Assembly (NCBI GenBank): GCA_950022655.1
Contig: OX465590.1
Span: 44,847,718 to 44,911,717, forward strand
DNA length: 64,000 nt
Direction of reading: 5' to 3'
Source of the DNA: Alentia gelatinosa
Lineage: Eukaryota; Annelida; Polychaeta; Phyllodocida; Polynoidae
The translations under genes were made by a program, and so were the position numbers. The notes beneath the pieces were generated by a model. It saw only the letters and a program-made list of their open reading frames with translations. It searched no databases and had not been told where the DNA came from. Below are positions 1 to 64,000 of the stretch, one piece after another (position 1 is the stretch's first letter; every line of letters begins with the position of its first letter).

Positions 1-1230
1 ATATAAATATAAAAGGGTATGGTAAATGTGTGACAGTTTCGTTCAGTATAATTCCGTCAGGTTTTAGAATTTTACTTGATGCATTTGGTCAATTTGCGCA
101 TGTGCAGCACTGCAGCAACTATGAAATTTGGAATGACAATAGTACAATTGGTCAGAAAAAGGTACAAGAAATTGTATGCATGTGTGATATATCAAGATGC
201 TTTTGACTGACTGCCTGTGTCACGTTTACCGAGGAATTCATGAGATGTGGGTCAACTTTATTCAACACTTATGGATGTATGTCAAATATCATCGACAATG
301 TATAGAATTCTCCTGTGTATACCTTCCGATATTTCATCGGAAAGGTACAATAATCTGACGGTGGTACTAAATGCAATAATCGGCAGGTGTAAACGCAGCC
401 TAGAAGGTCAATCTCAGGTCACGAGGTTATTGAAGAGTGATGGTTGCTTCCGGGTGAGATCCACTCTCCCAGCAGATCTTCTGTGGCTCTAGCACTTACT
501 AATCTCTGCCTTAAACCAACGCTGGTTCCCCGATATCCACAAAAAACTTTTCAGATTCAAAACAGGGTAACTGTCAGAAGTTATGAAAATCAATCAACTC
601 ATATATCATTAGTAGGGAAATACTGTAATTGTTAAATGAGCTTCACAGGCAATCCAGCTGTCTCTTTTTCAGCTCTAAACCACTTTATAATGTGAATCCA
701 CAGTTGATCATACCACCCCTTTGAATGAACACATGTGTTATGTTGACAAAGGAAGCCCTGCAACTCAAGAGCTTCTTTCCACTGAATAAAGTAACTATGT
801 CTGGTTTGATAAAACATTTAACACAATTGAGTATATATTATCTACCATATAGATATACATGTGCATCTCTATTTACAAGTAAAACACAAAATAATCCTCA
901 ATGTGTTCAGAAGTTAGGGTATTTGAAAAACTGGCATATGGGGCAGATTTTGCCCCAAAAAGGTAGGTCGGTGCAGAATAGACTGGTTCCCTGTCCCAAT
1001 AAAATATGGGACTGGTAACACCCAGTTATAAACAAATTTGAACTTTTGCTGGTTCCCCGCTTATTTGCGTGGCAAGTATTATCAGCAGAACCTCTCTCCC
1101 ACTCTCCCAGGATGAGGCTGCCTCTTTTCCTTATGAGGTTGCCCAAATACCTTATTTCTACTTGTTTATAATAAAGGATGATATGAAATGAAGTACTATC
1201 ATCCTTTTAAAAGATAATTTATTAGAATGT
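1..1230. other. No gene recognised; AT-rich intergenic DNA
   Basis: No reading frame here has recognisable protein character. The segment around 960-1025 carries a short dispersed repeat containing ACTGGTTCCCTGTCCC followed by GGGACTGGTAAC. Related copies occur near 9340-9380 and 9640-9680. Confidence 0.5.
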
Positions 1231-2017
1231 TTCTCTAAAAACCAGCGCAGTACTAGGAGAACACTATTATGTCTGTGAACGAGGCGTATCTTCTATTGCG
1301 TCTCAAACCCACCGCTGTTGCGACCACTAATGGAGAGAACTGGGTGTCGGCACGGTGAAAATTCCCGCGCTCTGTCTGTCTACCCTTGTTTTCGTTGTCG
1401 CTGATTGGTCGAGGCGTGCACGTGACCCTCGAGCAGTGTTGCGGTTGGTCGAGCGTCAGAGTGCGCTCTGTTGTACTCGTTCATACGGCGATGTCGAGTA
1501 TGGGGCTCTGTGTGTCATTCCACACAGGTCCTATGGGGATCTAACCGAGTAGAACCCCTTACTATGGGATAAACCAAGTTTCCCAAACCCAGTAAGTATC
1601 ACTCACTGGGAGGATGCCCCTCAGATGGTGTTATTTGCGGTTTTGACTGATGTCATCATGTCTGACTGACAGCAGTGAAGTCTACCCTGAACGGCCAGCG
1701 TCAGGGTGTATGTAGCGAGGGGAAATCACCCTCGATTTCTCTCGTGGTTTCGACTGTTATCCAGTCTCGTCAGGCAAAATTGTGGTGGGTACTCTTCTGT
1801 GGTCTTTCTCACGGTCACGGTCAAATTTTTTCCTACCACGGAGAACTAACGTGATCCATTCGAACGAAAAGATTCTAACATATAGGAGAACACTATTACC
1901 CATGATGCGCCAGAAAAATGGAGGCGTTACCCATAATGCACCAAAAAATAGTGGGCGTTACTTGGCCTATAATGTGAGTGAGCGCATGGGCTTCTGGGCT
2001 AAGTGCAGAGTAGACTT
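1230..2017. other. GC-richer unannotated segment with an old repeat
   Basis: This stretch is richer in GC and CpG than its surroundings. The phrase AGGAGAACACTATTA occurs near 1254 and again near 1885. The part from 1900 to 1975 resembles 9541-9610, with the phrase AGGCGTTACC followed by AATGCACCA in both. A good-looking splice donor (CCA/GTAAGTAT) is present near 1590, but I could not attach it to an exon. It could be an old transposon or a promoter-proximal region. Confidence 0.35.
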
Positions 2018-2335
2018 GCTCAAGTCTTTGATTATGAACATTCATTAAATGATTAAACACAATCAGAATAAAGTTCATTATAATATGTATCCTTCTCTGA
2101 CTGGCCTATGAATCAAAGACTTGTCCACTATGAACAGAATCTCCTGTTTATGGCTCCAAGCCACTCCCTGTATCCCTACACCTCCTCCTACCCCTCCCCC
2201 TCCTCCAGTTCTCTGGGCGCCTGTGTTGTCATAGCAAAAAATTTTGCCTGCTCCTAACTGTGACCGGATTGAGATCAAAGTGAGAGGGTATCAATCTCCC
2301 AGCAGATATTCTGACCAGTAGCCAGGATATCTGTA
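2018..2335 (-). repeat. Dispersed repeat, inverted copy of 36215-36535
   Basis: The sequence from the phrase CAAGTCTTTGATTATGAACA through a pyrimidine-rich tract (2180-2215) to CTCCCAGCAGATATTCTGA reappears in inverted orientation at 36215-36535. The order of all landmarks is the same. It has no coding potential and is probably a non-autonomous transposon of about 320 bp. Confidence 0.7.
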
Positions 2336-2399
2336 TGGAAAGTGTTGGGAATACTTGTTGGAAATACTTGAGCTAAAGACCATTACCGATTGTACCAGT

Positions 2400-2520
2400 C
2401 CCTTTATCCCACCCCTAATATAAAATCCCATAGGCTTAACATTGAGATTCCGTATGCCACGCTGACTGGCATACGGAGTTTTATATGCCACTAGTGGCAT
2501 ACAGAATTATTATCACGTAA
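2400..2520. repeat. Partial block of the TTATCTCACCCC family
   Basis: It begins TTTATCCCACCCCTAATA, followed by CCCATAGGCTTAACATT. This matches the start of the blocks at 25196, 37741 and 38024. The right border is not recognisable. Internal short palindromes around GGCATACGG are visible. Confidence 0.55.
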
Positions 2521-2539
2521 TATTCCAAAATCGAGGAGA

Positions 2540-2713
2540 CAGGGTAGGATAAAATTAAAACTGATTTGTTTTAATCTTGGCCACCACATGCCAGTCCTGG
2601 AGTATGGCTCCGGACTTCACTCGGCTTCGCCTCATGAAGTCACTTTGCCAAACTCCAGTCATGGCATATGGTGGCTAAGATTAAAACTCATCCAGTTTTA
2701 CGATAGTATCCCA
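2540..2713. repeat. Long imperfect hairpin element
   Basis: The left arm (about 2545-2620) and right arm (about 2634-2713) are inverted complements over roughly 70 bp with several mismatches. Landmarks are AAAACTG, TTTTAATCTTGGCCACCA and its complement TGGTGGCTAAGATTAAAA. The loop contains CTCGGCTTCGCC, which recurs in hairpins at 27786 and, inverted, at 61351. Confidence 0.8.
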
Positions 2714-3290
2714 TCGAAGAGGGTAACCATGGAATGAAGGGACTGGAGCCAGGCTAGGTGCAGAGATACAAGCAGGACAGGAGGTAGATCACAGGATCTC
2801 TGCTAGGAGAGTGGATGAGCTCCTCCCAGCGACCAACTGCCATCAGAAGATACGTACAAAGAGAACTATACATCATCCCCAGAGATATGACGGATAACCA
2901 GTCATCTGTCACCATGTCCAGCCATCGCTGTCATTGCAGTTCAATATCTGCGGCCAGAGTGAGACATGGAGACAAAGGAGAGTCTCACTAAGTGCCCATA
3001 CTGTGACGCATGTTAGTCTTCATCCCATATTTCACTCAGATAAATAATGTTTTTTTTGGTGGAGGTAAATAGGTGAGCCTGTTCCGGACAACCTGTGAGA
3101 TAATGTGTCGGAGTATGACCGGTCATCCTATCATTGTGGTTGTCGTTACTGATACCATTAATGTCATACCACGTGACCACCATTAGTACCTACTGTCATG
3201 TCAGAACAATGTGGACATTGACTCGACTGACTCTGACAGGAGAGATGTCAGGTAATAACTCTCTTACCCGGTATTTACACAAGACGATTC
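2714..3290. other. No gene recognised
   Basis: Unique-looking DNA with a short T-run near 3048. No frame has recognisable protein character and no repeat borders were found. Confidence 0.4.
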
Positions 3291-3660
3291 TGGCCGGCGA
3301 TTCTGGAATTTTGATGACTTTCAGCAGTAAAATGATAGAAATCGTCTAGTGTAAACGCCAAGTGCGTGGCGACTGCAGATCGTCTGATTACATCAGATTA
3401 TACAATTCGGCACCACCTCATGACTATTGGTCATGCTCTGACGCCTGAGACTATTTCCAGCGGCCTTGAATTAATTATCTATATGGGCGACGATTCTCTG
3501 GAAACTACGCCAGTGAAAAAGTCGCCAGTGTAAATGCTCGAGTACATTTTGAGGTCGCCGACTTTTGAGGTGGACACTACTACCGTTAGCTTAACGATCT
3601 ACAGTGGCCACATATTCAGTCGTCGAATGTAAACGCTGGGTATCTCGGTGTTTACACGAG
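3290..3660. repeat. Degenerate copies of the GACGATT repeat
   Basis: Recurring phrases are TTTACACAAGACGATTCTGG, GCACCACCTCATGACTATTGG and GTAAACGC. These are diverged forms of the units in the regular array at 18166-18712, here scattered and partly inverted. Confidence 0.6.
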
Positions 3661-4130
3661 ACAATTTTTATAATATTTCTATATTCTTTGTTTAGTCTGT
3701 CCATGGTCAGTCATAACAGGCTGGTTTGCGTACGTGGGCAGTACGAAGAAGGTTACAACAACAGGTAAACTGTACCATATCGTACTCAGTCATTATCACA
3801 ATACAAATTTACATATTTATACATATACATATGTATAGATAAGAAATTTGATCGCTTTCTCATCTCTAACTTTCTTTGTATAAAATAAAGTTTTTTTCTT
3901 CAAAGTAGTTTGGAGACAACACCTTCTAGTTAGATATGAGTTTGTACAATAAAGTCCTTTGTATCCTAAACTTTAAAACAATCACGCTGAGTCAAACTAT
4001 AAAATCAGAAATCATACAATTTACACCAACAAAAAGTAAATTAACAAGTTATATGTAGATTCAGAATAGTTTGATCTAGTCTGGGTCAGAGATTGAATAT
4101 ATGAAAAAAGAATCATATCGCATGGGCAAC
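3661..4130. other. AT-rich DNA, no gene recognised
   Basis: AT-rich sequence with short ATACATAT runs near 3810-3830. No coding or repeat structure was recognised. Confidence 0.4.
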
Positions 4131-4385
4131 AATTCTTGTTTTTGCGTCTCCTGATGATTTTCAGCCGATGCTTGATGACGCAAAAAGCTAAAAATCGTCA
4201 AGCGTAAACGTCAAACATGTCGTTCATAATCATCTGGTTTTAAACGCTATGTAGAGAGCAGAAAGTAATAGATTCCCCATTTTGACGAGAATAAATCGTC
4301 TATAGTGGTGATGTTTGATGCTTTTCTTGAGTAGACGATTTTGGGTGACGAAATTGCGTCAACAAGCACCACCTGACGACCATCT
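4130..4385. repeat. Second degenerate GACGATT-repeat cluster
   Basis: Contains GATGATTTTCAGCCGATG, AAAATCGTCAAGCGTAAACG and CACCACCTGACGACCATC, in mixed orientation. It belongs to the same family as 3290-3660, 10185-10300 and 17812-18712. Confidence 0.55.
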
Positions 4386-4420
4386 TTTTCGGTCCCTTCT
4401 TGCTGTGTCCTCAAACAGCA

Positions 4421-4719
4421 GGGACCTGTTTCAGTAGTTTCGTGACATGTCTAGATGGCGTCTGTGACACCATACGGATAGATCACAAGATTGCAGTCGA
4501 TGACACACAGAGTTTCACTCACTTTTCGTGGGAATTAAGCAATGACACTTCAACATGAGTAGGGGATACATATAATCTATAATCGTTCCAAATATGAAGA
4601 AGATTGGCCACTTCGATCTTCTGATATTTGCTAGTCTTTTTCCGCTGTTGCTTGCACTGTTGGTGCCGCTGTTGATGTCTGTCTAGGCCTAATGTCACGA
4701 GACTACTGAAACAGGTCCC
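4421..4719. mobile_element. MITE, GGGACCTGTTTCA terminal repeats, copy 1
   Basis: The ends are inverted complements over about 28 bp. The left begins GGGACCTGTTTCAGTAG and the right ends CTACTGAAACAGGTCCC. It is about 300 bp long with no ORF. Two further copies are at 38666-38964 (inverted relative to this one) and 50142-50461. The target-site duplication is not obvious. Confidence 0.85.
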
Positions 4720-4984
4720 AGTAGTGGTTGGAAAAGATTTGTCTGTGGTCGTGTAGCGGTGGGGAGTGGATGTTATGCTCCGTCCCTTAAAGGGGGTGTT
4801 CCACTGGACCGACGGTAGCCGATTCCGTAGCCAGACAATCGCCGATTATTATCGGATGCCCTAGAATTTCTCAAAAATCTTTGAAAATGGTCATTTATTA
4901 AACTATTATTATCAGAATTAAATGAATTACAATACGTGAGCTTCCTCTTAAGGGCCCAGGAACAATTGATTGGGTGAGAAATCA

Positions 4985-5141
4985 GCCTGGTGGATTGTGC
5001 CCTTTACATCGAGAATCGTATACATACACAATACCCCACGAGTATTGATGGACCACAATTGCCATCAGAGCAAAGCTGAGTGATAATTACGGCATTTCCA
5101 AACGAGTGGAGTATTGTGTATTTTACTATTTGAGTGCGGTT
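4985..5141. repeat. Hairpin part of a composite repeat, split by a MITE
   Basis: The arms pair from GAATCGTATACATACACAATA to TATTGTGTATTTTACTATT around a loop holding AGCAAAGCTGAG. It is the paralogue of 61351-61497. In this copy a MITE (5142-5380) separates the hairpin from the block that normally follows it. Confidence 0.8.
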
Positions 5142-5380
5142 CAGGGAGCTGTTTCAAAAGTCGGGAGGGTGCTAAACGAGAGTACTCACCGCCAAAGCGA
5201 GAGCTAAACAACTGCACTTGAAGTGTCGCTGTCGATGTGGAGGTGCCGCTCGCTATGGGGTTTTGGTAACGGTTTTGCTGCAGCTTTGATTTGAGGTGCC
5301 GCTTGCTGTTACGGCCTCTCGCTTTGAAATGTGGCGTGCCGCTGGAGAGACCTCACTCGACTTTTGAAGCAGCTCCCTGG
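5142..5380. mobile_element. MITE, CAGGGAGCTGTTTCAAAAG terminal repeats, copy 1
   Basis: The left end CAGGGAGCTGTTTCAAAAG is complementary to the right end CTTTTGAAGCAGCTCCCTG. The element is about 239 bp with no ORF. The uninterrupted paralogous site is at 61494-61500, so both boundaries are fixed by comparison. Relatives are at 31263-31496 and 61854-62267. The ends resemble those of the GGGACCTGTTTCA family. Confidence 0.88.
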
Positions 5381-5592
5381 ATTAATCTCACCCCTTTCAC
5401 TGACACCACAATATTAGAATGATTCAAATTACCTTTCAAATTCAGTTAGTAAATAGCATTTGATGTCATCTCATATTTATTCCGCCACGACCAAGGCGTA
5501 GTATTGTCACTTTACCGGGGTTATCGTTGAGTATTTTCTTCTAACGTTATTCTTTTGGCTAAACTTGTACCAGGGGTGAGATAATAACTCTT
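5381..5592. repeat. Block with ATCTCACCCC / GGGGTGAGATAA borders
   Basis: It starts at ATTAATCTCACCCC and ends at CAGGGGTGAGATAA. It aligns with 61494-61694, sharing the phrases CGTAGTATT, TCACTTTAC and GCTAAACTTGTACCAG. It is one of the blocks that alternate with hairpins in this window. Confidence 0.75.
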
Positions 5593-5777
5593 TCAGTTGT
5601 CTCATGGTTAGTGATGTATACCTGAAGTGGAATTGACAAAGAGGGTTCATGTTCCTCACAGGGACCCGGGTTCAAAATCTCTTGAGATTCTGTTCATTTT
5701 AGGGGGATATGTCGCTAACAATTGCAGGGGAAAAACATGCCTCAATGTATAATTAAGACAAAGAGATGTGTTTGAGT

Positions 5778-6585
5778 CCAGAATTTCAGCAGGATTTGTC
5801 TGAGACAAACAACATGAGGTACATGAATCCCATCTTGTGAATCCCGCTGAAAATCCAAACCTCATGGGATTCTATACCTATTATGCGGCAATTGTCACTG
5901 ACAACTGCAGGAAAATCACGTGTCTCTGGGTAAGGGAACCCTACCATTCAAATGAGGAGTTCGAGTACAGAACCTCAGCAAGATATATCTCAGACAAACA
6001 CCCTGTGAGGTACATGAATCTCAGCAGGATTTGTCTCAGACAAACACCCTGTGAGGTACATGAATGTCAGCAGGATTTGTCTCAGACAAACACCCTGTGA
6101 GGTACAGAAATCTCAGCAGGATTTGTCTCAGAGAAACACCGTGTGAGGTACATAAATCTCAGCAGGATTTGTCTCAGACAAACACCCTGTGAGGTACATG
6201 AATCCCAGCAGGATCTGTTTCAGACAAACACCCTGTGAGGTACATGAATCTCAGCAGGATTTGTCTCAGACAAACACCCTGTGACGTACATGAATCTCAG
6301 CGGGATTTGTTTCAGACAAACACCCTGTGAGGTACATAAATCTCAGCAGGATTTGTCTAAGACGAACACCGTGTGAGGTACAGAAATCTCAGCGGGATTT
6401 GTTTCAGACAAACACCGTGTGAGGTACATGAATCCCATCATGTGAATCCCATTTTAAAGGGTACAGAATCTCAGCAGGATTTGTCTCAGACAAACACCGT
6501 GTGAGGTACATGAATACCAGCAGGATTTGCCTCAGACAAACACCCTGTGAGGGACATGAATTCCATCGCGTGAATCCCGCTTTAG
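5778..6585. repeat. 46-bp tandem minisatellite
   Basis: About a dozen units of 46 bp carry the core CAGCAGGATTTGTCTCAGAC followed by AAACACCCTGTGAGGTACAT. Each unit includes the near-palindrome TTTGTCTCAGACAAA, so every unit can form a 7-bp stem. Units diverge at scattered bases, mostly CCC to CGT and GAG to GAC. A degenerate flanking unit begins at 5778. The open frames across it arise from the repeat and are not genes. Confidence 0.92.
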
Positions 6586-7126
6586 AAAGCCAGCAGAAGC
6601 AAGTTGTTCATAATGACTCATGACAAAATATATCAGCAATATAGCAAAATTAAGTAACAAAGGCCTGTCGGATACCACGAGGTGAAGCCATCACAACATT
6701 CATCAAAACCTGGTAATTAATCCACAAATTAATCACTTGCACAAACAATTAGCAGTGGTTGATTGTAGGCCCACGCTGGGCAAGGTTATACGAAGCAGAT
6801 AAGGACAATTAGCACGGTGGATTTAGGTTTGGAATAACAAGAGTAATGGTGGGTGAACGGTGAGCTAGATTCTGCCCCATTTATCTCCCATGTATATATT
6901 GAAGTCTTTACCAGCGCTAGTGGCCTCTTACTTTTTATTGCAGTTATGGAGCATTCATCTATTATGGCCGGGGGGTACAGTTTCTTGTGTAGCGGGAGGC
7001 TAGTTCTAATCTTTCTGAGATCTCTTCCAGAGGACTAGACTAATCTATTCCGACGGAGTGAGACTGTGCTATTCTATGTGGTACTACATAGGCTGGTTCA
7101 AATATTCTTCCGGTAAGGAATAGAGG
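6586..7126. other. No gene recognised
   Basis: Mixed-composition unique sequence with no coding signature, RNA gene or repeat border that I can support. Confidence 0.4.
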
Positions 7127-7266
7127 GAAACTATGTTCCGGTGAAAGGAAGTCAAAGTTACGAGGTAAGGTTTGGAAAAATTACTGCCCAAGGCCCTTGC
7201 CGCGGGCAGTAATTTTTCCAAGCCTTACCGAGTAATTTTGACTTCCTTTCACTGGTACTTGGTTTC
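7127..7266. repeat. Hairpin with GAAAC...GTTTC borders (stem type B)
   Basis: GAAAC at 7127-7131 and GTTTC at 7262-7266 enclose arms that pair over about 60 bp. Landmarks are GTGAAAGGAAGTCAAAGTTA and GGAAAAATTACTGCCC against their complements. The loop is AAGGCCCTTGCCGC. Outside the border both sides extend as GGAATAG, itself inverted. The stem sequence is unrelated to the other hairpins. Confidence 0.88.
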
Positions 7267-7274
7267 CCTATTCC

Positions 7275-7440
7275 TATATACCTTCAAATGTGGTTTAATA
7301 AGAGACAATCTGATTGGTCTAAATGTCAACCTTGGGAAGTATACGGCAACCTTGGGTAGTATACCAACCTTGGGTAGTATCAGATAGTTACTCCACCCCC
7401 CAGAGCGTGGTGTAAGCATAGAGTGTACAGCCATAGGTAT
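7275..7440. repeat. Block between hairpins, TATATACCTT...AGGTATATA borders
   Basis: This spacer starts CCTATATACCTT and ends AGGTATATAGG, so its borders are inverted complements. It contains three near-identical tandem phrases of CAACCTTGGGTAGTATA. It is one module of the hairpin-block-hairpin-block series 7127-7735. Confidence 0.7.
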
Positions 7441-7612
7441 ATAGGAATATTAGGAAACGTCCTTATGTGGACGAAACGGTTCCTGTTCGAGGTCAGTCGT
7501 CGATGTCATACTGCCTGACGCCATAGGCGGAAGGCAGTATGACATCGACGACTGACCGAGAACCTGAATCGCTTCATCTACAGTCAGGACGTTTGCTTAT
7601 TATTATATACCT
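7435..7612. repeat. Hairpin with AGGTATATA-GAAAC borders (stem type C)
   Basis: The left end AGGTATATAGGAATATTAG is followed by GAAACGTCC, and the right end GGACGTTTG is followed by CTTATTATTATATACCT. The inner stem pairs GTCAGTCGTCGATGTCATAC with its complement around the loop GACGCCATAGGCGGA. Between the border and the inner stem the arms pair poorly. Confidence 0.88.
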
Positions 7613-7735
7613 TAAAATGACGAAAAAACGAAATTTTAATGACTTATTAAGTCGCTCTCACAGCGGGCACGAACATTATTATTACTGCACCCCTAGCAGC
7701 GGGCAGTATTTCATAGACATTCGGAGATAGGTATA
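7595..7735. repeat. Second block, TATTATTATATACCTT...AGGTATATAG borders
   Basis: Bounded by TATTATTATATACCTT and AGATAGGTATATAGTAATAG. It contains CAGCGGGCA twice. It follows directly on the hairpin at 7435-7612 and shares its border sequence. Confidence 0.65.
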
Positions 7736-7889
7736 TAGTAATAGAGTGAATCAACTATTACAGTTCTCAGTGAACAAAAAACAGACTCTGAGATCTTCGG
7801 TATATGTTCATTTATCATACCTTTTTACATATAGTACCTTGACACCGGACTGCCAAGTAAAGCCGGGAGAGTGCGTCCACAAACCAAAG

Positions 7890-8036
7890 CAAGTTCCCTG
7901 ACTCAACCACCGAAAGGGTTTGGAGAAACCCACAAACAACATGAGGCTCCAAAGGGTTTGCTCATTGCAGAGAAACACACAGAGTAACCTGTCAACCGGC
8001 TGTGGACTTGGCCTTATATATATATATATATATATT
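7890..8036. repeat. Dispersed repeat plus (TA)n, related to 24950-25040
   Basis: The sequence from ATGAGGCTCCAAAGGGTTT through ACACACAGAG to GACTTGGCCTTATATATA matches 24956-25040. It is followed by a TA microsatellite and a T-run at 8017-8043. The T-run could be the reversed poly(A) tail of the LINE fragment that follows. Confidence 0.6.
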
Positions 8037-8770
8037 TTTTTTTTATTCAAGTAAAGACGTACATTCACCTTTTTCAAGGCGTTCTTACATGCCGTCGGCA
8101 ACAAGATAACAGGAAGACGAGACAAAAAATTAACAGGAGCAAATTACCACTGTTAACAGAGTAGAGGAAGACAAACAGGACAAAACAAAGAGTAAGAGAT
8201 TTGTCACAAAGAGGTATGGCCACGGCTTAGCCCGACATATTCATTGTTTGATCTACGCTAGAATAATAATAGATTAGATTAGATCTCGAAGATATTTTGT
8301 GCAATAGATGCCTTCATGAATGTCTTATAATGGTCTCTGTTCTCAGTTTTCTGTATTTGTGTTGGTAATTTATTCCATACATCCACACTCATATACAATG
8401 TACTTCGTTTGTATTTCTCAGTTTTAGGGAAGTCAGTTATTATATAATTTTTGTCTTGATTTCTAGTATTAGTATTTTTAACATCTATATGAACTGGGTC
8501 ATGTGACCACCATAGTATGTTCATCATGAGATGCAATAGTCGTCTACTATCCAGTTCCCTTACTCTAAACCTGGCGTAGAGCTCCACAATGGGAGTATCT
8601 CTGATAGCCGTAACATTTAATGCGACACGCATACAATGGTTGAATACTGTATCCAGCGATTTCCTATCATGTCTGGAAGCACCTAAGTAAACAAAATCTA
8701 CAGACCAAGTTTCATAATCCGGGTGAACCTGTAGCACTCTCATGCACAGACCCACCAGAATCCCCATCCG
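8037..8770 (-). pseudogene. 5'-truncated LINE: C-terminal part of reverse transcriptase ORF
   Basis: On the minus strand an open frame of 162 residues (8279-8767) matches the region downstream of the reverse transcriptase core in Jockey/CR1-type non-LTR elements. It has a helical stretch with a NHCMRVALNV phrase, then an LDSRRLLHLM phrase, and ends with the characteristic VWNKLPTQIQ motif. Downstream on that strand lies about 230 bp of presumed 3' UTR ending in an A/T-rich tail near 8030. The EN domain and RT catalytic core are absent, as expected of a 5'-truncated insertion. It is dead DNA, probably moderately young because the frame is still open. Confidence 0.8.
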
Positions 8771-8844
8771 CGTCCTCTAGCGTGAACCAAGCACACCACA
8801 GCTTGACTGACCCCACCCCTACTCTACCCCTCCCAGTTTTTATT

Positions 8845-8870
8845 AAGGGTTGGGGGGGGGGGGGGGGCGG
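8845..8870. repeat. Poly(G) run
   Basis: A run of about 18 G residues broken by a single C. The assembled length is likely to be inexact. Confidence 0.8.
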
Positions 8871-9099
8871 GGGTACCTTGCAGCCATTATGCTGCCAGGG
8901 GACTTCCCATAAAAGTTACATTGAAGCAGAGCAGCTGTTGGTTTATTCTCCTTCCCTATCTCCTACGGTTGCAACATCAATCAGTAAAAAGAAAGTTTCC
9001 CACCTCTGGAATACCCCGGAGAACGTTGGCCCTCCCTTCGTAAAAAGGAAAACATCTGTGCCTCTAGGCCACAAACAATGACTGCCCCGTTATGTTACA

Positions 9100-9720
9100 T
9101 TTCCGGTTTACCGTGTTTTCTTTACCGGAAGTAAGACTTCTGGGAACGCTGATTGGCCACAATCTACCCTGAGCGCCCCACTGAACCTCGGGGATCCCTT
9201 AATCCCTATTGTCGCTCATTCCCTCCACCTGCCCGTCACTCTAGGTCTGAGGGACTCTAAGCTGGTTTCGGGTGTGTAAATTCGGCTGGTTCCCTCGCTA
9301 TCTGCGTGCCTACGACAAGCGCAGGTACAGTTCTCTGTGTGGACTGGTTCCCTGCCCTAATGAAATAAGGGACAGGTAACGGGTTCCTACGACCTTCAAC
9401 TAGACTGTAGTATCTCCCGTTGTCGCTAGGGCCAGGGCACTAGTGGACTCGTGGGTTGGCTGGGTTCCGCATATATCTCCGCCGAGCCCCCTAGTGGATA
9501 CCCCGGGAACCAGTGTATCTGGTGGTCTGCCAATCCCACAATGCAACAGATAAATGCAGGCGTTACCAATAATGCACCAGGAAACTGCAACCCGTTACCT
9601 GGCCTATAGTCTTATTAGGCCAGGGTGCCAGGCTATTCTCTGTGTAGACTGGTTCCCTGTCCTAAATATGGGACTGGTAACGCCTTCCTCCGAAATACTA
9701 GCGCACGACCTTGAACTGTC
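9100..9720. repeat. Cluster of old dispersed repeat fragments
   Basis: The phrase GACTGGTTCCCTGCCCTAAT...GGGACAGGTAACG at about 9340-9380 is repeated at 9640-9680 and related to 960-1025. The part 9541-9610 resembles 1905-1975. No coding signature. Confidence 0.5.
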
Positions 9721-9724
9721 AGTC

Positions 9725-9960
9725 ACACCAGCTGTCTTAGTCTTGAGAATCCACCGGCCTGCCTCCCATGCTAAAGACGTACATCAATGCAACCCAAAGA
9801 TTCCTATAATCTCAATGATGCCACCTAGCGGGAATAATGTGTGCCAATGAATTCTCAAGGCTCTAAGCCTAGTTCGTTAAGAATTCTTCTCCCATTGAGC
9901 GTAGGCCTGAGAACCTTGTTCAGAATACCACTTAGAGACTGTGAGATCTTAGGAGAGGAA
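9725..9960. mobile_element. Diverged MITE of the 48-bp-TIR family
   Basis: It contains TTGAGAATCCACCGGCCTGC, the internal phrase ATTCCTATAATCTCAATGATG and the right end AATTCTCAAGGCTCTAAGC. This matches 29036-29215 and 56340-56485. The left terminal repeat is shortened. Confidence 0.75.
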
Positions 9961-10480
9961 GCACCCGCTATCCGTTACAACATCCCTCAAAGTCCCTCAA
10001 AACTCCTGGAGTATTGTACCTGAAGGTCTGTCGGTGGTGCCACCGCCTGTGCATTGGTATTGAAAAATCACTGAGGGTAGTAGATATCCCTTAGTGACTA
10101 AGCTTTCACTCAGTGGTGGGTGGTGCCACATTGCATAATCTAAGCAGAAAAAGTCCTGGGTCATTTCACGAGCTGCATCGTTTTCATTGACCGATTTTGG
10201 GTCAGCAGTGACAAAAGTCCGTCAGTGGTACTTGACTGTAGATCGCTGACAGGAAATCGGTGACTTTGAGGTCATTCGTGTACAGTTTGTAGATACACGG
10301 AAACCTATATAGGCCTGGGGCCCGTTTAATATCTAAAGGGCCTCTCCCCTACATGTGACTGTCAGGTCATTCGGGTACTGCAGTTTTTAGTTATAAATAC
10401 ATGTGAAAACCAGAGCGTAGCTAAGTGATATCTGTAGCGATAGTCAGCGAACACCATGTACACAATTATATGAAATTGAT
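9961..10480. repeat. No gene; includes a diverged GACGATT-repeat fragment
   Basis: Positions 10185-10300 hold phrases related to the 77-bp array (GATCGCTGACAG, ACTTGACTGTAGATCG). The rest is unique-looking sequence with no coding signature. Confidence 0.4.
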
Positions 10481-10672
10481 AACTGTAACATACAGTCACA
10501 CCAGGTTAGGTTTATGGACATATATATGAGAGGTAGGATAATAACGGTGGCATACAGTCATACTAGGTTAAGTCTATGGAGATTTTAATAAGGGGTAGGA
10601 TAATAACGGTGGCATACAGTCACACCATGTTAAATCTATGGAGATTTATATGAGATATAGGATATAACGTAA
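10480..10672. repeat. Short tandem repeat, about three units of 62-65 bp
   Basis: Each unit carries CATACAGTCACACCAGGTTA, then TATGGAGATTT and GGTAGGATAATAACGGTGG. The third unit is the most diverged. Confidence 0.8.
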
Positions 10673-11129
10673 TAAATGACTCAGAAGTTAAAGTGAGACT
10701 CTGGATGTAAATTTCTAAAAGCATTTGAACATACAATCATTGATAAATACACAGATCTAAGTTTATAAGTCACTGCTATTTCAAACTTGGACAACTATAG
10801 TATTTTCTATTAATTGTCTTCAGGGCAGCCTGTGGCTAATTCTGAGTTTATCACATGGAAACAATAACGAAGAATACAAACGAATAGGAATAGGTCAGCT
10901 GTATAATTCATTAGCGCAGTGACTTTGTGCCCAGCGACCATTTATCTGTTTTCCTGTCTGACAACGCTGTTTTCTAGTCACGTGACCTTTCATCCGCTGT
11001 GAGGCGCCACCGTCGTGCCCGTCTGACCTTGACCTTTGGAGTATGTCCTAAAGGCACATCTCTAATTATATTATTAACAACTTCACACTCCACCCCACAC
11101 CATATGACAAATCTGTTTGTGACTAGCAC
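10673..11129. other. No gene recognised
   Basis: Unique-looking AT-rich sequence without a coding signature or repeat border. Confidence 0.4.
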
Positions 11130-11695
11130 ATGAGAGTAACATGTTGTAATGTTCCAGTCTATACATTCCTATCATGACCAATTATATTGGTTTCTATGTG
11201 AAGAGATTAAGTCATCCAAATTGCCCATATTTATTACTACCCAAAATGACTGCATTAGTACAGTCGCCATCTTGTATTAGCTCCCTCCCTGTCTTGATGT
11301 TGACCATACAGCAGCCATGTAGTGAATGGCATATTTACCCTCATTATCACTCACTCTAGTTCCTAGTCTGACCACATTGGGGCAGGGTGCTCTGACATGA
11401 CACTGACACCTGAGTTGTCAGTGACATGAGCGTCCCTCCTTGGCATGTGCGGCAGGTCGGAACAAGACTGGTCAGTTCTGATTGGCTGTGACTCCCACAG
11501 CCAATCCCAGCACAGAGTTTACAAGCTTACCCTGAACTCAGATGCAACCTGCTGTGTGTACAAAAGTTGATGTTTTATGTTGGATTAAACAGTTAAGTTC
11601 TGACTCATAGTAGTACACAGTACATCTGTGTTTGAGTTCCTATTCCCTTCTTCTTAAGGTCTTTACCTAGCTAGTCTGGGCCTCTAGACTTTACA
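11130..11695. repeat. Dispersed repeat, paralogue of 49090-50140 (empty site)
   Basis: It aligns with 49090-50140 through the phrases GACCAATTATATTGGTTTCT, GACTGCATTAGTACAGTC, ACACTGACACCTGAGTTGTC and TTCTTAAGGTCT. This copy lacks the 509-bp TTAA-flanked insertion and the GGGACC MITE found in the other copy, so it serves as the empty site for both. Confidence 0.85.
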
Positions 11696-11741
11696 ATATG
11701 TTATGAATAAACTGCAGTACCATTAAAGTTATAGTACTGTA

Positions 11742-11832
11742 CAGTAAAACCCCGCTTAAGGGAACACCCTCTATTCTGAGCAAAGTGTACCCTGAAGCGG
11801 GGTGCCCCCTTAACCGTGGGGTTCAGTCCGTC
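11742..11832. mobile_element. pogo/Tigger-like terminal repeat fragment
   Basis: It begins TACAGTAAAACCCCGCTTAA and then carries complementary phrases GGGAACACCC and GGGGTGCCCCC. CAGTAAAACCCCGC is typical of pogo/Tigger-type ends. Other copies are at 33945, 34827 and 35087. Confidence 0.65.
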
Positions 11833-11845
11833 GATAGTTAGGCTA

Positions 11846-12240
11846 TGAAGAATTTTATTATTATATACCTATGCACTAAATCAGTGTAAATATGTACTGC
11901 TCCTAGGGGTACAGTTATCGTACACAGAATGCACTGTACGCCGTGAAACGTTGTACGGGTGCCTTTGGATAGTGACAGACTGCATCCTTTGGATGACAGA
12001 CTGCATCCTTTGACCCTCACCGGCACGCTTTGGGTGACAGACTGCATCCTTTGAAAAAATAACGCAATCTGATTGGCCGAGAGGCCGACAACAGAATTCT
12101 AGGTGCAAGATTAAAAAATGGCGGATCCCTTCACTTGGCGAGTTCTGAGGCTTCGTACAGAAACCACGGAGCGAGTTAGTGTGAAAATACATCAAACATC
12201 GAGGTGGAATATGATAACGAATCACGTGATACACTTTAGA
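11846..12240. repeat. Dispersed repeat B, paralogue of 53600-53990
   Basis: It aligns with 53600-53990 over nearly 400 bp, sharing GTACTGCTCC, ACAGAATGCACTGTACGCCG, GACAGACTGCATCCTTTG, GAGAGGCCGACAACAGAATT and AAAAATGGCGGATCCCTTCA. Both copies contain short internal repeats of TGACAGACTGCATCCTTTG. The left edge TATTATTATATACCT is the same border seen in the block modules. The open frames in both copies read through the repeat and look non-coding. Confidence 0.85.
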
Positions 12241-12537
12241 TAGCTTAGATATGCGAGAAATATTGATTTCGATGCATTCACGGGCCGAGCGGGCAACTCG
12301 TCGATGTCAACAAATAGCGGAGACACTGCACCGCTCGAGTGTAGCTGTCCGATGGGACGATCGAGCGTAGCAGGGTGACCCTGCGTTAATTTATGCGGCG
12401 GTTTAATGTATTCGCGCCTGCGCGGTGATCACTTCCGGTTATCAACATCCGGCATGTCTGCTAGCGTACACATCGTGTTTGAGAGTTGTGATTTTGACGT
12501 CGGATTACGGTCAGTTTTAGCGAATTAAGACCGAATT
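12241..12537. other. CpG-richer unannotated segment
   Basis: Higher GC and CpG than its neighbours, with CGAGCGTAG and CGCGGTGATCACTTCCGG. It could be promoter-like, but no transcript structure can be proposed. Confidence 0.3.
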
Positions 12538-12708
12538 AAGGTAAATAATAATATGAAACCATAGTGATGGTGCCAGTACGGGGTAGATTTATGAGTTGTT
12601 TCGGAGAAATTCGTTCTGAACGAGCCGGCACGGCGAGTTCAGAACGAATTTCTCCGAACAAATCTGCCCCGTACTGTCACCATAACTATGGTTTCACATA
12701 ATACCTTT
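12538..12708. repeat. Hairpin with AAGGTA(A/T)ATAATAATA-GAAAC borders (stem type A)
   Basis: The left end AAGGTAAATAATAATATGAAA is matched by the right end TTTCACATAATACCTT. The inner stem pairs TCGGAGAAATTCGTTCTGAA with its complement around a GAGCCGGCACGGCGA loop. The outer stem pairs CCATAG...GTGCCAGTACGGGG with CCCCGTACTGTCAC...CTATGG. Confidence 0.9.
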
Positions 12709-13389
12709 ATACAGATGGCATAAGGACACTGGTATAACCACACATTCAGCTCACAGACGCCTACCTGATGCCTACAGGAGCCTATGCGGGCGGTTACTTG
12801 GAGTCTAGACTGTCTAGATTGTCTAAGCACCAGTCTACCCGCATCACATATGCACAATAAACAACCAATCAAGATAATCTGGAGGTTTCTCCCCACATTG
12901 GATAAGGTGTTTCTCCAAAGGGCCCTCTTAAGTTGGGTTAGGATGCATTCTTTACCGAAATCCTTGAAGACATATCACTTTTTTTGTAAAATCCAATATA
13001 TAAACCATGTACCAAACCGTGCCCTATCTTAAGTATATGAACCCTTATTCAATTGAAAGTATTAAGATTAAAAATCATCAGTGGCTAAAAGGTTATAGCA
13101 ATTTATTTAGATGCCAAAGAAAGTTTTTTTACTACAATGGATGTTTTGTTCTACATTGGTTGCCATAGCCACTAAATTTTAAGGCCATGGAAATAACAAT
13201 TCTCATCATGTTCCAAATATACAAAACATGATGAAAATGCGCAGATGTTTTGCTGTTTTTCTTACACTTGCTATTAATGTGTAGGGATCTAGTGGATTCC
13301 GAGTAAATTATCATGCATTTATGTTGCTATGGAAACGAAAGTGATGCTACATTTTCTTTACCAAAAGAGTTGCAAAATCAGATTATAGA
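12709..13389. other. No gene recognised
   Basis: AT-rich sequence with only chance open frames and no repeat border that I can support. Confidence 0.4.
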
Positions 13390-13495
13390 GGAAACCCATG
13401 AAAATCTAGGGTCAGAGCTCGTATCCCATCCCGTTTGAATCACTACGTAATTCACGTAGCCGCGTGAATTATGTAGTGATTCAAACGAGATTGGA
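13390..13495. repeat. Hairpin, GAAACCCATG family, right border lost
   Basis: It starts GAAACCCATGAAAATCTAGG, followed by GTCAGAGCTCGTATCCCATC. The arms CGTTTGAATCACTACGTAAT and ATTATGTAGTGATTCAAACG pair around CACGTAGCCGCG. The outer right arm is missing. It belongs to the same family as 27786-27929 and 37877-38018. Confidence 0.85.
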
Positions 13496-13506
13496 CACTT
13501 TGCTCC

Positions 13507-13513
13507 TCTGCTG

Positions 13514-13544
<31 letters not shown>

Positions 13545-13936
13545 AACTACTACTACCACTACTACTACTACTACACTACTACTACAACTACTACCACTAC
13601 TACTACTACTACACTACTACTACAACTACTACTTCTACCACCAATACTTCTACTACCACCAATACTACTACTACCACTACCACTACTACCACTACAACTA
13701 CTACAACTACTACAACTACTACTACCAGTACTACTACTACTACCACTACTACTACTACCACTACTACTACTACTACAACTACTACTACTACAACTAATAC
13801 TACAACTACTACTACCACTACAACTACTACTACTACACTACAACTACTACCACTACTACCAATACCACTACCACTACTACTACCAATACCACTACTACTA
13901 CACTACTACTACTACAACTACTACTACTACAACCAT
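13507..13936. repeat. (TAC)n trinucleotide microsatellite
   Basis: About 430 bp of TAC/ACT triplets interrupted by CAC, AAC and TTC variants and occasional single-base slips. The frames open on both strands (poly-Thr/Leu/Tyr or poly-Val) come from the repeat. Confidence 0.97.
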
Positions 13937-15390
13937 TTCGAACATATTGATGTTTTTTTAACCAAATAAAAACTATTGGATATGGATTAGCATATCATGA
14001 TGCAAATGATCAAACTGCAATGTGGTACATTCTGAAAATAAAAGAGCTAAGCTTATTTGCGAAAAAGAGACAAGAAGCCATTTTTTCATTCCTTCTCTTC
14101 AAGGAGTTTCCTCAGCCTTGCTCGCTATCAATAAGGGCCGTAACTTCAGAGATTTCTCACTGCTTACCCCCTGTGAGATATGAGCGTTATAACTTTGTCT
14201 GTCGTCTGGCATCTACTGAAGCCCTAATTGAGGGGTGCTCCATCGCAGAGAGCCAGAACATTTCTTTCCAGTGCCCGATTACAGAAGTTGGTCAGAAATA
14301 AATGACAACATTAGCAAATAGCTGGCCATTTCGTCAGCCCGGCTCTAACATTAGGCTATTTTGCGCTTCAATCTAAGCATATCTGCACGTCGCAGACTAC
14401 GGGCGCTGTCTCTGCCTCCAATTAAAAATTCCCCAAATGAATCATATGGCAAGCCGTTCGGTCCGGAATAAATGTTTCCATTATTAAAGCAGAGATTGAG
14501 CAGAAGCAGGCAGTTGGGAATATTTTCTTTAAAAAAAAAGAAGATTATCATGATGTTCAAAAATGGGGAAGAGGAACGAATACAACCCCCTCCAAAAAAC
14601 GAAAAATGAAACACCAAACTAACAGAACGAAAACTTGAAATATGTAGAGATGGATGAGACGAATGTGAAAGAAAAACAGGTTGCTAAAGAAAAAGAATTT
14701 CACAGGAGCTAGAGTGCGGCAAGAATTAATCACTGTGAATGTGACAGAGGTATGTGTACGGTCAGAGAAATGCTTCACAATAAGAGGACCAATGACTCAG
14801 ATCAATTACACTTCTCACACAAGGAAGATGAGTCTGGGAATAGATTAATCATCTAACTCTCTGAAGTCCAAAGGATAAATTTCAGTTATATTCTTATACC
14901 ACTGCAGGATGGTAAGATTCTAGATTTGTATTTCTTCAGACCTGCCTTCACTGATATGAGATCTTCCATAACTCTCCACTTTAGACTAATTGTTAAATTG
15001 GTTATAATTCAAACGCTGGCGCCCTCTATGTTTATCTACGTCAACTCTTGTGTAGCACGTGACACTCATCCCTCTTTCATCAGTCACATACAGCAGACAT
15101 GTCTCAACATATACCACTCTTTTATATCCATTTTTTACCCAACCACCTACACTACTGGGTTATTTATCAGTTTTATTATAAATCTTACTTACAAACTTTC
15201 CTTGTGAACGTTCTTATTGATGTTCTCTTGGCTCACATCAACACATGAACAATTTTATTTGTCAAATGTATGATTTTATTATCCATACTAATTTGAATAA
15301 TGTTTACTGTTCTAATAAAATTGTTTTCAAGGCCAGCATAGCTTATATTGAATTATAATGAGGCAAACCAGGGCTTTCAAAACATATCGT
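13937..15390. other. No gene recognised
   Basis: About 1.45 kb of AT-rich DNA. A 93-residue frame at 14020-14301 has no recognisable domain, and no splice signals tie it to neighbours. No repeat borders were found. Confidence 0.4.
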
Positions 15391-17626
15391 TATTGAGTGT
15401 GGGCCACGCGCTTATATACACTGCCTAGGTTAGGGAGAGGTTATATAGACTTTCATTGAGTGTGGGCGACATGCCGATATACGCTGCCTAGGTTAGGGAG
15501 AGGTTATATAGACTCTCATTGAGTGTGGGTCACACGCATATATACGCTGCCTAGGTTAGGGAGAGGTTATATAGACTTTCATTGAGTGTGGGTCACACGC
15601 TCATATACGCTGCCTAGGTTAGGGAGAGGTTATATAGACTTTCATTGAGCGTGGGTCACATGCTCATATACGCTGCCTAGGTTAAGATGAGGTCATATAG
15701 ACTTTTATTGAGTGTGGGCCACATGCTCATATACGCTGCCTAGGTTAGGGAGAGGTTATATAGACTTTCATTGAGTGTGGGCGACATGCCGATATACGCT
15801 GCCTAGGTTAGGGAGAGGTTATATAGACTCTCATTGAGTGTGGGTCACACGCATATATACGCTGCCTAGGTAAGGGAGAGGTTATATAGACTTTCATTGA
15901 GTGTGGGTCACACGCTCATATACGCTGCCTAGGTTAGGGAGAGGTTATATAGACTTTCATTGAGCGTGGGCCACACGCTCATATACACTGCCCAGGTTAG
16001 GGAGAGGTTATATAGACTTTTATTGAGCGTGGGCCACATGCTCATATACACTGCCTAGGTTAGGGACAGGTTATATGGACTTTCATTGAGCGCTCATATA
16101 CGCTGCCTAGGTTAGGGAGAGGTTATAAAGACTTTCATTGAGCGTGGGCCACATGCTCATATACGCTGCCTAGGTTAGAGAGAGGTTATTTAGACTTTCA
16201 TTGAGCGTGGGCCACATGCTCATATACACTGCCTAGGTTAGAGAGAGGTTATTTAGACTTTCATTGAGCGCTCATATACGCTGCCTAGGTTAGGGACAGG
16301 TTGTATAGACTTTCATTGAGCGTGGGCCACATGCTCATATACGCTGCCTAGGTTAGGGAGAGGTTATATAGACTTTTATTGAGTGTGGGTCACATGCTCA
16401 TATATGCTGCCTAGGTTAGGGAGAGGTTATATAGACTTTCATTGAGCGTGGGTCACATGCTCATATATACGCTGCCTAGGTTAAGATGAGGTCATATAGA
16501 CTTTCATTGAGTGTGGGCCACATGCTCATATACGCTGCCTAGGTTAGGGAGAGGTTATATAGACTTTCATTGAGCGTGGGCCACATGCTCATATACGCTG
16601 CCTAGGTTAGGATAAGGTTATATAGACTTTCATTGAGTGTGGGTCACACGCTCATATACGCTGCCTAGGTTAGGGAGAGGTTATATAGACTTTCATTGAG
16701 CGTGGGCCACATGCTCATTTATATACGCTGCCTAGGTTAGGGAGAGGTTATATAGACTTTCATTGAGAGTGGGCCACATGCTCATATACGCTGCCTAGGT
16801 TAGGATAAGGTTGTATAGACTTTCATTGAGCGTGGGCCACATGCTCATTTATATACGCTGCCTAGGTTAGGGAGAGGTTATATAGACTTTCATTGAGCGT
16901 GGGTCACATGCTCATATACGCTGCCTAGGTTAGGGAGAGGTTATATAGACTTTCATTGAGTGTGGGTCACATGCTGATATACACTGCCTAGGTTAGGATG
17001 AGGTTATATAGACTTTCATTGAGTGTGGGTCACACGCTCATATACACTGCCTAGGTTAGGGAGAGGTTATATAGACTTTCATTGAGCGTGGGCCACATGC
17101 TCATTTATATACGCTGCCTAGATTAGGGAGAGGTTATCTAGACTTTCATTGAGCGTGGGCCACATGCTCATATACGCTGCCTAGGTTAGGGAGAGGTTAT
17201 ATAGACTTTCATTGAGAGTGGGCCACATGCTCATATAGGCTGCCTAGGATAGGGAGAGGTTGTATAGACTTTCATTGAGCGTGGGCCACATGCTCATATA
17301 CACTGCCTAGGTTAGGGAGAGGTTATATAGACTTTCATTGAGTGTGGGTCACATGCTCATATACACTGCCTAGGTTAGGGAGAGGTTATATAGACTTTCA
17401 TTGAGCATGGGCCACATGCTCATATACACTGCCTAGGTTAGGGAGAGGTTATATAGACTTTCATTGAGCGTGGGCCACACGCTCATATACACTGCCTAGG
17501 TTAGGGAGAGGTTATATAGACTTTCGTTGAGCGTGGGCCACATGCTCATATACACTGCCTAGGTTAGGGAGAGGTTATATAGACTTTCATTGAGTGTGGG
17601 TCACATGCTCATATACACTGCCTAGG
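15391..17626. repeat. 63-bp satellite array, about 35 units
   Basis: The consensus unit of 63 bp runs GTTATATAGACTTTCATTGA, GCGTGGGCCACATGCTCATA, TACGCTGCCTAGGTTAGGGA, GAG. Most units differ at a few fixed sites (GGCCAC/GGTCAC, ATGCTC/ACGCTC, TACGC/TACAC). Shortened units lacking the GTGGGCCACAT segment occur near 16085 and 16265. Lengthened units with CATTTATATACG occur near 16718, 16845 and 17102. Higher-order duplication is visible: the run from 15440 to about 15660 closely resembles 15750-15960. Every unit carries GGTTAGGG. No long ORF crosses it. Confidence 0.97.
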
Positions 17627-17811
17627 TTCTCAGATATCCACCAGTGGAAAAATATTGTTGACAATGATCAAGATATGGGCTGATTTTGTCAGAGATTAAT
17701 TTGGTCAGAGGTGTCATAGAAGGTTGATCGACAAGTAGAAATAGAGTAACAATATTCAAAATCACAGATCTTTTATGCAAATTTTAGTTTCACTCCACCC
17801 TCCCCCAATTT
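17627..17811. other. Spacer between two tandem arrays
   Basis: Unique-looking sequence with nothing recognised. Confidence 0.4.
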
Positions 17812-18712
17812 ACACAAGACGATTATAGGCAGCGATTCTTGAATTTAGCACCACCTGACGACTTACCTGGCATTTACATTAGACAATTATAGGCAAGAAT
17901 TCTTGAATTTAGCACCACCTGACGACTTACGCCAAATGTGTGACTACGACAAATCGTCTTATCAAGTCAGATTATGCAATTTGGCACCACTGGCGATTAT
18001 TGAGATGATTTGATACTGACGACTATTTCAAGGCAGCTTGAATTAATCGACTAGGTATCTGACATCTCTGCAAAAATCCAGTCGTCGTACATTTCTATTA
18101 AAAGTCGACCATTGTAAACATTTGAAGACTTCTTTGGTTGATGACTATTGAGGTTGATATTAGATAATGGAGCACCACCTGACGACTATTGGCTAGAGGA
18201 TCTATAGTCGCCACGTTTTTAGTCGTCTAGTGTAATCGCAGGTTAGAGCACCACCTGTTGACTATTGGCTATACGATCTACAGTCATCATACTTTTAGTT
18301 GTCTAATGTAAACGCCAGGTTAGGGCACCACCTGACGATTATTGGCCAGACGATCTACAGTCATCATACTTTTAGTTGTCTAATGTAAACGCCAGGTTAG
18401 GGCACCACCTGACGATTATTGGCCAGACGATCTACAGTCATCATACTTTAGTTGTCTAATGTAAATGCCAGGTTAGGGCACCACCTGACGATTATTGGCC
18501 AGACGATCTACAGTCATCACGTTCTAGTCATCTGTTGTAAACGCCAGCTTAGAGCACCACCTGACGACTACTGGCTTGACGATCTACAGTCGTCACGTTT
18601 CTAGTTGTCTAGTGTAAACACAGGGTCAGAGCACCACCTGACGACTATTGGCTAGACGATCTATAGTCGTCATGTATTTAGTCGTCCAGTGTAAACGTCA
18701 GGTTAGACGCTG
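17812..18712. repeat. 77-bp tandem array (GACGATT family)
   Basis: From about 18166 to 18712 the units are regular at about 77 bp. They carry GCACCACCTGACGA, CTATTGGC, GACGATCTACAGTCGTCA and TAGTGTAAACGCCAGGTTAG. From 17812 to 18165 the same phrases occur in irregular order. The unit is partly self-complementary (GACGATCTACAGTCGTC). Diverged relatives are at 3290-3660, 4130-4385 and 10185-10300. Confidence 0.9.
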
Positions 18713-19340
18713 TGTATACATACATATCTGGTGCATGTTAGTCACGCCAGAGGTCCCCACTGTACTACAGTGAAACCACAGCTAGGAAAGGCACACCTAC
18801 CGGCTCAGATTAGTGAGGAACAAACACTCTGATTGGAGCATGAGGCTGAATGCACGGACCAATCACACAGAGGGAAGGCAGTCAGCTGACCTGCCTGGCC
18901 AATGGGCGTCCTCGACCTTTTAAATGCCTTTTGCATAATTTTTCCTTACCTGGTAAGATGTACTTGTCGGGCGGTCATGATTCAGAGGGGGCCATCCATA
19001 AAAAGGACTATGGGGTGGGGGGTGAGGTGGGGGGTAAAAGATATCGGAAATTTTGAGTATGCTCCTTCTTTGTTCTATTGCATACAAGATCAGAAGTGGT
19101 GGGGGGGGGGGGTGTAAACATTTCGGAAATTTTGCGTACATACTTTATGGATGGCTCCGAAGTTAATTTTAACTCATTGCGTCGTCTAAGGAGCACATGA
19201 TGTGTTCATCAATCATTGATGAATGAGGGTTGAATTATAGATAAGTAACAATTAAATGGTAGAGGTTATTCGAGTCTATTGGTCATACCTACTTGCACCC
19301 AGTCAATTTGCCATTTCTGCAACTGCCTGAGTCTATGATC
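18713..19340. other. No gene recognised; purine/pyrimidine-rich patches
   Basis: The phrase GATATCGGAAATTTTGAGTA at 19039 is echoed by ACATTTCGGAAATTTTGCGT at 19117. Each is preceded by a G-rich run, which looks like an imperfect duplication of about 80 bp. A run of ten or more G residues is at 19099. No coding signature. Confidence 0.45.
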
Positions 19341-19342
19341 CA

Positions 19343-19406
19343 TATATATATATATATATATATAGTGTATATATATATATAGATATATATATATATATAT
19401 ATATAG
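19343..19406. repeat. (TA)n microsatellite
   Basis: Mostly alternating TA/AT with interruptions (AGTGTA, AGATA). It directly precedes the solo LTR. Confidence 0.92.
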
Positions 19407-19856
19407 TGTAGCGGAGACCCTCCGGTCCTCCGGTCCTCCGGTGGGAACTACGAGAGGCCCTCCGGTCGGAGATGGGGGAGGCCTCCGGTCCTCCGGTCCT
19501 CCGGTCGGAGAGGGGCCCTCCGGTCCTCCGGTCGGAGAGGGACCCTCCGGTCCTCCGGTCCTCCGGCCAGAAGGGGAGAACGCCATGGGATAGTCGTTCC
19601 ATTGTGACGTGAACTGAGGGATGACGTCAGAGGTCGTGACGTCACGAGTAGAGGTATAAATAGAGGAGCAGCAACCGGGAGCAGGGAGACTGGACACGAC
19701 CGTCCACTGGATCAGACCTTAGACTAGAGGCTTACCTGAGAGTAGGCCCCCGTTGGCCTGTTGCGTTAGAGTTACTGTATCCGTAGGCTCATTGAATAAA
19801 TATTACTGTACACTGTATCTGATGGTTCTCGTCGTCATTCTGCATTTACCGTTACA
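19407..19856 (+). mobile_element. Probable solo LTR (450 bp) with promoter and poly(A) signals
   Basis: It begins TGTAGCGG and ends CCGTTACA, the TG...CA inverted ends of a long terminal repeat. In transcript order it carries a U3-like part built of repeats of TCCTCCGG (19418-19570), then two CRE-like TGACGTCA-type sites (19620-19648). A TATA box (GGTATAAATAGAGG) lies near 19650-19663 and an AATAAA near 19795. Flanking five-base sequences are TATAG and TTTAG, similar but not identical, and the left flank is a microsatellite. No internal region or second LTR is adjacent, so it is probably a recombined solo LTR of a Gypsy/BEL-type element. Confidence 0.75.
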
Positions 19857-20170
19857 TTTAGACTATATATTATAATATATTATATAATATATTATATAAT
19901 ATATCAATATAAATGACGAATGGCATTACTTCCCTTATTAACTGCGATACTCTCTCTCTCCAGTATCCACGGTTATCACCACGCTTGATGCGGTAACTAG
20001 GGCATCATTCTATATTTATCGTCACGCCCCTCGGATTAACAGTCGTGCCTCACTCTTCTCTGCTCCGCCCAGCAGCAAACACGTCTCACCATTGTTGGTT
20101 GAGAATATTTTAAATCTTAAGGGATTTAGCCCATATCTATGTAATACGATTGTGGCAGGTTTATGTTTTT
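19857..20170. other. No gene; AT palindromic tract then unique DNA
   Basis: Positions 19862-19915 are TATAATATATTATA-type low-complexity sequence. The remainder has no recognised content. Confidence 0.45.
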
Positions 20171-20270
20171 TTTATACCCGTTGTATTATCAATCGAATAA
20201 AGTTAATTTGTTGTATTATTACCGCCAAACCCATTGTCTCTCTTTTATTATATAATGAGATCAATATTAT
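20171..20270. repeat. 100-bp direct repeat, left copy
   Basis: This 100-bp sequence, from TTTATACCCGTTG to GATCAATATTAT, is identical by eye to 21224-21323. It contains GAATAAAG, which could act as a poly(A) signal. The two copies flank the ORF at 20527. Confidence 0.92.
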
Positions 20271-20526
20271 GTGAATCATAAAGACTAGTCTTTATGGACA
20301 TATAAAATAGTAGTCCAGTAAAATCTCACCAGGGGACCACGGCACTCATGGACCAGGGACCAACAACTCAGGAACCTGACACCAGAGGGCATTGGATATC
20401 AGACCATAAAAGGACGGGCAGGACCAGGGATCGACCTCACTCTACAGGGATCCGTCACCGCCGGCCCACCACGCTTCAGATTTTTTTCTCGACTTTGGTA
20501 GACTTTTCAGTGACTTTTGTCCGTTT

Positions 20527-21215
20527 TTGGTATACCTTTTGGTTACCATGCGCAAGTGTGACACTTGTGGCTTGGACTACGATGGTCGGTCACATAGAGA
20601 AGGCTGTCCCACCTGTAAATTTAAAGAGTTACAGCGGACTTCAATGCAGACCACAGAGGAGGAATTGGGAGCGGTTGGAGACGGGGCAGAAGGCGGTGGC
20701 GGATCCCCGTGGCAAAAGCCCCCTTGGGTGAGTAACCTTTTGTTAGAACATAACAAACTAAAGAAGGAGGTCTCCTCTATTAAGTCTGATATACAGGTAT
20801 TATGTTCCAGTTTTCGAGACTTTGAGTTGAGAAATAGTTCCGAGGAAGGTGCCGGCCAGTCTGAAAGGGTGCCACGTGGTAGCGATAGTGCAATGCCAAA
20901 CGCATTCACCCATGAAATTGTCGGTCAAGCTTCATTGCCTCGGGGGTTACAAACCAACCCTAGTTTAAGACCTGTTTATCCTAATGCAAAAATATTTCTT
21001 CCACCGCACGTGCAAGGAAATGCATCAAATTGCACAGGCACTCATGCCTGTTCAGAGAAGGTAAAACGTAAGTCCAAATTCTTTTCGCTTACTCCTTTTC
21101 TACCTCCTAGTTGCGATAATCCAACGTTTGACCAAATCCTCAGCGCAAATATGGGACTATTGAGAACTTTGTCTTCACAGGGTTTGAATACGGAAGGTTT
21201 AGCAGATCATATTTT
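20527..21215 (+). CDS. Zinc-finger/coiled-coil ORF of an unidentified element
   Basis: A frame opens upstream. The first true ATG is at 20548, near residue 8, and starts a protein of about 220 residues before it runs into the flanking repeat. The N-terminus has CDTC, then 12 residues later CPTC, a C2-C2 zinc-binding pattern. A Gly-rich linker and a charged segment likely to form a short coiled coil (NKLKKEVSSIKSDIQVL) follow. The C-terminal part has a gag-like helical phrase (FDQILSANMGLLRTLSSQGL). No RT, integrase or recombinase domain lies nearby. The identical 100-bp repeats on both sides suggest a short or internally deleted retroelement encoding only a gag-like protein. I do not recognise the family. 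Confidence 0.5.
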
Positions 21216-21223
21216 GTATCTAA

Positions 21224-21315
21224 TTTATACCCGTTGTATTATCAATCGAATAAAGTTAATTTGTTGTATTATTACCGCCAAACCCATTGTCTCTCTTTTA
21301 TTATATAATGAGATC

Positions 21316-21323
<8 letters not shown>
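21224..21323. repeat. 100-bp direct repeat, right copy
   Basis: Identical by eye to 20171-20270. The copy runs straight into a TA microsatellite. Confidence 0.92.

Positions 21324-21372
<49 letters not shown>
21320..21372. repeat. (TA)n microsatellite
   Basis: About 25 uninterrupted TA units directly after the right direct repeat. It could be the tail of a retroposed element. Confidence 0.95.
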
Positions 21373-21373
<1 letters not shown>

Positions 21374-22600
21374 TATAACTATAAAAATAGTCCATGGATC
21401 TAGGCATTTACGATATATATATTTTTTTATCTTTTATCTGCAGTAAACTCTGGGACATAGGAGTAAGTAGTACAGGCAGGAGCCAGAGATTTAATGACAG
21501 TCAATACGGATGGTTACCTCTTGTTCCAGTCGATCAACTCAACTCCGAAGGCGCCCATGACATGTGATCTGCACCCTGCCACCATGCGGGCATGTCAGGA
21601 ACTACAGTGAGTGATAATGGGGGTGAACATACCATTCAAATCATAGTCTGGAAGCCTGTCCAATGTGCACTCACATATATGGCCAGGTAACTACCACCAT
21701 GTTTCTGGTGCATTGCGGGATTGCATTAAGCTGGTACCTGACTGATACTTGTTGGATTCTACGCTGGTTCCCTGCTAGAGATCGTGGCAAAATCTATTAA
21801 AGAAAAAAAAGAGCATTCAAATAAGCTATCTTTTATCTATTAAAACGTTGTTATTACATTATTTTGTATCATTATAAAATGCTTTATATATATCAGTTCC
21901 TGACCAATTGTATGTTATTTGGTGAACCTTATGAGGAAGAGACGTTGTTTTGGTTCTCCTTGCCACTGCAATTCAGCAGGGAACCATGAAAAGTTCAAGG
22001 TCGTTGCTCTTGCTGGTCGTTACCTGTCCCATTGTTCATTGGGGCAGGGAACCCCAAAGCATGACATTTGTAAGTAGACATCAGGGGACAGGAGATTTGA
22101 CGACTGTACAAATTCAGTCATTTTGTTTCAAATATATGTATATATGGACAACTTGGATGATTGATCTCTTCACCTATAAACCAATATGCCCAGCCACACT
22201 GGGTTGTATACACCTGAAATCATTTTTTTGTATTTTTTCAAAGTGGAAGTGTTTATTGAAGAGAAGTACACTTCTGATACATGTGTTTTAGACACTGAGG
22301 TACTGGCCCTCTGCTCCTTTTCCAATGCCACAGTGCTAACATCGGGATTTCTGATACATGTAATTCATAATACGTCCGTTAACATCTCTTATTATTACCC
22401 ACGTAATACAGAGTCTCCATACTAAGCCTATGGAGCCTCCAGATCGCTACTGAGTAGAATACGGGAAGCCGTATTCTCCTAGGAGAATACAGCTTTTTCG
22501 GCCACCTGACGGGTATTTTAGGAACTATTTAATGTAAACAATGCACGGTGCTTGGGTCGAATTTCTAATTATTTACATTTTTTCCCCTAATAATTACTCG
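21373..22600. other. No gene recognised
   Basis: A fragment near 21755-21790 (CTACGCTGGTTCCCTGCTAG) belongs to the GACTGGTTCCCT repeat. A small hairpin with GAATACGG...CCGTATTC arms is at 22451-22476. Open frames of 79-113 residues at 21950-22425 have no recognisable domain. Confidence 0.4.
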
Positions 22601-22615
22601 GAAGGTGGGTAATAA

Positions 22616-22745
22616 ATACAACATTACCATGATTTCTATCTGTGTGGCCGTATTCTCCTTGTAGTTGACGCTACGCAATATTACTATGCGTCAACTACGC
22701 GGAGAATAAGGCCACTCAGATCGAAATCATGGTAATATTGTGTAT
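22616..22745. repeat. Hairpin with ACCATGATTTC...GAAATCATGGT borders
   Basis: The arms pair over about 55 bp: TTACCATGATTTC, TGTGTGGCC and TTCTCCTTGTAGTTGACG with their complements. The loop is CTACGCAATATTACTATG. The innermost stem GTAGTTGACG is shared with the hairpin at 34461-34570. Confidence 0.9.
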
Positions 22746-22827
22746 TTCTATGATAAAATATTTTACATGGAAATTCACATTTTCATTTTGTTCTCAGAAT
22801 AGTTACGACGCCACAGGCCTGCCATAG

Positions 22828-22865
22828 AGGACAATCCCCCGTAGCGCCCCATGCGGGGGATTGAC
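22828..22865. repeat. Short hairpin
   Basis: CAATCCCCCGTAGCG and GCGGGGGATTG pair around CCCCAT. Confidence 0.75.
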
Positions 22866-23589
22866 TAATTACTGCTGCCTGTCGTTAGGCTTTTATGTGC
22901 CAGGCATTGCCCTGAGACCTCACCCCATCTCCAAGCACAGGCCAATGCCACGCTGAGTTACGGCCGCTCGCACAGATTCCGCTTGGAGAGGCCTGTAATC
23001 TCGGAGTGACGAGATCTCGCGAGGTTTCTCTGTGATCACGTGACCTGAGATGACGTAGTCAGAAGTAACTTGGAGATTTTTAGTTCTCTGATTCCTTGTC
23101 TGGCGCCCTGTGTTCAGATTACTGGAGAATGTAGATATTTCTCAATGAGTTATGTAAATCCTTAAACCATCGGTGCCAGACACTGTGATTATTGCACTTC
23201 TTGATGCCTACTTCATCCACTCATTTCTCATTCACTTCCATTTTAACCGAAAGCCAACTTATGCATATTCTCCATTAAAAACATATCGGACAATATACTT
23301 TGAAAAGTAAAACCCATTTCAATTCGCTGGAAATTGAAATTTATAATCTCAAAGTGTTATAGAACACATATTGCTAATTCAAAATATAGGGGTCACCATG
23401 CTAGTTTTTCGTTTGATTATAGACATTGCGATGATATTGTAAAAGAATTCATAGAAATTCCAAAAGGTTGTTTTTCACATACTAGAATCAATTTTATTTA
23501 CCCAAGCCTCCACAGAATATAGTACAAATATATTATTATATGACTGTGACTGTATGAACTACGTATACTGCCCGCTCCTACCCATGCCG
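22866..23589. other. No gene; CpG-containing segment
   Basis: Around 22998-23060 are ACGAGATCTCGCGAGG and GTGATCACGTGACC, phrases also found in the 52110/59580 duplicated segments (CATCTCGCGAGATATCGTG). This could be an old repeat or a TCTCGCGAGA-type promoter motif. No transcript structure is visible. Confidence 0.4.
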
Positions 23590-23663
23590 TATTTATACCC
23601 GTACGCCACAATGTGACAAACGGGGTATGTGATCACGTGACCAGATAACATTTCGCCATTTTT
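23590..23663. repeat. Diverged block of the TATACCT composite
   Basis: Contains CCCGCTCCTACCCATG and TTTATACCCGTACG, matching 30410-30450, 50680-50725 and 57680-57715. It ends at the border of the next hairpin. Confidence 0.65.
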
Positions 23664-23803
23664 AGGTATATAATAATACGAAAACAGACTGACTGTCTTC
23701 GTACGTCAAAATACTTGGTGAAATTGTTGGTCACATACATCCCTCTACCTACGGCATCGGGATGTATGTGATCAATAATTTCACTGCGTATTTTTGACTT
23801 TAA
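23664..23803. repeat. Hairpin with AGGTATATAATAATA-GAAAAC border
   Basis: The left end AGGTATATAATAATACGAAA is followed by a stem (GTCAAAATACTTGGTGAAAT, ACATACATCCC) that pairs with GGGATGTATGTGAT and TTTCACTGCGTATTTTTGAC. The loop contains TCTACCTACGGCATC. The outer right border is lost. Confidence 0.85.
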
Positions 23804-23984
23804 GAACTTGCATACTATTATCAAGGAATACATAGAAATTCAAAGAGGTTTTACATATTGTAAAACCCATGTTATGTTCTTCAGGCTTTCACTGAATATA
23901 GTACATATATAGTACTGCACTTTTAGGATTTGGATAATATAGATCGTCCTCCTTGGTTTGAAAGAGTTTTCTCTATAAATTAGT

Positions 23985-24122
23985 CAAATGTAAATTGGCC
24001 TAGATGAGTTAGGTTAAACTCCATAATATGTTATGCTTCACTCATTTGGTATTGAATAAGATAATTTTCAGAATTTCAAAATGACAAAATGGCGCCATTG
24101 TGTATTGTAGGATATGCCTTTA
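23985..24122. mobile_element. Truncated copy of the AGGCATA TTAA-type MITE
   Basis: The right end ATTGTAGGATATGCCTTTA is complementary to the left end of the element at 49528-50036. The upstream phrase ATGGCGCCATTGTGTATTG and further inward sequence match it in inverted orientation. Confidence 0.7.
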
Positions 24123-24955
24123 GGCAAGGGAAGAATGAGCTTTACTGGGATTGTAAATTTTTCCTCGCCTGCGGAATGTTGTCTCTGTATTTGTCCTAGT
24201 TTGTGTTACTATTAGACCATGTGATATGGAAGATCAAGGCGTTTGGCCTTTAATGTCAGTTTTATGGTCACTAAACATTTTCCACAAAAAGAGGGTAAAG
24301 TAGGATTAAGTCCATGAACATACTATTGGCGTTCAGATTAGCTGATTATTTTTTTAAATTTCTTTGTATAAACTGTGAAGGTATTCAACAGTATAACCGG
24401 TGTGAGTTACCCTCAGAGTATTACCTTGGTACTAATACTAACAGTAGTTGGTATTTTGTCAATAGCAAGCTATTGAACTAGTACAAACTTACCGAATAAT
24501 AATTGCCCTTACCAGAAGGCAATGCAGTAACAAGCTAGTGACCAGCGCACCTTGCGCCATTTTACAATGGCGGAGGCTGTTAGAGGCTCGTCTCAGGGTG
24601 AGGAGATTAGAGGATTTTGTTTTCAACATGGCTAGAAATAATTTTCAAAAAAGTTCATCTGACTCTGGAAACAACGAAGAATAGCACTCTCAGTCTCGTA
24701 GCCTTTCAATCTTCATGCATAGGTCTGATTAAGTCTGTGTCTATGTGGGGTAGCAACTCCAAGCAGATCCTCGGACTCGTGCCTTTCTATTATGTTATGT
24801 AAAGATACATGCATTATCCCATATCCCAGGATGAAAAGAGAGGCGGCCGGAGTTGGCAAATACAATTTCATTGAATTTTATAAGATGACAGGGACGTTTT
24901 TAATTGTCCTTATTGATTATTAATTATGAGTGATTCGGAGAAACCTACTACCTTG
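24123..24955. other. No gene recognised
   Basis: AT-rich, unique-looking sequence without supported coding or repeat content. Confidence 0.4.
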
Positions 24956-25040
24956 TGAGGCTCCATAGGGTTCTCTCTCTACAGGGGAACACACAGAGAA
25001 ACCTGTCGACCTGCTGCAGACTTGGCCTTATATATAGTCC
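24956..25040. repeat. Dispersed repeat related to 7890-8020
   Basis: Shares GTGAGGCTCCATAGGGTT, GAACACACAGAG, ACCTGTCGAC and GACTTGGCCTTATATATA with the earlier copy. Confidence 0.7.
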
Positions 25041-25195
25041 GGGTGGACCCGTGGCACTTGCATGCATGAGCTCACCCAAATCACAACACAGGATATTGGT
25101 TGGAAATAGTCACCTCGTTCTTCCAACTCGGTGAGTATTTCTGATCAAGATATCTCAGAATAGATTGCATTCACTGTATTACAGCTGGTCTTCTA

Positions 25196-25310
25196 CATTA
25201 TCTCATACCAGTTATTAGTTTCCCATAGACTTAATGTTACGAACTCGTATCTAATAGTTTAGTAGCTTTCTAAAAAAATATCTAATAACCATTAGATAGG
25301 GTCACGTGTG
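25196..25310. repeat. Block of the TTATCTCACCCC family, diverged
   Basis: It starts TTATCTCATACCAGTTATTA, then CCCATAGACTTAATGTTACG and AACTCGTA, matching the blocks at 37741 and 38024. The right GGGTGAGATAA border is not visible. Confidence 0.6.
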
Positions 25311-25396
25311 AAACGTCAGCCAATGAGCGTCCAGGAAATTTCTATGAAAGTAGTTCCGTCTGATAGCGCTAGGTTGCGTCCGCCAGGAATGTCAAC

Positions 25397-27322
25397 ATGG
25401 CAGAAGAGCAGTATCTAGCAGGAGTAATGGCTCTAAGTTTAAAGCAATTAATAACAGAAGTAGCAATAGAAGTGTTAGAAGAAGAAAAAGAAGAAGTAGA
25501 CGACATAGTCGCTAAATTTGTACTTACCGAGGATGATTTATTCGTTGAAGAAATACCGTATAGCGAACTTGAAAACGATGTCGAAGTCGCCTGTGGGAAA
25601 ATGCCGTCTGCCAGCTCTGTAGAACCCTCGAGTGACTGGAAAAAGGACCTGAAAGAAAACGAAAGAGAGACTTTGAGCGATCTGGAGTTGCTACAATTCG
25701 TTAAGGAGAAACGCAATAAGAATACTACACAGAAGACGGATCTGGTAAGCATATAATTGACATTGTTTATATTTTGTACCTAAATCTTAGCGCCCTCTTC
25801 TGAGAAATAGCGAGTTTCAATACACTCTTTCAAATTCGTCCAAAGTTTAAAAGCGACAGATGTAACGAAAGTAAATTAAAACAATTCTATTGTCTTTGAT
25901 ATTTCAGGTGGTTAAACGCTTCCACGCTTATATCAAGAGCAGCTTTGACGAACCCAGGGAGATGCATACCATTGAACCTGACCGTTTAAACAACTACATT
26001 TGAAATTTCATGTTGTCCGCTAGGAAAGTGGATGGATCTGAATACGAACCAGATACTCTCACCACATACCAAGGAGCTCTGGACAGGTAAAAAAAAGAAA
26101 TTTAAAAATCAAAAAGTAGGCTTATTATTTGTGAAATATATATTGTTTATTATTTAATATAGATTTGTAAAACTTTGTCTATTTCAATGTAAAAAAACGA
26201 CAATTTAGCGACAGTAACTCATACCTTTTTGGGTTATTTTTTTATTTGCAGACATCTTCGTGATAACGATTATAACGCAAGCATTATTCGCTCAGACGTT
26301 TTCAAGTCATCCAGAAATGTAATATCATCTAAGCGAAAGTGTTTGAAAGAACTAGGCCTTGGAAACAAGCCAAATGCTGCCTCTCCACTGAGTGTCGAAG
26401 ACGAGAACAAGTTCTGGGAACTAGGCTTATTGGGAGAAACAAGTCCTCGGGCTCTGCAAGACAGTCTACTGGTTCTATTTACAAAGGCATTCGGGTGGAG
26501 GGGATGTGATGAAGCTAAGAAATGTAAATATGGGGACATTGAACTACTGCAGGAAAACGAAAGGGAGTATTTGGAATGGACAGAACGAACAACTAAAACG
26601 AGAGTTGGTGTGAAAAGTTCGCACACTCGTTCATTCAAGCCGAAACTGTTCGCCATGGGAGGTGACCGATGTCCTGTAAGACTATACAAATTGTACATAA
26701 CGAAAAGGCCTCTCGCTACATGTTCACCTAGCTTCGGGTTCTTTTTGACTCCAAAACAAAAAGCGACACTTAATGACAAAATAGCGTACATAACTTCAGA
26801 GATGGGATTGAATTACTTGGGTAAAGTAGTCGCAAATCTTGCAAAACAAGCGGGACTGACAGGGCGTTTCACAAATCATTCGCTAAGAAAAACGACTTGT
26901 CAGTCTCTATTGGCTAACATTGGGCGCCGTCTATGATCTGCCAGCTAACGGGCCACAAAAGCGTAGATTCAATAAATAGATACGCTGTAGCCACAACAAA
27001 TCAGCAGCGACAGATGTCAGATATGCTTACCTCGTCAAGAAAACATCCTCTAGCGATAGCAGCAGTACCAAATAAAAGTAAATCCTCCAGCGGTGACAGC
27101 AGCATGGCGATGGCGATACCACCACTAGCATCGGGAGGTGGCGGTACGGGAAGAGGCGGTAAAGTTGCGAAAGTATCCGATGATTCTCCATTTTCTAGGG
27201 CGTACGGGATGTTACAGAATGCTAATATCCATGGCGATGTACATATAAATGTACATTATCACGTAGGAGCGACAAATTCGCAAAACATCAACCTCTCTCC
27301 TCGAGTACGTATTGACAACTGA
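25397..27322 (+). pseudogene. Crypton-type tyrosine recombinase, three exons, decayed
   Basis: Exon 1 (25397-25740) encodes an acidic N-terminus and ends at CTG/GTAAGC. Exon 2 (25907-26090) follows a TTTCAG acceptor and ends before GTAAAA. Exon 3 starts after TTTGCAG at 26251. The protein matches the Crypton recombinase family domesticated in ZMYM2/3/4, QRICH1 and KIAA1958. The catalytic set is visible: Arg in GWRG (26499-26501), His and Arg of HSLR (26877-26888), His of GHK (26954) and the Tyr of NRYA (26981-26983). Two lesions are seen: an in-frame TGA in exon 2 near 26000, and a one-base-type frameshift near 26930 between the HSLR and Tyr motifs. A Gly- and Ser-rich tail follows the Tyr. 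No terminal repeats are seen, as usual for Cryptons. The alternative is a decayed domesticated gene. Confidence 0.85.
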
Positions 27323-27785
27323 CTGTTTTTGTGTAGCATGGCGCCGCTCTGTCTAGATTAGATCGCGCCGCGAGAGTGAGGTCAATCTCAGGTCAAATGT
27401 CATAACCTCGAGTCCCAGATACTGAACTATGCACATTCCTTTGTTATGATTAAAATTAAGATGTTGCAGAACGTGTTGTTGCTTCTTATTAATTAATATT
27501 TATAAAAATTAGGAAATATTTCATAATAGATTAGCTATTGAAAACAGAAAACCGCAAATTGCAGAGAATGAATCACGGACTCTTTCCTGTGTGGCGGCGG
27601 ACGGGTATGTAGTGCGTGAAACGATCGCTATTGACACGTCGAGTCTGCGTTCATGCTGTTGACAAGATGTATTGGATATGGCGATTTGGCTCTAATAAGA
27701 ACATATTATGAAGGTAGATTGATTTCTTTTATTGTTTTGTTAATGAAGAATACATATACATCGTTTATGGTATGAGATAAATTCA
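27323..27785. other. No gene recognised downstream of the recombinase
   Basis: Contains CpG-rich patches near 27340-27380 and 27590-27650. It may include the 3' end of the Crypton. No poly(A) signal could be chosen with confidence. Confidence 0.35.
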
Positions 27786-27929
27786 GAAACCGATTCAAGT
27801 TTAGGGTCAGCGTCCGTATCCCATCTCGTTCGAATCTGCTCTGTAATTCACTCGGCTTCGCCTCGTGAATTACTCCGCGATTCAAACTCGATGGGATACA
27901 AACCCTGACCCTAAACTTTCATCAGTTTC
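27786..27929. repeat. Hairpin with GAAACC...GTTTC borders (GAAACCCATG family)
   Basis: GAAAC at 27786-27790 and GTTTC at 27925-27929 enclose arms of about 60 bp. Landmarks are AAGTTTAGGGTCAG, CGTATCCCATCTCGTT and AATTCA with their complements. The loop is CTCGGCTTCGCCTCG. ATGAGATAAATTCA precedes the left border, as in other family members. Confidence 0.92.
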
Positions 27930-28339
27930 CTACATAGTATCCTTTGCAATTATACTTGTTAGCAATGTTGTGTTTTATGTAATTCAATATTCAAATGTGA
28001 AAAACATCGATCCTTGGACAACATAGTTAGAACTCGAGTGACCTTTTTTTATTCCATTAGGGATAGCCCCTGATGCCCCAGATGTAAATCTTGGGGTTTC
28101 TTCTACATATTTGAAAGGATGCGAGTTTCACGTATTTAGTACGCAAATACAATAATTTAACATCTCAATGCGCAATCCAGTCACACTGTCGTAAATTCAG
28201 GCATTTCTACTACGTATTTGGGACGGTGGGTATTGGCTATGGATTGTGAATATTTCTATGTGCATAGCTGTTACGTTCTTTTACGTTTCTTAACTTTCGT
28301 CAACGTGTATTTCCACTTCTGAATGTATTATGGCGTATT

Positions 28340-28930
28340 ACCGCGTTCATTTATGCATTCAAAATGCGATAAGTTAAAATCTTTTTTAACTCATTTTGGC
28401 ACCACGTTCCTACGTTTCTTCTACGATTATTTATGTATTCCCACTTTCGTTTACGTATCTCCGCGTTTCGTGGTGTTTTTATGCCAGTGTAACTGGGGTA
28501 TAATACCTGGATTTCGAAATAGCAGCATTTATTTGTTTTCAATTTCCTTTATTGGTACAAATGTCATCATTTTGTTTTTCCAATACATTAATATCAATCC
28601 CACGTACCAATATGGCCCGGCGTCCACCTACTACGATATGGCTCCGATATGGTCTACGATGCACCTTCCAATAAAAAATCAAAATCGAATCAGAAGGTCA
28701 CCTAATATCAGGGCAGTTGACCACATTTCTGCGATTAGACACTGACAAAAACCGCATACAATGCATGTTGGATTGGCATGTCTAGACATATGTCTATGAT
28801 TTTGCACCTTCCCGATATGTCTCTGATATTTGCTTTTTGTATCGGTGCCATATCGGTAGATCTAAATTTCAATCGTAGTAGGTGGACACCAGGCCTAAGG
28901 GTGGCAACCTGTCAGCAGTGGACTTGCTTT
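28340..28930. repeat. Dispersed repeat, paralogue of 55100-55330, with nested MITE
   Basis: The parts 28497-28613 and 28896-28990 align with 55110-55330 (TCAATTTCCTTTATTGGTAC, GTGGCAACCTGTCAGCAGTG, CAGGTGCCAAACAATAT). The intervening 282 bp is a MITE absent from the paralogue. Upstream (28260-28480) short phrases of the type TTTCTTTTACG/TTCGTTTACGT recur. Confidence 0.8.
28614..28895. mobile_element. Harbinger-like MITE (GTCCACCTACTACGAT ends)
   Basis: The left end GGCCCGGCGTCCACCTACTA and the right end TAGTAGGTGGACACCAGGCC are inverted complements over about 25 bp. Flanks are TAT and TAA. The empty site at about 55225-55235 shows a single TAA. The core GTCCACCnACnACGA is also found at the ends of the MITE at 33252-33693. 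Confidence 0.88.
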
Positions 28931-29035
28931 TTGCTGGTTTTCCCTCAGGTGCCAAACAATATAAACATGTTACAAACAAGCATCCTATCTCACACTCTCT
29001 AAGTGCTATTCTGTACTCTCACTTCACTCTATGGG

Positions 29036-29215
29036 AGAATGATTCTTAATGAACTAGGCTTAGAGCCTTGAGAATCCACTGGCACACAGTATTCCTGCTC
29101 GGTGGCATCATTGAGATTATAGGAATCTTCAAAAATGGTTGCATTACGTCTTTAGCACGGGAGACAGGCCAGTGGATTCTCAAGGCTCTAGGCCTAGTTC
29201 ATTCAGAATTATTCT
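29036..29215. mobile_element. MITE with long (about 48 bp) terminal inverted repeats
   Basis: Left AATGAACTAGGCTTAGAGCC, then TTGAGAATCCACTGG. Right CCAGTGGATTCTCAA, then GGCTCTAGGCCTAGTTCATT. The internal region is about 80 bp with ATTGAGATTATAGGAATC. Other copies are at 9725-9960 and 56340-56485. It lies 3' of transporter copy A. Confidence 0.9.
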
Positions 29216-29291
29216 ACTATAGATCGTAGTGAGAGTATAGAATACCACTTAGAGAGTGTGAGATCTTATGAGAGGGGTGACAACATGGCTG

Positions 29292-30317
29292 TCACACTAC
29301 ATCGAGATCTTCATGAGTCTGTTTGAGGGATGAGATAGTACCAAGGCTAACAGACAAAGTCGTGATTACACACCCAATCACTTCCATAGCATTCTTCCTT
29401 CCATAAAGATGCCTACCAAGTATAGTATACTGAGGTATGATATTAAATATGGTAATCAGATTTGTATAGATTGATACCTGTGTTGGACCAATAATTTGAA
29501 ATGCCATAGTTTCAACAATCAAACCAAGTCCAGTTGTTATTGCATGTATTGACACCAACATTATACTGTTAGGATTCGTGATCATAATAGGTTCCTCCAG
29601 GAAAACAAGGAGAATGGCATTACATGGTAAGCAGAGGACAGATGTCACAAAAATTAAGAGTGAAGCATTTACCTCTTTCAGATATACTCCTGCTGTGATT
29701 GTGTATATGGCATCACATGCACTCGCTAGTAATACAGCAGCCAAACCTCCCAAAACCACCCAGGTATTGTTTATGATAAATGGCTCCAGCTTCATGTGTT
29801 CAATGGGTGTACTATTTGTTTCGATCAATCTATTGTCCAAGTGGTTCTCAAGAAACCCTGGTGTAAATCCATCAGCAAAAGCATGCCAAGGTTGTGTCAA
29901 AAATAGCATTCCTACAGTGCTACCAAAAATGGAGAGAGGAGTTACTATGCTATGTGTCTCTTTAAACATTATTTTTGATGTGATGAAGATAATTATCATT
30001 CGAATGGTTAATACAAATGCAGACACGTAAGTCAATGGAAGAACAGAAACAGCAAAACAGACTAATACAAAGTAAAACAGGGAGGTAAATGCCATGAGCA
30101 AAATGTAGGGATATAGTTCCTTATTTGGTAATGTAAACTGTGTCATCTTGAGAGGAAATGCACTGAGAATAGTAGCAACAAAATACCGAATGAAAGATAG
30201 TTCAAAGTCGGGCACTTCTCTTTGGAGCATCTGGACAGATACCATAGAACACATCCAGAAAATCATGTAGGTAGTCAAAAGGCCATAGCCAACGAGGGTC
30301 TTTCTCAGAAATTCCAT
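29292..30317 (-). CDS. EamA/DMT-type multipass membrane transporter, paralogue A
   Basis: This 341-residue protein is intact, starting MEFLRKTL and ending HEDLDVV. Hydrophobic segments indicate about ten membrane helices: near residues 8-30, 42-60, 70-88, 90-118 (probably two), 127-145, 190-220, 226-248, 258-278, 280-300 and 315-335. An extracellular or luminal loop at about 150-188 has NxT sites. The two-half layout is that of the drug/metabolite transporter superfamily (EamA domain, resembling SLC35G-type carriers). The substrate cannot be told. A splice acceptor (TTCTTCCATTTCAG) ends 14 bases before the ATG, so an upstream non-coding exon is expected beyond 30330. The frame remains open upstream of the ATG, but the acceptor and the identical start in paralogue B support this start. 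It differs from paralogue B at about 30 residues. Confidence 0.87.
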   Translation of the reverse strand: MEFLRKTLVGYGLLTTYMIFWMCSMVSVQMLQREVPDFELSFIRYFVATILSAFPLKMTQFTLPNKELYPYILLMAFTSLFYFVLVCFAVSVLPLTYVSAFVLTIRMIIIFITSKIMFKETHSIVTPLSIFGSTVGMLFLTQPWHAFADGFTPGFLENHLDNRLIETNSTPIEHMKLEPFIINNTWVVLGGLAAVLLASACDAIYTITAGVYLKEVNASLLIFVTSVLCLPCNAILLVFLEEPIMITNPNSIMLVSIHAITTGLGLIVETMAFQIIGPTQVSIYTNLITIFNIIPQYTILGRHLYGRKNAMEVIGCVITTLSVSLGTISSLKQTHEDLDVV

Positions 30318-30354
30318 GCTTGTAGAGTGGACCTGAAATGGAAGAAAATAACAA

Positions 30355-30560
30355 AAGCATATTATTATATCATTTATTACATACCTGTAGCAGTATATCC
30401 TACACATACTGCCCGCTCATACCCATGTCATATTCATATCCGTACGACACCTAGGTGACATACAGGGTATGTATGTGGTGTATGGGGCATATACGGCAGC
30501 AAAAAAAAAAAACTCGCCCAGAAGCAAAGTTGAAAATAGGATATTTTAAGGTATATAATA
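30355..30560. repeat. Block bounded by TATTATTATAT / AGGTATATAATAATA
   Basis: It matches 50643-50835 and 57628-57825: GTAGTATATCCTACACATAC, CCGTACGACACCTAGGTGAC, GGGCATATACGGCAGC, AGAAGCAAAGTT, GGATATTTTAAGGTATATAA. It lies in the presumed 5' intron of transporter A. Confidence 0.85.
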
Positions 30561-30704
30561 ATACGAAAACAGGTATACTGTGTCTGTACGTGATAAATAC
30601 TTGGTAAAATTGACAATAAAACGAATCTCTGCCTTCGGCATTGGTTAGTTTTATCATCAATTTTACAGCGTATTTATCACGTACAGCCACAGTAACCCAG
30701 TTTC
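30548..30704. repeat. Hairpin with AAGGTATATAATAATA-GAAAAC border
   Basis: The arms run ACTGTGTCTGTACGTGATAA...GGTAAAATTGAC and, on the other side, TTTATCACGTACAGCCACAG...CAGTTTCC. The loop contains CTCTGCCTTCGGCATTGG. It is of the same stem type as 50820-50971 and 57812-57966. Confidence 0.88.
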
Positions 30705-31262
30705 CATATAGTACTGAAAGGAATATGAATCGCGCAGTTGCCTCCAGAAATTTAGACATACTGTAAGGTAAGGTTGTAATTGCCATGAGGAAAATTGTTT
30801 TACCCGTCTTTTGATATTATAAAGAGAGAAAAAGTTTTGAGAATTGTGGCAACACTTTTCTCTTAGATTGCATTATGAAAGAAATGATTACACAAAACAA
30901 AGAACTATAAAAGCCAATGTTATTTCTATTCATCATGAAATAAGCATGGTACTTTACTTAAATCATATCATCAGATAAAAGTAATAGAATATCATGAGTT
31001 TTGATGAAGCAATAAGCCATTTGTTGTTGAAATTGTGGAAAAGCCAACAGAGCCAGATCATCTTATACCAATGCCTTAAAAGCAGGTGGTTATTTATAGG
31101 TTTTAAAATCTTGCACTGTTAGGATATTTGTCTCATTTTCTTCATACTATGGACAAAATCGATTGAAATTTGATTTGCATCAGCAAAGAAGGTGGAGATG
31201 ATTTGATCTATTGTTTTTTCTTGTAAAGTTGATGTCTTTTTTTCAAATCAGGCAAATAATAC
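30705..31262. other. No gene; end of the segmental duplication and AT-rich DNA
   Basis: Positions 30705-30960 belong to the duplication. The remainder is AT-rich with no coding signature. Confidence 0.5.
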
Positions 31263-31496
31263 TGGGAAATTCAAAAGTCGAGAGGGTGCTAAACGAGAGT
31301 ACTCACCGCCAAAGCTGGAGCTAACAATGGCACTTGAAGCGTCGCTCTCGAGGTGGAGGTGCTGCTCGCTATTGGGTATTGGTACCGGTTTTGCTGCCGC
31401 TTTGATTCAAAGTGCTGCTCGCTGTTGCGGCCTCTCGCTTTGAACTGCGACGTGCCGCTGGCGAGACTTCACTCGACTTTTGAAACAGCTCCCTGG
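31263..31496. mobile_element. MITE, CAGGGAGCTGTTTCAAAAG family, copy 2
   Basis: It aligns with 5142-5380: TTCAAAAGTCGAGAGGGTGC, GAGAGTACTCACCGCCAAAG, the right end CACTCGACTTTTGAAACAGC, then TCCCTGG. The outermost left end has decayed. Confidence 0.85.
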
Positions 31497-31639
31497 ATGC
31501 AGATCAGTATATTATGGTGTAATCGAACTACCTACATTCTGGATATAAATGAGCTAAGCTCAATAAAAAAAACCCCAAAAACAGTACAGTGTGTGTTTTT
31601 TCGGTCATAGTTATAAATATTATTCATATGATGACCTAG

Positions 31640-31800
31640 CTGATTTTTTTTGATTTTTTTTTTGTTAAAGAATTTCTTTATTGATGCTTTGATACAAGTT
31701 GATGTTTTGTCACATTGAAAACGGTACATAGGATGCATCTAAATAAAGAGGCCAGAACGCGTCAGTCTTACATAAGGCTGATTTTCATCGCGTGGGCCAT
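31640..31800 (-). repeat. LINE 3' end fragment, minus strand
   Basis: A T-run and TTCTTTATTGATGC at 31640-31690 read on the minus strand as a polyadenylated 3' end. Inward are AATAAAGAGGCC and a degenerate AGTCTTACATAAGGCTG stem, also present near 52330, 53580 and 54635. Confidence 0.6.
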
Positions 31801-32241
31801 CCCTTCATTATGAATTACCATGTCATAAGTATCAAACACCATTTAACCGAGGGTAAAGTCAAGATTTACAACATCAGTGCTTACCAAACATGTTTACCTA
31901 GTACATCAATACAATGCAGCAGACATGAAGCTCATTGGCTTCCGTTTACAGTAAAGTTCACTCAAGAACAGAATGGTGGATATTCAGAACAATTTTGTTA
32001 ACTTAAGTTGGATTGAATTTTGGCACTGACCACTGACCCCAGGGAGCAGTGGGATCCTATTCTGACTGTGATTCGTGAGTATCTAGACGACTGTTGTCCA
32101 ATAATCGAGATGACCTTTAAGAAATGTAGGGACCCAGGGGTAACTGACGAGATTCTGTCTCTTATCCATGAGCGTGCAAATTATATAAATGATCACAAAC
32201 GCAATGGGAACAGGGACGCCTTAGCTAGAGCTAAAGGGTTA

Positions 32242-32635
32242 CACTGCACGAAAACCACCATTTTATTTATATATACGCCATCGCGAAAGTGCATGTATTG
32301 GTTGAATATTGACTTGTTTTCATATATATATGTATATACCTTATATACGGATGAGTCTTGGCTGTTTTTCACACCCAGCGTATATGAGGGGAAATATCCT
32401 CTCCCCCTACCGCCTCCCGCCCGTTTGTGTTGGTAGAAGTACAGGTGTTCTCAGTAGGAAGCCCTCCACCCACCTCCCCCCGCCCGCTTTCAGTGAAACC
32501 CTCTTCAGTAGATGCTTATATACGCCTACAGATGAGGTGTATACACACGGGGAATTGGACGACCTTATATACGCAAAATACCTACTTATATACGCCGGGC
32601 GCATCCATATGTAAAATAATGATGTTCGTGCAGTG
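32242..32635. mobile_element. MITE a inside the LINE (CACTGCACGAA ends, TTA duplication)
   Basis: 394 bp with inverted ends CACTGCACGAA and TTCGTGCAGTG. TTA is duplicated at 32239-32241 and 32636-32638. The interior repeats TATATACGC several times. A diverged relative lies at 43060-43200. Confidence 0.9.
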
Positions 32636-33251
32636 TTAAACATAGAAATTTTGAGGAATCTCCAAAATGCCAAAGATGTGTATTGTAGTGAAATGATAGA
32701 TGAGAACAAAGATAATCCAAGAGAATTTTGGCGTAACATAAGGGTCCTGACAGAAGGTAAAAACAAAGAGAACACATGTAGATTGATTGATCACGAAACA
32801 GGAACTGGAGTGCCAGACAAAAATGCAGTGGAATTTATCAATACTTATTTTGGAGGGGTTGGTACCAAGCTGTTGCGGAAAGTAATCTTGAAGCCCATCT
32901 TGATCTAATAGATTATTATGAACGGTTACAATCGAGTGACCAGGTGGATACAGTTAAAGTTGAAAAGTCTGAAGTTATAAAGTATAGCAATGCTGACAGG
33001 CTGCTATCCTTTATTGGAAATCAACGAATGGAACAAAGTCAACTAAATGTATACAATGTAAAACAAAGAAACTTGCCAATAAAGGAAAATCTGAAAAAAA
33101 AGAAAAAAAAGTTAATTAATGAAATTTCCTGTTATACGTTGTCTGGGATTGATAATGTATCTAGTCGTGTCGTGCGTGATTCCCTAATAGTTCTACTGGA
33201 TGAATTTGTACATGTCCTTGCTACTTCCGACTATATGTGTAAGATCCCTAA

Positions 33252-33693
33252 AGGGTGGCGTCCACCAACCACGACAATGCCACAACAAGCTCCGACAAGA
33301 AAGTTTCTATCTGCGCCTTGTCGTAGCCTTGTTGTGAGAAGGGCAGCTCTGTGACAGCACTCTCGGGGCGTGTCATAGAGGTTGGTGGTTGCCGTAAAAA
33401 AAGCGTCCATGGTACTGACCCACTATGACAGTGATATCGAGGAAACCACAAAGGTCTAGTCGTAGCAAAAATCGAACTTGTTCGATATTGTCGTAGCCTT
33501 GTCGGAAGGCCCCCGACAGGCTCTCGACAATCTTCCAGTCGCAGCCTGTCTTGGCCTTGTCATAGGCTCTTGTCGGGAACTAGGGTCCACCAACCACGAC
33601 AAGGTTACGACACACTATCCGATCGTAGGCCTGTCATGGACCTTGTCGGAAAGCCATTGTCATAGCCTTGTCGTGGTTGGTGGACGCTCCCCT
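33252..33693. mobile_element. MITE b inside the LINE (Harbinger-like, TAA duplication)
   Basis: 442 bp. The left end AGGGTGGCGTCCACCAACCA is complementary to the right end TGGTTGGTGGACGCTCCCCT. TAA is duplicated at 33249-33251 and 33694-33696. The interior has many short GCCTTGTCG/CGACAAGGC phrases in both orientations. The ends resemble the MITE at 28614-28895. Confidence 0.92.
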
Positions 33694-33834
33694 TAAATCT
33701 TGGAAAGGTAGCACCATGGTCCCAATCCCGAAAGGGGGAGATGGATCGGATGTGACCAATTGGCGCCCGATATCGCTGTCAACGATACCTGCCAAAAGTC
33801 AAGAGAGAATTGTGTACAATAATATTCAAGCTTA

Positions 33835-34222
33835 GGCCACTAAAAAAAAAAAAATTGTTTCTCATCACCAAGCCATGAAAAATATGACGAGGGCGCTTTT
33901 TTTTTTTTTTTTTTTTTTTTTTGCTACATCAAAGATGGCAGACATACAGTAAAACCCCGCATAAGCGGACACCCTCCGATCCGGGCCAAAGTGGCTGCTT
34001 ACGCGGGGTGTCTGCTTACGCGGGGTTTACAGATTTTTACTGGCTATACATTTAATGCATCCCTGAGATCAGGAGCTTTAATTTGATACTAAATACACAT
34101 ACCTTTCATAATATATCAAGATTCATCTATTTAAAAAAAAAAAAAAAAAAAAAAAAAATCTTCTAAAATCGTTTTTTCTGATGCGCGCGGTGATGAGAAA
34201 CAAGTTTTTTTTTTGAGTGGCC
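33835..34222. mobile_element. MITE c inside the LINE (GGCCACT ends, TTA duplication)
   Basis: 388 bp. The ends are GGCCACT plus an A-run and TTGTTTCTCATCACC on the left, and GGTGATGAGAAACAAG, a T-run and AGTGGCC on the right. TTA is duplicated at 33832-33834 and 34223-34225. The interior holds homopolymer runs and a pogo-like end at 33945, which suggests a further nested insertion. Confidence 0.9.
33945..34035. mobile_element. pogo-like terminal fragment nested in MITE c
   Basis: TACAGTAAAACCCCGCATAA followed by GCGGACACCCTCCG and GCTTACGCGGGGTGTC. These match the element at 35087-35616. The other end was not found. Confidence 0.6.
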
Positions 34223-34460
34223 TTATCTGCATGATACCAAATTCTTGTCCACCTCGCAATACGGTTTTCAACCAAAATTGGGAACGGAGAACGCAGTTTT
34301 TGACTTTGTTAAAGACCTATATGAGGTTAAAAACCAGTCTGCTCTGGTGGCCAGTGAAGTCTAGTAATGGATACACTGGGGTGGCACAAAGTTAGTGACA
34401 TCGAAGTCATGGTCAGTTTTGGCAATTTACAAATGACCTAAGGTATACAATACATAGACA

Positions 34461-34570
34461 ATAATCGATGGTTTTGTGGACAGGCGGCCGTAAACCACGA
34501 GTAGTTGACGCGTAGTATTACGACGTCAACCTTGAGTGGTTTACAGAGCCGCCTCTCCACATAGTCATCG
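34461..34570. repeat. Hairpin sharing its inner stem with 22616-22745
   Basis: The arms CGATGGTTTTGTGGACAGGC, GGCCGTAAACCAC and GTAGTTGACG pair with complements ending GTCATCG. The loop is CGTAGTATTACGA. The left flank AGGTATACAATACATAGACA resembles the AGGTATATAATAATA border. Confidence 0.87.
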
Positions 34571-34826
34571 TTTGTTTTATTTATTATCCATCTTTTCCAG
34601 TAGATTAAACCCAGTAATTGCCATATTAAAGGGTATAACAATGGGGACTATTTCTTTGCTCTATAGCACAAAGGGACTACTTTTCCTGTATACCATGGTT
34701 TTGAGCCCGTATACCACAGATGTGAATCCGTATACCACAGTTATGGTATCTGACAGGTTTTATATACTGGGTTTTGGTTAACTGAGTCCCCATACATTTT
34801 CAGTGGGGTCTTTGTATACAATGGAT

Positions 34827-34910
34827 AATAAAGTAGAACCCCGCCTTACGGACACCCTGTGTAGGCAGACACCCCGCGTTAACGGACACCTTTGCTCGGA
34901 ATGGTTCACC
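34827..34910. mobile_element. pogo-like terminal fragment
   Basis: AAAGTAGAACCCCGCCTTAC, then GGACACCCTG and ACACCCCGCGTTAACGGACA. It is an end related to 35087 with no partner end identified. Confidence 0.55.
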
Positions 34911-35086
34911 TGTAATATAAAAACATACTGATGACGCCAATACACACATACTTATATCAGTGTCTCCGATGAATTCGTTCTGAATGAATATTTTAGGATA
35001 TCTATTAGATTAGAAATGAATGTACCAAATTAAAAACAGACCACTTCTTTAGGAGACACTCTTTCAATCTTCATTCATGTAATAGA

Positions 35087-35616
35087 TACAGTAAAACCTC
35101 GCGTAAGTGGACACCCTCCGTCCCGGGCCAAAGCATCCACTTACGCGGGGTGCCCGCTTACGCGGGTTTTCAAGTTTCCTCCAGCCCAATATAAATGTGT
35201 TGTATACCGATATGTAGGGCAGACAGAGGCGATAATAGATCTGTATTCCATTTTCTGATATCTTAATTGGGTCCGAAGTTATTAAACCTTGAATTACAAA
35301 ATGTATTTTCTATGAATATACTAATGAATACTGAAAAAAAGACAGATTAATCTATTTTTGGTAGGGTGTCCGTCGGAGGCGACCGCTTACTCGGGGTTTT
35401 ATGTCTTTTTGTACCGAAATAACTGTCCGCCTACGCAGGGTGTCCGCTTACGCGGGGTGTCCGCTTACGCGGGATGGCCGCTTACGCGGGGTGACCGCTT
35501 ACACGGGGTTCAAATAAACATGTAATAGAGGGGAAAATTTCCGTTCCGAGCAAAAGTGTCCGCTGACGCGGGGTGGCCGCTTACGCGGGGTATCCGTTAG
35601 GCGGGATTCTACTGTA
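35087..35616. mobile_element. pogo/Tigger-like MITE, TA-flanked
   Basis: The left end TACAGTAAAACCTCGCGTAA is the inverse of the right end GGCGGGATTCTACTGTA, with TA at both outer edges, as expected for a TA target. The interior at 35400-35600 repeats a unit of about 18 bp (GGTGTCCGCTTACGCGGG) five or six times. There is no transposase ORF. Confidence 0.82.
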
Positions 35617-36029
35617 CTTGAAAGTCTTCACCCCCTGTCTGCATTGACAAACCTGGTGCTGCTCACAATCTTGTGTAGCTGGTATGTATATTTCTAATCT
35701 GAAATCTGAAACCTAGAGATTCCCCAACCTTGGATTTGAGGATAATTCTAAAATGTATTACTATGACAACAGATTTTTAACTCACATTTTCCATGAATCC
35801 AACCATGGCCATAGTTATACAATGTCGATTGGGGCTATGTACCCAGAAGCAGCTAGTAATCCACAGAGCTCTGCTAGTTCTAACCGATCTTATTTCATCC
35901 AAGTGCTAAGCGAACTCACATATATCATCAATGTAACAAAAGTTAGACAAGAATAATTGGGTCATTAAGCATTTAGGCGATGAGAAGGTTGGATGATTAC
36001 ACAAATTATATATGATACTTACAAATAAT
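35617..36029. other. No gene recognised
   Basis: Unique-looking sequence. A 67-residue frame at 35753-35956 has no recognisable domain. Confidence 0.35.
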
Positions 36030-36214
36030 CATAGCGGTCGTGATTTTGAGACGACCTTAACCATGGTAGGATGATCGTATAGGTTGTACTAGACTGGCTA
36101 CAGTCTCTGCATCCTATGGCTATCCTCCTCGCTGGGATACAGGGACTGGTACAATTGGTACTGGTATTGGATTTCTGTTTAGCGCCAGTATTTCCAGCAC
36201 TCTCCATACAGATA

Positions 36215-36535
36215 TCCTGACCACTGATCAGGATATCTGATGGGAGATTGATACCCTCTCACTTTGATCTTAATCGGGCCACAGTCAGAAGTAGGCAAAA
36301 TGTATTGCTATGATTACACAGGTGGCCAGGGAACTGGAGGAGGGTAGGGGGAGGGGTAGGAGGAGGTGTAGGGTTACAGGGAGTGGCTTGGGGCCATAAA
36401 CAGGAGATTCTGTTCATAGTGGACAAGTCTTTGATTCATGGGCCAGTCAGAGAAGGGTACATACTAGAATGAACTTTATTCTGATTGTGATTAACGAATG
36501 TTCATAACCAAAGACTTGAGCAAGTCTAAGGTTGT
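36215..36535 (+). repeat. Dispersed repeat, inverted relative to 2018-2335
   Basis: Begins GATATCTGATGGGAGATTGA, passes through a purine-rich tract at 36336-36375, and ends TGTTCATAACCAAAGACTTG. The order matches the inverted copy. Confidence 0.72.
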
Positions 36536-36669
36536 ACTGGTAATTAGATATGGATCTTGGTAAATGGGACAAGCATCCACTCCCCACCGCTACACTACAC
36601 TACACTACACATTTACACACATATATGTAAACACCATTAGATTTAAATTTTATTCTTTTATTTGCACTA

Positions 36670-37521
36670 TAGTCCTGAGCGTTTAATATGGGTAAAATGA
36701 CACTATCTAGTTCAATTATATGCAGCATTGGTAAAAGATGATATTTTCGAAAATTAAGTAGATAGAAATCAAGAGAACATTAAAAAGAATATATATAACA
36801 CACTTTTCAGGCCTAATATTCTAAAATTGTGGTGCCACCTGTCATTTTATCAAAGAACTTTGGCCTGAGGTCATATTTCTGCTTGAATCACTGACATTAT
36901 AAATAAGCAAGTATGACTTGATTTTCCTTCAGTCCTATCTCAGTCAATAAGCAGCACAGATACTTTAAATAAAGAGCGATTTGTAGATCAACTCCCACAG
37001 AATAAACCAGTAGGCTATCTAATTGATCAACTATTATCTAGAGATAATTATTGGCCGTTTCTAGCTATGCCATTTGCCCAAAATGCAATAGTATCAGAAA
37101 ATCTCGTTTTAGGGCATGTTTGGAATGTTTGTCATCTGTCATAATGCTCTTGTATCTCAGGAAATATTTATCACAGCCTGGCAATGTAGGTATCATTTTA
37201 ATTGTCTTGAAATAGCTAAGAAGATAGGGTGTTAATTTCTATAGGTCATCGCGATAGATTTTTCATTAAATCGCTGTGAAGACAGGAATGTAACATGTTT
37301 CAGTGTTTTTACCTCAGAAATTCCAATGTTCAATCTACAACAGGAAATCTTAGCCATGACACAGATATATCAGGTTTATACTGACAGATAGGCACAAGTC
37401 TTAGCTTTCTAACAATATTTTGTTTGTAAAAATCGCCCTATTATTCATGACACAAGAGCGATTTGCCTTTTTCAAGTTAGAAAAAACTAGTTTTTTGTCC
37501 CATATTAAACGCTCAGGACTA
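36670..37521. mobile_element. 852-bp TIR element, TA-flanked, non-autonomous
   Basis: The left end TAGTCCTGAGCGTTTAATAT, then GGG, is complementary to the right end CCCATATTAAACGCTCAGGA, then CTA. TA flanks both sides. The interior is AT-rich with no open frame above 60 codons. The TA target and CTA-type ends suggest a Tc1/mariner-type family, but no transposase remains. Confidence 0.85.
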
Positions 37522-37740
37522 TAGTCATAACTATCATACTACCTAACCACCGAATTTCTTACACACTTAAACACTTTGTCCCCAAGTGTTTAGCCATTTA
37601 GTGTATACATACACACAAAGTGAGTTTCATGAATTTCTTGACAGCCCTCTAACCTTGTTTTGATGACACTCCTTCACATTGAGATGGCCACACATAAACA
37701 AAAAGGTAGAGACAAATAATTGAGTACCAAGTACTAAACT
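37522..37740. other. Spacer, nothing recognised
   Basis: Unique-looking sequence between the 852-bp element and the first TTATCTCACCCC block. Confidence 0.4.
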
Positions 37741-37871
37741 TTATCTCACCCCGGTATTTTTCTCCATAGGCTTAACATTAGTAACTCGTACTCCACAGCA
37801 ATGAGGTTCGTGTACCTAATACTCAATGACTAATTTTATCAATAAATAATTTCATACAGGGTGAGATAATA
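37741..37871. repeat. Block 1, TTATCTCACCCC...GGGTGAGATAA
   Basis: Inverted borders of 11-12 bp. The internal phrases CCATAGGCTTAACATTAGTA and ACTCGTA are shared with blocks at 2400, 25196 and 38024. It is followed after a few bases by the hairpin at 37877. Confidence 0.88.
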
Positions 37872-37876
37872 TAGAG

Positions 37877-38018
37877 GAAACCCATGAAAGTTTAGGGTCT
37901 GAGCTCGTATACCATCGAGTTTGAATCACGTAGTAATTCACAAGGCGAAGCTGCATGAATTGCTATGTGATTCAAATGAGATGGGATCGAGCTCTGACCC
38001 TAAACTTGAATGGGTTTC
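37877..38018. repeat. Hairpin 1, GAAACCCATG...GGGTTTC
   Basis: GAAAC at 37877 and GTTTC at 38014-38018. The arms include AAGTTTAGGGTC, GAGCTCGTATACCATC and GTTTGAATCACGTAGTAATT with complements. The loop is CACAAGGCGAAGCTG. TGAATTTATCTCACCC follows immediately, which is the start of the next block. Confidence 0.92.
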
Positions 38019-38023
38019 TGAAT

Positions 38024-38166
38024 TTATCTCACCCTTAATATTGACTAATGGGTTAACATTTGTGACATTATCCCCCATTGGATATTTTTCCTAAATATCT
38101 AATGGGTGTTAGAGACGAGATTCCAATGTTAAGTCTATTGAGAAAAAATATCTGGGGTGAGATAAA
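38024..38166. repeat. Block 2, TTATCTCACCC...GGGGTGAGATAA
   Basis: Inverted borders. The interior is itself partly an inverted repeat (ACTAATGGGTTAACATT against AATGTTAAGTCTATTGAG). Confidence 0.88.
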
Positions 38167-38170
38167 ATCA

Positions 38171-38312
38171 GAAACCCACTCGATGAAAAGAACTTGTTTC
38201 ACACTCCACCTCGTTTGACCACAGAGTAATTCATCCAGCTTCGCTTCGTGAATAACTCTGCAGTCAAACTCGGGGGAGTATGGACCAAGCTCTTTTCATC
38301 TCGTGGGGTTCC
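38171..38312. repeat. Hairpin 2, GAAACCCACTCG...GGGGTTCC
   Basis: The arms GATGAAAAGAACTTG, CACTCCACCTCGTTTGAC and AGAGTAATTCA pair with complements. The loop contains TCCAGCTTCGCTTCG. The borders match hairpin 1, yet the stem sequence differs over most of its length. Confidence 0.92.
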
Positions 38313-38665
38313 TTCTAAGTATGATCTGAATTATTAATTATACCTTATAGATATATAATCGTGTAGCTCACTCAGTAATACTGGTATTACAATTACATGT
38401 TATCACCACGACCTTGGATATAAAGTTCTGTGATGTTAGTTCTCATCGATTCTATGCAACTCTAAACATATGTTCATGGACATCTCTTGAGCTGTATGTC
38501 CATGATTTATTGTAAAAATAACATAATCTAGAGAGATATAAACTATGTCTAATGAAAATTAATTATAGACACTGAAAGCTAAATCTCATCTAATAAGAGC
38601 TGATATAGATACTTGTATATATATTCCTTCACATGCATGTATAATTACTCGCGAGGACAACATCT
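38313..38665. other. No gene recognised
   Basis: AT-rich unique-looking sequence. Confidence 0.4.
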
Positions 38666-38964
38666 GGGACCTGTTTCAGTAGGCTTGTGACATTAGGCCT
38701 AGACAGACATCAACAGCGGCATCAACAGTGGAAGCAACAGCGGAAAAAGACTAGCAAATATCAGAAGATCGAAGTGCCCAATCTTCTTCATATTTGGAAC
38801 GATTATAGGTTATATGTAAGCCCTACTCATGCTAAAGTAACATTGCTTAATTCTTATGAGAAGTGAGTGAAACTCCGCGTGTTATCGATTGCAATCTTGT
38901 GATTTGTCCGTATGGTGTCACAGACGCCATCTAGACATGTCACGAAACTACTGAAACAGGTCCC
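38666..38964. mobile_element. MITE, GGGACCTGTTTCA family, copy 2 (inverted)
   Basis: The ends are GGGACCTGTTTCAGTAGGC and CTACTGAAACAGGTCCC. The interior aligns with 4421-4719 in inverted orientation (GTCACAGACGCCATCTAGAC). Confidence 0.88.
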
Positions 38965-39559
38965 TGGAGAGAATTTCATTTATTGTTTATGAAAAGACTC
39001 ATGGTTATAAATGTAATAATGCCAAGTGGCTTAGATGAAATTGACAAGTCAATGTGTATAGAGAAAAATGCCTAGGGCATAAAAACGGTACTCGGAGAGT
39101 GGGAGCAGGTCTTGGTCCGTCCCAAAGGGGAGGTCAGGTTGCCTCACCCCGCCCCCTTCTCCTGCAGACACCTTAGTTGCCCTACGCTATAGAGGTTGCT
39201 TGGACACCAAGCTTACTATGAATGTTAACTACCTCAAGGGACAGTTTCAACAGAGGGAGACGACATCTCGCTCCTCTCCTATTATTTTCTCCTTTTTTTT
39301 TCTTTTTTTCTTTGCTTTTTTTGTATTTATTTTTATTGTTTGATGTACCACTGTGGCCGAGGATGCCGAAACGGTGGTTAAGGGTGTTGCACCTGTTTAT
39401 ATGTAATTATCTTGTATTTATATCCATGCAGACTGGAGCCGGGATTTTTTGCTGTGTTTCTTATGTCCGATACTGTATTAACCTGACATGTCATAGTTGC
39501 TTGTACAAACTAATCCCCATATTGAATGCAACAAAACCATACCATGTAAATGACTGACA
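38965..39559. other. Region upstream of the LINE, possibly its 5' UTR
   Basis: It contains a GC-richer part at 39100-39260 and a T/C-rich tract at 39280-39350. No gag-like ORF1 is recognisable. The 5' end of the LINE cannot be placed. Confidence 0.35.
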
Positions 39560-42500
39560 CTCATAAGGGACTAGTGCTAGCGCATTACAATGTAAGGAGT
39601 CTATGGCCGATTCTGTCCATCAGCTACTAGTAGACTCGACTACTGACGTGTGTTGCCTGAGCGAAACCTGGCTACTGAAGACATGCCTACATACTTAGTG
39701 GATTTACCAGGCTTTGAATTACTCAGATGTGACAGGTCATGGCGTGAAGAAGGCTCAGATAAAATAAAACTGGGTGGAGGAGTTGGTATGTACTTTAGTG
39801 ATAGGTTAAAATGTGACTATAGTAAAGTAGCTTATTTGAACATAGGTTCTGTAGATATTGAGATTATCTGGGTACAAGTTATATTACAAAATACAAGACC
39901 CATTTATGTTGCTGCTGTGTATAGACCCCCATATGGTAATGTAACAAATTTCTGCAACAAGATTAAGGAAAGCGTATTTGATTTGACGATAAATAAGGAA
40001 GCTGATGTCTTTCTCCTTGGAGATTATAATATTGACTATTTGGTAAATAACTCACCGTAGAATAAAGAGCTAAGATCAATGGAGACTGCCTTAGGAATGC
40101 ATCAATTAATTAGAGAGGCAACACGTTATAGCAAAATCAGGGATAGCTGTTTAGACTTAATACTTACAAATAATAATAACTACATTGACTCTGGTCTAAC
40201 AGGTACTCATCTAAGTGACCACCTAGGTATCTTTGTAACACGGAAAAAACCTACCACTGTTTTCAAGAAAGTTACCTTCAAAGGCAGGTCACCACGACAC
40301 TACTCTAGAGAACAATTTGAGGCTGAATTATTAGCTTACAACTGGGATAATTATTTCACCATAGAGGATCCAAATGAGTTATGGATGATTATGTGTAAGG
40401 TCATTTGGCAAGGTCTGGATCAAATGTGTCCAATAAAAACATTTACAGTCAAGGAACATAGGGAACCATGGCACTCTAACGAGCTCTTAGAGATTATCAA
40501 AGAAAAGGATAGACTACTGGCTAGAGCTAAAAAAAACAAAAACAAATGCAAACTGGGCAAATGCAAAAAAAGCCAGAAATGCGGCAAAAATGCACTTAGA
40601 AAAGCCAGAGGCAGCTACATAAAGGAAATTTTAGAAATAAATCAGAATGACAATAAGAAATTTTGGTCAACTTTATCACAATTTACTAAAGAAAATCAGT
40701 GTAAGAACTCGCATATTAACCTTAAGGATAATGACGATGATGTTGACACCCATGAAACAGCTGACTATATAAATAATTTTTTTGTGGAAGTTAGACCGGA
40801 CCTTGCCAAAAACTGTACTGAACCCTGGATCAATGGTGTAACTGCTGGACTCAGCAAGCTCAATGATGTTCAAACCACCAGAGAGGAAGTTTTAAATTTG
40901 GTAAATCGGATTGATGTATTAAAGTCCTCAGCGATAGATGGACTAGCAAGTAGATACCTGAAAGACGCTTTTCAGATTTTGTTGGATCAACTCGTATACA
41001 TTTTTAACACCTCGTTAAGGCGAGGAATTTTTCCAGAAGCTTGGAAAAAAGCTACTGTCATTCCACTAAAAAAGGAAGGAAATAGCTCAGATGTAAATAA
41101 CCTTAGACCAATTTCTCTTTTCCCCCTTCCTGGAAAATTGTTAGAAAAAATTGTCCATAAAAAAACCACTGCCTTCCTAGACAAAAACAACATTTTATCA
41201 GATAAACAGAATGGCTTTAGATCAAACCGCTCAACCATCAAAACAGCTACTAAATTAACACATGACATTTATAATAGCCTGATCTTAAAACATTTTACCA
41301 TCTGTACATACATAGACTTCAGAAAAGCGTTCGACACAGTAAACCATACTATTCTATTAAAAAAACTTGAAACAATAGGAATTAAATCGACCCTTCTTCT
41401 TTGGTATACCAGTTATTTAACAGATAGAGTACAACAAACAATGGCAAACGATGTAAAGTCGCCCTAGAGATTGATCACCTGTGGAGTGCCACAGGGATCA
41501 ATCCTGGGGCCACTATTATTTATTATCTATGTAAACGATTTAGAAAAGGTTATATCAAAATGCAAATGCCTGCACTACGCAGATGATACTGTGATTTACG
41601 CATCCGGCAGTGATATCAATGATATCACTGCCGATGTGTAAACAGACTTGGACAGACTGGCGCAGTGGTGCAATCAAAATAGGTTATTTATAAATGTAAA
41701 AAAAAAACAAGGCGATGTTATACGGTTCTTAAAAAAAAGTAAACAAAGACGCAATAAACCGATGTACTTTTAATAAATGATAAACAAATACAACTAGTCC
41801 AATCGTATAAATACGTAGGAATAATCCTGGATCAGAATCTAAATTTCAACTCACATGTAAATGCACTAACCAAAAATGTTTCCCACAAGTTATTCATTCT
41901 GAGAAAAATAAGAAAATACATAACGGCAAATGCGGCACTTAATATTTACAAATCAATGATTCTTCCACTCCTGGACTCCGGTGATATATTCTTTGTTCAA
42001 ACCTCCTTAGCAAATGTCAACAGATTACAAATACTACAAAATGATGCCCTACGTACAATCTATAAAGCACCCCCATTAACACCTAGAACTGTATTGCACC
42101 GCAGCGCACAGCTACCTGTCCTACATGATAGAAGAGAGTACCATGTAAAACTGTTTATGTACGATATGAAAAATACTGAATCTATGTTGAAAGTGAATGT
42201 ACAAACTACTAGAAATACAGCTGGTATTACCTCTAAACAACATCACCCGACGTGTACTCAATTTCAAAAGAGCCTGAACTACTATGGTTCAAAGCTATGG
42301 AACGAAATGCCCTCAGCGGTACGCAATATTGACAATTTTGAGGAATTAAAAAAAACGCAAAAACTTTTCCTAGAAACCACTATACCGTGAAGCATCGTGT
42401 TCTTAATGATTAACTACTTTACAAGACCTTGAAGATGCGCTACAAATTGTTACACTCACTTTACTACCTTATTAAGATTTAAACTTGTTATGCTGTGCAA

Positions 42501-42763
42501 TGTCATTAGATGCAATTATCGCCTGAGATAACAACAGTGACCACCCCTCACATAGTCTGTCTGCTGTATTTGGATTGTTTGTTATTATTATGTAATTATT
42601 ACCAATATTATTGTTATTATTACTATATAATATTGAGTCGATCACTCAATGCCCATGTACTACGACCAAGGTTACTGTAAACCAAACACTGGTCGAGCAA
42701 GGAAACCAGTTTTATAAAAAAACTGAGCTTTACCAGTCTAAATAAAAGATTTAAAAAAAAATA
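39560..42763 (+). pseudogene. Nearly full-length non-LTR retrotransposon (LINE), Jockey/CR1-like, dead
   Basis: The APE-type endonuclease is visible from about 39580 to 40230: a NVRSL-like start, SETW near 39660, GGGV near 39773, YRPP at 39920-39931, GDYN at 40019-40030 and SDH at 40214-40222. The reverse transcriptase follows from about 40900: SSAIDG, LRPISL, FRKAFDTVNH, GVPQGS at 41483-41500 and YADD at 41576-41587. The C-terminal tail at 41956-42390 has the typical GSKLWNEMPSAVRN phrase. Damage includes frameshifts near 39600 and 39665, in-frame stops at 40058-40060, 41465-41467 and near 41640, and frameshifts near 41700-41770. The 3' UTR ends at CAGTCTAAATAAAAG followed by an A-run near 42753-42762. 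No ORF1 was found. Confidence 0.92.
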
Positions 42764-43059
42764 ATTTGTCTTTGTGGTGAGGGTGGGTGGGTTGAAGCCA
42801 GCTTGAAGTGTCCGACGAGGCTGCTGCAGCGCCCTCTGTGGTAGTGGCGACGATGGGTGGACGCGCCCTCTTGCGTTGTTGCTGTGTAACAAAGGTGGGA
42901 TGTGCCGTCTGTCGATACTGAAACATTATGAAGGTGAACAGGTGAATAAAGGGGCGTGGCCCTTATGTTGTCCTCAGAAATTAACTATAATTCTCAAATT
43001 ATCCACAATGTAACAACATAGCATATTTGAATACACTGCACAAAACTAACCACTTTATA
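42764..43059. other. No gene recognised
   Basis: Unique-looking sequence between the LINE tail and the next repeat. Confidence 0.4.
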
Positions 43060-43200
43060 TATGTATAGGCCCGGCATTATATAGGTATGCTTTTGCGTAT
43101 ACAAGGTCGTCCTATTCCCCTGTGTGTATACGCCTCATGTGTAGGCGCCTGATTCACATATACGCCTGATTCATATATACGTCTGATTCTGTTGCATTTA
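43060..43200. mobile_element. Diverged relative of MITE a
   Basis: The segment GGCCCGGCATTATATAGGTA, TTTTGCGTATACAAGGTCGT, CCTGTGTGTATACGCCTCAT is the inverted counterpart of 32530-32610. Both have repeated ATACGCC. Terminal repeats were not recovered. Confidence 0.6.
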
Positions 43201-43328
43201 CACCACTATCCATTAGTTCCGTTCTCTGCCACTTGGGGACACCACTGGTAGCATATTTCATTTCCCATTAACTATTCAAGTCGGTATCATATGGCGGGCG
43301 GGTGGGGTGGGATTATGACTTGTGATAC

Positions 43329-43491
43329 ATTGGTTAGTAATTGATAAATTGCATGTTAATTATCAAGCGGGAAATTTTCTTGTTATCCGCCGGCCTTGAC
43401 CCCGAGGTCAACCGCCATGTCATCTCATGATGTCACTACGCTTCGGCCTCTTTTGGCGGCAGGATCTAAAGACATAAGACGTGTTTCTTTA
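43329..43491. repeat. Split direct repeat A1 of the PAT-like element
   Basis: This 163-bp sequence, from ATTGGTTAGTAATTGATAAA to GACGTGTTTCTTTA, recurs at 47786-47948 with only a few differences. It marks the left end of the element. Confidence 0.93.
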
Positions 43492-43527
43492 GGTTACGGT
43501 TAAGCAACATCTAAAAGAACGGAAAAG

Positions 43528-44613
43528 ATGCCAAAACATGCTGCCAAGACTCCGACAATTATCAGAGGGGTCAAACAGAAAGACCTGGATGAAAAAGTAA
43601 CGGCACTGGATGAAAAAATTGAGGCTTTCGGGGATAAATTCGTAGAAATGGAAGGCCTGATTCGTGCTCTGGCAGCAAAAGGCCAAGACAAAGCAGGCAC
43701 ACCAGAGGTGACGAGCGCATCGGATAGCGAATCCCCAACAACTACTAAAAGACCTCGAGGGCAACCAGCTCGGGCAGATACCCGTTTCGCCCCGTATAAG
43801 ATCGTTTCTCCATCCACTCAGAGGTTGGCAGAGGCCGCGGCGGCTGCCCGCAACCCCAGAGATCCAGGCACGCTAAGTTTCGCGCCTTTTCCAACGAGCC
43901 TTGCCGAGGCGGCAGGCGCGGAAGCGCTTCAGGCTCAGGTCGTGAAGCTACTCGAAGCGACCCCCCATGCCTTCGCCACAGCAGGTAAGAAGCCTTCATT
44001 TTTCTCACATACATATGTTTTCCGAGGCCCAGAGAAAGCTAAAACCACTCTCAATGATCTAAATATTGCAGAATACCTCTGGGGCCTTTTTCGCCTAATC
44101 GAGGACCCAGCCTATCCGTCAGACTGGGCACCCCATACTCTGTCTCATATTAAAGATATCTTAGAGGATGCCAGAGATTATCAGTTCGACCAGGTTCGGG
44201 CATGGTCTGAGGAAATCTTAAGCCTTATCTCTGAAGGCCGCCTAAGCAAGGCCTGGGAGGATACAAATAAGATTCAAATGCTCAGGGTTTCAATCTCTCG
44301 CTCGCCTCTGGGAAAACTGTCCGGTTCAAATAATCCTCGGGCAAGTAAAAAATCAGAAAAATCAGAAAAACAGGCGGATAAGCAAGACCTCAGGGGGGGC
44401 CCACCCTGCAAAGCTTTTAATATCGGGGCCTGTCAACAGGCCAACGGTCACCTTAAAGCAGGCCAGAAGCAACTTCACATATGCTCATATTGTCTTTTCA
44501 ATCTCTCGGCCTACCACCCTCATGCAGAAAGGGACTGCCGCATTAAGACACGCCACGCAGCCACAAATGCAAATGGGGGGGAGGGGGGTGCTGCCCCCCC
44601 TTTTCGGCGCTAG
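43528..44613 (+). CDS. gag-like ORF1 of the PAT-like element
   Basis: An intact 361-residue frame starts 37 bases after A1. The N-terminal 60 residues include heptad-like stretches (KDLDEKVTALDEKIEAF) that suggest a coiled coil. A Pro/Ala-rich middle follows. The C-terminal 70 residues contain the Cys/His cluster typical of DIRS-order gag: CKAFN, GAC, H, HICSYC, HPHAERDC. It presumably binds the element RNA and forms the particle. This is the only undamaged ORF of the element. Confidence 0.88.
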   Translation: MPKHAAKTPTIIRGVKQKDLDEKVTALDEKIEAFGDKFVEMEGLIRALAAKGQDKAGTPEVTSASDSESPTTTKRPRGQPARADTRFAPYKIVSPSTQRLAEAAAAARNPRDPGTLSFAPFPTSLAEAAGAEALQAQVVKLLEATPHAFATAGKKPSFFSHTYVFRGPEKAKTTLNDLNIAEYLWGLFRLIEDPAYPSDWAPHTLSHIKDILEDARDYQFDQVRAWSEEILSLISEGRLSKAWEDTNKIQMLRVSISRSPLGKLSGSNNPRASKKSEKSEKQADKQDLRGGPPCKAFNIGACQQANGHLKAGQKQLHICSYCLFNLSAYHPHAERDCRIKTRHAATNANGGEGGAAPPFRR

Positions 44614-44903
44614 GCTCGCCAAAGCCTCCCAATAACGGGCACCCAGGGACCACCATTCCTCACGAAAAAGTTCCCTGCTCTCCAAGCACATTCTGCTCTC
44701 GCCCATGTGGCACTATTCAAGCCTCCGGGCTCACTTCAGGCTTTTGCCCTAGCTCACCCAGCCCCGAGGGAGCTTATCCGGTTCAGACCGACAATCAACT
44801 TCTTCACTCTGTTAAATTTTGTAATGTTCCCGATGTGATCAATGATACGAGACATGTTTCATATCCGCCCGGCCCAACACCCCTTGGCTTTTGAGTCCCG
44901 GAT

Positions 44904-46661
44904 ATGCCACGAGATGGCGCCACCGCTGCGATGGAATGCCGTGGTTTCCCGCAAGGTGTCGGCACCACTACTTGTGGCGCTGCTAGCTGCAGCCCCGGCA
45001 TACTCCACACAGACACGGGGGAAGCTATCCCACTTATCCCTACAGACACAGTTCCAGTTGAGAACCCACCAAAGTATATTTCTCCTGGTGAATATGCCAC
45101 CACGGTGGCATCCCTCTGGCCACGAGCCACGGCGAACCTTAAAAGGGATGCCGCTGTACATCACCAAGCTTATGAAGGGGCCATGGGGGCCGGCCTACCC
45201 AACTACGCAGGCCCTCGGATCCCCATACCATCTGGCCTTAATATCCCAGCCTGGAGGCATGAGCTCAAGGGCTATCATGATGAACGACTCGTAGACTACC
45301 TCGAGTTCGGCTGGCCCTCGGGCTACCCTCGCTCCACTATCCCGGTATCCACAATTAAAAATCACGCTTCAGCGGAGGCTTTCCCTGGGGCAATTGATAA
45401 TTATGTGGCGACGGAATTGGCTCATGGGGCCCTTCTGGGACCCTTCAGTTCCCCTCCTTTTATTGAATGGGCACAGGTATCCCCCATTATGACACGAGAA
45501 AAAAAGGACAGGGGTAGGAGAATCATAGTCGACCTCTCGTTCCCCTCGGGGGCTAGCGTCAATGACGGTATCCCCCAGGGTAACTTTGAGGGCGATCGTT
45601 TCACCTATAACCTCCCCACTATAAGGGATGCCATCACTCTAGCTTTTCGCGAATTCCAGGCCCTTGCCGGCGGCCTCGGTCTGGCCCTCGCACCTAAAAA
45701 ATGTGTTCCCCCTACCAATGTTTTCCAAAAAATCCATCCTAAAAAATCAGTGGTGTATGGGGATTTAATTTCATGTCCCTGTGATTTCTGAGGTGTGTCT
45801 GAGTACAGGGACTCAGACACAAGCCTCGTTCTACAATCCCCCTACCAATGACCTCGAATGGATCGGATACGACATAAATACGGCTGCGGGCCGAGTCTCG
45901 ATCCCTCTCACCCAAAAATCGTAGAAATACGGGAACTTTGCGAAAAATGGCTGGGGAAACTTGCAATAACGAAAGAAAGCCTCCAATCCGTTCTGGGTAG
46001 ACTCATATACATCTCAACCTGTGTACTTCCGGCCAGGAAATTCACCAATCATCTCTTATCCACCCTTCGTAAGGTCCGAGACAACAGCCTCATAGGCCTG
46101 TCCTCGGGGGCGAAAGCGGACCTGGCTTGGTACGCGGCGTACGCTTCAAAATACAACGGCCTGGCTATTATAGCCCCCAATAGGCCAACAGAATACATCT
46201 GTGTTGCTCATGCAAAAGGGGGCGTGGCCGCGGTTCACAAAAAGGCCTATTTTGTACAACCACTCACCCCAGAAATGAAAATAATTATCTCAAAAAAGGC
46301 CCACGCTCAGGCCTGCGCGGTCCTCGTGACATGCGCCACTTTCGGGTATACCCTCCCCGAGGGCACCGCCCTCGTTCTTGGCCTTGACCTCGTCCCCGAG
46401 GTAGAGGCAGTGGTTACAGGCAGAACCGCGGACCACGTCCTCGCGGCGGTAGCCCGCCAGGTCTGGCTCCACCTGGCGGGAAGAGACATACGCCTCTCCT
46501 TTCACCAGACCTCGGGGGCCGCCCTTGATTTCCCACTTCTCTTGGCTCGCGGACTGCTCTCGAAGCCGGCTGCGGCTTGGGCCTCGAGCTTGACCCGCGA
46601 GCACAACCTTGTTCAATGCCAACCTGTTGTGCCACACCCACTGCTCTCGTTCTTCTTTTGA
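44904..46661 (+). pseudogene. RT/RNase H ORF of the PAT-like element, internally deleted
   Basis: The N-terminal RT part (44904-45645) is recognisable, including REKKDRGRRIIVDLSFPSG and FTYNLPTIRDA. The frame then jumps from the start of the palm (AFREF) directly to LGLALAPKKCVPPT, which normally lies after the catalytic motif. Roughly 130-150 residues including the YxDD box are therefore absent. A 117-bp insertion with a 13-bp duplication follows at 45708-45850. A stop and frameshift lie near 45920. The RNase H-like part runs in a second frame (45858-46661) and includes LEWIGYDI before it and ADLAWYAAYAS within it. Acidic RNase H residues look partly lost. Confidence 0.85.
45721..45837. mobile_element. 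117-bp insertion flanked by a 13-bp target duplication
   Basis: CCCCCTACCAATG occurs at 45708-45720 and 45838-45850. Removing the insert and one copy rejoins the RT-to-RNase H frame. The insert has no recognisable ends. It contains an internal hairpin around GTGTCTGAG/CTCAGACAC at 45794-45821. A 13-bp duplication is typical of target-primed retroposition rather than cut-and-paste transposition. Confidence 0.85.
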
Positions 46662-47655
46662 TTCCAGAGCCTCTACCACTACACACCCAGATGCTCCTCT
46701 CGGCGAGTGCGGCAACCTCGAGGGCAACGGCGGCCAATAAGTCCATCCAGGCCAGAGCGTACCTGGCGTTTGTGGCAGCATACGGAGTGCCGCCAGCATC
46801 TCCTTCCATCAAAGATGTGGCGCTGTATGTCCAGTTCCTCACCAACTCCCTGTCCTCGCCGGCCTCGGTCCTCAACTATCTCTCCGGAGCTAAGGCCTGG
46901 GTCTCGGCTCGGGCTGGGGACCTTGCAGCCTTCGCCCACCCCCTGGTAAAACAAGTCATCTCTGGCACTGCTCGTCTCTCTACACATGTTCCGGCTCAGG
47001 CCCCCCCAATGACCCCTGCCCTTGTGGCTGGCCTCGCGGCTCTGGCCTCGGCAGCGGCCCCCCCGGCCCAGGTCATAAGGGCAGCATTACTTCTCGGCTT
47101 CGCGGCAATGCTTCGAGGTTCGAACCTGGTGAGCCCCTCAACCCTCGGTCCTGGCCCTCACACCCTCCTGCGCAGAGACATCCAGCAGGAGGGGGGAGGC
47201 GGCCTCAGGGTCATCATAAACTCCTCGAAGACAATCCGAGACCCGTCATCGGCGGTCTCGCTCCTAATTCTACTGGCGGCCTCGGCATCCTGCCCGGTGG
47301 CAGCCTGGTCCAGATACGAAGCATCGGTTCCCGCCCTGCCCTGGGCACCAGCTTTTCTCAGTCAGGCGGCATCCCCCCTGACCGCGAGGCAACTCACATC
47401 ATTTATCCGCTGGGGCCTCAAGGCCCTGGGCCTCCCCAACTCGGATCGTTTCTCCATCCACAGCCTCCGTCGAGGTGCAGCCCAGGCAGCTGCGGCCTCG
47501 GCAGACGTGGCCCTACCGGACCTCATGAACCACGCAACGTGGACCTCCAAGTCTGGACTGGGGCCTACGTTCCCCTCGTAAACTCGAGTAATGTCCCCAA
47601 GGCCCTCTCGGCCTCTTTGGCTAAGTCTGACTTGCTACATTCAACCTCTCGTAAG
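46577..47655 (+). pseudogene. Tyrosine recombinase ORF of the PAT-like element, frameshifted before the nucleophile
   Basis: The frame 46577-47581 carries the catalytic Arg in MLRGSN (47114-47116) and the His and Arg of HSLRR (47459-47470), followed by LMNHATW. It then ends in PTFPS. The expected nucleophile context AYVP is found in another frame with Tyr at 47566-47568, continuing to a stop near 47653. A small indel therefore lies between about 47535 and 47560. The N-terminal part up to about 46680 overlaps the RNase H frame and is probably not recombinase. Confidence 0.88.
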
Positions 47656-47679
47656 ACTCGTTCAGTCTTCCGTTCTGCC

Positions 47680-47783
47680 TTTTTATAGACTTGAAATATC
47701 AAACAGACTTATTACAGACTTGTAATTGATCTTATTATCTTCTCGAGTAATAAATACTCTATGCCAATTTCCCGTGTTGGGTT
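47680..47783. repeat. Split direct repeat B1
   Basis: 104 bp from CTTTTTATAGACTTGAAATA to TTTCCCGTGTTGGGT, recurring at 47981-48084 with a few changes. Confidence 0.93.
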
Positions 47784-47785
47784 TA

Positions 47786-47948
47786 ATTGGTTAGTAATTG
47801 ATAAATTGCATGTTAATTATCAAGCGGGAAATTTTCTTGTTATCCGCCGGCCTTGACCCCGAGGTCAACTGCCATGTCATCTCGTAATGTCACTACGCTT
47901 CGGCCTCTTTTGGCGGCAGGATCTAAAGACATAAGACGTGTTTCTTTA
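47786..47948. repeat. Split direct repeat A2
   Basis: Near-identical to A1 at 43329-43491. The few visible differences include AACCGCC/AACTGCC and CTCATGA/CTCGTAA. Confidence 0.93.
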
Positions 47949-47980
47949 CCACCACCCGCCCCACAACTGGACTAACTGAA

Positions 47981-48084
47981 CTTTTTATAGACTTGAAATA
48001 TCAAACAGAATTATTACAGACTTGTAATTGGTCTTATTATCTTCTCGAGTAATAAATACTCTATGCCAATTTCCCGTGTTGGGT
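47981..48084. repeat. Split direct repeat B2, right end of the PAT-like element
   Basis: Near-identical to B1. It is followed by a G-rich tract at 48090-48120. Confidence 0.93.
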
Positions 48085-48790
48085 TAATTAGAGGGGGTGG
48101 CGGGGGGGGGGGGGGGGCCTCCATGGGATTTTGGACCATAACCTAGTACAACTATGGTTTAGTATAACATCCGTCTGGGCTGAAATGCGGTACATAAAAC
48201 ATCTTATCATACACCAATGTACTCTCCAGACATGTAAGAATCACTCTAAAGTATGACAGGACAGATTAGATTGATTTTAGAGTTACATGGACAAACAGTA
48301 CATTGTCTGTTGTAGGATTTAATCAATTTTTCACAATTGATGTCCCTCAAATATGACTTTGTCCTGTGAGTAGGTCACAAATTTTTTCCGTGATGATGGC
48401 CCATTGATATGGTAATATCGTGTTAAACTTTCAAGCATCTGCAATACATAGTTATCTTACAGTAGAAACAATAGTGTTTTAAGAAAATGGTCAAAATTGA
48501 TGGTCTGTGTAACATTAAACATACGATTTCAAACATCAAGCTACTCATCTGGCAATCCTATCATACCTGGTCATGAACTAGAGACATATAGGTATTCAAA
48601 AAGTCATGACAAGATTACTCCCTTAGAGTGGGGTATTTTGCTGAAATATGGCCCTTTGGCTCATGGACTAAGACCCCTACTCCTCATTATAGTGGCGATT
48701 GTTAAGCCAAATGGGCAGTGGGTACCATTTTTTGTGTAAGTCTTTGGTATGACCCGACTGGGGTTTGAAAAGCTTGTACAAAAACGCTAT
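48085..48790. other. No gene; G-rich run then unique DNA
   Basis: A run of about 17 G residues near 48100. The remainder is unique-looking. Confidence 0.4.
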
Positions 48791-48794
48791 TCGT

Positions 48795-49000
48795 AAATTA
48801 GCCAATTAGACTCCGCTAATGTATGATCTGGCCCAGTGCAAAATAAATAGATGTATGAATATACCTTATCAACATCTCCCAGGTCGGAGAGACCTAAATT
48901 AGCCACTTAGACTATGCTAATGTATGATCTGGCCCAGTGTAAAATAAATAGATGTATGAATATACTTTATCAACATCTCCCAGGTCGGAGAGACCTTCTC
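48795..49000. repeat. Tandem duplication, two units of about 100 bp
   Basis: AAATTAGCCAATTAGACTCC ... CTAATGTATGATCTGGCCCA ... CAACATCTCCCAGGTCGGAG is repeated once with small changes (AAATTAGCCACTTAGACTAT). Confidence 0.88.
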
Positions 49001-49089
49001 ATCTTCATTAGTCTAATTTACTCACCACTTCAGGACATTCTCTATCATTTGTTTAATTGACCGATATGGGATATAAATTGAACACTTTG

Positions 49090-50140
49090 TAAAGTTCCAG
49101 TCTGTACATCCCTATCGTGACCAATTATATTGGTTTCTATGTTGCCCATATTTATTAGTACCAAAATGACTGCATTAGTACAGTCACCATCTTGTAGTAG
49201 CTCCCTCCCGGTCTTGATGTTGACCGTACGGCGGCCATGTGGTGAATGGCATATTTACCCTCATTATCACTCACTCTAGTTCCCGGTCTGGCCACATTGG
49301 GGCAGGGCGCTCTAACATGACACTGACACCTGAGTTGTCAGTGAAGTGAGCGGCCCTCCTTGGCATGTGCAACAGACTGGAATGAGACTGGTCAGTTCTG
49401 ATTGGCTGTAACTCCCACAGGCACTCCCTGCACAGAGTTTACAAGCTTACCCTGAACTCAGATGCCACCTGCTGTGTGTATATATATAAACTGGATGCAC
49501 ATGTCATTTCAGAAGCTTCAGCATTAAAGGCATACCCTACAATACACAGTGGCGCCATCTGGTGATTTTCAAATAATGATAATTATCAAGTAAAACTGGC
49601 TCATTTGACTTGTTGTAATACCAAGTGAGTGAAATATAACATATTATTGAGTTTGATATAACCTATTAGGTAAATAAGGCCAATTTAAATTTGACTCATT
49701 TATATAGGAAATGTAGAGAAAAATATAGTTTTTCTCAATTCTCTCAAAAACAAAGACAGTGACCTATGATTTTTAAAGCTAAGATCTGTACTACTATACA
49801 TTTACTAAATTCTGTGAAGATGACATGGGTTTTACTATGTGAAAAACAACTTTTCAGAATTTCTATATATTCTTTTATAAAATTATCATAACATTGATCT
49901 CTAAATCAAAAACGAGCACGGTGACCCTCGATTTTTAAGTTAGATATGTGTTCCATAACACTTGAAGATCATCATATTCACGATTCAGGAAAATGACATG
50001 GGTTTTAATTTTCAAGGTAAATTGTACGATATGCCTTTAAAGCTCAGTTAAATTCTTGACTCATAGCAGTACATAGTACCTCTGTGTTTGAGTTCATACT
50101 CCTTTCTTCTTAAGGTCTACATCTAGCTAGTCTAGGCCTC
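49090..50140. repeat. Dispersed repeat, paralogue of 11130-11695, carrying an insertion
   Basis: It aligns with 11150-11690 on both sides of a 509-bp insertion. The left part ends near 49490. The right part resumes at AAAGCTCAGTTAAATTCTTG (50038). Confidence 0.87.
49528..50036. mobile_element. 509-bp MITE flanked by TTAA (AGGCATA ends)
   Basis: The left end AGGCATACCCTACAAT and the right end ATTGTACGATATGCCT are inverted complements, with TTAA at 49524-49527 and 50037-50040. There is no ORF. The interior contains two diverged copies of a phrase ending AAATGACATGGGTTTTA. The TTAA target resembles piggyBac-type integration, but the ends lack the usual CCY start. Confidence 0.88.
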
Positions 50141-50141
50141 T

Positions 50142-50461
50142 GGGACCTGTTTCACTAGTTTCGTGACATGTCTAGATCTATGGCGTGACATGTCTAGATG
50201 GTGTGTCCGGTTTCATAAGAACTATACATTAAACTTCATTTTGTGCGTTCTTGCTTGCACTGTTAGTGCCGCTTTCCATGTCTGTCTTCACTTTTGTCAC
50301 AAAACTAGTGAAACATATCCATGATGGGTAGATTTGTCTAATTCCTATGTTTGGGGTCTGTCTTTTCCTAAGGGCAGCTACTTGTGTTGTCACAAAACCA
50401 GACAACCCAATCTGTCTGTATGGTGTCACAGACATGTCACGAAACTAGTGAAACAAGTCCC
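50142..50461. mobile_element. MITE, GGGACCTGTTTCA family, copy 3
   Basis: The ends are GGGACCTGTTTCACTAG and CTAGTGAAACAAGTCCC. The uninterrupted site is at about 11690 (GGCCTCTAGACTTTACAA). The interior has the TGTCTAGATGG phrase of the family. Confidence 0.88.
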
Positions 50462-50642
50462 AGGACTTTACAACTTGATATGTAAACTCACTCTGGCAAA
50501 CGATGGTGTTTATAATGTAAACAACTATAGCAGTGATTGTTTATGATATGTCAGATGAAGTACTCTGTTATAATTTAATCATTACCATGTACTCTATGAG
50601 TTGCAGCGATGGAAGTCTACCCATGTAGGCGAATCGTTGACA

Positions 50643-50835
50643 ATATTATTATATACCTGTGGTAGTATATCCTACACATACGGCCCGTTCCTACCCATGT
50701 CGTATTTATATCCGTACGACACCTGGGTGACGTACGGGGTATGTATAAGGCGTACGGGGCATGTACGGCAGCAAAATCCAAAAACTCCCCCAGAAGCAAG
50801 GTTAAAAATTGGATATTTTAAGGTATATAATAATA
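50643..50835. repeat. Block bounded by TATTATTATATACCT / AGGTATATAATAATA
   Basis: The cleanest copy of this block, with both 15-bp borders intact. It matches 30355-30560 and 57628-57825. Confidence 0.9.
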
Positions 50836-50971
50836 GAGAAACAGGCTGACTGTCTCCGTACGGATAAAATACTTGGTAAAATCGGCGATCAGATGAACCT
50901 CTGCCTCCGGCATCGGTTCATCTGATTATTTTATCCGTACGGAGACAGTAAGCCTGTTTCTCTATAATAGG
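50820..50971. repeat. Hairpin with AGGTATATAATAATAGAGAAAC...GTTTCTCTATAATAGG borders
   Basis: The outer border pairs TAGAGAAACAGGCT with AGCCTGTTTCTCTA. The inner stem pairs GTCTCCGTACGGATAAAATA and GATCAGATGAACC with complements. The loop contains TCTGCCTCCGGCATC. Confidence 0.93.
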
Positions 50972-51885
50972 CTTTATATATGTTAACTGAAAAAGGCTAC
51001 TCTTGCCGAAACGATGTGTGTACTACTGTTCCAATAAAAGCCACCCATCAAACCAATCTGGGATCTTGTTGAGTTGTACTTACTACCATCTACTTTATTA
51101 ATTAATACTTCAACCAATAGATCATATTTGCGGCTCCCTACAGTAACCATACTGGCCTGCGGGCCGACATGAAGTTTACTTGTTGAATATGGTGTGTCTG
51201 TTAGCATTTGTATGTTGTATTTGTAGGCTATGTAAGGGTTGGCCTATGCGATGAAAATCAGCCTACCTCAAGGCTGACAAAACCGGCCCCTTTATTTGAT
51301 GCTCTTTGACTTCGCTTCATTTTTATTAAACTGAAGTCCGTTGAATAATCTTGGATCTTATATGAATACCCTTTTCTGTGTGCCAAGAAAGCCCAGGGAC
51401 GATGTTGGTCAATTTAATTCAACACTTATGGACGACCTTTGATTTATTCTTCCATATATCATGCTATTGCTGGAAGAGCATGTTTTTTGTTTGTTTTCTT
51501 TTAAGTTGATTTTTATTCTGGAGTTAGCTACTAGATATACGTGATATCCTATTTTTAGTAGGCTCCAGGGCCAGGCATCATTTTCGGTAGTTTGGAATTA
51601 GTTTGATAATGAAAAAGGATGTAACATTTTGTACAAGGTGTTGATCATATATAAATATTACAAGTGTACATTATTGATTCACCGCATAGTACAGGGATAT
51701 CTAATACTATATGGGTTTCTCCAAATACTATATGGTATAAACAATGCTATTTTGTTTAGATATTATTATTGCTTTTAATAATGTAGAGGAGTATGGTTTT
51801 GGGATCTGAAAAGTACAGCAGTCAGTATGTTAAACGTAGGGCAGTGAGGTTCCCCTTTGTGTACCTTTTAAAGCTTTCACATGCT
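50972..51885. other. No gene recognised
   Basis: Unique-looking AT-rich DNA. Near 51410 the phrase GGTCAATTTAATTCAACACTTATGG (25 bases, quoted in part as CAACACTTATGG) resembles 250-272. Confidence 0.4.
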
Positions 51886-51889
51886 TGGG

Positions 51890-53435
51890 CACTTTTCCTT
51901 CACGAGGTCATTAAACCCGGGCCTACCCGGGGTCATCGAGTGCACAGTAAACCCGGATTAGTCTGACAGACCCTACTCAGGAAATTGGTTTTGTAGTTTG
52001 GGGATTCTCTCCGGCATCAGAGATACGGATAGGAAAGATCACCCTGGACTGAAGCCATTGTAATATATAATCTAATAAGTCTACATTCTACCTCGTACAT
52101 CGCTACATCATCTCGCGAGATATCGTGAGCTTTGAAGGTTTCTCCATGATCATGTGATAGCCAGCTGAATTATGGGAAGTATATCATTCTGTCAAATGGA
52201 GCGGAAGGAAGTGGTTATTATGTGAGAATTTTTTTTCTTTCAATTTCTTTATTGAGTCAATATGTAATGTACACATGTTGCATCAAGTCGTTTCTGTAGG
52301 CTCAGGACTCAACAAAGCGGCAGAAGGCCTCAGCCTTTTTATAAGGCTTGTTTTAATGGCCAAGCCATGGGAGAATCAACAGTCACATTTTCTGTGAGGA
52401 CTTTAAAAAAAAAAACATTAAAAGAAAAGAAAAGGTGTCTACCAGGATTTAACTAGAAAAGCAATATGCATTTGGCTCAATCATGATGCTGAGATCAATA
52501 AAATTATACATACACGTAGCACTGGTATTAATAGCAGAACAAGATCAGGGGAAATGGGCTACATTTGCCATATCTTGGCCTTCATGTTGGCCTTAGTCAG
52601 GGCTTTAACCATCGCAAGAGACTAAATTTGTATGCTTTAGTTTCTAATCCGGAAGTGTAACGGGAATGAATAAGTTCTGAAAAGTGTAAACAAGGAGCAA
52701 ATAGTAAATTCATGAATCAGTGTGAAATTGAAAATAGATAACAAATAAAAGGTTTGGGGTTATATTCAGTCCATGGGTCATAAGATAAACAAAATGACTC
52801 ATAGATTGAATACTACCACAAACCCTTTAATTGTTATTTATTTGTAATTCCATGCTAATTCATAGATATTAGATAAACCCTCTTACATTTTTTTCTTGGT
52901 AAAGAAAAGTTTATTGACAACATGAATTCATCCCAGGTGGGATGATCTTCCACTTATGTGTCCTTAAGACTATTACAGATGAGACACATTTAAGCATACT
53001 GTCGTAAAACTCGATGAGCTTTAATCTTGGCAGTTGTATGCCACAAATGGAATTTGGTGTAGGGATTTCACAACGCCAAACCGAGTGAAATCCGGAGCCA
53101 AAACTTACCGGTGCTTACTTGAACTCTGACCTACTTATTTACTTATTGGTGCTTACTTGAACTCTCACCTACTCATTTACTTTTTTATTGGTAACATTTG
53201 TACAATCGTACGTTCCTTGGAATCTGACAAGTGATTTCACAAGGCCAAACCGGAGCCAAAACTTACCGGTGCTTACTTGAACTCTAACCTACTTATCTAC
53301 TTATTGGTGCTTATTTGAACCTTCACCTACTTATCTATCTAGTGCCTACTTGAACTTGCACCTACATTTTTACTTTTTTAATTGGTAATTCCTGAGTAAC
53401 TTATCCCAGTATTTCTTCCCCCTATTCAAAGGTGA
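51890..53435. repeat. Second segmental duplication, copy A
   Basis: It aligns with 59345-60350 and onward: TGAGGTCATTAAACCCGGGC, GAAATTGGTTTTGTAGTTTG, CCGGCATCAGAGATACGG, GATAGCCAGCTGAATTATGG, GGGATGATCTTCCACTT. This copy contains an extra LINE 3' fragment at 52229-52620. Confidence 0.87.
52229..52620 (-). repeat. LINE 3' end inserted in the duplication copy
   Basis: The T-run and CTTTCAATTTCTTTATTGAG read on the minus strand as a poly(A) 3' end. Inward lies the stem CAGCCTTTTTATAAGGCTTG. The segment is missing from the paralogue at 59690, so it inserted after the duplication or was lost from the other copy. Confidence 0.75.
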
Positions 53436-53460
53436 ATGCCTTACTGGTTCTTACTTGAAC
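53090..53460. repeat. About 38-bp tandem minisatellite, copy A
   Basis: Units carry GGTGCTTACTTGAACTCT, then GACCTACTTATTTACTTATT, with variable length. A matching array lies at 60160-61090. Confidence 0.8.
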
Positions 53461-53469
53461 TCTTACTTA

Positions 53470-53595
53470 CTCTTTCTTTTTTTAAAAATAATTTCCTTAT
53501 TGATCCTTTATCATACAGGTCCAAAATAATCCTTGGTACATATGTCAGTACATCAATGTGCATCAAGATAAAGAGGCCAATACGTGTCAGTCTTA
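53470..53595 (-). repeat. LINE 3' end fragment, minus strand
   Basis: A T-run with TTTCCTTATTGATCC, then AAGATAAAGAGGCCAATACG and GTCAGTCTTACAC, similar to 31665-31775. Confidence 0.6.
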
Positions 53596-53599
53596 CACA

Positions 53600-53990
53600 C
53601 TATTACATACCTATGCACTAACTCAGTGTAAATACGTACTGCTCCTGGGGGTACAGTTAGTGTACACAGAATGCACTGTACGCCGTGAATCTTTGTACTG
53701 GTGCCTTTGGATAGTGACAGACTGCACGCCTTGGCTAACAGACTGCATCCTTTGAACCTTACCTGCACGCTTTGGCTGACAGACTGCACGCTTTGACGAA
53801 ATAACGCATTTTGATTGGTCGAGAGGCCGACAACAGAATTCTAGGCGCAAGATTAAAAAATGGCGGATCCCTTCACATCAAGAGTTCTGTGGCGTAGTAC
53901 AGTATCCACGGAACGAGTTAGTGTGTACATTTATCAAACATCGAGGTGGAATACGAGTACGAATCACGTGAAACACGTTATACAGCTTAG
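53600..53990. repeat. Dispersed repeat B, paralogue of 11846-12240
   Basis: Nearly 400 bp aligned in the same orientation, ending CGAATCACGTGAAACACGTT. See the evidence at the other copy. Confidence 0.85.
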
Positions 53991-54055
53991 ATATGTGAGT
54001 AACAGTATTATTGGAAAAACCAAATGTAAACGATGACATTTGTACCGTTCAAGTC

Positions 54056-54131
54056 ATGGTGAGATAAGCGGCGACCGCACCCGTGACTGGGCCCAGTCAC
54101 GGGTGCGGTCGCCCGCCGCTTATCTCACCAT
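54056..54131. repeat. Loopless near-perfect palindrome
   Basis: The left arm ATGGTGAGATAAGCGGCGAC, CGCACCCGTGACTGGG is followed directly by its complement ending TTATCTCACCAT. The centre is TGGGCCCA with no spacer. The only mismatch is a small insertion (CC) in the right arm. The arms are much richer in GC than the flanks. Confidence 0.95.
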
Positions 54132-54425
54132 CACAGGATCCTCCTGCGCTGCCTTCGAGCTACATTAAACAACTTGCTTTGACTTGAACGGGTGTTTCTG
54201 TTCCTCGTATCTAACAATACTTCAATATTTTGCTGCTTGTACATATAATTAGCTAGATGGATTTCCCTTGTATCACTGAGGAAATTCATTTGTGTTCTTC
54301 TATGTACAGTAAGATTACTATCGGTAGCTTTCACCTTGCAAACAATACGAAGTGCTCTAGTATGCACACTTTGTAGTTTATTAAGTTTCACCATTGAACT
54401 ACGACCATAACACTAGTCACCATAG
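54132..54425 (-). pseudogene. LINE reverse-transcriptase C-terminal fragment
   Basis: An 87-residue minus-strand frame shows the post-RT helical region (KLQSVHTRALRIVCKVK, then IHLANYMYKQ) common to Jockey/CR1-type elements. It stops at the palindrome on one side and at the poly(A) tail of the next LINE on the other. Confidence 0.7.
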
Positions 54426-54426
54426 T

Positions 54427-55185
54427 CTTTTTTTTTTTTTTCAGAACAATTTTCTTTATTGTCATAAATATATGGTCTTGTTTACAGAAGTTTGTTGTAC
54501 ATGATTTGAACTCTTCGGAGAGTTGTGTATTATACGCTTCCCTAGTTAGGATTGTCACACTACTGCAACCATTTGTCCAGTAGTTTACACAATATACACG
54601 GTTAATTTTGACAATAAAGTAGGCTGAATATCAGGCCTTATAAGCCTGTTTTTCATATTCGGCCTTCTCCCTTTACCTTGCTTATCGTCTGTGACTTTCT
54701 TTGCTCTATCCAAACCCCTTTCCTCAGACCTCTCATTATCATCTTATATTTACACTAATAGCCTCCATAAAACAGGTTAACAATATCATAGCAGTTCATC
54801 AGATCCTCAGTCCTGCCATCATTAAGTCCTTAGTCAGAGCCTTAAAATATGTATAGTCGTCTATGCTTCTTACATCAGCTTTTAAATTGTTCCATTTTGT
54901 TGAGCCGTTATACAGGATTGATCTTTGAAAAGCTTGGCAGTTTGGTCTTAGTACATGTAGAAGGGGTGCTTCATTTGCCCCTGTATTTCTGTTAACATTT
55001 TGTACATATTCTTGATCTAGTGTTCTTTTAAACATAAAATTCATATGGCCTAATAGTTGATTTAACAATACAAAGGGCAGTTTGTTCATCTTGTTTACTC
55101 CAGTGGGGGTAGCCCCTAACACCTGGATTTCGAAACAGCAGTACTTTTTGTTTTCAATTTCCTTTATTGGTACAAATGTCATCGT
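54427..55185 (-). pseudogene. 5'-truncated LINE with 3' tail
   Basis: On the minus strand the frame 55182-54799 ends with a LINE C-terminus (NGSTKWNNLKADVRSID). A 3' UTR follows with the stem AGGCTTATAAGGCCT near 54635-54650 and an A-tail at 54427-54442. The region 55110-55330 is the dispersed repeat shared with 28497-28990. Confidence 0.75.
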
Positions 55186-55335
55186 TTACATTTTGTTTTT
55201 CCAATATATTTATATCCATATACCAATAAGGGTGGCAACCTGTCAGCAGTGGACTTTTTGCTGTTTTTTTTCAGGTGCCAAACAATGTAATCATGTAACA
55301 TGCAAGCATCGTAGAACTCCTTCACATACCATCTA
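55100..55335. repeat. Dispersed repeat, empty-site copy for the MITE at 28614
   Basis: Aligned with the two halves of 28497-28990. The junction ACCAATAAGGGTGGCAACC near 55222 is uninterrupted here. Confidence 0.83.
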
Positions 55336-55469
55336 GTAAGAAAGTTAAATTCATCTTTAAAAATATTATTTGCTAACTACCATTGTTGTCAAGATAATGA
55401 TCGCATTAGTATGTATCATTCGAATATAATCCTGAGTATCAATATAACAGTAAGGGTCTAATTAAGGAT

Positions 55470-56295
55470 TTAATTCTGTCCCATTATACTTTCTCCTAGA
55501 ATCGACTTAGTTAACTTTTTAAACATCTTTAATGTAGTAGTATTACATACAATAGGCTTGAGGTCATTCCAATCTTTTCCCCCAGAATATTCAACACTTC
55601 TCATATATGTTTGACAATTTGGTTGGTGGATTTTTAAAACCCGTGCTTCAAATGAATACCAATATTGATATAGTCTTGACATCTTGATCTATCATACATC
55701 AGGTTTCTCAAATGGCACTTTCGGCGTTCTTGTAATAGAGGTATTCCTGCTTCTTTATGTAGCAGGTGTAAACTAGTTCCATAGTGTGCATGTTAGCACA
55801 ACCTTAGACAATAGATTTGCCTTTTCTGTAATTTTTCAGGTAATAATTTTTGACCATCACAGATTAGTATATCAACATAATCAGAATATGGTACTATGTA
55901 TGCTTTATAAACACTCAATGCAGTTCTTGTATCTAAAAAAGGGCAAATCTTTGAGATTTCTATGCCACCTTTTTTAGTGTATCTGATATATAGTATTTGT
56001 ACATCAGACCTTTATCAAGAAACAATCCGAGAGATTTATACGAAACTACATTTTGAAGAGTTCTATTGCTCAGGTCCAGTTCAACATATCCTAATATTTT
56101 GACATTGAGATTACTTCCAAAGCACATAAATTTAGTTTTACAACCATTGATCGACAATTTGTTTTGATTACACCAATTTACAGGAAATAGTAAAGCATTC
56201 TGCAGAGAGTTTTGGATTGCTTCCTTTTTCTTTCCTAGCCATATATATGACCATGTCATCAGCATAGAAGCGTACATGTGCATCTTTCACATAAT
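55470..56295 (-). pseudogene. LINE reverse-transcriptase fragment with YADD motif
   Basis: On the minus strand the coding begins near 56290 with the RT motif FYADDMVIY (about 56245-56270). It shifts frame into KLSINGCKTKFMCFG and continues through a frame-broken stretch to a C-terminus with GGKDWNDLKP near 55570. At least three frameshifts or stops are present. Upstream EN and RT parts are missing. Confidence 0.8.
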
Positions 56296-56339
56296 TTACT
56301 AAATCATTAATATACAATAGGTATACGCGGTTCTAACTC

Positions 56340-56485
56340 AGTAACAACTGCACACAGTATTCCAGCTAGGCGGCATCATTGAGATTATAGGAATCTTTGT
56401 GTTGCATTGATGTATGTCTTTAGCACGGGAGGCAGGCCAGTGGATTCTCAAGGCTCTAAGCCTAGTTTTTTAAGAATCCTTCTCC
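56340..56485. mobile_element. MITE of the 48-bp-TIR family, left end shortened
   Basis: Contains CAGCTAGGCGGCATCATTGA, ATTATAGGAATC and the right terminal CCAGTGGATTCTCAAGGCTC. The left terminal repeat has been replaced. Confidence 0.75.
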
Positions 56486-56559
56486 TAAAGAGCGTAGTGA
56501 GAGTACATAATAGCACTTAGAGAGTGTGAGATCTTATGAGAGGGGAGACAACACGGCTG

Positions 56560-57585
56560 TCACACCACATCCAGATCTTCATGAGTCTGTTTGAGGGATG
56601 AGATGATACTAAGGCTAACAGACAAAGTCGTGATTATACACCCAATCACTTCCATAGCATTCTTCCTTCCATAAAGATGCCTGCCGAGTATAGTATACTG
56701 AGGTATGATATTAAATATGGTCATCAGATTTGTATAGATTGATACCTGTGTTGGACCAATTATTTGAAATGCCATAGTTTCAACAATCGAACCAAGTCCA
56801 GTTGTTACTGCATGTATTGACACCAACATTATACTATTAGGATTCGTGATCATAATAGGTTCCTCCAGGAAAACAAGGAGAATGCCATTACATGGTAGGC
56901 AGAGGACAGATATCACAAAAACTAAGAGTGAAGCATTTACCTCTTTTACATATACTCCTACAGTGATTGTGTATATAGAATCACATACACTCGTTAGAAA
57001 TACAGCAACCAAACCTCCCAAAACTAACCAGGTATTGTTTATCATAAATGGCTCCAGCTTAATGTGTTCAATGGATGTATTATTTGTGTCGATCGATCTA
57101 TTTACCAAGTGCTTCTCAAGAAACCCTGGTGTGAATCCATCAGCAAAAGCATGCCAAGGTTGTGTCAAAAATAGCATTCCTACAGTGCTACCAAAAATGG
57201 AGAGAGGAGTTACTATGCTATGTGTCTCTTTAAACATTATTTTTGATGTGATGAAGATAATTATCATTCGAATGGTTAATGCAAATGCAGACACGTAAGT
57301 CAATGGAAGAACAGAAACAGCAAAAAAAACTAATACAAAGTAAAACAGGGAGGTAAATGCCATGAGTAAAATGTAGGGATATAGTTCCTTATTTGGTAAT
57401 GTAAACTCTGTCATCTTGAGAGGAAATGCACTGAGAACAGTAGCAACAAAATACCGAATGAAGGATAGTTCGAAGTCGGGCACTTCTCTTTGGAGCATCT
57501 GGACTGATACCATAGAGCACATCCAGAAAACCATGTAGGTAGTCAAAAGGCCATAGCCAACGAGGGTCTTTCTGAGAAATTCCAT
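56560..57585 (-). CDS. EamA/DMT-type multipass membrane transporter, paralogue B
   Basis: An intact 341-residue protein, collinear with paralogue A from MEFLRKTL to HEDLDVV. It has the same pattern of about ten membrane helices. By eye about 30 residues differ (about 91% identical). They are concentrated in the loop at residues 150-175 and the following helix, while the C-terminal EamA half around GPTQVSIYTNL is almost unchanged. A splice acceptor (TTCCATTTCAG) lies directly upstream, as in A, so a 5' exon is expected. Being open in both copies argues for function or a recent duplication. Substrate and location are unknown. Confidence 0.87.
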   Translation of the reverse strand: MEFLRKTLVGYGLLTTYMVFWMCSMVSVQMLQREVPDFELSFIRYFVATVLSAFPLKMTEFTLPNKELYPYILLMAFTSLFYFVLVFFAVSVLPLTYVSAFALTIRMIIIFITSKIMFKETHSIVTPLSIFGSTVGMLFLTQPWHAFADGFTPGFLEKHLVNRSIDTNNTSIEHIKLEPFMINNTWLVLGGLVAVFLTSVCDSIYTITVGVYVKEVNASLLVFVISVLCLPCNGILLVFLEEPIMITNPNSIMLVSIHAVTTGLGSIVETMAFQIIGPTQVSIYTNLMTIFNIIPQYTILGRHLYGRKNAMEVIGCIITTLSVSLSIISSLKQTHEDLDVV

Positions 57586-57627
57586 ACTTGTAGAGTGGAC
57601 CTGAAATGGAAGAAAATGACAAAGTAT

Positions 57628-57825
57628 ATTATTATTTTATTTATTATATACCTGTGGTTGTATATCTTACACATAAGGCCTGCTCCTACTCATGTCATAT
57701 TTATATCCGTACGACACCTAGGTGATTTATCGGGTATGTATGTGGCATACAGGGCATACATGGCTGCAAAATCCAAAAACACGTCCAGAAGCAAAGTTAA
57801 AAATAGAATATTTTAAGGTATATGA
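57628..57825. repeat. Block of the TATACCT composite, copy in duplication B
   Basis: Matches 30355-30560. The left border has decayed to TTTATTATATACCT and the right to AAGGTATATGAC. Confidence 0.8.
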
Positions 57826-57966
57826 CAACAGGTATACTGTGTCTGTAAGTGAAAAATACTTGGTAAAATTGACGATAAAGCAAACCTCTTCCTTTGGCAT
57901 TGGTTCATTTCATCGTCAACTTTACCGCATATTTATCACGTACAGCCACAGTAACCCTGTTTCCGT
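57812..57966. repeat. Hairpin, same stem type as 30548-30704
   Basis: ACTGTGTCTGTAAGTGAAAA...AAAATTGACGATAAAG pairs with CATCGTCAACTTT...TATCACGTACAGCCACAG. The loop contains CTTCCTTTGGCATTGG. The border GAAAC is partly lost. Confidence 0.82.
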
Positions 57967-58215
57967 ATAATACTGAAAGGAGTATGAATCGTGCAAGTTG
58001 CCTCTAGAAATTTAGACATAATGTAGGGTAGGGTTGTTATTGCCATGAGGAAAATAGTTTTACCCGTCTTATGGTATTATAAAGAGAGACAAAATTCTGA
58101 GAATTGTGGCAACAATTTCCTTTTAGTTTGCATGATGGAAGAAACGATTACACAACACAAAGAACTATAGGAGCTAATTCTATTTTTATTCATCATGAAA
58201 GCATGGTACTTTTGA

Positions 58216-59340
58216 ATTATAACCTCAGACAAAAGTTTTGATGAAACAATAAGCCATAACGGATAAAAAACTACTTCTTTCCGATAAGGCACCTTAGGAA
58301 CAATCTGAAATATTTAAGCTACCCTAGATATGAAACAATCTGGGTTTATTCAGTCTTTGGTTTATTTTCTGTAAAGTCTCCCCCCCCCCCCAAACGCCGA
58401 TGGTCTATGATGGACCTCATGGTAAAGCCCAGCCCCCACCTACCATGATTCTGGTCCCGATTGGCCTTACGATGGCCTTCCCAACACCATTCTGATTCTT
58501 TTGTGAGGTCAGCCAGAATCGTGGTAAATGAAACAGGTTTCTGCGATTCCGTCTATGACAGCTCACGATAGGCTGCAATTGAAAACGCCAATCGAAGAGG
58601 TCCCAATAACTTCCAACATGTTGGAAATTTCGTAGCCTGTTGTAGGGTATTGTTGTTGATTTGATGGGAAAATATCTCTTGCAGGTGAAATACTAGATGG
58701 TCCCGGACGATCTACACCAAATATCGTTTCATGAATGAGATACCTGGTGGACAGTAAAATCCCTCTTGAAAATTGTCTCGGAAGTAGTGCAGAAGTCTCT
58801 CAAGGATAAGTCCCTTGAACCTAAGCCTCAGGCCCCGTAGACGTGTGACAATATCTATGATATATCCTTGATATCAACAAGCCAAACGTCCTAGGAAGTG
58901 CTGAATAAACCTACGATTATCCAGCTCCTCCAGAACCTCTGTTTTTCCTTTAAATGATGCATATTCCTTTCTCTTTCACCATGACCAGCCATTTTGTTTA
59001 AAAAAACCACCACTGAATACAATTTAAATCACAACTTATCATACTGTATTTTAAAAACAAGCTAAATGTACGACTGCCCTATAGGTATCTATTGTATAGG
59101 AGTCTTTTAGACGACTAAGGACAAAATGGAGGACAAAGGAGAGTTGTACGATGCATTTATACAAAGAGATTTCAAAGGCTGCATGAGATCGTATCCTTGA
59201 ACTCTCCTAGCTCTAAAATCTCCTGGCTTATTCAACGACATTGGCCCTAGGACAATCAGAGGACAATTTCCATGATTTATCCTGGATTATCAAACGGCCC
59301 ACTGTGTCGTTCTTGGTTTTAGACACATCCCTGACCTTGT
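58216..59340. other. No gene; one poly(C) run
   Basis: A run of about 13 C residues near 58380. The remaining sequence has no recognisable coding or repeat content. Confidence 0.4.
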
Positions 59341-59344
59341 TTGT

Positions 59345-60350
59345 TCACTTCTCTTTCATGAGGTCATTAAACCCGAGCCTACCCAAGGTCATGGAGTGCA
59401 CAGTAAACCCGGATAAGTCTGCACACCCACCTGACAGACCTAGCTCAGGAAATTGGTTTTGTAGTTTGGTGATTCTTTCCGGCATCAGAGAGATACGGAT
59501 AGGAAAGATCACCCCGGACTGAAGCCATTGTAATATATACACCTAATAAGTCTACCTTCTACCTCGTAGCTCGCAACGTGTATCGCGCGCTTTGAAGGTT
59601 TCTCCGTGATTACGTGATAGCCAGCTGAATTATGGGAAGTATATCATACTGTCTAACGGAGTGGGAGGAAGTGGTTATTAGGTGCGAAAATTGTATGCTT
59701 CAGTTTCTTATCTGGAAGTGAACGGGAATTAGTTCTGGAAAGATTAGCAAATGGTATATTTAATATCTATTAATTAGCGTAGAATTATAAATAGATAAAT
59801 AACAATTAAAAGGTTTGGGGTTATAGTCAGTCTATGGGTCATAGGATATACAACATGACCCATAGACTGAATATAACCGCAAATTATTTGATTGTTATTT
59901 ATTTGTAATTCCATGCTAATTCATAGATAGATTACTTTTTTCTTTTTTTTTCTTGATAAAGAAATGTTTATTGACAACATGAATTCATCCCAACTGGGAT
60001 GATTTTCCACTTGTGTGTCCTTAAGACTATTACAGATAAGACACAGTTAAGCATATTATCGTAAAACTGGATGAGTTTTAATCTTGGCTGTTGTATGCCA
60101 CAAATAGAATTTGGTATAGCGATTTCACAAGGCCAAACCGAGTGAAATCCGGAGCCAAAACTTACCGGTGCTTACTTGAACTCTGACCTACTTATCTACT
60201 TACTGGTGCTTACTTGAACCTTCACCTACCTATCTACTTACTAGTGCCTACTTGAACACTTACCTACATTTCTACTATTTTAATTGGTAACAATTGTACA
60301 TTCGTACATTTCTGAGTAACTTATACCAGTATTTCTTACCCCTAATCAAG
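59345..60350. repeat. Second segmental duplication, copy B
   Basis: The counterpart of 51890-53435 without the LINE insertion. It shares TCATTAAACCCGAGCCTACC, GGCATCAGAGAGATACGG, CATAGACTGAATATAACC and GACAACATGAATTCATCCCA. Confidence 0.87.
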
Positions 60351-61090
60351 GCGGTGTGTGTCCTTAAGACTATTACAGAAAAGACACAGTTAAGCATACT
60401 ATTGTAAAACTGGATGAGCTTTAATCTTGGTAGTCGTATGCCACAAATGGAATTTGGTGTAGGGATTTCACAAGGCCAAACCAAGTGAAATCTGGAGCCA
60501 AAACTTACTGGTGCTTACTTGAACTCTGACCTACTTATTTTCTTATTGGTGCCTACTTGAACTCTCACCTACTCATTTACCTTTTTATTGGTAACATTTG
60601 TACAATCGTACATTTCTTGAAATCTGCCAAGTGATTTCACAAGGCCAAACCGGAGCCAAAACTTACCGGTGCTTACTTCAACTCTAACCTACTTATTGGT
60701 GCTTATTTGAACCTTCACCTACTTATCTATCTAGTGCCTACTTGAAGTTGCACCTACATTTTTACTTTTTTAATTGGTAATTCCTGAGTAACTTATCCCA
60801 GTATTTCTTCCCCCTACTCAAAGGTAAATGACTTACTGGTTCTTACTTGAACTCTTATCTGCTTATTTACTTACTGGTTCTTACATGAACTCTTACCTGC
60901 TTATTTATTTTCTGGTGCCTAATTGAGACTTCACCTACTTACTTACTTATATATATTGCCTACTTGAACTCTCACCTACATTTTTACTTTTTTAATTGGT
61001 AACAATTGTACATTCGTACATTCCTGAGTAACTTATCCCAGTATTTCTTACCCCTATTCAAAGGTAAATAACTTACTGGTGCTTATTTGA
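60160..61090. repeat. About 38-bp tandem minisatellite, copy B, expanded
   Basis: Many units of GCTTACTTGAACTCT with CACCTACTTATCTACTTA. They are broken by a repeated longer phrase (TAATTGGTAACAATTGTACA, CCTGAGTAACTTATCCCAGT) that also recurs near 60290, 60770 and 61000, so a higher-order repeat of about 250-450 bp is present. Confidence 0.8.
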
Positions 61091-61350
61091 AGTCTTTCTT
61101 GTGGTCCTTGTTTTTTTATATATCTAAGTGACTTGATTTAAGAACTATGCACGCGGTATCCAGGCTGAGATGGATACAGAGATTTTTCAGGAAGATTGCA
61201 CATCTTGGACTTACTTTCTGAGAGAACTGACAAACTGTAACAGCTCTTTCTATGAATCTTTCCTCACTAAAAGGAACAACAAATCTTTAAACTCTCTCCC
61301 CAGTTTCTACGCTGAGCTTCTCAAAGTATGGCAGAAAAAATCTATATAGA
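61091..61350. other. Short unrecognised segment
   Basis: A small frame around 61140-61345 reads like a fragment of LINE ORF on the plus strand, with phrases FLRE and WQKKSI, but it is too short to assign. Confidence 0.3.
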
Positions 61351-61497
61351 ACTGCATCGAGAATCATATAAATAGACAATACTCCACAAGTTTGGATGTA
61401 CCGGAATTGTCATCCAGGCGAAGCCGAGTGACAATTATGGCACATCCAAACGAGTGGAATATTGTCTATTTTACTATTCGAGTGCGGTTCTGGATTT
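61351..61497. repeat. Hairpin with GAACTGC...GCGGTTC borders
   Basis: The arms GAATCATATAAATAGACAAT and GGATGTACCGGAATTGTCA pair with their complements around a loop holding AGGCGAAGCCGAG, the complement of the CTCGGCTTCGCC loop found at 2540 and 27786. It is followed at once by a TTATCTCACCCC block. Confidence 0.9.
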
Positions 61498-61694
61498 ATC
61501 TCACCCCCTTCTATGATACTAAATAGCATCAGATAATCAGAATAGTTCGAATATACCTAGCAATTACATATGACGTCATCTCACATTCAATACGCCATGG
61601 CCGTGGCGTAGTATTATCACTTTACGGGGGTGATGTTCGAGTATTTTTTCCTAATGTTATTTCTATGGCTAAGCTTGTACCAGGGGTGAGATAA
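61494..61694. repeat. Block TTATCTCACCCC...GGGGTGAGATAA; empty site for the MITE at 5142
   Basis: The uninterrupted counterpart of 5381-5592. The junction GCGGTTCTGGATTTATCTCA shows the pre-insertion state. Confidence 0.88.
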
Positions 61695-61853
61695 ATGTTA
61701 AGCCACCAATCACAGAAAGAGAAATCCAAAATGAATGTCTGTGGGGAAATAAATATATTATTATCAATGTTTTTTCGTGGTTGCTTGAACTCCTGTTTTT
61801 GAATGAATAATCTTAATGATAAGGCCCTGAATGGCAGACAGATATCAGGGACC

Positions 61854-62267
61854 TGGGAGCTGTTTCAAATGCCGGGGGGAGTAAACGGGAATGGCCACCG
61901 CCAAAGCGAGAGCAATCAATGGCATTAAAAGCGAGAGTTCTAAGGTCTCGTTTCAGAACTGGCGTCGCTGTTAAGATCCCAGTGCCGTTAGCTATGCCAC
62001 CATAACAAATGAGACATTGATAAATCACTTTATATTGAATGACTTAATAATTCCAAACTATTCCTCGTATTTTTCCCCACATTTCAGTTTTTATTTGATG
62101 CTTCTACATGAATACTTAGCGGAATTACAAAGCCTAACTATTGAAACGGGTACTACCACTGTTGGTGCTGCTTTGGTCCAAAGTGCCACTCGCTGTTAGC
62201 GAGGTGCCACTATTTGGTTAGTGAGAGCAACTACGAGAGTTTTTTCAACTAATGAAACAGCTCCCTG
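61854..62267. mobile_element. MITE, GGGAGCTGTTTCA family, copy 3 (long form)
   Basis: The left end GGGAGCTGTTTCAAATGCC and right end AATGAAACAGCTCCC, about 414 bp. It contains CACCGCCAAAGCGAGAGC and several GCTGTTAGCGAGGTGCCAC-type phrases. The next stretch to about 62420 looks like part of a further copy. Confidence 0.78.
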
Positions 62268-62699
62268 TTTCAATATTAGGGATAGTAAAGGCAAGAGGAA
62301 GGCCTCAACAGAGGTAGTAATAGTGGCACCAGAGAATCTCGTTTCAAAAGTGGTCTCGCTGCACCCCTTTCATTCGCTATGCCAGCATAGTGAACGGAAT
62401 ATTTAAGAAATCTATATCTAATGAATTATTCAACAATTTCAAATTACTCCTCGTGTTTTTCCCCACATTTTAGTTTTTATTTGACATTTCTACGTGCATT
62501 TCTATCTGAGTTACAAAGCCCATACTCTAGGTATCGCTTGTGTGCCAAAACTAGTCTTTCTCGAAATTAGGAATTTTACTGTGATATATGTATGAGTTCA
62601 ATAACGTAAAGTTATTGACGAAAGGAGTTGAAGCTTGTGTGTACTATGTCTTTTCTCAAAGATTATTTGTTCAAAATGTTGAAAATGGAACTTCAACTT

Positions 62700-62808
62700 C
62701 ATCTATGGTTAATTTAAACCCAGGCAACTATACTGTAAGGGTGAACCATACCGGCCTTTTAGGCTGACCACTTTTACAGTCTAAATAAAACAATAAAAAA
62801 AAAAAAGT
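62700..62808 (+). repeat. LINE 3' end with poly(A)
   Basis: CATACCGGCCTTTTAGGCTG, then ACAGTCTAAATAAAACAATA and an A-run. It resembles the 3' end at 42735-42762. Confidence 0.65.
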
Positions 62809-62999
62809 AAGTGATAGCATAGGGTCGAGCAGTACAGTAGGGAACTTACTGAGTAGTGCAGTTACTGCAGTTCTTGGTTCAGATAATAAAGTGGTTCTCA
62901 CAAAGTAGTTGACCACTAGAAAACCATGAAAACCGAGATGTGGGTTAAAGATACATATGAAATTGTTCAGAGCATGTTTTTCTTTATTTAGATATGTTA

Positions 63000-63172
63000 C
63001 AATATGTTATAAGATGGTTGTTTTGTTCAATGTGAGAGGGTGGACCCTCTCGTGAACAGTGCCAGTAACGGTGCCAGTAACAGTGAGAGGTAACCTACTG
63101 TTGAAACGGATACTGCCACTGTGGTGCTACTGAGACCAACAGCGAGAGGACTTTCTATTATTGAAACAGGTC
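63000..63172. mobile_element. Partial MITE with GAAACAGGTCC end
   Basis: AACAGCGAGAGGAC ... TATTGAAACAGGTCCTAG at 63138-63172 matches the right end of the GGGACC/GGGAGC MITE families. The left part has GTGCCAGTAACGGTGCCAGT tandem phrases. Confidence 0.55.
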
Positions 63173-63595
63173 CTAGGTCGGCTGTATCTGCACACAATCA
63201 CATATTTGAGATCTATCTTATAAACTAATAGAAGTATTCAGATTAGAATTCCTACAGATACACAGAGAAACAATTAATTGAAATTTGTTCCAGCGGAGTC
63301 AGTAGCGTCTAGACATGCAATTAATATTCCTTCTTATGTCGATATTTGTATGTGATGTATCCGCGAGGAATGACGGTGAAAGGCCAACTGGTGTATGAAA
63401 GGATGAAACAAAGCCAGCGTATCACTCAGAGCTCAAATCATTCTTCAAATCTAAATTTCAAAGTCCTGAGGAAGCTCGAAAACACTTAAGTAAGTAATGT
63501 TTGATAATTTCCCAGACAAGGCGGAATTGTGTATTAATTGCAAATTGATGATAATTCTACCAACCGCTACTGCCCTGTGTCAAATAATCGAACAC
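63173..63595. other. No gene recognised
   Basis: Unique-looking sequence up to the presumed start of the right-edge retroelement. Confidence 0.35.
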
Positions 63596-63839
63596 TGATG
63601 TAATACATACTGTGACGTACGCGGTCACCTGACCTCCCTACCACCGGCATTCCTGCCTTCGCAGTTACCCTGCACGGTTTTACACAGACTCTTTTTCCGT
63701 CACGGTTTGTCTAAGTCCACTACCCCTAAGAGTAGGTTTACCCTGAAAGCTTACTCCGACGGATTATGACAAACGGAAAGTACCTTTATCAGTCAAAAAA
63801 AGGAGGAATACTACACGAAAAATCGCGGCAACACACGAA

Positions 63840-64000
63840 ATGGCTGACCAGTACGCCCAACAAAATGGTGCCAGCTCTGCAGAGCAGGACACCGGCAGGC
63901 ACTCCGAACAAGACAGCCAGCCGAAAGCATCAAAGCCGACTGCTAAGGAAAACTCGGCTATGATAAGGGGTGTCGCAGGAAGGGTCGACAACATCGACGC
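63840..64000 (+). CDS. N-terminus of a DIRS-like gag ORF, running off the window
   Basis: An ATG at 63840 opens a frame that continues to the last base. It starts MADQYAQQNGASSAEQD and contains a Ser/Lys/Gln-rich segment, then MIRGVAGRVDNID. That phrase is placed and shaped like IIRGVKQKDLDEKVTALDE in the gag of the PAT-like element at 43528. The upstream 63600-63760 is GC-richer than its surroundings and could be the left terminal repeat. The assignment rests on this short similarity only. Confidence 0.5.
   Translation, partial: MADQYAQQNGASSAEQDTGRHSEQDSQPKASKPTAKENSAMIRGVAGRVDNID

Follow-up and report, generated by a model that had tools for sequence, protein, structure and literature searches.

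Long terminal hairpins with spaced tandem mismatches in short mobile elements, probably of Helentron/Helitron2 plan, of the polychaete Alentia gelatinosa

The closest described systems are non-autonomous elements related to Helentrons. In the portions of the HINE and DINE-1 descriptions available to us, a 12-15 bp subterminal inverted repeat lies near the 5' end with a copy before a 3' palindrome, some bodies contain tandem repeats, and the stem sequence varies between relatives; Helentrons are described as inserting into TT or T-rich sites without target duplication, the palindromes given are of 5-10 bp (mite HINE) or have stems of 7-11 nt (DINE-1), and for DINE-1 compensatory mutations and a function as terminator are proposed (PMC4067079, PMC2374699). 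The accessible text on Cg_HINE of the Pacific oyster reports a subTIR of 11-12 bp, tandem repeats, a 3' palindrome and T-rich sites, with no sign of target duplication and no autonomous partner linked (PMC7492417), and that on FoHeli, a fungal Helitron2, reports terminal inverted repeats that are asymmetric, the 3' one standing about 20-51 bp inside the element end, and terminal hairpins in some subgroups (PMC5148889).

We analysed a 64-kb stretch of the A. gelatinosa genome (hereafter the window), in which a first-pass annotation had named 15 long hairpins with common borders and stems said to differ entirely between members. All 15 are indeed palindromes, scoring 60.8-161 bits. The window contains 25 palindromes of at least 50 bits, a few of which are AT-repeat or other kinds, and none of that score appeared in any of 10 dinucleotide shuffles of the window, whose top palindrome had 45.5 bits. 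The common borders were likewise borne out: with up to 3 mismatches, AAGGTATATAATAATA occurs 16 times in the window against 1.86 expected and CTCGGCTTCGCCTCG 6 times against 0.26 (3 of the 6 in named hairpins), and GGTGAGATAAATTCAGAAAC was found 4 times with 0 expected. Entire difference between stems proved too strong a claim, as linking at 45 bits gathers the 15 hairpins into 8 stem groups, namely (i) 13390, 27786, 37877 and 38171, (ii) 23664, 30548, 50820 and 57812, (iii) 22616 and 34461, and five single ones. Hairpins 30548 and 57812 are contained in a 1.9-kb duplication of 90% identity and are therefore not independent. The inner stems of 27786, 38171 and 61351 are still partly alignable by eye, which would fit slow divergence; this inspection gave no demonstration of the suggested swapping of stem cassettes between fixed borders.

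In the complete copies examined, each hairpin closes a short element on its 3' side. Such an element runs from a 5' repeat of 12-15 bp, through a body, to an inverted copy of that repeat (the border, GATAAATTCA or AGGTATATAATAATA) lying directly before the 3'-terminal hairpin (Table 1). The commonest hairpin length is 142 nt, with stems of about 60-70 bp, and the inverted repeat is asymmetric, with one copy at the 5' end and the other about 145 bp short of the 3' end. The hairpins belong to larger elements with an inverted border copy upstream, and AGGTATATAGG, which precedes 7435, more plausibly represents the 5' repeat of the adjacent element, whose hairpin is 7116-7275. Free-standing foldback or MITE hairpins are ruled out, the borders being internal inverted copies. 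Among 71 palindromes, an inverted copy of the hairpin edge was detected upstream at 24 bits or more in 27, against 1 of 71 in the reversed-query control; by eye, 22 of these 27 are border repeats and 5 are other sequence. At 20 bits or more the figures are 42 and 9, respectively; for the other 29 palindromes, some of them too near a locus end for testing in one orientation, no inverted copy reached this lower threshold. The 5' repeat was present in 11 of 20 copies of a fresh group A sample. In the whole 1.23-Gb genome, one border has 10,301 copies (control, 16), and a 35-mer with up to 3 mismatches has 10,376 (control, 0).

Table 1. Elements and hairpins in the window (positions are those of the window).
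Position	Strand	Type	Hairpin	5' repeat and border	Remarks
2540..2713	+ (inferred)	group A-like tip (CTCGGCTTCGCCTCA), different stem	2556-2700	no 5' repeat found
5007..5145	-	degraded relative of the 61351-type hairpin	5007-5145		83% identical, same orientation; <40 bits as palindrome
7105..7449	-	group B element	7116-7275	3' border 7269-7284; 5' repeat about 7435-7449
7450..7743	-	group B element, unrelated stem	about 7454-7595	3' border 7598-7613; 5' repeat 7728-7743	orientation inferred from borders; automatic test chose opposite strand
11856..12706	+	longer group B element	about 12554-12690	5' repeat 11856-11871; 3' border 12538-12553	21-bp tandem repeat 11973-12053; tip GA/GA on this strand
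13378..13500	+	group A hairpin			truncated on the right, beside CTA microsatellite
22392..22755	+	group C element	22618-22741	5' repeat TTATTACCCAC about 226 bp upstream
23531..23815	+	group B1 element	after border	degenerate 5' repeat, body, border 23663-23678
27766..27945	+	group A hairpin	27786-27929	3' border; 5' repeat not detected upstream	TC/TC at arm positions 10, 41, 67
30360..30725	+	group B1 element	from 30548, with border		within 1.9-kb duplication
34440..34832	-	group C element	34460-34576	5' repeat TTTATTATCCAT about 256 bp upstream
37858..38173	-	group A element	37877-38018 (terminal)	5' repeat ~38147-38173, body, 3' inverted copy 38014-38033
38155..38330	+	group A-related hairpin, other outer stem	38171-38311		TC/TC at arm positions 10, 41
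50644..50980	+	group B1 element	to ~50969	5' repeat 50644-50659; 3' border 50820-50835
57639..57985	+	group B1 element			duplicate of 30360 element
61348..61696	-	group A-border element, other stem	61348-61491	3' border 61486-61505; 5' repeat upstream, about 205 bp from hairpin

Tandem TC/TC mismatches, which read GA/GA on the opposite strand, recur in stems unrelated to one another, at distances from the tip of about 6, 31 and 62 bp; TC/TC accounts for 44 of 106 two-base mismatch blocks. Distance windows set from the main family alone (6, 29-34 and 60-64, taken exactly) cover 15.1% of positions and capture 26 of the 43 TC/TC blocks found in other families; extended by 1 bp either way, they cover 22.8% and capture 38 of 43, as compared with 34 of 99 other blocks. 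An earlier count of 39 of 43 used windows taken from the pooled histogram and hence was no held-out test. In a fresh main-family sample, 10 of 10 TC blocks fell within the windows. The seven hairpins of group B1 have few TC/TC blocks (2 in the windows, 1 outside), group 17, which has the group A border, has none, and in a sample of 52 kb elsewhere, away from group A, one of three palindromes belonged to the system and was devoid of TC/TC. Orientation was possible for 43 of the 71 palindromes, of which 35 scored TC, none GA and 8 neither; the 28 that could not be oriented include the 12538 element, with its GA/GA at the tip on the presumed element strand, and one of ten copies in the fresh main-family sample scored GA. 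By this polarity, rolling-hairpin flip/flop is ruled out for the 43 orientable hairpins.

The bottom strand is the more stable one in 36 of the 43 hairpins with RNA parameters and in 35 with DNA parameters (8 of 10 in the fresh sample). This strand might be transcribed and the hairpin work as RNA, selection favouring an RNA with tandem GA pairs and G.U wobbles. Such a role would suit the mean bottom-strand margin, which is larger with RNA (8.2 kcal/mol) than with DNA parameters (2.7), as well as the mismatches of the element strand, among which A.C outnumbers G.T (79 to 42, and 22 to 10 among fresh copies), which is wobble on the bottom strand. The DNA parameters nevertheless point in the same direction, a search of the window against Rfam gave no match at gathering score, and target duplication is unneeded at the four insertion sites described below, so we regard an RNA function as unlikely, if still deserving some weight.

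Empty sites were screened for 34 elements and the four cleanest were read, leaving out tandem-array matches (L143, L148 8372 and 8773) and matches around window position 37858 (gaps of 22-48 bp). All four adjoin T, and target duplication is needed at none. Three of the four follow T without an A^T junction, and group A ends are TTATC...TCTATA, unlike those of a canonical Helitron (5' TC, 3' CTRR, insertion between A and T). The sites are ambiguous by a few bases, sites 2 and 4 fitting a TA duplication and sites 1 and 3 doing so only with a mismatch. These fits, together with the small size and very high copy number of the elements, are compatible with MITEs of the ordinary kind, mobilised by a cut-and-paste transposase that duplicates a short target, for instance TA. 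However, separate group C insertions have the start TTTATTATCC or TTATTATCC in common, so that its TA is part of the element, and, instead of symmetric terminal inverted repeats, the inverted copy lies before the hairpin. We accordingly give the MITE explanation little credence.

Compensated double changes in the arms exceed the expectation in four stem families, with observed to expected counts of 1154/238.5, 347/58.6, 123/32.7 and 52/11.0, which, copies within one family being related, are not counts of independent events; Watson-Crick to Watson-Crick double changes are about 4- to 6-fold above the independent-arm expectation. The proposal that both arms are copied or corrected together thus holds insofar as the arms change jointly, but correction at each round is not supported, mismatches being kept across copies. 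In the main-family consensus (30 copies), the same mismatches are found in 26/27, 25/25 and 28/28 of the copies with letters there, a fixation that speaks against renewed copying of the arms in every round. An A.C mismatch outside the TC/TC sites, at 54/112, is also fixed in 19 of 26 main-family copies, such fixation being seen in one family. RNAalifold gave unfavourable covariation terms (+8.92 for the group A alignment and +0.94 for B1) because some alignment rows break pairs, and returned only 29 pairs on the large family. Ten of 20 fresh copies scored below 45 bits as palindromes (two just short, at 41.9 and 43.7), indicating that inserted copies drift. Were the arms copied from each other during transposition or replication, by hairpin-templated repair or conversion, they would remain complementary without selection and paired changes would be in excess, as they are; this is hard to reconcile with identical mismatches in nearly all main-family copies, with tandem mismatches that persist across unrelated stems, and with the drift of fresh copies, and we find it quite improbable; rare arm conversion may occur in source elements. 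Selection on the folded bottom strand fits better than arm copying at every round. Least probable of all is a retention of the hairpins for the production of small RNAs (miRNA, siRNA or piRNA), for which the long, near-perfect duplexes and a sub-threshold miRNA-family resemblance (best 34.3 bits, E 0.00026; gathering score 130) might speak, but conserved mismatch sites with strong stem turnover would be unexpected for a guide sequence, and half of the fresh sample is decayed.

The search for Rep-like genes, which gives a lower bound, detected one Helitron_like_N locus in the genome and, by means of its protein, two more places on the same contig. At none of these three was an autonomous element with these ends found; the scanned border motifs are absent from 18 kb around the first locus and occur once in 19 kb around the other two, and other palindromes nearby were, by eye, without the borders. 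A protein search with the EamA ORF gave no match. The apex pattern had no matches in viral_contigs and two in genome_contigs, both in records labelled as bacterial MAGs, with no palindrome reported at the match, and the border patterns matched 110 and 17 stretches in viral_contigs. The public-collection loci were rejected as relatives: at E 1e-3 the window had no blastn match in any of the 129, and nine read by eye, including the strongest palindromes, looked unrelated. In the literature consulted, mostly non-subscription papers, neither the three apex strings nor an account of hairpins of this kind was found.

Overall, we consider, with a probability of about 0.65, that these are short non-autonomous mobile elements of the Helentron/Helitron2 plan (HINE, DINE-1), whose long 3' hairpin functions in single-stranded, folded form, most probably as the bottom strand. 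On this strand, three tandem GA/GA sites about 6, 31 and 62 bp from the tip would be set in a stem that need only pair between them, GA/GA pairs and G.T/G.U wobbles being tolerated. Selection on source elements would keep the fold, either through a protein that recognises it or because rolling-circle copying has to be terminated, while the letters would drift through compensatory change. Free letters together with a conserved fold and spaced mismatches suggest recognition by the shape of one folded strand. The architecture, the abundance, the four sites in no need of a target duplication, the compensation and the positions and polarity of the mismatches are observed; rolling-circle movement, recognition by a protein and the DNA or RNA nature of the folded form are what we infer. 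A bolder version is tentative: the end would be recognised by shape, as a bottom-strand hairpin of ~70 bp with a nearly free stem and a tandem GA ruler, by a mover other than the few Rep/helicase genes identified, perhaps by way of RNA or of single-stranded DNA. If the overall reading is right, a hairpin signal of a eukaryotic mobile element could be traced through many stem sequences, thereby separating mismatch sites, tip and strand from the parts without importance, and the role of the 3' hairpin in Helentron-like transposition would be directly testable with synthetic hairpins. Seemingly unrelated hairpins of one genome could then form one system.

In the parvovirus terminal hairpin, a GA mismatch bubble matters for recognition by an HUH nuclease; the likeness to the present hairpins is one of working principle only, with no kinship by any test here. 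Two features of HINEs and non-autonomous Helentron/Helitron2 elements, asymmetric (sub)terminal inverted repeats and a palindrome near the 3' end, were found. FoHeli, in the text available, is alike in its asymmetric inverted repeats and terminal hairpins, but no ruler-like mismatches are described there and its 3' inverted repeat is much nearer the end (PMC5148889). Cg_HINE, in the accessible account, shares the subTIR, tandem repeats and 3' palindrome, and its T-rich sites resemble the four T-adjoining insertions read here, whereas the consensus of its whole right flank measures about 60 bp, compared with a 3' side of about 150 bp here, nearly all of it hairpin (PMC7492417). With HINE and DINE-1, as far as those descriptions were accessible, the Alentia elements have in common the inverted-repeat plan, 3' palindrome, tandem repeats in some bodies and variable stems, and resemble them in the T-adjoining insertion of the four sites read; they differ in that the stems are about 60-70 bp long, compared with the published 5-11, and carry TC/TC at fixed distances in one polarity.

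Self-comparison of the window revealed 25 palindromes of at least 50 bits, and none in 10 dinucleotide shuffles; all 15 hairpins listed in the first-pass annotation are among them. As these 15 form 8 stem groups, the statement that their stems differ entirely holds between groups but not among all members. The window has a eukaryotic character: tRNAs were not found, long ORFs are few, and EamA, reverse-transcriptase and DUF3504 domains are present. The assembly comprises 101 contigs with 1,234,393,884 bases.

The border GATAAATTCAGAAAC is present genome-wide in 5130 + 5171 copies, versus 2 + 14 for a control of the same letters read backwards. In seven of the eight loci returned for it, the hairpin closes an approximately 300-bp repeat, in the order TTATCTCACCCC, a body of about 130 bp, GGGGTGAGATAA, hairpin and CTCTATA; in the eighth (L137), the likeness stops shortly past the border. 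A 264-kb sample, enriched because 200 kb picked around border hits were added to the window, yielded 71 palindromes (at least 45 bits, 70-350 bp). The 52 nt at each hairpin edge served as query for an inverted copy between 70 and 700 bp upstream, tried in either orientation as far as the locus permitted. Such a copy was found at 24 bits or more in 27 of the 71 (1 of 71 in a control with the query reversed but uncomplemented) and at 20 bits or more in 42 (control, 9). By eye, 22 of the 27 matches proved to be border repeats, with other sequence in the remaining 5; the 42 matches give an element length of 265-413 bp in 31 cases and a longer one in 11. The repeats are variants on one theme (TTTATCTCACCCC, TTTATCCTACCCC, TATTATTATATACCT, TATTCCTATATACCT, TTTATTACCCACC, TTTATTATCCATC), and unrelated stems occur with one and the same repeat type: the group B borders in the window carry four stem groups (those of hairpins 7116, 7435, 12548 and 30548).

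Arm-against-arm alignment of the 71 hairpins gave 106 two-base mismatch blocks, 44 of them TC opposite TC; the frequencies of single mismatches in these alignments would by arithmetic predict about 0.5. When longer blocks containing TC/TC are included, the number rises to 80, of which 76 lie 5-8, 29-35 or 60-64 bp from the hairpin tip. Since these intervals were derived from the pooled data, we recounted with intervals taken from the largest stem family (the main family) only, namely 6, 29-34 and 60-64 bp. In the other families, 26 of 43 TC/TC blocks fall inside the exact intervals (15.1% of positions) and 38 of 43, from nine other stem groups, inside intervals with 1 bp slack (22.8% of positions), versus 34 of 99 non-TC/TC mismatch blocks. 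TC/TC is absent from groups 6, 8, 9, 11, 12, 13, 16, 17 and 21 (nine groups, 37 blocks), most of which have no borders, group 17 having one; it is also absent from two compared hairpins of the inverted-repeat family at 28987. The tips are alike across unrelated stems (e.g., CAC-TC-GGC-TTC-GCC-TC-GTG and ACAC-TC-GGC-TAAC-GCC-TC-GTGT), CTCG-N5-9-CTCG with at most one mismatch being found in 20 of 71 tips, as compared with 3.5% among 3000 random stretches. Twenty further loci anchored on the border (the fresh set) gave 10 TC blocks, all inside the intervals, and one GA block outside; the fresh set is nearly all of one family and hence no replication of the cross-family regularity.

The flanking border alone allowed 43 of the 71 hairpins to be oriented. 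On the element strand, 35 of these show TC/TC, none GA/GA and 8 neither; an exception, the 12538 element with GA/GA at the tip of its presumed element strand, belongs to the hairpins that the border rule does not orient. In the oriented hairpins, single mismatches on the element strand are A.C in 79 cases and G.T in 42 (fresh set, 22 and 10), so that the wobbles sit on the bottom strand. The bottom strand is predicted to fold better in 36 of 43 hairpins with RNA parameters and 35 of 43 with DNA parameters. When flanked as C-GA-G, tandem GA forms a stable non-canonical pair.

The proposal that the two arms change together was borne out by compensated double changes in excess of independent-arm expectation. 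In 12 of the 45 pairs of the 30548 group, both sides are altered with pairing retained, a value reached in 0 of 500 shuffles (alignment of four rows, of which two come from the same duplicated locus). Pairwise comparison within four stem families gave 1154, 347, 123 and 52 Watson-Crick to Watson-Crick double changes, against approximately 238.5, 58.6, 32.7 and 11.0 expected, respectively; these totals are not event counts, owing to common ancestry, and the pairs were picked by RNAalifold from the very alignments counted. In small sets the RNAalifold covariation term is unfavourable (group A, +8.92; group B1, +0.94). The further suggestion that the arms are corrected together at each round conflicts with mismatches fixed in the main-family consensus (30 copies), where four non-tip TC/TC positions are unpaired in 26/27, 25/27, 25/25 and 25/26 copies, besides A.C at 54/112 (19/26) and A.A at 36/131 (16/27). 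Such mismatches have been inherited from source elements through many copies, which argues against arm equalisation at each round. A hairpin of at least 45 bits is still present in 10 of the 20 fresh loci; with half of the fresh copies below 45 bits, inserted copies drift, and the hairpin features that are kept are kept in source elements. This pattern favours selection over copying between the arms.

Of 34 elements checked for a target relative without the element, four clean cases were read (Table).

Table. Empty insertion sites, and other repeats and ORFs (window positions unless a locus is named)
Feature	Position	Description
Empty site 1	L147	GAGCT^TGTATCCC; element within arm of another hairpin
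Empty site 2	L148	CATAT^ATACGCC
Empty site 3	L153	element between TTTTTCT and TATACC
Empty site 4	L147	GCTGTT^TTATGTA
Split direct repeats	43329-43491 = 47786-47948 (98%); 47679-47788 = 47981-48089 (97%)	enclose G+C-rich ORFs without Pfam match; layout (43329-48089) that of DIRS/PAT-like retrotransposons
1.9-kb duplication (90%)	29082-30982; 56350-58236	each copy with intronless EamA transporter ORF adjoining group B1 hairpin element
Inverted-repeat family	28987-29264; 9739-9947; L154 2443-2656	at 28987, arms 97 nt, 84 nt between, begins ATCTCACACTCTC
Direct repeats, ~100 bp (74%)	23435-23535; 23816-23914	on either side of the 23.6-kb group B1 element; single copy in a relative at 49.8 kb
63-bp tandem repeat	15392-17628	about 35 copies
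DUF3504 ORF and reverse-transcriptase ORF	26229-26936; 40079-41467	solved-structure matches: RNA-directed DNA polymerase, R2-type proteins, reverse transcriptase-like proteins

The relatives of site 3 read TTTTCTATATGCC and TTTTTCTGCAGGCC, and its junction is therefore uncertain by some bases. A target duplication is required at none of the four sites; sites 2 and 4 are equally compatible with a TA duplication, sites 1 and 3 only if a mismatch is allowed. This ambiguity gives somewhat more weight to the less likely alternative of MITEs moved by a cut-and-paste transposase. Separate group C insertions have the same TTTATTATCC or TTATTATCC start, and this shared sequence speaks for the TA being part of the element.

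As to the mobilising machinery, a single genomic match was found for Helitron_like_N (PF14214), and the protein at that match finds two further places on the same contig; by Pfam, one frame is Helitron-like (E 2.3e-17) and another PIF1-like (E 2.3e-8). Stretches of 18 and 19 kb surrounding the Helitron-like places showed no ends in common with the hairpin elements. The partner is missing, extinct, of a different kind, or overlooked, the search giving a lower bound. At L162 5936 (C7:3.643 Mb), the likeness to the Rep-like locus at C7:36.8 Mb ends at the first base of a TTATCCTACCC 5' repeat; judging from this breakpoint, an element of the hairpin system may sit inside a Helitron-like gene.

Overall, the element plan agrees with that of HINE/DINE-1 in two tested points, and membership of this group is probable rather than proven. 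The number of Ts ahead of the group A repeat differs from copy to copy, and a varying number of Ts at the 5' side is likewise described for Helentrons in PMC4067079. For DINE-1, PMC2374699 gives stems of 7-11 nt, attributes their differences between species to compensatory mutation, and proposes that they act as a terminator. As far as our searches show, the hairpin length, the spaced mismatch sites and their polarity are new relative to the literature searched.
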